Assembly (NCBI RefSeq): GCF_001936595.1
Contig: NZ_MLBG01000043.1
Span: 1-33,491 of the forward strand
Direction: 5' to 3'
Origin: Desulfovibrio sp. DV
GTDB lineage: Bacteria > Desulfobacterota > Desulfovibrionia > Desulfovibrionales > Desulfovibrionaceae
DNA: 33,491 bases
Below are positions 1 through 33,491 of this stretch, piece after piece. The stretch's first letter is position 1. Every line of letters starts with the position of its first letter. Under the pieces are notes generated by a model. The model did not search any database. It was not told the DNA's origin and saw only the letters and a list, made by a program, of their open reading frames with translations. The translations under genes and the position numbers were made by a program.

Positions 1-987
1 GACGCTTCTGGCCCCGGGCGACGCCTGCCGGATGCCCCGGACGGCGGCCGGGTGCTCCACATAAAGGCCCACCGGGGCCGGTTTTTGCGCCCCTGCCCGG
101 CCACGCGGCACTACCGCTGCTGCGGCTACCAGATCATCCACATCGGCGAGAACTGCCCCATGGACTGCTCCTATTGCATCCTGCGGGCCTATTTCCGCGA
201 CCGCACGCTGACCGCCTTTGCCAATACCGAGGCCATGTTCGTCGAGCTGGCCGAGACCTTTGGCCGCGATACCAGCCGCATCTTCCGGGTGGGCACCGGC
301 CAGTTCGCCGATTCCCTGGCCCTGGAGCCGATCACCGGGCACACCCGGGAACTGCTCGGCTTTTTGGCCGGCTATGACAACGTCAGCCTGGAACTCAAAT
401 CCAAGACCGCCGATCTCACCTGGATGGCGGCCGGTCCCCGGCCCGACCGGGTGCTGCCGTCGTGGTCGCTCAATGCCCCGGCCATCGTGGCCGGGGAGGA
501 GCGCGACACCGCCCCGCTCGAGGCCCGGCTGGCGGCAGCCCGGACCTGCGCCCGCGAAGGCTTCCGGGTGTGCCTGCATTTCGACCCCATCTGCCACTTC
601 ACCGGCTGGGAGCGGGAGTACGGCCACATCATCGACATGATTTTCGACTATCTTTCTCCGGCGCAAATCGCCTATATGAGTCTGGGTTCGTTTCGTTGCC
701 TGCCGGAACTGCCCGGCCGGCTTCTAGCCGAGGGCCGGGAGCTGCCGGACTACATGCTCGGGGAGTTCGCCGTCGGGGCGGACGGCAAAAAACGGCTGCT
801 GCGGCCGCTTCGGGTGCGACAATTCCGGTTCATGGCCAACCGACTGGCCGGCCATGGCTTTTCGCGGGGCCTGTATTTTTGTATGGAGTCTGACGAGGTG
901 TGGCGGGCGGTTTTCGGCCGCACCCCCAGGGACCTGGGCGGACTGGCCGCCTATCTGCTGGACTGCGCCCGAAACCCCGGAGGTTAG
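1..987 (+). CDS. SPL-like radical SAM protein, 5' partial
   Basis: The frame is open to the left edge, so the true start lies outside the window; the GTG at 52 is only the first internal candidate. The visible 328 residues resemble the spore photoproduct lyase (SplB) family. Counting from that GTG, a CxxxCxxC cluster motif lies at Cys35, Cys39 and Cys42 in an NCPMDCSYC context. It should bind the [4Fe-4S] cluster that cleaves S-adenosylmethionine. The later GWEREYGH stretch matches the GWEEGY region of SplB. At the place where SplB has its hydrogen-donor cysteine (ExSC), this protein reads RVGTGQF (residues 79-85) with no cysteine, so repair of spore photoproduct is doubtful. The host group does not sporulate. 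The family call is fairly secure; the substrate is unknown. Confidence 0.8.
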   Translation, partial: DASGPGRRLPDAPDGGRVLHIKAHRGRFLRPCPATRHYRCCGYQIIHIGENCPMDCSYCILRAYFRDRTLTAFANTEAMFVELAETFGRDTSRIFRVGTGQFADSLALEPITGHTRELLGFLAGYDNVSLELKSKTADLTWMAAGPRPDRVLPSWSLNAPAIVAGEERDTAPLEARLAAARTCAREGFRVCLHFDPICHFTGWEREYGHIIDMIFDYLSPAQIAYMSLGSFRCLPELPGRLLAEGRELPDYMLGEFAVGADGKKRLLRPLRVRQFRFMANRLAGHGFSRGLYFCMESDEVWRAVFGRTPRDLGGLAAYLLDCARNPGG

Positions 988-992
988 CGGCC

Positions 993-1478
993 ATGCTTGT
1001 GGACTACGCCGACATCCTGTCGCGCCTGGAAAAAGGCCTGGGACGCCACTTTGCCGAATCGCCCTCCATTGTAAACGTGCCGGGCGTATCGGTGGCGCTT
1101 AAAATCGATCCGTTTTACTATCTGGTCCTTCGGCCGGCCTTTTTCGAGCTGCTGGGCAAATGGGCGGCCGTGCCGCCGGCGCGGGTGGAGGAAACCCTGG
1201 CCCGCACCGGCAATCTGGTGCTCGGCCCGGGCCGCAAGGGCTATGACAAGCCGGTTTTGGTCTACGAGGAAGGGACGGGCACGGTGCTGAAACTGCCGGC
1301 CGAATTCGTGCCGGCGGAACTCATTGACCGGGCCGTCGTCCTGTACGGCAACGAGCCGGGGCCGCTGTCCGTCTCCGGGCTGCGGCTGGTCGCGAGCCAG
1401 CGCGACGCCCTGGCCGGACACTTCACCGGCGTGACCGAACTGGCCGCCCTGGCCTTTGGCACGCCGCAGCAAGGTTGA
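993..1478 (+). CDS. Conserved hypothetical protein
   Basis: This 161-residue protein starts at ATG 993, with a GGAG at 979-982 inside the end of the preceding gene and only 5 nt between stop and start. It is very likely co-transcribed with the SPL-like gene. I see no signal peptide, membrane segment or cysteine motif, and I do not recognise a family. The sequence is a mixed alpha/beta composition with a central YLVLRP segment and a C-terminal region rich in Leu and Ala. Codon use matches its neighbours. An upstream in-frame extension to 900 would lie inside the preceding gene and has no ribosome site. Position suggests a partner of the radical SAM protein, but that is inference only. Confidence 0.75.
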   Translation: MLVDYADILSRLEKGLGRHFAESPSIVNVPGVSVALKIDPFYYLVLRPAFFELLGKWAAVPPARVEETLARTGNLVLGPGRKGYDKPVLVYEEGTGTVLKLPAEFVPAELIDRAVVLYGNEPGPLSVSGLRLVASQRDALAGHFTGVTELAALAFGTPQQG

Positions 1479-1568
1479 TCGGTATCCGCCTTCCCTTGAC
1501 ATGGACGGCGGTAGGAGTCATGTGGGCAACATCGAGAACGTATGGCTGCTGGCCATGGAGGGATATTT

Positions 1569-2039
1569 GTGAAACGTCTGCTTGCGATACTGCCGGTACT
1601 GTGTCTGCTGCTTGCTTCCTGCTCCTCCACCATGAACTTCTTCGGTATTGGCGGCAGCGAGGCCAAGCCCCAGGAGCCGACCATCGTCATGGTGGATTTC
1701 GGCATCTATGAAAACGGGGCACTGACGCTTTCCACCACCAGCGTCCCGCGCAAGCTCGGCTCCACCTTCGGGATGCGTTTCCGCACGTTAAAGCCCGAAG
1801 GCGGCTCCTCCAAGGTCAAAATCATCACGGCCACCCCGGGCCTGATCGATCCGAGCAAGAACGCCGTGGTGTTTAGCACCGAGTCCGTGGAGACGATCGT
1901 TACGGGCAAGGAATACCACTGCACCTTCACCTTCCAAAAAGAATGGGAGATGGCCTCGGGCGACTGGACGCTGACGGCCATTGCCGAAGACGGCACGCAG
2001 GTCAAAAAGACCTTCCAGGTCTTCAACCCGCAGCCGTAA
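1569..2039 (+). CDS. Secreted lipoprotein, DUF3859-like
   Basis: GTG 1569 is preceded by GGAGG at 1557-1561, seven bases away. The encoded 156-residue protein begins with VKRLLAILPVLCLLLASC: a positive n-region, a hydrophobic core and an LLAS-C lipobox with the lipidated cysteine at residue 18. It should be exported by Sec, processed by signal peptidase II and anchored in a membrane. The mature part is a single beta-rich domain (VDFGIYENG near the start, then alternating strands) that resembles DUF3859. That family name is from memory and moderately certain. No enzymatic motif is visible. A strong intrinsic terminator follows 18 nt after the stop, so this gene ends the left-hand plus-strand transcript. 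Confidence 0.75.
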   Translation: MKRLLAILPVLCLLLASCSSTMNFFGIGGSEAKPQEPTIVMVDFGIYENGALTLSTTSVPRKLGSTFGMRFRTLKPEGGSSKVKIITATPGLIDPSKNAVVFSTESVETIVTGKEYHCTFTFQKEWEMASGDWTLTAIAEDGTQVKKTFQVFNPQP

Positions 2040-2057
2040 CCCCCGTCCCGGAACCTC

Positions 2058-2104
2058 AAACGGCCGCGACCGGCAGGCGAAAACGCCCCGGTCGCGGCCG
2101 TTTT
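2058..2104 (+). terminator. Intrinsic terminator after the lipoprotein gene
   Basis: A perfect 13-bp inverted repeat (2061-2073 with 2088-2100) has a 14-nt loop. It is flanked by AAA at 2058-2060 and TTTT at 2101-2104, which extend the stem. A GC-rich stem followed by a T run is a canonical rho-independent terminator for the gene ending at 2039. Confidence 0.9.
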
Positions 2105-2443
2105 GCGTGGAGCGGCCGGTTGTCCCGCCGGCGGGCCGGCGCAGTTGTCGGCCAGAGGTGCGGCCGGCCGGGCCGGCGACCTGGAAAACCGGCAGCCGCT
2201 TCCTTTTCCTTCCCGGCCCTGTGCGTTTGTGCCTAAGCCAATTGACCGCTTGTTTTTATTGATAAAACTACGAACACACAACGAACCGCTTCGCCTTGGG
2301 CCCATGGAATCGCACAGGGAATCGCCCTCCGGGCCGCCGGGACAACGGCGGTTCCCGGCCAGCGCACACGACGGCGGGGCACGGTCCCCGGCCGACCGGC
2401 TTGCCAGCCAGGGCCAGCAACCCCAATATAAACTTCCCCCGTT
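2105..2443. other. Non-coding spacer with an AT-rich patch
   Basis: I find no supportable gene here. The reading frames are long only because of high GC content. One AT-rich island at 2240-2285 stands out: TTGACC at 2242-2247 followed by GTTTTTATTGATAAAAC. It looks like promoter material, but the -10/-35 spacing is not good and nothing obvious lies downstream. Confidence 0.5.
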
Positions 2444-2513
2444 GCCGGGGTCCGGGGGGATCATCCCCCCGGTGGGGTCCGGGGCAAAGCCCCGGCCGCC
2501 GGAGCATTCTTCC
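2444..2513 (-). repeat. 3' module variant with two GC hairpins
   Basis: Read on the minus strand, this begins 17 nt after the XRE stop with GGAAGAATGCTCCGGCGG, the box shared by the other modules. It carries two hairpins in place of the CCAAAGGG stem: 2479-2485 with 2489-2495 (loop AAA) and 2452-2460 with 2464-2472 (loop TCA). There is no T tract after either stem. Confidence 0.75.
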
Positions 2514-2530
2514 CGCATCATTTCAATATA

Positions 2531-2834
2531 TTACTTCTTCGCCTTGGTCTTTGCCGCCTGCAACAATTCCCACTTGATGCCGAGTACGGCAGCGACTTTT
2601 TTTCAGCGTGGCCGCGCGGGGCCGGGCGTTGCGGGCTTCGAGCTGGGTCACGGCGGCGGCGACCACGGACAAGCGCCGGCCGAGTTCCTCCCGGGTCACG
2701 CCCAGGTGTTCGCGCCAGGCCCGGATGGGCGAATGGCCTTCCCGCAGCAGCCAGGCCACTTCGCTTGGCAGGCCGGGTGTTTCCTGGTCGTCCGGCGCAC
2801 CGGCTGCCGTTTTCTCAGTCTCGTCTGTCGTCAT
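2531..2834 (-). pseudogene. XRE-family HTH regulator with frameshift at an A7 tract
   Basis: ATG 2834 is preceded by AAGGAG (2840-2845 on the complement), so a start near 3008 inside the repeats is not needed. The protein is about 100 residues and contains an XRE helix-turn-helix (WREHLGVTREELGRRLSVVAAAVTQLEARNARPR). At the run of seven A (complement of 2597-2603) the frame breaks. The unbroken frame ends in an unrelated tail stopping at 2523. Removing one A restores TLKKVAAVLGIKWELLQAAK and a stop at 2531-2533. That tail is the natural end of this small-regulator class. It could be a true inactivation, a phase-variable tract, transcriptional slippage or a sequencing error. Its DNA target is unknown. 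Confidence 0.75.
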
Positions 2835-2851
2835 ATCCGCTCCTTGGCTTG

Positions 2852-2956
2852 CGCCACTTTTGCTCATCGACCAGACAACGCGCCCGGTCAAATCAAACCA
2901 ACCCCAGGTGGGATTCCAAAGGGTATCATTCCCTTTGGCCGCCGAGGCATTCTTCC
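2852..2956 (-). repeat. Dispersed repeat copy A, about 105 bp
   Basis: This copy contains the stem CCAAAGGG (2916-2923) / CCCTTTGG (2931-2938) with a 7-nt loop, the CCTC-GGCGGC box and the GGAAGAATG edge at 2956. On the other side, an arm runs through CAAATCAAACC and CATCGACC. It is in tandem with copy B and lies just upstream of the XRE gene, so that gene's promoter must lie in or next to it. Confidence 0.85.
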
Positions 2957-2968
2957 CGTCTTTTCTGG

Positions 2969-3070
2969 CACCACTTTCGCGCATCGACCGGACAACGCGC
3001 CCGGTCAAATCAAGCCCCCCAAGTGGGATTCCAAAGGGCTCAGCCCTTTGGCCGCCGGAGGCATTCTTCC
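2969..3070 (-). repeat. Dispersed repeat copy B, about 102 bp
   Basis: The stem CCAAAGGGC (3031-3039) pairs with GCCCTTTGG (3043-3051) around a 3-nt loop. The copy is flanked by the CCTCCGGCGGC box, and its GGAAG edge lies 19 nt after the stop of the gene ending at 3090. Its distal arm matches copy A, including CATCGACC, GGACAACGCGCCC and GGTCAAATCAA. Confidence 0.9.
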
Positions 3071-3089
3071 TGCCTTCCTGCCTTTCTTT

Positions 3090-3995
3090 CTACAATGTCA
3101 CGCCGAAATCGTTTGCCAGCCGTGCGGCGGCTTCTTCCTCGCGCCGCCGGTACAGGGCGGGATCGCTCATGGCGGCGTGGCCGCCGATGTGGCGCATGGC
3201 GTCGTAGAGGTGAAAATGTCCGGCGGTGAAACCCAGGCGGTGGACGTCGTGGAACCACTCCGCCGCGGTGTCGAGGCCGTAGTCGCCGCAGTCGGTGATG
3301 GCTCCGAAGGGCACGGCCGGGCCGAAGGGGGCGGTCACCGGCCGGGCTTTGGCCAGATTGACCAGGCAGCACCATTCATTGACCCGGCATGGCGGCAGCG
3401 GCCAGGGTTCCTGGCGGTACTTTTCATTGAAATCGGTCAGGTGGAACGGGGCGCAGTACTGGCTGCCGGCAGCGGCGTGGGCGGCGTAGAGGGCGTAAAG
3501 CTCCGCATGGCTTGGCCGGTAGTCGAGATGGCGGGTGCTGTCGCAGACCCCGGCGTGGAAGGCCGGGCAGCCCTGGCAGGCCCCGAGGTGGCCGATGGCG
3601 ATGCGGTCGCCCAGGGCCTGAATCATGGGACCGACGACGTCGCCGAAAAATTCGCAGTCGTTGTGCAGGACCAGGACCAGCCGCTTGTCGCTTCGTTCCC
3701 AGCCATACTGGTAGCGAACCGACAAACGGATGTCGTCTTCGACATAGCGGGCCCGGTCCACGGTGCGTATCCAATGGCAGTAGGCCGGCTTGTGGACCAC
3801 CAGCCGCGCGCCGAGGCGCTCTTTGAGAAACTCGTACTTGCGCGCCTCGCCCGGCGGGGTGGCCGACTCCTCGTTGAAATAGATGGTCCCCAGGTACCGG
3901 CCGCTGTGGCGCAGCAGAGTGAGCAGGGTCAGGGTGGTCTGGCAGGGTTTGCCCAGGGCGTTTATGAGGACATCGACTTTTTCCGGTTTTTCCAT
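3090..3995 (-). CDS. Hypothetical protein, possibly glycosyltransferase-like
   Basis: The likely start is ATG 3995, with GGGAG about six bases upstream; GTG 4007 is in frame but lacks a well-spaced site. The product is 301 residues, soluble, and rich in Cys and His. The first third (VDVLINALGKP, later TIYFNEE) looks like the Rossmann-like opening of a family-2 type glycosyltransferase. LVLVLHNDCEFFG near residue 120 could stand where the DxD sugar-nucleotide motif lies. Motifs such as CQGCPAFHAGVC suggest metal or structural cysteines. No signal peptide or membrane helix is seen. It follows the DUF4239 gene by 15 nt and is probably co-transcribed. The glycosyltransferase idea is tentative; the coding call is strong. 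Confidence 0.7.
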   Translation of the reverse strand: MEKPEKVDVLINALGKPCQTTLTLLTLLRHSGRYLGTIYFNEESATPPGEARKYEFLKERLGARLVVHKPAYCHWIRTVDRARYVEDDIRLSVRYQYGWERSDKRLVLVLHNDCEFFGDVVGPMIQALGDRIAIGHLGACQGCPAFHAGVCDSTRHLDYRPSHAELYALYAAHAAAGSQYCAPFHLTDFNEKYRQEPWPLPPCRVNEWCCLVNLAKARPVTAPFGPAVPFGAITDCGDYGLDTAAEWFHDVHRLGFTAGHFHLYDAMRHIGGHAAMSDPALYRRREEEAAARLANDFGVTL

Positions 3996-4010
3996 GGCCG
4001 CTCCCACCCC

Positions 4011-4778
4011 TCACAATCCGCCCAAGGCCCGCATGGCCTCGGCGGCCTGGCTGAACTTGCCCGGGTCCAGGCAGATAACCCCGGAAAACGGGGTGTCCAA
4101 TTCGTAGAGCAAGAAGATGTTGCCGATGACCATGGCCAGGAGCATGACCATGAAATAGCGGTCTGCCGGCCGGTGTCCGGTCTCGATGAAGTAGAAACAA
4201 CCGATGGTGAAGGCCACCCCCATGTAAATGATGATCCAGATGGGCGTATAGAGGCTGCCGTCAATGAGCAGCAGGCGCTCGTGGCGCAGCTTGTTGAGGT
4301 CGATCATGCGGGACAACATCAGGGCGTAGATGGCGTGGCCGTGGCTGTCGGCCGGGGGATCGACAAGGCGCATCTGGTTCCAGACAGCGTCGTAGAGCGC
4401 CCCTGCGCCGTCGGTCGGTTCGCCGTCGCGCATCATGGCCCAACCCGGATCGCGCACCGCCTCGACATAGCGCAGCAGCGACTGGCGCAGGGCCTGGGTG
4501 CCCGGCAGGGCCTGGGACAGGCGGTACTCCACCACGAGCAGGTCGGTTTCGTTGGTAATGGCCGAATCCGCCCCGTTGTAGGTCTGCCACAGGGACACCA
4601 CGGCAAAGCCCAGGAAAAAGGTGTACAGGGTGGTAAAAAAACCGAAATTGGTGCCGAACAGATTGCGCTGTTCCAGGCTGAGCGAACAGGCCGCCCGCCG
4701 CCGGATGAAGCCAAGCAGCAAAAAGGCGGCCGCCACCGCAATGATGACGATGCCCAGATAGCGCAGATCGCTGTACAT
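4011..4778 (-). CDS. DUF4239-type integral membrane protein
   Basis: ATG 4778 follows a GGGGAG site. The 255-residue protein has a hydrophobic helix at about 7-24, a second at about 46-65 (FFTTLYTFFLGFAVVSL), and two closely spaced helices in the C-terminal third (IWIIIYMGVAFTIGCFYF and YFMVMLLAMVIGNIFLL). A roughly 100-residue hydrophilic central domain lies between them. That arrangement, and the GTNFGFFTTLYTFFLGFAVVSLW region, match DUF4239 proteins, which are sometimes described as bestrophin-like. No transport activity is proven for the family as far as I know. It lies in the inner membrane and forms a two-gene unit with the downstream hypothetical. An upstream terminator separates it from the secreted protein gene. 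Confidence 0.75.
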   Translation of the reverse strand: MYSDLRYLGIVIIAVAAAFLLLGFIRRRAACSLSLEQRNLFGTNFGFFTTLYTFFLGFAVVSLWQTYNGADSAITNETDLLVVEYRLSQALPGTQALRQSLLRYVEAVRDPGWAMMRDGEPTDGAGALYDAVWNQMRLVDPPADSHGHAIYALMLSRMIDLNKLRHERLLLIDGSLYTPIWIIIYMGVAFTIGCFYFIETGHRPADRYFMVMLLAMVIGNIFLLYELDTPFSGVICLDPGKFSQAAEAMRALGGL

Positions 4779-4854
4779 ACCCGCTCCCCTGAATCCGACC
4801 GATTGCGACGCCTGGCCCTGTGTTGCCGCCTTTGGCCCCGTGCGTCAACGGCGC

Positions 4855-4885
4855 AAAAAAGGCCGCCCGCCAACAGCGGGCGGCC
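4855..4885 (-). terminator. Intrinsic terminator after the secreted hypothetical gene
   Basis: On the minus strand, GGCCGCCCGC and GCGGGCGGCC (4876-4885 and 4861-4870) form a perfect 10-bp stem with a 5-nt loop. Six T follow (complement of 4855-4860). This ends the transcript of the gene whose stop is at 4913 and insulates the DUF4239 gene. Confidence 0.92.
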
Positions 4886-4912
4886 CAAAGAGCCGCAATG
4901 CGCCCGGTCCGC

Positions 4913-5776
4913 CTACTCCGGGCGCGCCCAGGTGGCGGCCACGAAGGGGGTGAAGCTGTCGTCGGCCTGACGGTACAGGTCAAGGGCGTCCCCTTCGGGA
5001 CCGGACCAGCGCACCGCCAGTTCCACCCCGCCGGGACCGCGAAAGGCAAACAACGGCCGGTAGGCTTCCAGGGAAAATTCGCCGCCGTCGTCCAGCCGCC
5101 AGGTGCCGCCCGGATCGGCGCTGCCCGGATATTCGAGATAGGCAGCCTTTCCTCCGGGGCCGTTGTAGGCCAGGACCACCAGCTCGTCGCGGCCGTGCGT
5201 GACAAACCGGGCCAGGGACAGCCGGCCGCCGTCGGACAGGCCCGCCACCTCGCGGCACCAGACGATCTCCCGCCCGATGCGCTGCAACAGGCCCTGGCGG
5301 GCCTCGTCGCCGCAGGCCTGCTCGCCGGTGGCCGGGGTCACGGCCAGCACTTCCCGTTCGGCCAGAAAGGCCTCGGTGGCCACCAGCACGTCGCTGCCCG
5401 GCTCCACGCCCTGGCTGGCGGCAAAGACCGCCCCGGGCATGTCGGTGAACCGGTTGGGCAGCTGGCCGGCTTCGGCCTCGGCCCCGTGCTGCGCCCCGGC
5501 ATAGGTCAGATCGACCACCCGGCCCGGCTCGGCCACGGCCTTGCGAAAATTCTTCATGCCCCGGGCCAGGGCCGTTTCCACCGGCACCAGCACCTGTCGG
5601 CCCGGCAGATCGGCATAGCCAAAGGCGCTGCCGGACAGCACCTGGTTGGCCTGCGGATCGTCGGCATGGTAATTGGCCTGGGCCATGGCGATCATTGAAA
5701 GGGTCAGAACCAGAACCGCAATGCCGCACGCAGCCCGCCAGGAAAGTCCCTGGCCGGACGTTGCCGCCTCACTCAT
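4913..5776 (-). CDS. Secreted hypothetical protein
   Basis: ATG 5776 has AGGAG at 5786-5790 on the complement. The 287-residue product starts with a short polar stretch, then a hydrophobic segment at about 14-32 (ACGIAVLVLTLSMIAMAQA). An AQA-N sequence could be a signal peptidase I site; otherwise the segment is a membrane anchor. The remainder is hydrophilic and beta-rich, with two cysteines (CGDE and VWCREV) about 20 residues apart that could form a disulfide in the periplasm. No catalytic motif is recognised. The gene is about 40 nt after the LysR gene in the same direction and has its own terminator. Function unknown. Confidence 0.7.
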   Translation of the reverse strand: MSEAATSGQGLSWRAACGIAVLVLTLSMIAMAQANYHADDPQANQVLSGSAFGYADLPGRQVLVPVETALARGMKNFRKAVAEPGRVVDLTYAGAQHGAEAEAGQLPNRFTDMPGAVFAASQGVEPGSDVLVATEAFLAEREVLAVTPATGEQACGDEARQGLLQRIGREIVWCREVAGLSDGGRLSLARFVTHGRDELVVLAYNGPGGKAAYLEYPGSADPGGTWRLDDGGEFSLEAYRPLFAFRGPGGVELAVRWSGPEGDALDLYRQADDSFTPFVAATWARPE

Positions 5777-5817
5777 GTCGTATTTCTCCTGCGCAGTGCA
5801 AATCCATCAGTCTTGCG

Positions 5818-6717
5818 TCAGCGATGCCGGTTCGGGAGTCCCCAGACTTCGGCCACAGCCGCCGACACAGCCTCAATAAGCCGATCCACCGCCCTCTCCC
5901 GGCGATAGACCAGCGACAATCCAAGAGTCATTCCCTGGCCGCACCACAGGCAGACCTCTCCGGCCGCCTGGGCGTCCAGGGCGTCGTCCCGGCGCAGCAG
6001 GGTGAGTCCCACACCGGCTGCCACCAGGGTGCGCAGGGTGGCGTCGTTGTCGCCCACCATGACCTTATTGAGCGGCAGGCCGCGGCAGGTAAACGACGCC
6101 TCAAGCAGATACTGGAACGGGCAGCGCTCGGAAAACCAGACCCACGGCAGCCCGGCCAGCTCGGCCCAGTCGGCCCGGCACACCCGCTCGGCCCAGGAGG
6201 TCGGCCCGACCACGGCCATGGGCACGTCTTCCAGGGGCACGGCCGCCACTTCATGGCCCGGCTCGATGATGTTGTCGTAGACAAACCCGATATCGAGCTT
6301 GCCCAGGCGCACATTGTCGAGGATGCGCGGCGAACTGGAATTGACCAGATGCAGCTCCACCCCGGGATGCCTCCGGGTCATGACCGAAAGCAATTCCGGC
6401 ACGCGCATCCGGGCGGCCTCGTTATTGAGCCCGATGCGGGCCACGCCGGTCACGTCCTGGCGCAATGCCCCGGCCCGCAGCCGCACGGCCTCGACGCTCG
6501 ACAAAGCCGCCTTGGCCTCGCCAAGCAGCGCCCGGCCCTCGGCGGTCAGCCGCATGCCTTTGGGCGTGCGCGAAAAAAGGGCCACCCCAAGCTCGTCTTC
6601 CAGGCTGCGGATATGGGCGCTCACCGCCGGCAGACTGGCGCTTAACCGCTCAGCCGCCCGGGTGAGGTGCTCCTCCTCGGCCACAGCCACAAACGTGCGC
6701 AGGTGATAATATTCCAC
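5818..6717 (-). CDS. LysR-family transcriptional regulator
   Basis: The start is GTG 6717, with GGAGGGG a few bases upstream. The 299-residue length is typical for LysR proteins. Residues 1-60 form the winged helix-turn-helix (LRTFVAVAEEEHLTRAAERLSASLPAVSAHIRSLEDELG, then LFSRTPKGMRLTAEG). The rest is the two-lobed periplasmic-binding-protein-like effector domain, including VARIGLNNEAARMRVPELL and GVGLTLLRRDD. A palindromic T-N11-A site lies 26 bp upstream between this gene and the divergent CxxC mini-protein gene, as usual for autoregulated LysR genes with a divergent target. The effector is not predictable from sequence. The secreted hypothetical gene downstream is probably co-transcribed. 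Confidence 0.92.
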   Translation of the reverse strand: MEYYHLRTFVAVAEEEHLTRAAERLSASLPAVSAHIRSLEDELGVALFSRTPKGMRLTAEGRALLGEAKAALSSVEAVRLRAGALRQDVTGVARIGLNNEAARMRVPELLSVMTRRHPGVELHLVNSSSPRILDNVRLGKLDIGFVYDNIIEPGHEVAAVPLEDVPMAVVGPTSWAERVCRADWAELAGLPWVWFSERCPFQYLLEASFTCRGLPLNKVMVGDNDATLRTLVAAGVGLTLLRRDDALDAQAAGEVCLWCGQGMTLGLSLVYRRERAVDRLIEAVSAAVAEVWGLPNRHR

Positions 6718-6742
6718 AACGCCCCTCCGGCGTCGCCAGTCT

Positions 6743-6759
6743 CTTCAGCCAGGCTGAAG
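6743..6759. promoter_or_regulatory. Candidate LysR operator palindrome
   Basis: CTTCAGCC-A-GGCTGAAG is a perfect 8-bp inverted repeat around one base and contains a T-N11-A core (T6745, A6757). A third half-site, CTTCAG, follows at 6765-6770. It lies in the divergent spacer between the LysR gene and the small gene at 6894, the classical place for a LysR recognition site. Confidence 0.65.
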
Positions 6760-6893
6760 GGCCGCTTCAGACATTGCGATTGGATGGCAAAGCCCGCAAC
6801 GCGCTACAACCCGCCCATAGCTCCACTGGCCGTATGGCACAGGGCCGACCTGTCGTAAAGGCCGGGCCGGAGTATGAAATGGAGGGAAAAACC

Positions 6894-7190
6894 ATGCCTG
6901 ATGTCAAGAAAATCGTTGCGGCCGGTGCGTTCGCCCTGGGCCTTCTCGCGATCTTCTTCCTGCAAATGCCGGCAGCCGGTCCGGCCTCGCCGCCTCCCCG
7001 GGGCGCGATGATCCCGGCCCGGGCCGATCTGGCCGAGGCGGTTTTTGCCATGGTGCTGGAAAACGCCACAAGCCAGGGGGTGGTCCTGTCCCAGCCGGTG
7101 ACGCTGTGCGAGGCCTGCGTGGCCGCCCACGTCGGCCTTCCCGGCGAGCGCGTGCGGGAACGCTGTGAGCGGGCCTGCGGGCTCAGATGA
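6894..7190 (+). CDS. Small membrane-anchored CxxC protein
   Basis: ATG 6894 has GGAGGG at 6881-6886. The upstream in-frame extension from 6774 has no ribosome site and covers the regulatory spacer. The 98-residue product has a hydrophobic segment at about residues 6-25 (VAAGAFALGLLAIFFLQM), then a Pro/Ala linker. A short C-terminal domain carries four cysteines: LCEAC and, about 20 residues on, RCERAC near the C-terminus. The paired cysteines could bind a metal or form disulfides outside the cytoplasm. I do not recognise a family. It is transcribed away from the LysR gene across the palindromic site, so it is the obvious candidate target of that regulator. Confidence 0.65.
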   Translation: MPDVKKIVAAGAFALGLLAIFFLQMPAAGPASPPPRGAMIPARADLAEAVFAMVLENATSQGVVLSQPVTLCEACVAAHVGLPGERVRERCERACGLR

Positions 7191-7200
7191 GGACAATATA

Positions 7201-7239
7201 AAGGCGGCCCCGATGCCCTACGACATCGAAACCGCCTTC
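7201..7239 (+). terminator. Possible weak terminator hairpin
   Basis: AAGGCGG (7201-7207) pairs with CCGCCTT (7233-7239), and inner CGATG/CATCG pairing is possible. It begins 10 nt after the CxxC gene stop. Only CTTCAC follows the stem, so there is no real T tract. It may act on both strands together with the adjacent repeat. Confidence 0.35.
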
Positions 7240-7245
7240 ACTGCT

Positions 7246-7303
7246 GCCCCCCAGGAGGGGATTCCAAAGGGACTCAGTCCCTTTGGCCGCCGGAGGCATC
7301 TTC
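7246..7303 (-). repeat. 3' module copy C, after topA
   Basis: The stem CCAAAGGGACT (7264-7274) pairs with AGTCCCTTTGG (7276-7286). It is extended by the ACT/AGT pairs relative to other copies, which is compensatory change in the stem. The CCTCCGGCGGC box and purine edge lie 37 nt after the topA stop, in the same orientation as topA. Confidence 0.9.
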
Positions 7304-7340
7304 TCTTTTCTTTTATCCTCTTCGCTCCAACCTTCCCGTC

Positions 7341-9605
7341 CTATTCCTCGCCTTCGCCCTCGTCCTTTTTGCCGACGCTGCGCTTGTAGCGGCAGGTCTT
7401 GGTGGGGCAGCTGATCAGTTCGCCGTCGCGGGTCTTTTTGCGCACCAGAATCTTGGAATCGCACTGGGGGCACGGCTCGTTTATGGGCCAGTCCCAGACC
7501 GCGAAGTCGCACTGGGGATAGGCGTCGCAGGCGTAAAACACCTTGCCGCGCTTGGAACTCTTTTCAACCAGCGTGCCGCTGCACCCTTCCCGGGGGCAGG
7601 CCACGCCGGTGGACAGGGGCTTGGTGTATTTGCAGTCCGGCCAGCCGGTGCAGGCAATGAACCGGCTGCCGGTGCGGGACTTTTTGACCACCAGATCCTT
7701 GCCGCAGGTGGGGCAGGGTCCGACCGAGGCCACTTCCTCGGCCTTGCGCTCCCGGGGCATGACCGCGCCGTCGGCGGCCCGGTCGAATTCCTTGGTGTTC
7801 TTGCAGTCCGGGTAGCCGGAGCAGCCCAGGAACTCGCCGGCCTTGCCAAAGCGGATGACCATGGGCTTGCCGCACAGTTCGCAGACGACGTCGGTTTCCT
7901 TGCCGGCCTTGACCTTGGCCATGTCTTTGCCGGCCTTGATCAGGGTGGGGTAGAAATCCTCGGTAAAGTCTTTAAGCAGCGTGACCCAGTCGGCCCGCCC
8001 TTCGGCCACGGCGTCCAGCGACGCTTCCATGCCGGCGGTGAAGCCCACGTCCATGATCTTGACGAAATGCTCGGCGAGCAGATCGGACACGGTCTCGCCA
8101 AGCTCGGAGGGCACGAAGTGCTTTTCCTCCAGCCGGGCATAGTCGCGGTCGATGAGGGTCGAGATGATGGCGGCATAGGTCGAGGGCCGGCCGATGCCTT
8201 TTTCTTCCAGTTCGCGCACCAGCGAGGCTTCGGAGTAGCGCGGCGGCGGCTGGGTGAATTTCTGTTCTTTTTTCAGCTCAAGGAGTGTGAGTTCCTGGTC
8301 CTTGACCAGCTTGGGCAGGGATTTGGCCTCGTCGCCGGCTTCCTGGCCGTAAACCTTCAGATAGCCGGGAAAGATGAGGCGCTGGCCCTTGGCCTTGAAA
8401 ATCCCGGGGCCGGCGGCGACGTCCACGGCCGTGTCCCAGAACCGGGCCTCGCTCATCTGGGAAGCCACGAAGCGTTCCCAAATGAGCTTGTAGAGCGTGA
8501 AAAGATCCTTGGGCAACAGCAGCTTGACGTCAGCCGGGGTCAGGGCGACATCAATGGGCCGGATGGCTTCGTGGGCGTCCTGGGCCCCGGCCTTGGACTT
8601 GAAGTGCCGCGCCTTCTCCGGGTAGTAGTCCGGGCCAAGGGTCTCGGTGATAAATTCCCTGGCCGCGTCCCGGGCCTCGTCCGCGATGCGGGTCGAGTCG
8701 GTACGCATGTAGGTGATAAGGGCCACAGTGCCCTTCTCGCCCAGTTCAAGGCCCTCGTAGAGCTTCTGGGCCGCGCCCATGGTGCGCTTGGCGGAATAGC
8801 CCAGGCGCTGGTTGGCGGCCTGCTGCAGGGTCGAGGTGATAAAGGGCGGCGGCGGCGACTTCTTGCGTTCCTTCTCCGTCACGGACGCAACGACAAACGG
8901 CTGGCCGGCGATGGCCGCCTCGGCCTCGGCCGCGGCCTCGGCGCTGCCGATCTCGACTTTCTTGCCCTTGTACTTGGCCAGCTCGGCCTCAAATTCCGGC
9001 GGCGCGTCTCCGGCCAGCCTGGCCTTGAAATTCCAGTATTCCACCGGCACAAAGGCCCGGCGCTCTTTTTCGCGGTCAACCACCAGCCGCAGGGCAACGG
9101 ATTGGACGCGGCCGGCCGAAATGCCGCTTTTCACCTTCTGCCACAGGATGGGCGACACCTTGTAGCCGACCAGCCGGTCGAGGATGCGCCGCGCCTGCTG
9201 CGATAAAAAAAGCTTTTCGTTGATTTCGCGCGGATGGGAAATGGCTTCACGAACGGCCTTGGCCGTAATTTCGTTAAACTGGATGCGGCAAATGGGGACG
9301 CCGGCATCCTTTAATATCTCGGCCACGTGCCAGGCAATGGCTTCCCCTTCGCGGTCGGGGTCGGGCGCGAGATAGATCTTGGAGGCTGAAGCGGCTGCTT
9401 CCTTGAGCCTGGAAACAACCTTCTGCTTGCCCGGAATGATTTGATATTGCGGCGCGAAATCGTCTTTTTCATCTACCCCGAGTTTTTTGGAGGGCAGATC
9501 ACGCACGTGACCAACCGAAGCTTCCACGGCATAGGCATTGCCGAGGAACTTCTTGATGGTCTTTACCTTGGCCGGCGACTCGACGATAATAAGGTCCTTT
9601 CCCAT
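7341..9605 (-). CDS. topA: DNA topoisomerase I (type IA)
   Basis: Relaxes negative supercoils through a transient 5'-phosphotyrosine link. ATG 9605 opens MGKDLIIVESPAKVKTI, the standard TopA N-terminus, so an in-frame TTG at 9638 is not favoured. No strong Shine-Dalgarno is visible. The 754-residue protein has a Toprim domain (VESPAK and APDPDREGEAIAWH near residue 80-93) and the catalytic Tyr299 in ALITYMRTDST. The C-terminus has about four Cys4 zinc ribbons: CELCGKP...CSGYPDC, CPTCGKD...CTGWPDC, CPREGC...CDAYPQC and CPQC...CPTKTC. Length and domain order are normal. It is transcribed divergently from era. Copy C of the 3' module follows the stop, with no T-tract terminator. Confidence 0.97.
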   Translation of the reverse strand: MGKDLIIVESPAKVKTIKKFLGNAYAVEASVGHVRDLPSKKLGVDEKDDFAPQYQIIPGKQKVVSRLKEAAASASKIYLAPDPDREGEAIAWHVAEILKDAGVPICRIQFNEITAKAVREAISHPREINEKLFLSQQARRILDRLVGYKVSPILWQKVKSGISAGRVQSVALRLVVDREKERRAFVPVEYWNFKARLAGDAPPEFEAELAKYKGKKVEIGSAEAAAEAEAAIAGQPFVVASVTEKERKKSPPPPFITSTLQQAANQRLGYSAKRTMGAAQKLYEGLELGEKGTVALITYMRTDSTRIADEARDAAREFITETLGPDYYPEKARHFKSKAGAQDAHEAIRPIDVALTPADVKLLLPKDLFTLYKLIWERFVASQMSEARFWDTAVDVAAGPGIFKAKGQRLIFPGYLKVYGQEAGDEAKSLPKLVKDQELTLLELKKEQKFTQPPPRYSEASLVRELEEKGIGRPSTYAAIISTLIDRDYARLEEKHFVPSELGETVSDLLAEHFVKIMDVGFTAGMEASLDAVAEGRADWVTLLKDFTEDFYPTLIKAGKDMAKVKAGKETDVVCELCGKPMVIRFGKAGEFLGCSGYPDCKNTKEFDRAADGAVMPRERKAEEVASVGPCPTCGKDLVVKKSRTGSRFIACTGWPDCKYTKPLSTGVACPREGCSGTLVEKSSKRGKVFYACDAYPQCDFAVWDWPINEPCPQCDSKILVRKKTRDGELISCPTKTCRYKRSVGKKDEGEGEE

Positions 9606-9750
9606 GGCAGGCGTGCTATAGCCAGCCCCGGGGTACAAGGCAAGGGTTGCCGTTTGCCCCGCACCGGGATACTCCCCTACGAGGCTTTCCCATATGACTT
9701 TTTAATAATGATGAAATGCGGCACCCACCCCCGCCGCCTCGGAGCAATCT

Positions 9751-10668
9751 TTGGAAAACGTGCAGCGCTTCGGTCATGTGGTCATGCTCGGCCCCACCAA
9801 TGCCGGCAAATCCACCCTGCTTAACCGCCTTATCGGCCAGAAAATTTCCATCGTCTCGCCCAAGCCGCAGACCACCCGCAACTCCATTAGCGGCATCATC
9901 ACCCAGGGCGACATCCAGGCCGTGTTCCTCGATACCCCGGGCCTGCACCGCCAAAAACGCGGCATCGCCCCGCTGCTCATGCGCTCGGCCTATGCCGCCC
10001 TGGCCCAGGCCGACGTGGTCATGCTCATGCTCGACGCCGCCCAGTACGCCCGGCGCCTCGACGGGCTGGCCCCGGATCTCAAACCAGTCGTCAAAGCCGT
10101 GGGCGACGGCCGGCTGCCGGTGCTGGTGGCCCTTAATAAAGTCGACGTGGTGCGCGATAAGGTCAAGCTGCTGCCGGTGCTCGAAGCCATTGCCGAAGCC
10201 CTGCCCGCAGCCGAACTCTTTCCCATAAGCGCACTCACCGGCGTTGGCGTGGACGAGCTCTTAAAGGCGCTCCTGTCCCACCTGCCCCAGGCGCAGCACC
10301 AGTACGACGCCGACGAAGTGTCCACCGCGCCCGTGCGCTTTTTGGCCGCCGAAGTCGTGCGCGAAAAGCTCTTCCTGGCCCTGGGCGACGAACTGCCCTA
10401 TTCCATGGCCGTGACCATCGAGGACTGGGACGAGAAGTCCAAGCCCGGACTGGCCAAAATCCGCGCCGCCATCCACGTGGCCCGGGAAAGCCACAAGCCC
10501 ATGGTCATCGGCAAAGGCGGCGAACGCTTAAAAGACGTGGGCCAGAAAGCCCGGGCCGATATCGAAGAGATGCTCGGAACCCAGGTCTTTTTGGAGTTGT
10601 GGGTCAAGGTGCGCCGCGACTGGACCGACGACCCGGCCTTTTTGCGCGATCTCGGCCTTGGCCAGTAA
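9751..10668 (+). CDS. era: GTPase Era
   Basis: Ribosome-biogenesis GTPase that binds the 3' end of 16S rRNA. The start is TTG 9751 with GGAG at 9741-9744. The 305-residue length is typical. G1 is GPTNAGKST at about residues 14-22, the G2 region is KPQTTRNSI, G3 is DTPG (residues 61-64), and G4 is NKVD near residue 128. The C-terminal KH domain includes KPMVIGKGGERLKDVGQKAR, with the GKGG loop, followed by the usual LELWVKVRRDW ending. The gene is divergent from topA. After the stop comes a heptamer array and then two copies of the dispersed repeat, with no canonical terminator. Confidence 0.97.
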   Translation: MENVQRFGHVVMLGPTNAGKSTLLNRLIGQKISIVSPKPQTTRNSISGIITQGDIQAVFLDTPGLHRQKRGIAPLLMRSAYAALAQADVVMLMLDAAQYARRLDGLAPDLKPVVKAVGDGRLPVLVALNKVDVVRDKVKLLPVLEAIAEALPAAELFPISALTGVGVDELLKALLSHLPQAQHQYDADEVSTAPVRFLAAEVVREKLFLALGDELPYSMAVTIEDWDEKSKPGLAKIRAAIHVARESHKPMVIGKGGERLKDVGQKARADIEEMLGTQVFLELWVKVRRDWTDDPAFLRDLGLGQ

Positions 10669-10686
10669 GAGGCAGGAAGACGGAAG

Positions 10687-10742
10687 GCAGGAAGCAGGAA
10701 GCAGGGAGCAGGAAGCAGGAAGCAGGAAGCAGGAAGCAGGAA
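10687..10742 (+). repeat. Heptamer tandem repeat, eight GCAGGAA units
   Basis: There are eight consecutive 7-bp units, seven exact GCAGGAA and one GCAGGGA (10701-10707). Degenerate copies precede from about 10671. It begins 18 nt after the era stop and runs straight into copy D of the 3' module, whose edge is the same AGGAAG sequence. It looks like an expansion of that edge. Confidence 0.95.
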
Positions 10743-10842
10743 GAGTGCCTCCGGCGGCCAAAGGGCTGAGCCCTTTGGAATCCCACCTGGGGTTGGTTTG
10801 ATTTGACCGCGTGCGTTGTTCGGTCGATGCGCGAGGGTGGAG
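10739..10842 (+). repeat. Dispersed repeat copy D, about 104 bp
   Basis: GGAAGAGTGCCTCCGGCGGC is followed by the stem CCAAAGGGC (10758-10766) / GCCCTTTGG (10770-10778). A distal arm runs through CCACCTGGGGTTGG, TTTGATTTGACC and CGGTCGATGCGCG. It matches the complement of copies A and B over the whole length and lies in the sense orientation of era. Confidence 0.9.
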
Positions 10843-10854
10843 TTAAGATTAAAT

Positions 10855-10930
10855 CTCCGGCGGACAAAGGGAATGATACTCTTTGGAATCCCACCTGGGG
10901 TCGATTTATTTTGTAATTATGCGCGTGGTA
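10855..10930 (+). repeat. Dispersed repeat copy E, degenerate
   Basis: This copy keeps CTCCGGCGG, CAAAGGG, CTTTGG and AATCCCACCTGGGG in the right order, but several stem pairs are lost and the distal arm is divergent and AT-richer. It is in tandem with copy D, about 12 bp apart, mirroring the A/B pair at 2852-3070. Confidence 0.75.
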
Positions 10931-10967
10931 CGACAGAGACGTGGCTGCTTGCGGGGGTGATGGATTC

Positions 10968-11654
10968 GTGGATGAGAGAGCTTTCGAGCGACTGGCCTGG
11001 GTGAAAAAACGCATCGACGGGGCCTGCCGGGCCTGCGGCCGGGACCCGGCCGACGTGACCCTGGTTGCCGTATCGAAAAAACAATCCCTGGCCGCCGTGG
11101 CCGAACTGGCCGGCTGCGGCCAGACGATTTTCGGAGAGTCCTACATCCAGGAAGCCATGGCCAAGATCGAGGCCGGGCCGCCGGAACTGTCCTGGCATTT
11201 CATCGGCCACCTGCAACGCAACAAGGCCAAACTGGCCGTGGGCCGGTTTTCGCTCATCCACACCGTGGACAATCTGGAATTGGCGCGTATATTGCAAAAA
11301 AAGGCCGAGGCCCTGGGCATCATCCAGCCGGTCTGCATCCAGGTCAACGTGGCCGGCGAGACCCAAAAATCCGGCATCGATCCGGACGGACTGCCCGAAC
11401 TGGCCGAGACCGTGGCCCTGGCCCCGAATCTGGCCCTTGAGGGCCTGATGGTCATTCCGCCCGTCTTTGACGATCCGGTGCGGGCCAGACCGGCCTTTGC
11501 CCGGTTGCGGCAACTGGGCGAGGCCCTGCGCACGCGGCTGTCCCTGCCGCTGCCCGTCTTGTCCATGGGCATGAGCGGCGACCTGGAAGCGGCTGTCATG
11601 GAAGGCGCCACCCACGTGCGTGTGGGCACCGACCTGTTTGGCCCAAGACATTGA
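10968..11654 (+). CDS. yggS: YggS/PLPBP family PLP-homeostasis protein
   Basis: Non-enzymatic pyridoxal-phosphate binding protein that buffers PLP in the cytoplasm. GTG 10968 has GGGGGTGA seven bases upstream; an in-frame GTG at 10941 lacks a good site. The 228-residue length fits the family. TLVAVSKKQ contains the PLP lysine (Lys37 from this start). The conserved FGESYIQEA, WHFIGHLQRNKAK, IHTVDN, QVNVAGE, GLMVIPP, MGMSGDLEAAV and VRVGTDLFG blocks follow in order. The gene ends 14 nt before fliL, so it is probably the first gene of the flagellar transcript. Its role there is unclear and may be chance placement. Confidence 0.93.
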   Translation: MDERAFERLAWVKKRIDGACRACGRDPADVTLVAVSKKQSLAAVAELAGCGQTIFGESYIQEAMAKIEAGPPELSWHFIGHLQRNKAKLAVGRFSLIHTVDNLELARILQKKAEALGIIQPVCIQVNVAGETQKSGIDPDGLPELAETVALAPNLALEGLMVIPPVFDDPVRARPAFARLRQLGEALRTRLSLPLPVLSMGMSGDLEAAVMEGATHVRVGTDLFGPRH

Positions 11655-11668
11655 CCCCTGGAGGCACC

Positions 11669-12256
11669 ATGGCAGACGCCGCACCCGAAGCGCCCGAAGG
11701 CAAAAAGAAAAAATCCGGCCTTATCAAATACATCATCCTGGTGGTGTTGCTCCTGGTCCTGGGCGGCGGCGGCTACTTCGCCTACCTGACCTTTTTTGCG
11801 GCCAAACCGGCGGCAACAGCCCCGGCCGAAGGTGCAGCCCCGGCCGAAGGCGCGCCCAAGGCCGAGGAAAAGCACGAAGCCAAGCCTGAAGAGAAAAAGG
11901 CCGAAGGCGGCCATGGCGAAGCCAAGGGCGGACACGGCGGCGGCGGCAAGGACAAGGCCCCGTCAAACAACGTGGCCCTGCCCCCGTTTGTGGTCAATCT
12001 GGCCGATCCCAATGCCCGGCGCTATCTCAAGGTGGTGCTCGAAGTCGAGATGACGGGCAACCCGGAGCTGCTGGAAGGCAATCAGGCCAAAATCAGAGAC
12101 GCCCTGCTCATGTTGCTGTCGTCCAAGACCTCCCAGGAACTCAGTACCCTTGAAGGTAAGATCCTGTTGCGCAAGGAGATCGTGGACCGTCTCAACCAGG
12201 CCATCGGCCAGCCCAAAGTGTCCCGGGTCTATTTCACGGATTTCGTCATCCAATAA
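11669..12256 (+). CDS. fliL: Flagellar basal body-associated protein FliL
   Basis: ATG 11669 follows GGAGG at 11660-11664. The 195-residue protein has a short Lys-rich cytoplasmic N-terminus and one membrane helix at about 19-44 (IKYIILVVLLLVLGGGGYFAYLTFF). A low-complexity Ala/Glu/Lys and Gly/His linker follows at about 46-98. The C-terminal FliL domain contains PPFVVNLADPNARRYLKVVLEVEM and ends KVSRVYFTDFVIQ, a typical FliL ending. FliL sits beside the stator units and MS ring and supports torque or stator engagement. The gene is directly followed by fliN, with no fliM between them as in many fliLMNOPQR operons. Confidence 0.93.
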   Translation: MADAAPEAPEGKKKKSGLIKYIILVVLLLVLGGGGYFAYLTFFAAKPAATAPAEGAAPAEGAPKAEEKHEAKPEEKKAEGGHGEAKGGHGGGGKDKAPSNNVALPPFVVNLADPNARRYLKVVLEVEMTGNPELLEGNQAKIRDALLMLLSSKTSQELSTLEGKILLRKEIVDRLNQAIGQPKVSRVYFTDFVIQ

Positions 12257-12285
12257 GTTCGCAGCGCCCCGCGCGAGGTAGCCTC

Positions 12286-12852
12286 ATGACTCCCGACGAC
12301 ATCGATCAGGACAAACTTGCCGCGGAATGGGCCGCCGCCCTGGATGACCAGGACGACAAGCCGGCCTCGCAAAACGACATCGACGCCCTCTTCGACCAGC
12401 CTTCCGGCGGCGGTGGAGGTGGCGGCGGCGGTGACGATGCCCTGGCGGCGGAATGGGCCTCTGCCCTGGCCGACGAGGAAGAAACCTCGATTAAGAGCGA
12501 GCGCAATCAGGAAGCCCTGTCGCGTCAAAGCGCCAAGGCCAAGTTCAAGGATTTGACGCAGGAAGCCAAGGCCCAACGGCCCGAGGCCATCCGCCGCGAC
12601 CTCGACTTCATCCTGGACATCCCGCTCGACGTGTCGGCTGAACTGGGGCGCACCAAGCTTTTGATCAACGAACTGCTCCAGCTCGGCCAGGGTTCGGTCA
12701 TCGAACTGAACAAACTGGCCGGCGAACCGCTGGAAATCTACGTCAACGGCAAGCTCGTGGCCCGGGGCGAGGCCGTGGTCATCAACGAAAAGTTCGGCGT
12801 GCGCCTAACCGACATCATAAGCCCCATCGAACGGGTGAAACAGCTTGCCTGA
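12286..12852 (+). CDS. fliN: Flagellar C-ring switch protein FliN with extended N-terminus
   Basis: ATG 12286 follows a GAGGTAG site. The C-terminal ~85 residues are a standard SpoA/FliN domain (ILDIPLDVSAELGRTKLLINELLQLGQGSVIELNKLAGEPLEIYVNGKLVARGEAVVINEKFGVRLTDI). The ~95-residue N-terminus is unusual. LAAEWAAAL (11-19) and LAAEWASAL (53-61) are two copies of the peptide normally found once at the start of many FliN proteins. Between them lies SQNDIDALF (28-36), resembling the SQxEIDALL motif by which FliM binds phosphorylated CheY. Nine glycines (41-49) separate the modules. The SpoA part would polymerise in the C ring below the MS ring. The fliN TGA overlaps the fliO start. Confidence 0.93.
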   Translation: MTPDDIDQDKLAAEWAAALDDQDDKPASQNDIDALFDQPSGGGGGGGGGDDALAAEWASALADEEETSIKSERNQEALSRQSAKAKFKDLTQEAKAQRPEAIRRDLDFILDIPLDVSAELGRTKLLINELLQLGQGSVIELNKLAGEPLEIYVNGKLVARGEAVVINEKFGVRLTDIISPIERVKQLA

Positions 12853-13213
12853 CGCCACTGCCGGGGCGTTTACCGCCACCGAATACGGCCTGACCGGCAT
12901 CGCCCTCAAGATGGGCCTGACGCTGCTGATCATTTTGGCCTTTATTTACGGTGCCTTTTGGCTGCTCAAACGCTATGGGCAAAAATTCGGCATTGGTCCG
13001 AAAGGCCGGGGCGGCGCGCTGCGGCTGGTGGACCACCTGCCGGTCGGACCACGGAAAAGCGTGGTGGTGGTCCGCTTCTTGAACAAGAATCTGGTGCTCG
13101 GCATCACCGAACAATCCATTACGTTTCTGACCGAGACCGAGGCCGACAATGCTGCCGCAACCGATTTTGCCAACACCCTGGCCGATAAAACCCGGAACGG
13201 GGATGCGACTTAG
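12845..13213 (+). CDS. fliO: Flagellar export apparatus protein FliO
   Basis: The start is TTG 12845, eight bases inside the end of fliN, so expression is probably by translational coupling. The 122-residue product has one membrane helix at about 20-40 (IALKMGLTLLIILAFIYGAFWLLKRYG) and a short cytoplasmic domain with LRLVDHLPVGPRKSVVVVRFLNKNLVLGIT, the typical FliO core. FliO helps FliP assemble into the export gate. FliO is poorly conserved in general, so size, topology, this core and the position between fliN and fliP carry the call. Confidence 0.88.
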   Translation: MPDATAGAFTATEYGLTGIALKMGLTLLIILAFIYGAFWLLKRYGQKFGIGPKGRGGALRLVDHLPVGPRKSVVVVRFLNKNLVLGITEQSITFLTETEADNAAATDFANTLADKTRNGDAT

Positions 13214-13967
13214 CCGCGCCGGCGTTCTCTGCGGGCTGGCCGGGTTGGCGCTTCTCGTCGTGCCGGTCCTGGCCCTGGCCCAGGACATCCCGCCGTCCCT
13301 GACCCTGTCGCTGGCCGCCGGCCAGAACCAGCCCGAACGTGTCTCCACGCTGCTTGAAATCCTTTTTGCCCTGACCGTCCTGTCGCTGGCCCCGTCCTTT
13401 ATCCTGACGGTGACCTCGTTTACCCGGATCATCGTGGTGTTTTCGTTTCTGCGCCAGGCCATGGGCGTGCAGCAGGTGCCGCCGACCCAGATTCTGGCCA
13501 GCCTGGCCCTCTTCCTGACGGCGGTCATCATGTACCCGACCGGCAAGCAGATCAACGACAATGCCCTGCAACCGTACCTGGAAGAGCGGATCGGCTTCAC
13601 CGAGGCCCTGAAAAAGGCCGAAATTCCCATGCGGGAATTTCTGTTCAAGCACACCCGGGAAAAAGACCTGTCCGTCTTTTACACCATCACCAAGATGGAG
13701 CGGCCCAAGGACAAGGCCGAGGTCCCCACCACCATGCTGGCGGCCGGCTTCATGATCAGCGAGCTCAAGACCGCCTTTACCATCGGCTTTCTCATCTACA
13801 TCCCGTTTCTCATCCTCGACATGGTCATTTCCAGCATCCTTTTGGCCATGGGCATGATGATGCTGCCGCCGGCCACCATTGCCATGCCGTTTAAGCTGTT
13901 GTTGTTCGTTCTCGTAGATGGTTGGGGGCTTTTGGTGGCCTCCCTGGTCAACTCATTTGCAACCTGA
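13203..13967 (+). CDS. fliP: Flagellar type III export gate protein FliP
   Basis: ATG 13203 overlaps the end of fliO by 11 nt. The 254-residue protein begins with a cleavable-type signal sequence (LCGLAGLALLVVPVLALAQD), as usual for FliP. The FliP signature follows (SFTRIIVVFSFLRQAMGVQQVPPTQILASLALFLTAVIMYP). The C-terminal half has membrane segments with ISELKTAFTIGFLIYIPFLILDMVISSILLAMGMMMLPP. With FliQ and FliR it builds the helical export gate inside the MS ring. The gene is 14 nt upstream of fliQ. Confidence 0.97.
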   Translation: MRLSRAGVLCGLAGLALLVVPVLALAQDIPPSLTLSLAAGQNQPERVSTLLEILFALTVLSLAPSFILTVTSFTRIIVVFSFLRQAMGVQQVPPTQILASLALFLTAVIMYPTGKQINDNALQPYLEERIGFTEALKKAEIPMREFLFKHTREKDLSVFYTITKMERPKDKAEVPTTMLAAGFMISELKTAFTIGFLIYIPFLILDMVISSILLAMGMMMLPPATIAMPFKLLLFVLVDGWGLLVASLVNSFAT

Positions 13968-13981
13968 GGAGGGGCAAGCCC

Positions 13982-14254
13982 ATGACGACTGACATGGTGG
14001 TGGCGCTGTCGCGACAGGCCATCGAACTGGCGCTGTTCCTGGCTATGCCCATGCTCGGGGTGAGCCTTGTGGTGGGTGTGTTCGTGTCGGTGCTGCAGGC
14101 GGCGACCCAGATTCAGGAAATGACCCTGACCTTTGTGCCGAAGATCCTGTCCATGTTCATTGCCCTGCTGCTGGCCTTCCCCTGGATGATGGACAAGATG
14201 CTGAGCTTCACCCGGGAGCTTTTCATGAACATCCCGATGTACCTGCGCGGATAA
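13982..14254 (+). CDS. fliQ: Flagellar export gate protein FliQ
   Basis: ATG 13982 follows GAGGAGGGG. The 90-residue product has two membrane helices, about 16-41 and 52-74, joined by the short QAATQIQEMTLTFVPK loop that is diagnostic for FliQ and type III SctS proteins. It is the last gene of this flagellar run. fliR, flhB and flhA, which often follow, are not present; the next gene is on the opposite strand. The transcript end is probably the GC hairpin at 14304-14328. Confidence 0.95.
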   Translation: MTTDMVVALSRQAIELALFLAMPMLGVSLVVGVFVSVLQAATQIQEMTLTFVPKILSMFIALLLAFPWMMDKMLSFTRELFMNIPMYLRG

Positions 14255-14303
14255 TTTTCTCCTCCGCCACAGCCTTCACTCCGTCCCCTTTCCCCTTTGG
14301 GGG

Positions 14304-14328
14304 GTCCGGGGGCCCGAGGCCCCCGGAC
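14304..14328. terminator. Perfect 11-bp GC hairpin after fliQ
   Basis: GTCCGGGGGCC (14304-14314) and GGCCCCCGGAC (14318-14328) pair around the loop CGA. There is no T tract on either side, so it is not a canonical intrinsic terminator. It could slow RNA polymerase or protect 3' ends of the two converging transcripts. The stem resembles the hairpins at 2452-2495. Confidence 0.55.
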
Positions 14329-14403
14329 GCCGAAGCAACGGTCCCCCCGCAAGTTTTCCTGCGCAACTGCCACTCACCGGCTCGGCAAAACCCATGGCCA
14401 AAG

Positions 14404-14453
14404 AGGTGGGTTTCCAAAGGGCACTGCCCTTTGGCCGCCGGAGGCATTCTTCC
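14404..14453 (-). repeat. 3' module copy F, after the TIM-barrel gene
   Basis: The stem CCAAAGGGC (14414-14422) pairs with GCCCTTTGG (14426-14434) around ACT. The CCTCCGGCGGC box and GGAAGAATG edge lie 41 nt after the stop at 14495, in the gene's orientation. The long distal arm of copies A, B and D is absent here. Confidence 0.9.
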
Positions 14454-14494
14454 TCTTCTCTCTCGCTCACTCCCCCGCTTCCTCCACTACACCC

Positions 14495-15316
14495 CTATTC
14501 GTTGTCGAAATAGTCCGGCCGCGACCGGACAAAGGCCAGGGCGGCCTCGAAGGCTTGGGGCGTGTGGGGCTCGAAGGTGGCGGTTGGGGTCAGGCGGCGG
14601 GCGGCGAGACCGGCCAGGAGGGCGTCAAAGGGGATTTCCCCCTGGCCCGGGCCGAGGTGCTGGTCAAAGGTGCCGTCGTTGTCGTGGAGATGCAGGTGGA
14701 GCAGCGAGGGGGTCAGGGCGTCGAGCCAGGCATCGAGGTTGCCGCGCGCCTTGCCCTCGGCAAAGCTGTACCAATGGCCGACGTCAAAGCAGGAGCCGAT
14801 GCGCGCCGCGGCCTGCGGGGCCATCCTCTGGCGCAGGATGTCCACGGCTTCGGCCAGGGTGGCCGGGTCGGTCTCGAAGGTGTTTTCCAGGCAAAGCGGC
14901 GCATGATCGGGCCAGGCGGCCAGCACCGTGGCCCAGGTGTCGGCGGCGCGCCTGGCCCAGTCGGCAAAGGAGCGGATGTAGAGGAAGCGGTTGTAGGCGG
15001 CGTGGCCGACCATGCGCCTGGGCGCGTACAGGGCGGCGATATCCAGGGCGCTGCGCAGCCGGTCGCAGCTGGCGGCCCGGATGCGGGCATCGGCACTGCC
15101 GGGCTGGAGATCGAAAAAGGGCAGATGCACGGTGGCGGCCACGCCGGCGTCGGCAAAGCGCCGGGCTGTCTCCCGGTGCCAGTCGGCGGTGGTGGCGTCC
15201 AGGAGCAGCGGATCGAGGCCGATTTCCACGGGCAACCCGGTGGCCAGATGGCGCTCAAACAGCTCGGGATGGGCCTTGGCCACCCGAAGATTCAAATTGA
15301 CGAAATACCGGGGCAT
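14495..15316 (-). CDS. Sugar-phosphate isomerase/epimerase-type TIM-barrel protein
   Basis: The probable start is ATG 15316, 10 nt after the stop of the anchor gene; the Shine-Dalgarno is weak. An in-frame upstream start at 15358 would overlap that gene by 32 nt. The 273-residue product fits the xylose-isomerase-like TIM-barrel (AP endonuclease 2) family. Likely metal ligands are Glu in LCLENTFE, Asp/His in CFDVGHWYS, His/Asp in LLHLHLHDNDG, and Glu in TFEPH; HLGPGQGEIPF is also characteristic. The family contains isomerases, epimerases and endonucleases IV, so the substrate cannot be named. No signal peptide is present. It is the last gene of the pyrE-headed operon. Confidence 0.8.
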   Translation of the reverse strand: MPRYFVNLNLRVAKAHPELFERHLATGLPVEIGLDPLLLDATTADWHRETARRFADAGVAATVHLPFFDLQPGSADARIRAASCDRLRSALDIAALYAPRRMVGHAAYNRFLYIRSFADWARRAADTWATVLAAWPDHAPLCLENTFETDPATLAEAVDILRQRMAPQAAARIGSCFDVGHWYSFAEGKARGNLDAWLDALTPSLLHLHLHDNDGTFDQHLGPGQGEIPFDALLAGLAARRLTPTATFEPHTPQAFEAALAFVRSRPDYFDNE

Positions 15317-15326
15317 GGCAGGCCGG

Positions 15327-16082
15327 CTAGTCCTTTTGCACGGGATAGACCTGGGCAAAGACCGGCTTGCCGGCCGGATCGACGATGACCAGGCGCAGGC
15401 CGTAGATGTCGCGGGGATCGATCTTGGCCGGCAGCGGCAGGATGGCGGCGATCTGCTTGAAGCGCTGGATCTGGAAGGACAGTTCGTCCTTTTCGGCCTT
15501 AAGCGGCCACAGCGTGCCGTCGTTGCCCAAAAGGGCCACTTCGACCTTGCCGACCAGCCCGGTCTGCGGGGTCACATTGCTGAGGTCAAAGCCCAGGCTC
15601 AGGCGGCGGTTGTCGAATTTGATCTTGAGATTGTCCACGCCGGCCTGATTGGCGTCCACCCGGGCCAGCACCCTGGACAGATCCGGGCGTTCCCTGGCGG
15701 ATTCGGCCGCAGCGGCCGGGGCCGGTTCCTTGCGATCCTCGGCCCGTGGCTTCCACCAGCCGGGATTGTCGGGATTATACGAACCAAGCAGCGTTTCCAG
15801 TTCGGTCAGATCCTTGGAGCGCAGGGTGCGTTCCAGGTTTTCCAGCCGCAGCAGGCCCTCGCCGGCCGCGTCAATCTCCTGGCGCACGGCAGCGGCCTGG
15901 TCGGTCAGGGCCTTGTTGTCCTGGTGCAGGTGGTAGGCCACGGCCACGGCCGCGCCAAGGAGCAGCAGAAAGGCGACGGGCGCAAGCACGAGCAACCGCA
16001 ACAGCCAGACCGGCAGGCGGTAGCGGCCGACACCCGAGGCATCCCGCAAAATAAGGATGTCGATCCTGCCGCTTCCGGCCAT
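15327..16082 (-). CDS. Single-pass membrane protein with coiled-coil stalk
   Basis: ATG 16082 overlaps the TAA of the transpeptidase gene (TAATG), with GGAG nine bases upstream; a start 15 bases earlier is possible. The 251-residue product has a short basic cytoplasmic N-terminus and one helix at about 26-49 (LLRLLVLAPVAFLLLLGAAVAVAYHL). A predicted coiled coil of about 35 residues follows (NKALTDQAAAVRQEIDAAGEGLLRLENLERTL), then a Pro/Ala segment. The C-terminal globular domain of about 110 residues contains LKIKFDNRRLSLGFDLSNVTPQTGLVGKVEVALLG. I do not recognise the domain. One-base overlap with the transpeptidase suggests the two act together in the periplasm. Confidence 0.78.
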   Translation of the reverse strand: MAGSGRIDILILRDASGVGRYRLPVWLLRLLVLAPVAFLLLLGAAVAVAYHLHQDNKALTDQAAAVRQEIDAAGEGLLRLENLERTLRSKDLTELETLLGSYNPDNPGWWKPRAEDRKEPAPAAAAESARERPDLSRVLARVDANQAGVDNLKIKFDNRRLSLGFDLSNVTPQTGLVGKVEVALLGNDGTLWPLKAEKDELSFQIQRFKQIAAILPLPAKIDPRDIYGLRLVIVDPAGKPVFAQVYPVQKD

Positions 16083-18451
16083 TACATACGGCTCCATTTT
16101 TCTTCGACGATGGAGAACCCATTTCCGGCCGGCGCGAGATAGAGCGTCTTTTTGCCCCGGTCCGCAGTGCCGTCGCGGCTTTCGTAGTCCTGGACAAAGG
16201 TGACCACAAAACCGCCCTGGCGGGGTGTGATCTTCACGTCGGAGAAGGCCACCTTGCGCGGGGCCTTGTCCTTCCACAGATCGGCCTTCTGGCTGCGGAT
16301 GGACTCGCGGCCGCGGCGGTCGCCCTGGAGAGCGGCGTCGGCGTAAAAAGAAGCGTATTCCGTGACCCGGCCACGTTCCCAGGCCGCCCGCCAGGCTTCG
16401 ACCATGGCAGCCGCGGCGGCGGTGCGTTCGGCCTTCTGGGCCTGGGCGGTATCGGCCGGACGCGGGGCCGGGACAGCCGCAGCCTGGGCCGCCTGGACCG
16501 GGGGCACCGGGGCAGGCGTGGCCTGGACCGGGACAGGTGTGGCCGGCTGGGCCGGGGCTGGTGGCGCGGCCGCCACGTTCGCTCCCCGGGCCGGCGGGGC
16601 CAAAGCGGGCGCGGCCGGGGCCGAAGCAACAACAGCCGCCGTAGCGGCCGGGGCCGCGGCAAGGACCGAAACCGGGGCCGTCTCGGGCCGGTTTTTGGAC
16701 CAGCGTTCCTTGGCAATAAGCAGTTTGCCGCCGGCGGGAGTCAGGGCCAGGGTCTTGAAGCCGGCGCTGTCCTTGCCGGCTCCCTTGCCCTGGTAATGCA
16801 TGGCGCACACCACGGAGTAGCCGTCGCCGTCCGGGGCAACAGCCAGGACGTCCATGACGACGCGGCCCGGCTCACGGCCCTGCCACAGGCCGGATTTCTG
16901 GCGTCGGATGGCGTCCTTGCCCTTGAGGTTCCCCTGGACGGCCCCGTCGGCGTAATGGGCCAGATAGTCGTCGAGACGCCCGCGTTCCCAGGCGGTTCTC
17001 CAGGCCTCCACCACAGCCTTTATTTCGCCGACCCGCTCGGCCGGGACCGGGGCGGCAGCCACGGCGGCGAGAGCCGGTTGCAAAGCCTTGGCCGGGACAA
17101 CCGGCGCGGCGGCCACCGCAGCCGGGGCGGCTGGTGGGGCGGCAACCGGCGCAGCGGCCGGGACCGGCTCGGCCGGGGCAATCGGTGCAGCCTTGGCCGC
17201 GGCCTGGGCAATCTGGACCGGAGCGGCCACTGCCGCGGGAGCGGCCGGCGCTGCGGCAACCGGCGGGGCCGGGGGCGCGACCTTCACGGCGTCGGAGGCA
17301 AAGGGCGAAACCCCGGGCTTGGCCGGGCCGGTCTGGGCCACTTCCAGGATGGCTTGGTCTTCAGGCGTGGGCTGGCGGGTCAGCGGCAGGGAGTGGAAGG
17401 CCTTCTGGGCCATCTTCTCCATGGCCGCCTGATGGGCGTCCACCAGCAAGCGGCCCGGCCCTTCCTCTTCGCTGGGGGCATCGGGACGGGTGGTATTGGT
17501 TTCGGCCTCGTTGGCCAGGGCCACGGTCTTGGCCGCCTTGCCCTTCTCGGCCACGGTCAGCGGCGCTTCCTCGTATTCCATGCCGATGATGCGAAACCGG
17601 CCGTCGAGGCCGCGCTGCCAGTACAGGCGCTTGACGCCCTGGGAAATGAGCGTTGGCGAGCGATAGACCTGGACAAAAAAAGTGACCCAGTAGTCGGGTC
17701 CGGGCAGGGCGCGGATGTCGGAAAGCGTCACCTGGATCCAGGGCAGGGACTTGAACAGGCGTTCCTTCTGGCCGCGAAAGGCGGCAAAGGGCTGGCCTTC
17801 GGAAATGGCGAACTTTTCGGCGTCGTGGAAGCCGAAAAAGGCGTCGGAACGGTCCTGCCAGGCCTTGGCCCAGCCCTGGGTGGCTTCCACCACTTCCCGG
17901 GCTTCGGCTTTGAGCCGGGCGGCGTCGCCTTCCAGACGCAGTTCGTCGGCGATGATGACCGGCGTGCCCAGGGCCAGTTCGTTGTCCAGGCGGTGGAGAT
18001 CGGGCGTGTTGATGGCCACGCAGCCCTGGGTCTCGTAGGGGATGATGGCGTGGCCCCGGCCGTGAATCCAGATGCCGTGCCCGGTTTTGCGGCGCACCAC
18101 ATCGGCCGGGTTGGGGAAATTGAGCGGAAAGGCCAAATCGCCGTACAGTTCGTAATTAAGCCCCCCGGTCTTGCGCCGGGTGATGAAATAGACGCCTTCC
18201 GGGGTCCTGAGGTCGCCTTCCTTGCTCTTGTCGCCAAGCAACTGGCCGGTGGCGCAGGGGAGGAACTCGGCCACGCGCACCGGGCTTTGCCGCGACAGCA
18301 GGAAAAAGGACTGGGCCTTTTTATCCACGGCCACCGAGCGCCTGGGGAACCACTCCGTGTCCACCACGTCGGCCGTCCATTCCCCGGCCGCCGGATGGCC
18401 GGGAAGCAGAAGCAGGCAGGCGAGAACCAGGGCGTGGCCGATTCGTTTCAT
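16082..18451 (-). CDS. Csd6-like L,D-transpeptidase with three NTF2-like domains
   Basis: The start is ATG 18451, 11 nt after the pyrE stop. The 789-residue protein has a signal peptide (1-22) and a YkuD catalytic domain at about 30-185. WIHGRGHAIIPYETQGCVAIN holds catalytic His130 and Cys144. An NTF2-like domain at about 185-297 gives the same order as Csd6, a Helicobacter cell-shape L,D-carboxypeptidase. Two further NTF2-like domains at about 472-588 and 676-789 are clearly duplicates of each other (VEAWRTAWERGRLDDYLAHYAD and VEAWRAAWERGRVTEYASFYAD). Long Ala/Pro linkers at about 300-470 and 589-675 separate them. It probably trims or cross-links peptidoglycan stem peptides in the periplasm; which of the two is unproven. 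Confidence 0.87.
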   Translation of the reverse strand: MKRIGHALVLACLLLLPGHPAAGEWTADVVDTEWFPRRSVAVDKKAQSFFLLSRQSPVRVAEFLPCATGQLLGDKSKEGDLRTPEGVYFITRRKTGGLNYELYGDLAFPLNFPNPADVVRRKTGHGIWIHGRGHAIIPYETQGCVAINTPDLHRLDNELALGTPVIIADELRLEGDAARLKAEAREVVEATQGWAKAWQDRSDAFFGFHDAEKFAISEGQPFAAFRGQKERLFKSLPWIQVTLSDIRALPGPDYWVTFFVQVYRSPTLISQGVKRLYWQRGLDGRFRIIGMEYEEAPLTVAEKGKAAKTVALANEAETNTTRPDAPSEEEGPGRLLVDAHQAAMEKMAQKAFHSLPLTRQPTPEDQAILEVAQTGPAKPGVSPFASDAVKVAPPAPPVAAAPAAPAAVAAPVQIAQAAAKAAPIAPAEPVPAAAPVAAPPAAPAAVAAAPVVPAKALQPALAAVAAAPVPAERVGEIKAVVEAWRTAWERGRLDDYLAHYADGAVQGNLKGKDAIRRQKSGLWQGREPGRVVMDVLAVAPDGDGYSVVCAMHYQGKGAGKDSAGFKTLALTPAGGKLLIAKERWSKNRPETAPVSVLAAAPAATAAVVASAPAAPALAPPARGANVAAAPPAPAQPATPVPVQATPAPVPPVQAAQAAAVPAPRPADTAQAQKAERTAAAAAMVEAWRAAWERGRVTEYASFYADAALQGDRRGRESIRSQKADLWKDKAPRKVAFSDVKITPRQGGFVVTFVQDYESRDGTADRGKKTLYLAPAGNGFSIVEEKWSRM

Positions 18452-18462
18452 GCAGTCTCGCG

Positions 18463-19059
18463 TCAGGAGGCCGGTTGCTGGTTGGCAGCACAGAGGAGCG
18501 CTTCGCGGGTGAAAACGGACAGCAGCGGAAAGCCGCGTTCGGCCAGCTTTTCAGACCCGCCCTCGCCCCGATCAAGGACCGTGACCACGGCCCCGACCAC
18601 CAGACCGGCGGCTTCAACCCGGTCGATGACGGTCAGCAGCGTGCCACCGGTGGTGACCACGTCTTCGAGCAGGGCCACCTTGTCGCCGGGCTTGAAGTTG
18701 GACAGGCCTTCCAGGAACTGGTTGGTGCCGTGGCCCTTGGAGGCCTTGCGCACGATAAAGGCCGGCATGGGCTTCCCGCGCAGATGGGAGGCGATGGAGA
18801 CGGCCGTGACCAGCGGGTCGGCCCCGAGGGTCATGCCGCCGACGCCGACAATGTCGGCCGGCAACTGGTCAAAAAGCAGGTTGCCGATGAGCCAGGCCCC
18901 TTCGGGGTGTAGCGCCGTCTGTTTGCAGTCGAAATAATAATCGCTCTTGCGGCCCGAAGTCAGGGTCACTTCGCCGGCGCGGTAGGATTTCTCAAGGAGC
19001 AGGCGGGCCAGACGGCCGCGCATGGCTCCGGCGTCCAGATCAAGGGAAGCACACGACAT
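18463..19059 (-). CDS. pyrE: Orotate phosphoribosyltransferase
   Basis: Converts orotate and PRPP to orotidine 5'-phosphate in pyrimidine synthesis, in the cytoplasm. I favour ATG 19059 (198 residues, MSCASLD); an in-frame ATG at 19080 gives 205 residues, and neither has a strong ribosome site. The PRPP-binding motif VALLEDVVTTGGTLLTVID is intact. The lysine-rich catalytic loop (FIVRKASKGHGTNQFLEG) and the N-terminal TLTSGRKSDYYFDCK substrate region are typical of PyrE. It heads a four-gene minus-strand unit with cell-envelope genes, which is an unusual partner set. No terminator separates it from the transpeptidase gene. Confidence 0.95.
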   Translation of the reverse strand: MSCASLDLDAGAMRGRLARLLLEKSYRAGEVTLTSGRKSDYYFDCKQTALHPEGAWLIGNLLFDQLPADIVGVGGMTLGADPLVTAVSIASHLRGKPMPAFIVRKASKGHGTNQFLEGLSNFKPGDKVALLEDVVTTGGTLLTVIDRVEAAGLVVGAVVTVLDRGEGGSEKLAERGFPLLSVFTREALLCAANQQPAS

Positions 19060-19255
19060 GAAAATCCCCGTTTCGCCCATTTGCCTTTGGCATACAAAAG
19101 CCGGGCGTTTTTGGAAAGTGGTTCGTTATCGGTCGGGCTGGCGTTGCGCCTATGCAATCAAACCAATTGATTTCGCAGCCCAGCCCTGAAATCTTTTTCC
19201 ATCGGCAGCGACCATCCCCATGGCGGGATGTCCGGCGCAACTCCCACCCACTGTC

Positions 19256-19306
19256 ACCCAGGTGGGATTGCCAAGGGCTCAGCCTTGCCGCCGGAGGCAT
19301 CTTCCT
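19256..19306 (-). repeat. 3' module copy G, after purB, degenerate stem
   Basis: On the minus strand, GGAAGATGCCTCCGGCGGC is followed by AAGGCTGAGCCCTTGG and AATCCCACCTGGGTGAC. The left arm has lost bases, so only a bulged CAAGG/CCTTG pairing remains. It begins 10 nt after the purB stop. The rest of the spacer to pyrE (19081-19255) shows no gene. Confidence 0.8.
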
Positions 19307-19316
19307 CTTCTCTCCC

Positions 19317-20615
19317 CTACGCCTCGCCGAACACTCGCTTAAAAATCAGGTCTTCGTGGGCCAGATAGTAGGCCGGGTCGAACAGGGCGTCGAGGGTGGC
19401 CGGCGGCAGTTTGGCGGCGATGGCGGCATCGGCGCGGACGGCGTCGGGAAACGAGCTGCGGCCTTCCCAGCAGGCCATGGCCACCCGCTGCACCAGCACG
19501 TAGGCTTCCTGGCGGTCCATGCCGGCCTCGATCAGGGCCAGGAGCACCCGTTGGGAATAAAAGAGCCCGAAGGAGGCCATGAGGTTGCGGGCCATGTTGT
19601 CCGGATTGACCTTGAGATTGGTGAGAATATTGGTCAACCGGGCCAGGGTGTAGTCGGCCAAGATGGTGGAATCGGGCATGATGACCCGCTCAACCGAGGA
19701 ATGGGAAATGTCGCGTTCGTGCCAAAGGGGCATATTTTCCAGCGAAGCCAGGGCATTAGTGCGAATGAGCCGGGACAGGCCGCAGAGGTTCTCGGCGGAA
19801 ATCGGGTTTTTCTTGTGCGGCATGGCCGAGGAGCCTTTCTGGCCCTTGGCAAAGCCTTCCTCGGCTTCCAGGACTTCGGTGCGCTGGAGGTGGCGCAGTT
19901 CGGTGGACAGGCGCTCCACGCCGCCGGCAATGAGGGCCAGGCAGGTAAAAAAGGCGGCATGGCGGTCGCGCTGGATGATCTGGGTGGAGATGGGGTCCAC
20001 TTCCAGGCCCAAAATCTCCATGGCAATGGCTTCGACCCGGGGATCGAGGTGGGCGTAGCCGCCAACGGCCCCGGAGATCTTGCCCACGCGCACGCCGGCC
20101 AGGGCAGCGACGAAGCGCTCCCGGTGGCGGGAAAATTCGGCGTAAAACGACGCCATCTTCATGCCAAAGCTCAGCGGCTCGGCGTGGATGCCGTGGGTGC
20201 GCCCGATCATGAGCTGGCCCTTGAAGCGCATGGCCAGAACCTTGATGGCGGCGAGCAGCCCGTCGAGATCGGCCAGGATCAGGTCGCCGGCCCGGCCAAG
20301 GAGCAGGCCGTTGGCGGTGTCGACGATGTCGGACGAGGTGCAGCCGAGGTGGACAAACCGGGCCGAAGGGCCGACGCGCTCTTCCACGGCGGTTAAAAAG
20401 GCGATGACGTCGTGGCGGGTCACTTCCTCGATTTCAAGGATGCGGGCCACGTCGAAGCCGGCTTTTTCACGAATGACGGCCATGTCGGCGGCCGGGATGC
20501 GGCCGAGTCTGGTCCAGGCCTCGCACACGGCCACTTCGACCTCAAGCCAGGCGGCAAAGCGGTTTTCCAGGGACCACAGATCGCCCATGGCCTTTCGGGT
20601 ATAACGCTCGATCAT
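19317..20615 (-). CDS. purB: Adenylosuccinate lyase
   Basis: Acts twice in purine synthesis, cleaving SAICAR and adenylosuccinate with release of fumarate. ATG 20615 overlaps the fmdB-type gene's TGA (ATGA), with AAGGAGG upstream. The 432-residue length and MIERYTRKAMGDLWSLENRF start are typical. The superfamily signature GSSAMPHKKNPISAEN lies at 261-276. The RTHGIHAEP block contains His141, and HLGCTSSDIVDTA at about 89-102 is also conserved. It is translationally coupled to the zinc-ribbon gene. The probable shared promoter and a palindrome lie at 21059-21105. Copy G of the 3' module follows. Confidence 0.97.
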   Translation of the reverse strand: MIERYTRKAMGDLWSLENRFAAWLEVEVAVCEAWTRLGRIPAADMAVIREKAGFDVARILEIEEVTRHDVIAFLTAVEERVGPSARFVHLGCTSSDIVDTANGLLLGRAGDLILADLDGLLAAIKVLAMRFKGQLMIGRTHGIHAEPLSFGMKMASFYAEFSRHRERFVAALAGVRVGKISGAVGGYAHLDPRVEAIAMEILGLEVDPISTQIIQRDRHAAFFTCLALIAGGVERLSTELRHLQRTEVLEAEEGFAKGQKGSSAMPHKKNPISAENLCGLSRLIRTNALASLENMPLWHERDISHSSVERVIMPDSTILADYTLARLTNILTNLKVNPDNMARNLMASFGLFYSQRVLLALIEAGMDRQEAYVLVQRVAMACWEGRSSFPDAVRADAAIAAKLPPATLDALFDPAYYLAHEDLIFKRVFGEA

Positions 20616-20941
20616 GCGCCCTCCTTGGGCAGTGCCTCGTCATCGTCTTCGGGATCGGTTTCGGCGGCCAGCGGCACGGACGGATCGCGGGCCAGCTGGG
20701 GAATGGGCACGGGGGTTCCCTTGACGGTATCGTTGCCGTCGCGCTTAAACGAGCCCGGCCGGCGCTTGACGTAATCGGTGGCGTAAAAGCCGGTGCCTTT
20801 GAGGGCGAAAGCGGAGAGGGAGACGATGCGCGGCGAGGCGGTGCCGCAGCCGGGGCAGGGAGCCTCGGCTTCGTCGCCGCTGCGGCGCAGTTCCTCAAAA
20901 ACCCGGTCGCAGGCGGGACACTGATACTCATACAAGGGCAT
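20612..20941 (-). CDS. FmdB-family zinc ribbon protein
   Basis: ATG 20941 has GGGAGGG just upstream; the longer frame to 20983 would run through the leader hairpin. The 109-residue protein starts MPLYEYQCPACD. A zinc ribbon has cysteine pairs Cys8/Cys11 and Cys29/Cys32, followed by the family's GTGFYATDYVKR motif near residue 50. The last 40 residues are acidic and Pro-rich, probably disordered. FmdB proteins were first seen near formamidase genes and proposed as regulators, but their activity is not established. The ATGA overlap with purB implies joint translation. Confidence 0.9.
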   Translation of the reverse strand: MPLYEYQCPACDRVFEELRRSGDEAEAPCPGCGTASPRIVSLSAFALKGTGFYATDYVKRRPGSFKRDGNDTVKGTPVPIPQLARDPSVPLAAETDPEDDDEALPKEGA

Positions 20942-20970
20942 GTGGCCCTCCCGGAAGATCGTACGAAAAG

Positions 20971-20999
20971 CCGGGCAAGTCATCGCCTTGCCCGGTTTT
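20971..20999 (-). promoter_or_regulatory. Terminator-like hairpin in the fmdB-purB leader
   Basis: CCGGGCAAG (20971-20979) and CTTGCCCGG (20987-20995) form a 9-bp stem with a 7-nt loop. On the minus strand it is followed by C and four T, and it ends about 30 nt before the FmdB start. TTTT also follows on the plus strand. As a leader element it could attenuate fmdB-purB transcription. Confidence 0.6.
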
Positions 21000-21058
21000 C
21001 ATCCATACCAGATACGTGTGCTGCATCACAAAACCGGCCACCGGACCACCCTGCCGCC

Positions 21059-21105
21059 AGACCGTGACGGTCTGCTGATTATTAGAAAATATCGAGTAAT
21101 TTCAA
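21059..21105 (-). promoter_or_regulatory. Candidate fmdB-purB promoter with operator palindrome
   Basis: On the minus strand, TTGAAA (complement of 21100-21105) and TAATAA (complement of 21079-21084) are 15 nt apart; reading AATAAT gives 16. The palindrome CAGACCG-TGA-CGGTCTG (21059-21075) falls where the transcript should begin. A second inverted repeat, GTAATT/AATTAC (21096-21113), overlaps the -35. The implied 5' leader is about 130 nt. Confidence 0.5.
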
Positions 21106-21129
21106 AGAATTACCCGCTATTTTCAAACT

Positions 21130-21254
21130 TTGCGGCTTTCGCCTGCGCGACACCGGAAACAGGTGGCGACGGTCGCGGTCAATGCTTTCGGGCCTGGGAG
21201 TACCCTCGAAGGCCGAGAGCACCTCAAAATCAAGAGAAACCGGAAAGCCTGAAA
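21130..21254. other. Structured non-coding spacer
   Basis: No gene is seen. The strongest structure is a long hairpin at 21184-21220, GCTTTCGG...CCGAGAGC with an inner GGCCT/AGGCC and GGG/CCC and one bulged G. It also has a CACC/GGTG stem near 21151-21165. It lies between the basic mini-protein gene and the putative fmdB-purB promoter and could be the 3' UTR of the former or an RNA on either strand. Confidence 0.4.
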
Positions 21255-21368
21255 CTAGGCTTTCTTGGTGGCAATGGCCTGACGAACGCGCTCTTTGAGG
21301 CGTTCCTTGCGGCGTTTGCGGCGGCGATCCAGTTCCTTGTGGCGCTCATGCTTCTTATGCTTGGACAT
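21255..21368 (-). CDS. Highly basic 37-residue protein
   Basis: ATG 21368 has a strong AGGAGG (complement of 21375-21380) seven bases upstream, which decides the start; the extension to 21437 has none. The sequence begins MSKHKKHERHKEL and ends RQAIATKKA. Eighteen of 37 residues are Lys or Arg and three are His, with a run RRRKRRK near the middle. It should be one long helix that binds nucleic acid, perhaps rRNA or DNA. It does not match the small ribosomal proteins I know (bS21, bL36, bTHX). It lies 73 nt after the DUF39 gene in the same direction. A weak hairpin (21243-21264) overlaps its stop. Confidence 0.75.
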   Translation of the reverse strand: MSKHKKHERHKELDRRRKRRKERLKERVRQAIATKKA

Positions 21369-21375
21369 GGGGTAT

Positions 21376-21401
21376 CCTCCTATCGGGTGAAAGAACCCGA
21401 T
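21376..21401 (-). promoter_or_regulatory. Hairpin abutting the ribosome site of the basic mini-protein
   Basis: On the minus strand, ATCGGGT-TCTTTC-ACCCGAT (21382-21401) forms a 7-bp stem whose 3' side touches the AGGAGG Shine-Dalgarno. The geometry fits a translational operator. No alternative pairing that covers the AGGAGG is obvious. Confidence 0.5.
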
Positions 21402-21441
21402 GCCGTAGCCCAAGGCGGGCCGTTTGTAAAGCTGCAACCGG

Positions 21442-22608
21442 CTATTCCGAAGGAATGGCTTCCACCGGCTCGGTCAAAAGAAACTTGCCCTGCTCGATTT
21501 TTTCCTTGAGCTTCTCGGCCACTTCCAGGGACATGGACAGGCTGGTCAGGGGCACGGCCTGGGTCTTTTTGCCGTTGACCAGGATCTCCCCGGTGCGGCA
21601 CTCGGCGTAGGTGACAAGGCCAAGCGACCGGCCGATGCCGTTGGGATAGTCGTGCCCATAGTCCTTGATCGGCATCTGGATGTCGGCATCGGACACGCCG
21701 GTGAAAAAGGCCATGTCTTCATTGAGCATGGGAATGGGGATGCCGATGCCCATGGCCAGGGACACGCCGTAGCCGAGGATGGACACGGCCCGCACATAGC
21801 GGGCGTTCATGCCCTTGAGGTCGCCCTTGAGCATGAGCGTGCCGGAGGCGGAAATGGGGATGCCGCGTTCGTTGCGTTTGGGCTTGGGATCGTGCTGGGT
21901 GCCGGCCCCGATGACGTAGCCGGTGCCGCCGCCCATGAAAATGCGGGTGCCAAGGCCGATGGTCTTCAAATAGGGATCGTTGAAAAGCGGCGAAAGCTCG
22001 CCGGCCGTGGCGTAGTTGGCGTTTCGCGCATTGGGCTTGAGTGGCCCCATGTAGGTATAGATGATGCGGCTGGTGAGGTTCACGGCCACATTGTAATTCT
22101 GGTAGCAGTTGCGGGGGTTGAAAAGCGCCGCATACTTGAGATCGGCCAGGGTGATGTCTTTTTCCAGCTCCCGGCGCGGGTAGCAGTCCGTGCCGTAGGA
22201 TTCGCAAAAAAGGCGCACGGCCTTGCCGCGAAGGAGATCCTCAATGACATGGGCCCCGCCGTACTTGAACCGGCCCGGGTGGATCTTATTAAGCGGATCT
22301 TCCTTGGGCAGTTCGGTGGCCCCGATATAGGCATCAACGGCGGCTAAGCCGGCATGGGCCGGCACGTTGTTGAGCCGCACCTTCTGGGCCTTGAGCGTCG
22401 GCGGCTCCTGGCCGAAATTGAAAAGCATCCCCGAGGAGCACATGGGCGAAAAGGTGCCCGTGGTCACCACGTCCACTTCCTTGGCCGCCCGGACCTTGCC
22501 CAACCGGCGCACGGTCTCGACCATTTCGGCGGCGGTCAACACCACGGCCTTGCCCTTCTCGATACGCCGATTGATTTCGGCTACAGTCTTTTTCACCTCG
22601 TGGGTCAT
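21442..22608 (-). CDS. Homocysteine biosynthesis protein, DUF39 family
   Basis: ATG 22608 follows GGGAGGG. The longer frame to 22770 would run through the dnaA spacer. The 388-residue protein matches the DUF39/HcyBio family throughout: VDVVTTGTFSPMCSSGMLFNFGQ near residues 46-68, RLNNVPAHAGLAAVDAYIGAT, RLFCESYGTDCYPRRE, and GTRIFMGGGTGYVIGAGTQH. Conserved Cys residues lie in PMCSSG, FCESYGTDCYP and NCYQN. In sulfate reducers and methanogens this family supports methionine synthesis by making homocysteine from aspartate semialdehyde and a sulfide source, usually with a ferredoxin-domain partner. That partner is not next to it here. It is transcribed divergently from dnaA. Confidence 0.92.
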   Translation of the reverse strand: MTHEVKKTVAEINRRIEKGKAVVLTAAEMVETVRRLGKVRAAKEVDVVTTGTFSPMCSSGMLFNFGQEPPTLKAQKVRLNNVPAHAGLAAVDAYIGATELPKEDPLNKIHPGRFKYGGAHVIEDLLRGKAVRLFCESYGTDCYPRRELEKDITLADLKYAALFNPRNCYQNYNVAVNLTSRIIYTYMGPLKPNARNANYATAGELSPLFNDPYLKTIGLGTRIFMGGGTGYVIGAGTQHDPKPKRNERGIPISASGTLMLKGDLKGMNARYVRAVSILGYGVSLAMGIGIPIPMLNEDMAFFTGVSDADIQMPIKDYGHDYPNGIGRSLGLVTYAECRTGEILVNGKKTQAVPLTSLSMSLEVAEKLKEKIEQGKFLLTEPVEAIPSE

Positions 22609-22807
22609 GCCATCCCTCCCCTGTCCCGGCGCATAACGGCCGGCGGGGCCTGTTCTGGCCCATTTCAGCCTGCTTGGCAACCGCGCGTACCCCCCCTTGG
22701 CTTCGGCTCTGAAATAGGCTAGGATGGGCCTGTTCCGGCATCTTTGGGAAAAGACCGGGACATCTACCATAACATACCATTATGACTGAAAATATCGTTG
22801 CGGCCCG

Positions 22808-24160
22808 ATGACGTCCGCGCCCCTTTCTGCATCCGGTGACGGCGTGCTTAAAAACGATTTCCGCCAACATCTGCTGCGCACCTGCCCCGAACAGGATCTG
22901 CGGCGCTGGTTCGATCCCCTCGACATCACGGCTGGCGAGGCGGACCGTTCTTTTTGCGTGGTCTTTCCCCACACCTACTTTGCCGCCTGGTTCGACGCCT
23001 CGGTCAAGGAACTTTTCGAGCGCCAGCTGGCCCAGTACCTCGGACCCGGACACACCCTGCGCTACCGCACCCGGGGCAGCCAGGCCGGCGCAGGCGCCGG
23101 TGCGCCGCACCAGCCGGCCGACGGGGCCGTGGTCACGGACTTTCCCTACGGCCATCGGTTCACCTTCGAAACCTTTCTGGCCAACGAGAAAAACGCCTTT
23201 CCCCTGGCCCTGGCCCGGGAAGTGGCCCGGGGCGGCGAGGTCCGCTACAACCCCTTTTTCGTGTGCGGCCCGTCGGGTTCGGGCAAGACCCACCTGCTGC
23301 GGGCCATTGCCAATGCCGTGGCCAAGGGCCAGTCCGGGAGCAGCGTCTTTTTCGGCTCCGTGGCCGATCTGCAGGGCCTCTACGCCGATCCCCGGCGGTC
23401 GCGCCCGGAAATCCGGGCCGATCTGGCCGGCCATGACTGGCTTTTCATCGACGAACTGACTGACATTGCCCGGGCCCCGGATCTGGAACAGGAACTGATC
23501 GGCGTCTTTAACGCCTTCCACGACGCCGGCCGGCAGATGGTCTTTTCCAGCCGCGAACGGGCCGCCTCCTGCGACTTTCTCGATCCCACCTTCCGCTCCC
23601 GCCTGGAATGGGGTCTTCTGGTCCATCTCAAATCCCCGGACCTGTCCGTGCGCAGCCAGTTTGTCGAGCAGGTCAACAAGGACAAGCGCCTGGGCCTGTC
23701 CCGGGAGCAGACGTTGACCCTGGCCAGCCGGTTCGAGGGTTTTCGCCGGCTCGAAGGCGTGCTCCTGCGCATCGAGGCCTTTCGCCAGCACGCCGGCGGC
23801 GAACTCTCGGAAGCGGAGTTCTCGCGCCATATCCGCCTGTCTGAAGACAAGAAGGTCCCGGAGTTGACCCCGGAGCGGGTGCTTTCGGTGTGCGCCGAGC
23901 ATTTCGGCATCCCGGCCCGGGACATCACCGGCCCGGGCCGCAAAAAGGAACTGGTCTTTGCACGGCAGGCGGCCATGGCCCTTTGCCGCTCGCTCCTTGG
24001 CATCTCGTACCCGGCCCTGGGCAAGATTTTCGGCGGCAAGGACCACTCGACGGTTCTGTATTCGATCAGAAAATTCCAACAAATTCTGGATGATAACCAG
24101 GATACGAAACTTTTGTTCCGCCAATTGTCCAAAAAGTGTCGTCAGGGAGGCCCGGCATGA
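22808..24160 (+). CDS. dnaA: Chromosomal replication initiator DnaA
   Basis: Binds DnaA boxes and opens the replication origin. The start is ATG 22808, without a clear Shine-Dalgarno; GTG 22844 (GVLKND, with GGTGA just upstream) is an alternative. The 450-residue protein has an N-terminal domain I (about 14-85), a very short linker (about 86-108), an AAA+ core and a C-terminal domain IV. Walker A is GPSGSGKT (154-161). Walker B is LFIDEL (212-217), with Asp-Glu where DnaA proteins usually have Asp-Asp. TFRSRLEWGL (261-270) holds the arginine-finger region. GGKDHSTVLYSIRKF (409-423) is the DnaA box-recognition signature. The gene is followed by dnaN. Confidence 0.97.
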   Translation: MTSAPLSASGDGVLKNDFRQHLLRTCPEQDLRRWFDPLDITAGEADRSFCVVFPHTYFAAWFDASVKELFERQLAQYLGPGHTLRYRTRGSQAGAGAGAPHQPADGAVVTDFPYGHRFTFETFLANEKNAFPLALAREVARGGEVRYNPFFVCGPSGSGKTHLLRAIANAVAKGQSGSSVFFGSVADLQGLYADPRRSRPEIRADLAGHDWLFIDELTDIARAPDLEQELIGVFNAFHDAGRQMVFSSRERAASCDFLDPTFRSRLEWGLLVHLKSPDLSVRSQFVEQVNKDKRLGLSREQTLTLASRFEGFRRLEGVLLRIEAFRQHAGGELSEAEFSRHIRLSEDKKVPELTPERVLSVCAEHFGIPARDITGPGRKKELVFARQAAMALCRSLLGISYPALGKIFGGKDHSTVLYSIRKFQQILDDNQDTKLLFRQLSKKCRQGGPA

Positions 24161-24346
24161 GCCATGCGTCGGCCGTCTGTTCCCTCCGTGCCTTGGCGGT
24201 CGGTTCCGGAATCGTTTTTTTCACAGGATATCAACGTGTTATCGCACCAGCGAACATAGCGACAGCCCCTACTACTCCTACAACTCTCAATCCTTCTTAT
24301 CCTTGAAGACGAAAGGCGTCGCGCCCCGCACGCCAAGGAGACATCC
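24161..24346. other. dnaA-dnaN spacer with origin-like elements
   Basis: TTTTTCACA at 24217-24225 fits the relaxed DnaA box TTWTNCACA. After a GC-rich stretch, CTA-CTA-CTC-CTA at 24269-24280 reads on the complement as consecutive 3'-GAT/GAG-5' trinucleotides, the pattern of DnaA-trios. A pyrimidine/AT-rich part (24281-24305) follows. Together this is a plausible unwinding element, but only one good box is present. Confidence 0.4.
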
Positions 24347-27951
<3,605 letters not shown>

Positions 27952-27996
27952 AGGGCACATGACGCGCCGCAACCGGCATATTGAAACCGAGCGGGT

Positions 27997-28073
27997 CCGG
28001 GGAGGCAATCCCCCGGGGGCAGCGCCGTCCGGGGAGACTCTCCCCGGTCGGAGGACCGACGACTCCCCGTTTT
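27997..28073 (+). promoter_or_regulatory. Structured gyrB-gyrA spacer, possible attenuator
   Basis: Hairpins are possible at 27997-28002/28011-28016, 28029-28036/28040-28047 (8 bp, loop ACT) and 28047-28051/28056-28060. CGGGGAG at 28030-28036 could instead pair with CTCCCCG at 28063-28069, which is followed by TTTT (28070-28073). That alternative stem would be a terminator, so the two pairings are mutually exclusive. Confidence 0.4.
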
Positions 28074-28086
28074 ACTGGAGCATACT

Positions 28087-30528
28087 GTGAGTGATACGAT
28101 CCATATCGAGGAAGAGCTTAAGAAGTCCTATCTGGAATACTCCTTAAGCGTCATCATCGGCCGGGCCATTCCGGATGTGCGCGACGGACTCAAACCCGTG
28201 CACCGGCGCATTCTCTACGCCATGCACGACCTGTCCAACTCGTACAACCGGCCCTACAAGAAATCCGCCCGCGTCGTCGGTGACGTCATCGGTAAATACC
28301 ATCCCCACGGCGACCAGTCCGTGTACGATGCCCTGGTGCGCATGGCCCAGGATTTCTCCATGCGCGACGCCATTGTCGACGGCCAGGGCAACTTCGGCTC
28401 CATCGACGGCGACGCCGCAGCGGCCATGCGATACACTGAAGTGCGCATGTCGCGTCTGGCCGGCGAGTTTCTGGCCGACATCGAAAAAGAAACCGTCGAT
28501 TTCCGCCCAAACTACGACAACAGCCTGCAAGAGCCGGCCGTGCTGCCGACCAAGGTGCCAAACCTGCTCTTAAACGGCTCCTCGGGCATCGCAGTCGGCA
28601 TGGCCACCAACATCCCGCCCCACAACTTAGGTGAGCTCTGCGACGGCCTGCTCCACCTGCTCGACAACCCGACCTGCCCGGTCACCGACATCATCGGCCT
28701 GGTCAAAGGCCCGGACTTCCCCACGGCTGCCTCCATCTACGGCGGCAAGGGACTCATCGAGGCCTACACCACCGGCCGCGGCAGCATCAAAATCCGGGGC
28801 CGGGCCGAGGTTGAAGAGCGCAAGAAGGACTATGTCTCGGTGGTCATCCGCGAGATTCCCTATGCGCTCAATAAATCCTCGCTGGTGGAAAAGATCGCGG
28901 CCCTTATAAACGACGGCCGCATCGAGGGCGTGTCCGACCTGCGCGATGAATCCGACCGCAAGGGCATCCGCATCGTCCTTGATCTCAAAAAGGGCATCAT
29001 CCCGGACATCGTCATCAATGCCCTGTACAAGTACACGCCCCTTGAGACCTCCTTTGGCATCAACATGCTGGTGGTGGCCGACAACCGCCCGGCGTTGTTA
29101 AATATCAAGCAGATGCTCGAGCACTTCCTGACCCACCGTCGGGACGTGATCCTGCGGCGCACCAAGTTCGATCTGCGAAAGTCCGAGGAGCGCGCCCATA
29201 TTCTCGAAGGCCTGCGCATAGCGCTCGATAACATCGACGAGGTCGTGGCCATCATCCGGGCGTCCAAAAACGCCGTGGAAGCCCGGGAACGGCTGATGGA
29301 GCGCTTTGCCCTGTCCGAGCGCCAGTCCCAGGCCATCCTGGACATGCGCCTGCAGCGCCTGACCAACCTGGAGCGGCAAAAGCTCATCGACGAGTACAAT
29401 GAGCTGATCAAGCTCATCGAATACCTGCGCTCGATCCTGGAAAACGACGAGGTGCTGCGCGGCGTCATCCGCGACGAGATCACCGAGATCCAGACCCGCT
29501 ACGCCACCCCGCGCAAGACCGAGATTCTCGAAGATCTGGAAGGGATCAACATCCTCGATCTCATTCCCGACGAGGACGTGGTTATCACCCTGTCCCGGCG
29601 CGGCTATATCAAGCGCACCCGCATCGACAATTACCAGCAGCAAAAGCGCGGCGGCAAAGGCATTGCCGGCGTGTCCACCTCTGGCGACGACTTTGTCCAG
29701 TCCTTTTGCGCCACCACCAACCACCAGCAACTGCTCCTTTTCACCAACCTCGGCCGCATGTTCATGCTGCCGGTGCACCAGATCCCCGAAGGCCAGCGCA
29801 CGGCCAAGGGCGCCCATATCGCCAACCTGCTCCCCATGGACAAGGAAGAATTCGTGGCCACGGCCCTGGCCATCCGCGAATTCTCCGAGGAACGCTATTT
29901 CCTCTTTGTCACCCGCAAGGGCATGGTCAAGCGCACCTGCACCGACCTCTACAAGAACTGCCGCTCGACCGGCATCATTGCCGTGGGGCTCAAGGAAAAC
30001 GACGAGCTCCTGACGGTCAAAGAGATCGACGACGAGACCGAAGTGCTGCTGGCCACCAAGCAGGGCCTGTCCAACCGCTTCCACATTAGCGGCGTGCGCC
30101 CGACCGGCCGCGGCGCGGCTGGTGTGAAGGGCATTGCCCTCAAGGGCCAGGACCGGGTGGCAGCCGGCGTGGTGGTCACGGGCGTGAGCCGTTCCGAGGT
30201 GCTCACCATCTCGGCCAACGGCTACGGCAAGCGCACCTCCATCGAGCACTATCCCCTGCGCAATCGCGGCGGCTCGGGCGTCATCAACATGCGGGTGACC
30301 CCCAAGACCGGGCAGGTCATTGGCGCGGTGATGGTGGCCGACGGCGATGAGATGCTCCTTCTGACCTCGGCCAACAAGATCATCCGCCTCTCGGTCAACG
30401 GCATCTCCACGGTTGGCCGGGCCACCCAGGGCGTCATGCTGGTGCGCATGGACGAAAACGATACGGTGGCCGGCTTTGATCTGGTCGACCCCAGTGAACT
30501 CGAACGGTGCCCTGTTTCCGACGAATAG
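28087..30528 (+). CDS. gyrA: DNA gyrase subunit A
   Basis: DNA-cleaving subunit of gyrase. The start is GTG 28087 with GGAG at 28077-28080. The 813-residue protein has the winged-helix core ([15 protein letters not shown]), the quinolone region [12 protein letters not shown] (70-81), and catalytic Tyr116 in [11 protein letters not shown]. The C-terminal beta-pinwheel carries a GyrA-box, QKRGGKG, near residue 520. That box identifies gyrase rather than topoisomerase IV. At the position of E. coli Ser83 it has Gln77, while the Asp87 equivalent (Asp81) is kept. The following TPR gene overlaps its 3' end by 22 nt. Confidence 0.98.
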
Positions 30529-31313
30529 GCCGGGCCCTGCTGTCCGCCTGCCTGGCCTGTCTGCTGACAGGTCAGGCAGGCTGCGGCACGCCTGCGCCGG
30601 GCACTGAGGACCAGGTGCTGGAAACGGCCCGCCGGGCCTTTCTGGACAGCCAGTTCCTGCGCGCCGAGACCGCCTACCAGGCCTACCTCCAGACCTTTCC
30701 CCAGGGGGCATCCCGGCTCGAAGCCTGGAAACGGCTGGCCGACATCGGCCTCGATGTCCGGGAATCGCCGGACAAGGCCGCTTCGCTTCTGGAAGCTGCG
30801 CTGCTGGAGTATGCCGCCGAGCCGGCTGTTGCCGCCGATCTGTTGACCACGGCGGCCCAACTGCGTTTTTCCCGCAAAGACTATCCCAAGGCCCTGGCCC
30901 ATTGCCAGGCCGTGCTGACTCTGCCAAACGCCCCGGAGGCCAAGGTCTTTGCCTGCACGCTTCTGGCCGCCCGGGTCGATCTGGCCCAGCACAACGAGAA
31001 TCAGGCCCTTGCCCGGTATGAATCCTGCCGCCGGGCCGCCCTGCCAGGCGATGACAAGGCCCGCTGCACCCTGGCCCAGGCCGAACTCCTTGGCCGCATG
31101 GAGCGGACCGGGGAAGCGGAACCGCTTTTGCAGGCAGTTTTCGATGCGGCAACAATTGCCCCGGCCCTTCGCGCCCAGGCCGGATTCGTTTTGGGCCAAC
31201 TCTACGAAGCCCGCCAGGACAAGGCCGCGGCTTTGGCTGTGTACAAGGCTGTGCGGCCGCTGCACCCCAATCCCTTGGTCGTGGACAAACGACTCGAATC
31301 CCTTCAAAATTGA
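30507..31313 (+). CDS. TPR-containing probable lipoprotein
   Basis: The probable start is GTG 30507, 22 nt inside gyrA, with no clear Shine-Dalgarno, so coupling to gyrA translation is likely. The 268-residue product begins with a hydrophobic signal (ALLSACLACLLTGQAGC). Candidate lipidation cysteines are in QAGC or CLAC, but neither is an ideal lipobox because the -3 position is not Leu or Val. The rest is helical. Repeats resembling tetratricopeptide units include FLRAETAYQAYLQTFPQGASRLEAWKRLADIG, DYPKALAHCQAVLTLPNAPEAKVFACTLLAARV and GQLYEARQDKAAALAVYKAVRPLHPN. It probably scaffolds protein contacts at the periplasmic face of a membrane. Partners are unknown. Confidence 0.75.
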   Translation: MPCFRRIGRALLSACLACLLTGQAGCGTPAPGTEDQVLETARRAFLDSQFLRAETAYQAYLQTFPQGASRLEAWKRLADIGLDVRESPDKAASLLEAALLEYAAEPAVAADLLTTAAQLRFSRKDYPKALAHCQAVLTLPNAPEAKVFACTLLAARVDLAQHNENQALARYESCRRAALPGDDKARCTLAQAELLGRMERTGEAEPLLQAVFDAATIAPALRAQAGFVLGQLYEARQDKAAALAVYKAVRPLHPNPLVVDKRLESLQN

Positions 31314-31358
31314 TTTGCGTCCGTCTTGTCCGTACGACAACGTACTTGCCAGGGGAAA

Positions 31359-31388
31359 TTGACGACGTTTGCGCCCCCCTGATACCCT
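31359..31388 (+). promoter_or_regulatory. Weak candidate promoter for the PilZ gene
   Basis: TTGACG (31359-31364) and TACCCT (31383-31388) are 18 nt apart, giving a good -35 and a poor -10. It ends 29 nt before the ATG at 31418 in the 104-nt spacer. A small GTACG/CGTAC hairpin lies just upstream at 31332-31345. Confidence 0.3.
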
Positions 31389-31417
31389 AGAGCATCCTTA
31401 CGCCGGATCGGAATCAC

Positions 31418-32293
31418 ATGGTCTTGGATTTGTTCCGAAAAATGAAATCCTCCAAAGAGGATGAGCAGGGTCGCCGGCGAAACGCCGCCATCCTCGATCT
31501 GGCTTTGACCCAGCGCTCCAAGATCCATGTGCAGTTTGACGCCAAAGACAGCAACCTGACCGGGGTGACGGCCACGGTCATGGCTGTCAACGACGCCGGG
31601 TTGGTGCTGGAACTGGGCGGGGTGGCCAGCCTCAAAGACCGGTTTCTGGGCCGATCCATCACATGCTATTTCCGTATCGTTGAACACGAAGACCGCCACC
31701 GGGAAATTTTTTACAATTTTTCCGCCGACATCCTTCGCATCCGCAACTACGCTGATCGCCCGCCACAGATCGCGGTGGCCTTTCCGGCAGCCTTAAACGG
31801 GGCGCAGCGGCGAAAAAGCCTGCGCATGCGGCCGGATTTCCAGCAATTTTCCCATGTGGCCATCTGGAAATACGATGCCAGCGGCGGATTCGACATGGCC
31901 AAGCCCACGGTCGGCCACAGCCATTTCAAGGCCGGCCAGGCCCATATCGACAATATTTCCGCCGGCGGCCTGCGCTTTCGCCTCAAGCGCCAGCACGTCA
32001 AGGACAGCGCCCTGGAACCGAAAAAGGGCGATCGCTTCATTATTTTTTTCACCTTCCAGGACAAGGTCCCCAAGCTGCGGGAAGAATACTGGCTGGTGGC
32101 CAAAGTCAACAATATCCAGCCTGATCCGGTCTCGGGCGAGATTGCCCTGGGCCTGGAATTTGTGGCCAACGGCGTGCGCCAGGAATCCGGCAAGGTCGAA
32201 TGGTCCAAAATCGAAGACAATGTCATCGACGACATGGCCCAGCGCATCTATCTGTGGCATGTTTCCCTCTATCGCGACCGGGGTCTGGCTTAA
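31418..32293 (+). CDS. PilZ-domain c-di-GMP receptor protein
   Basis: ATG 31418 has only a weak GGAA site. The 291-residue protein has an N-terminal domain (about 30-120) that may be the YcgR-type flagellar-brake domain: beta-rich, with SKIHVQFDAKD and NDAGLVLELGG. A C-terminal PilZ domain follows, with QRRKSLRMRP (130-139) supplying the RxxxR motif and HIDNISAGGLRF (177-188) supplying the D/NxSxxG motif. These are the two c-di-GMP binding signatures. It is cytoplasmic. It may act on motility, since flagellar genes lie elsewhere in the window, but no direct link is visible. It is transcribed in the same direction as gyrA and coaBC. Confidence 0.85.
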   Translation: MVLDLFRKMKSSKEDEQGRRRNAAILDLALTQRSKIHVQFDAKDSNLTGVTATVMAVNDAGLVLELGGVASLKDRFLGRSITCYFRIVEHEDRHREIFYNFSADILRIRNYADRPPQIAVAFPAALNGAQRRKSLRMRPDFQQFSHVAIWKYDASGGFDMAKPTVGHSHFKAGQAHIDNISAGGLRFRLKRQHVKDSALEPKKGDRFIIFFTFQDKVPKLREEYWLVAKVNNIQPDPVSGEIALGLEFVANGVRQESGKVEWSKIEDNVIDDMAQRIYLWHVSLYRDRGLA

Positions 32294-32338
32294 AGGCCAT
32301 CCGGTCTGTCACCGGCCCCTTGGCCCAGGAATACCGCC

Positions 32339-33491
32339 ATGCAGACCAGTCATCTCGATTTTACCGGCTATATGGGCCGGCGCGTCCATCTTGGCGTCAC
32401 CGGTTCCGTGGCTGCCTACAAGGCCTTGCCGCTCCTTCGCCGGCTGCTGGCCAGCGGGGCCGGCGTCGGCGTGACCCTGACCGAGGCCGCCCGACAGTTT
32501 GTCACCCCGCTGGCCTTTGAGGCCCTGGGGGCCGATCCGGTCTATACCGCCCTTTTCAACCACGACGCAGCCAATTTTGCCCATCTGGCCCCGGCCCAGT
32601 CGGCCGATCTTTTGGCTATTGTGCCGGCCACGGCCAACACCCTGGCCCGGCTGGCCCACGGACTGGCCGACGACCTCCTGTCCTGCCAGGCCCTGGCCTT
32701 TACCGGACCCATCCTGTGCGCCCCGGCCATGAATCCCCGGCTGTGGCAGGCGGCCGCCACCCAGGGCAATTGGCGCACCCTGCTCGAACGCGGCGTCATC
32801 GGCATCGCGCCTGAGTGCGGCCCCATGGCCTGCGGCGAGTCCGGCCAGGGCCGTCTGGCTGCTGACGAGGCCATTTTCGCCGCCATGCTGCGGGCCATCA
32901 CCCCGCAGGATATGGCCGGCAAACGGGTGCTGGTGAGCCTTGGCCCCACCCAGGAATATTTCGATGCCGCCCGGTTCTGGTCCAATCCCTCCACCGGACG
33001 CATGGGAGCCTGCGTGGCCATGGCTGCCTGGCTGCGTGGGGCCTCGGTCACGGTCGTTTCCGGCCCGGTCTCCTGGTGGTTTCCCGACGACGTGCGCGTT
33101 TTGCCGGTGGTCAGCGCCGCCCAGATGTACGCCGCCTGCCTCGATGTCTGGGCCGAATCCGACTACGGGGTCATGGCCGCGGCTGTGGCTGATTTTTCGC
33201 CCAAGGCCCATCCCGGCGGCGGCAAATTCAAGAAAGACGCAGCCAAGGACGGTCCCCCTCTGGAATTTCTCCCCACCCGTGATATCCTGCTCGCAATGGG
33301 TGGCGTCAAAACGCCCGGCCAGTATCTGATCGGTTTTTGCGCCGAGACCGACAACCTGGAAGAAAACGCCCGGGGCAAGCTCGCCCGGAAAAAGTGCGAC
33401 GCCATTATCGCCAACCCCATCGGGCGCAGCGACACCGGCTTTGCCAGCGTCTCCAACGAGGCCCTGGCCCTTGACGCCGAGGGTCGCCAGG
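32339..33491 (+). CDS. coaBC: CoaBC bifunctional coenzyme A synthesis protein, 3' partial
   Basis: Joins cysteine to 4'-phosphopantothenate (CoaB) and decarboxylates the product with FMN (CoaC). ATG 32339 has AGGA at 32327-32330. The frame is open to the window edge, so about 384 residues are visible. The CoaC half has GVTGSVAAYKALPLLRRL, the ADLLAIVPATANT block, APAMNPRLW (the family PxMNxxMW with Leu for Met), and the CGPMACGESGQGR segment with Cys160 and Cys165. The CoaB half has GPTQEYFDAARFWSNPSTGRMG, divergent from the usual GPTxExIDxVRxxSNxSSGxMG. The late block IIANPIGRSDTGFASVSNEALAL is normal. The C-terminus is outside the window. Confidence 0.95.
   Translation, partial: MQTSHLDFTGYMGRRVHLGVTGSVAAYKALPLLRRLLASGAGVGVTLTEAARQFVTPLAFEALGADPVYTALFNHDAANFAHLAPAQSADLLAIVPATANTLARLAHGLADDLLSCQALAFTGPILCAPAMNPRLWQAAATQGNWRTLLERGVIGIAPECGPMACGESGQGRLAADEAIFAAMLRAITPQDMAGKRVLVSLGPTQEYFDAARFWSNPSTGRMGACVAMAAWLRGASVTVVSGPVSWWFPDDVRVLPVVSAAQMYAACLDVWAESDYGVMAAAVADFSPKAHPGGGKFKKDAAKDGPPLEFLPTRDILLAMGGVKTPGQYLIGFCAETDNLEENARGKLARKKCDAIIANPIGRSDTGFASVSNEALALDAEGRQ

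Follow-up and report, generated by a model that had tools for sequence, protein, structure and literature searches.

Synthetic DNA triplexes composed of a hairpin plus a third strand were reportedly described by Sklenar and Feigon in 1990, and triplex motifs of Escherichia coli are said to have been the subject of earlier work by Hoyne and Maher. In passages of Holder et al. 2015 (PMC4666352), the PIT/boxC/TM_ECO elements of E. coli and its relatives are described as short intergenic repeats with an intrastrand triplex motif, which, according to the same passages and the earlier work cited there, show neither strand bias nor terminator activity. A second group of repeats, the REP/BIME elements, is described together with RAYT transposases in parts of two further papers (PMC3733652, PMC2817692). 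The module reported here has its closest kin in the PIT/boxC/TM_ECO repeats. No published description of it was found in the accessible text of open-licence papers, and Desulfovibrio goes unmentioned in the main texts of PMC3733652 and PMC2267715.

The window, a 33,491-nt stretch of Desulfovibrio sp. DV, belongs to the studied genome (G000, a Solidesulfovibrio, 4.85 Mb). Read in the sense direction of the preceding gene, the module consists of a purine-rich spacer after the stop codon, a 10-nt box, CCTCCGGCGG, that hardly varies, then a hairpin and, last, a tail of A plus a C-rich stretch. In intact copies the stem opens with CC and closes with GG; the box is followed by CC, a purine arm, a short loop, a pyrimidine arm and GG, after which come A and a pyrimidine tail. 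The features in the window are as follows, with the evidence for each in brackets.

2447..2505, minus strand: module after the XRE gene, with box GCTCCGGCGG at 2496-2505, hairpin at 2479-2495 and tail at 2474-2478 (sequence, box distance, fold)
Hairpin 2452-2472 and tail 2447-2451, minus strand: second tandem unit of the XRE-gene module (sequence)
2910..2947, minus strand: second unit downstream of the 3090 gene, with box at 2939-2947, hairpin with a 7-nt loop at 2916-2938 and tail at 2910-2915 (sequence, repeat families D1, I1 and I3)
3025..3061, minus strand: module after the 3090 gene, with box at 3052-3061, hairpin at 3031-3051 and tail at 3025-3030 (sequence)
7258..7296, minus strand: module after topA, with box at 7287-7296, hairpin at 7264-7286 and tail at 7258-7263 (sequence, orthologous sites)
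10669..10747, plus strand: purine-rich spacer from the era stop to the box (sequence, purine enrichment of such spacers)
10748..10784, plus strand: module after era, with box at 10748-10757, hairpin at 10758-10778 and tail at 10779-10784 (sequence, orthologous sites)
10854..10892, plus strand: second unit after era, with box TCTCCGGCGG at 10854-10863, hairpin at 10864-10886 and tail at 10887-10892 (sequence)
14408..14444, minus strand: module after the TIM-barrel gene, with box at 14435-14444, hairpin at 14414-14434 and tail at 14408-14413 (sequence)
19264..19297, minus strand: module after purB, with box at 19288-19297, a short degenerate stem at about 19272-19287 and tail at 19264-19269 (sequence, fold, relatives)

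All eight copies listed by an earlier, sequence-only reading of this DNA were found where it had placed them. Those at 2852-2956 and 10855-10930 are second units lying further downstream, and the 'GC hairpin' copy at 2447-2505 is an ordinary module with a different, G-type stem and two hairpin-plus-tail units in tandem. The distance from stop to box is 17 nt for the XRE gene, 28 for the 3090 gene, 44 for topA, 79 for era, 50 for the TIM-barrel gene and 19 for purB. The box at 2939-2947 lacks one G, and the stem of the purB copy is shortened and partly degenerate, folding no better than its own shuffles (z +0.85); four other folded copies gave z of -1.7 to -3.3 against shuffles. Pfam matches were obtained for topA, era, the xylose-isomerase-like TIM barrel, purB and fliP, the helix-turn-helix match of the XRE gene is weak and under the Pfam cut-off, and the 3090 gene had no Pfam match. 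The same reading knew of no established name for the element, in keeping with a search of the window with 4227 Rfam families, which gave no match at gathering score. The purine spacer after era (10669-10747) contains GCAGGAA 7-nt repeats in tandem, and the topA spacer differs in length between close relatives (44 nt in G009, 11 nt in G005), which together suggest slippage. A downstream sub-family, starting GGGAACCACCGTT-GCTCCGGCGG, is found about 100-160 nt past a first module; it is represented at 10854 on the plus strand and on stretches C17, C30 and C12 of the placement sample described below.

That the element is a dispersed repeat is borne out across the genome, where the 18-mer CCTCCGGCGGCCAAAGGG, with up to 2 mismatches allowed, occurs at 151 sites (67 and 84 on the two strands) against 2 (1+1) for the reversed control, and CCTCCGGCGGCCRRRGG in 262 copies (126+136) against none. 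Placement was assessed in a 786-kb sample that includes the window, using genes called with a self-trained codon model and defining a module as a box with at most 1 mismatch plus a hairpin. The 67 modules found in this way comprise 27 in convergent regions, 27 co-directional sense, 6 co-directional antisense, 1 divergent, 5 genic (2 of which resemble chance hairpins) and 1 at an edge. Both the skew between convergent and divergent regions (p=6e-9, given 52 and 80 such regions of at least 100 nt) and that between sense and antisense co-directional copies (p=3e-4) uphold, for this genome, the proposed tie to stop codons and to strand. Altogether, 54/67 modules lie downstream of a stop codon in the sense direction, with a median of 37.5 nt from stop to box, and the 20 nt upstream of the box are 87% purine, compared with 47% at 237 gene ends that have no module. 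ATG or GTG stands directly before the box in 34 of the 54 sense modules (ATG 22, GTG 12), with the purine tract ahead of it resembling a Shine-Dalgarno sequence; in the window such a triplet lies at 10745-10747 on the plus strand, after era.

The module shares with PIT/boxC/TM_ECO a hairpin plus a third segment with triplex potential, an intergenic position, tens to more than 100 copies per genome and variation between close relatives. It differs in its layout, which is mostly R-loop-Y-GGA-Y, whereas the PIT/boxC/TM_ECO consensus is Y-loop-R-N3-R (CCCTCNCCC N3-6 GGGNGAGGG N3 GGGNGAGGG), and it adds a constant CCTCCGGCGG box, many exchangeable stems, a purine leader and, in the studied genome, sense placement after stops. 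It resembles REP/BIME elements in being a short, extragenic, palindromic, high-copy repeat (61 of the 67 sample modules are intergenic) that is at times tandem, but no GTAG or CGTC tag was seen in it, and it shows no link to PF01797, the REP-associated Y1 transposase, and possesses a tail that mirrors its stem. PF01797 was found 0 times in G206, G205, G208, G011, G143, G144 and G200, and G000 has only one match, weak and with an internal stop (C9:20040-20267); mobilisation by RAYT/IS200 was rejected, PF01797 not being associated.

The stem co-varies. Among 64 same-length modules, two-sided changes were observed at 9/9 stem pairs and the covariation score was reached in 0/500 shuffles. This alignment, A1, retains 64 of 72 references (8 were removed by eye), the 72 being limited to at most 3 per hairpin and taken from 85 preselected for at least 7 of 9 pairable positions, and the figure of 97% paired cells is inflated by that preselection. 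In stems with exactly one non-Watson-Crick pair on the sense strand, A.C outnumbers G.U by 14 to 5 (p=0.06) under symmetric scoring, a biased scheme having given G.U 12 and A.C 5. An A.C pair on the sense strand corresponds to G.T on the opposite strand. The A.C excess, together with an orientation that is specific to lineage, speaks against a sense-RNA hairpin as the sole selected form. The sequence-only reading was right that the stem is kept while its sequence changes; its proposal of selection on RNA structure in particular is no more than tentative.

The tail, listed by the same reading just as AATCCCACC, is indeed present, and it behaves as a mirrored third strand. Followed outward from the closing GG, it takes up the sequence of the 3' arm again and is its mirror image, as in CCTCTCCT-GG-ACCTCTCC, CCCTCT-GG-ACTCCC and CCCCCTCCC-GG-ACCCTCCC; put another way, it complements the purine 5' arm in parallel orientation, A occupying the first place. 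For AAAGGG stems the mirror fit is less full (tails AATCCC or AAACCC). Over 58 distinct, though phylogenetically non-independent, 3' arms from box-bearing modules the mirror match was 0.749, compared with 0.501 (sd 0.020) when tails were permuted among arms, a value reached in 0/10,000 permutations; a third segment in mirror relation to an arm is a feature shared with the PIT/boxC/TM_ECO elements. The G-run length of the arm tracks the C-run length of the tail (rho 0.67, n=186). Origin of the tail as a direct repeat was rejected, being far weaker than the mirror rule (0.486 vs 0.434, 66/10,000) and not significant in another test (632/5,000). Taken by group, with arms that are distinct though phylogenetically non-independent, the mirror rule gave 0/5,000 in each of Solidesulfovibrio (28 arms), Oscillibacter (10 arms) and a mixed set (22 arms), and 1/5,000 in the remaining loci that match the full A-type pattern (18 arms); it was not significant in D16-76 (6 arms, 815/5,000) or Selenomonadaceae (4 arms, 3705/5,000), and the Alphaproteobacteria set was too small. 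At three re-read places with a mutated 5' arm (L337, L343, L346), the tail keeps following the 3' arm. Some Oscillibacter copies are colour-reversed, running from a pyrimidine arm through a purine arm to a purine tail; this is the Y-R-R order of the E. coli repeats, with another sequence.

An advance prediction, covering 30 loci, was that AGAGG arms would be followed by ACTCC tails and GGAGG arms by ACCTCC tails. Of 27 AGAGG places, 20 have ACTCC, one ACTCT (which mirrors its own 3' arm), one CCTCC and one ACACC, and four lack a clean hairpin. ACCTCC was found at 0/3 GGAGG places, two having ACTCC that mirrors their own 3' arm and one lacking a clean stem (ACCCC follows, by eye). The prediction is only weakly confirmed, since near-identical copies from just two genomes, G206 and G212, make up 18 of the 27 places, and those of G206 had been seen beforehand. 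Loci of G212 such as L335, L338 and L341 (near position 1500) carry a second hairpin inside the loop of an AGAGGG hairpin, with the outer tail ACTCCC retained. After the TIM-barrel ortholog of G011 lie box-less tandem hairpins, each with its own stem and a matching tail (GGGG/CCCC, GGGA/CCCT, AGGG/ACCC).

Repeats that arise from copying errors are direct or inverted, never mirror. As a third strand in the major groove demands mirror symmetry, and copying errors do not yield it, the module is read as an intrastrand-triplex design in which the tail is the putative third strand. The likeness to synthetic triplexes and H-DNA mirror repeats lies in the R-loop-Y-linker-Y order on one strand and the mirror symmetry; the module differs from them in being natural, dispersed and box-bearing. 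Within the major groove the tail would run parallel to the purine arm, and the antisense strand could form a matching purine-motif triplex. C-rich pyrimidine triplexes require protonated C. The strand polarities used here for the triplex follow Holder et al. 2015 (PMC4666352).

Orthologous gene ends of G000 and G008 agree strongly in whether a module is present (9/10 vs 4/41, p=2e-6, omitting the false module C43|2 and tight gene pairs with a gap of up to 20 nt). The type of stem is another matter, the first six bases agreeing in 7 of 26 pairs of G000 with a relative at shared sites (13 genes), where 5.8 are expected by permutation and 937/2,000 permutations reach the observed value. By these computations, module sites persist between species and stems are reshuffled. 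After topA, for example, the arms following CC read AAAGGGAC, GGGGGGA, GGGGAGA, GGGGGCC, AGGAGGGGCC and GGGGGGGA across species. G005 and G009, two closely related genomes, have most of their stems in common, with a few swaps and one extra hairpin unit between box and stem. Stem dialects are clear between genera and weak within the genus: sharing within genomes is 0.29-0.49 (0.18 in G009), and between Solidesulfovibrio genomes 0.26-0.49. Sense modules separate fliP from fliQ in G005 and G009; the corresponding gap is 14-18 nt in G000, G001, G006, G008 and G011, and G003 has a 130-nt gap with another module.

Across the order, CCTCCGGCGGCCRRRGG was matched in 88/199 genomes, copy number being 86-266 in the nine members of the genus that were drawn and never above 1 per genome outside the family; the repeat family is dense in Desulfovibrionaceae, with patchy counts within. 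The full A-type pattern occurs, among the matches listed, in Fundidesulfovibrio, Pseudodesulfovibrio, Desulfocurvus, Selenomonadaceae, Oscillibacter, Alphaproteobacteria and bacterium D16-76, lineage labels being those of the depositors, with some records MAGs and D16-76 unclassified at NCBI. Copies of CCTCCGGCGGCCNRRGG in genomes with the last four labels number 30 in Selenomonadaceae, 193 in Oscillibacter, 59 in Alphaproteobacteria and 20 in D16-76, with controls of 0 or 1, and flanks are apparently unrelated among the 31 loci examined across labelled phyla. The placement seen in the studied genome does not extend to an Oscillibacter genome, where copies bear no such relation to stops or strand (20 sense, 18 antisense, 7 convergent, 6 divergent and 6 genic box sites in 260 kb). 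Scatter regardless of stops and strand, which the sequence-only reading named as refuting its view, is not the case in the studied genome but would be in that one. In a Selenomonadaceae MAG, 6/7 co-directional copies are antisense, all six lying 20-44 nt from a called start codon; placement rows for D16-76 include overlapping loci that are counted twice. Carriage on plasmids was set aside after megablast with one 47-nt module gave no match, in a search from which records near the studied genome may be missing, and a phage origin was rejected, the full A-type pattern being found on 1 viral contig. On that contig (L239:734-768, plus strand) the module lies shortly past an open frame ending near 726.

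In common with intrinsic (Rho-independent) terminators, the module presents a GC-rich hairpin shortly past the stop codon in the sense direction; it differs in its fixed box, its tail of A plus a C-rich stretch and its lack of a T tract, none of the 54 sense modules of the sample having 4 or more T in the 8 nt after the hairpin. This agrees with the earlier reading, as do the two genes whose stops lie at 2039 and 4913, which in sequence do have true hairpin plus T-run terminators. Of the gene ends followed by a gap of 100 nt or more, classed by the box pattern alone with no hairpin demanded, a T-tract hairpin starting at most 60 nt from the stop was present at 5/56 module ends vs 66/237 others (p=0.003, one of three distance limits tried; 40, 60 and 90 nt gave p=0.001, 0.003 and 0.035). 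A scan of about 250 nt revealed no depletion (20/56 vs 109/237, p=0.18), so that the depletion is confined to the first tens of bases. At the purB end, a module lies 16-45 nt past the stop in seven inner-clade genomes (one cut by a contig end), and in seven outer-clade genomes of the genus there is none within 230 nt, several having a hairpin plus T run. Single swaps between module and T tract occur in both directions at other ends (e.g. C12|40, C12|31, C15|25, C15|19). T-tract ends among module-less orthologs are not clearly enriched (7/24 vs 20/101, with the false module call C43|2 and tight gene pairs with a gap of up to 20 nt dropped; one of the 7, era in G009, is a doubtful T call).

The family is real, very abundant and apparently undescribed, and in the studied Solidesulfovibrio genome its sequence placement ties it to transcript ends. 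That it is a triplex-type repeat family is judged highly probable. A role at transcript ends in Desulfovibrionaceae, which the depletion of T-tract terminators near the stop at module ends supports, is put at about even, and the explanation as a whole, a triplex-hairpin repeat family with such a role, is held to be evenly poised. Under it, a triple helix would form in RNA or DNA, and copies would be re-templated through exchange between copies; in Desulfovibrionaceae, the structure behind its purine-rich leader may stall RNA polymerase or block 3' exonucleases, thereby marking the transcript end and replacing the T-tract terminator. Termination or protection by the module is plausible. Counting against the explanation, besides the points held against a simple RNA terminator below, are the loss of the T-tract depletion over about 250 nt, the lack of clear T-tract enrichment among module-less orthologs, the non-significance of the mirror rule in D16-76 and Selenomonadaceae, the missing terminator activity of the E. 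coli kin and the need of C-rich pyrimidine triplexes for protonated C. A simple RNA terminator is disfavoured by the excess of A.C over G.U, the lineage-dependent orientation and the copy between fliP and fliQ. A hairpin in sense RNA of the plain intrinsic-terminator or 3'-stabiliser kind, with no third strand and with box and tail incidental, would account for the sense placement, the near-perfect stems with two-sided changes and the T-tract depletion, but is improbable given the mirror-wise match of tail to stem, the near-constancy of the box from one labelled phylum to another and the excess of A.C over G.U.

The most serious rival, less probable than the triplex-hairpin reading and still only a tentative candidate, is a selfish DNA repeat of the REP or MITE kind that would serve the host in no way, whose copies would be tolerated at gene ends and whose box end tends to lie near a coding region. 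It is favoured by the unrelated flanks across labelled phyla, the hundreds of copies with patchy counts within the family, the mixed orientation in Oscillibacter and the start-proximal antisense copies of Selenomonadaceae; the extra hairpin unit lodged after the box, the nested hairpin of G212 and the modules that open the era-yggS and fliP-fliQ junctions point the same way. It is harder to reconcile with the strong sense bias in the studied genome, the depletion of nearby T-tract terminators, the retention of sites between species and the failure to find a mobilising enzyme, PF01797 being absent from copy-rich G206, G011, G143, G144 and G200 and broken in G000. Somewhat more doubtful is a new class of transcript 3' end in Desulfovibrionaceae, in which a hairpin would close the mRNA, or the DNA strand behind the polymerase, its tail would fold back and the triplex would serve as terminator or exonuclease cap instead of a U-tract, within an exchangeable CCTCCGGCGG-box cassette that gut Bacillota would carry elsewhere. 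A mini-ORF or reinitiation site, in which the purine tract would serve as a Shine-Dalgarno sequence to an ATG or GTG at the box, is very improbable: the 34/54 sense modules that have such a codon favour it, but stem lengths shift by 1-2 nt regardless of frame, and other triplets (TCG, GGG, ACG and others) precede the box in other lineages. A peptide encoded by such a frame was provisionally rejected because the frame changes with stem length.

Returning to the triplex-hairpin reading, the mirror-wise co-variation of three segments across dozens of stem types is evidence, of the comparative kind, that the capacity to form an intrastrand triplex is maintained in natural sequences, a question that work on the E. 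coli elements had left undecided. With 262 copies of one pattern, a constant box and a placement after stop codons, structure and function are directly testable in culturable Solidesulfovibrio. The annotation of transcript ends in the family, where many gene ends have no recognisable T-tract terminator, would also benefit.
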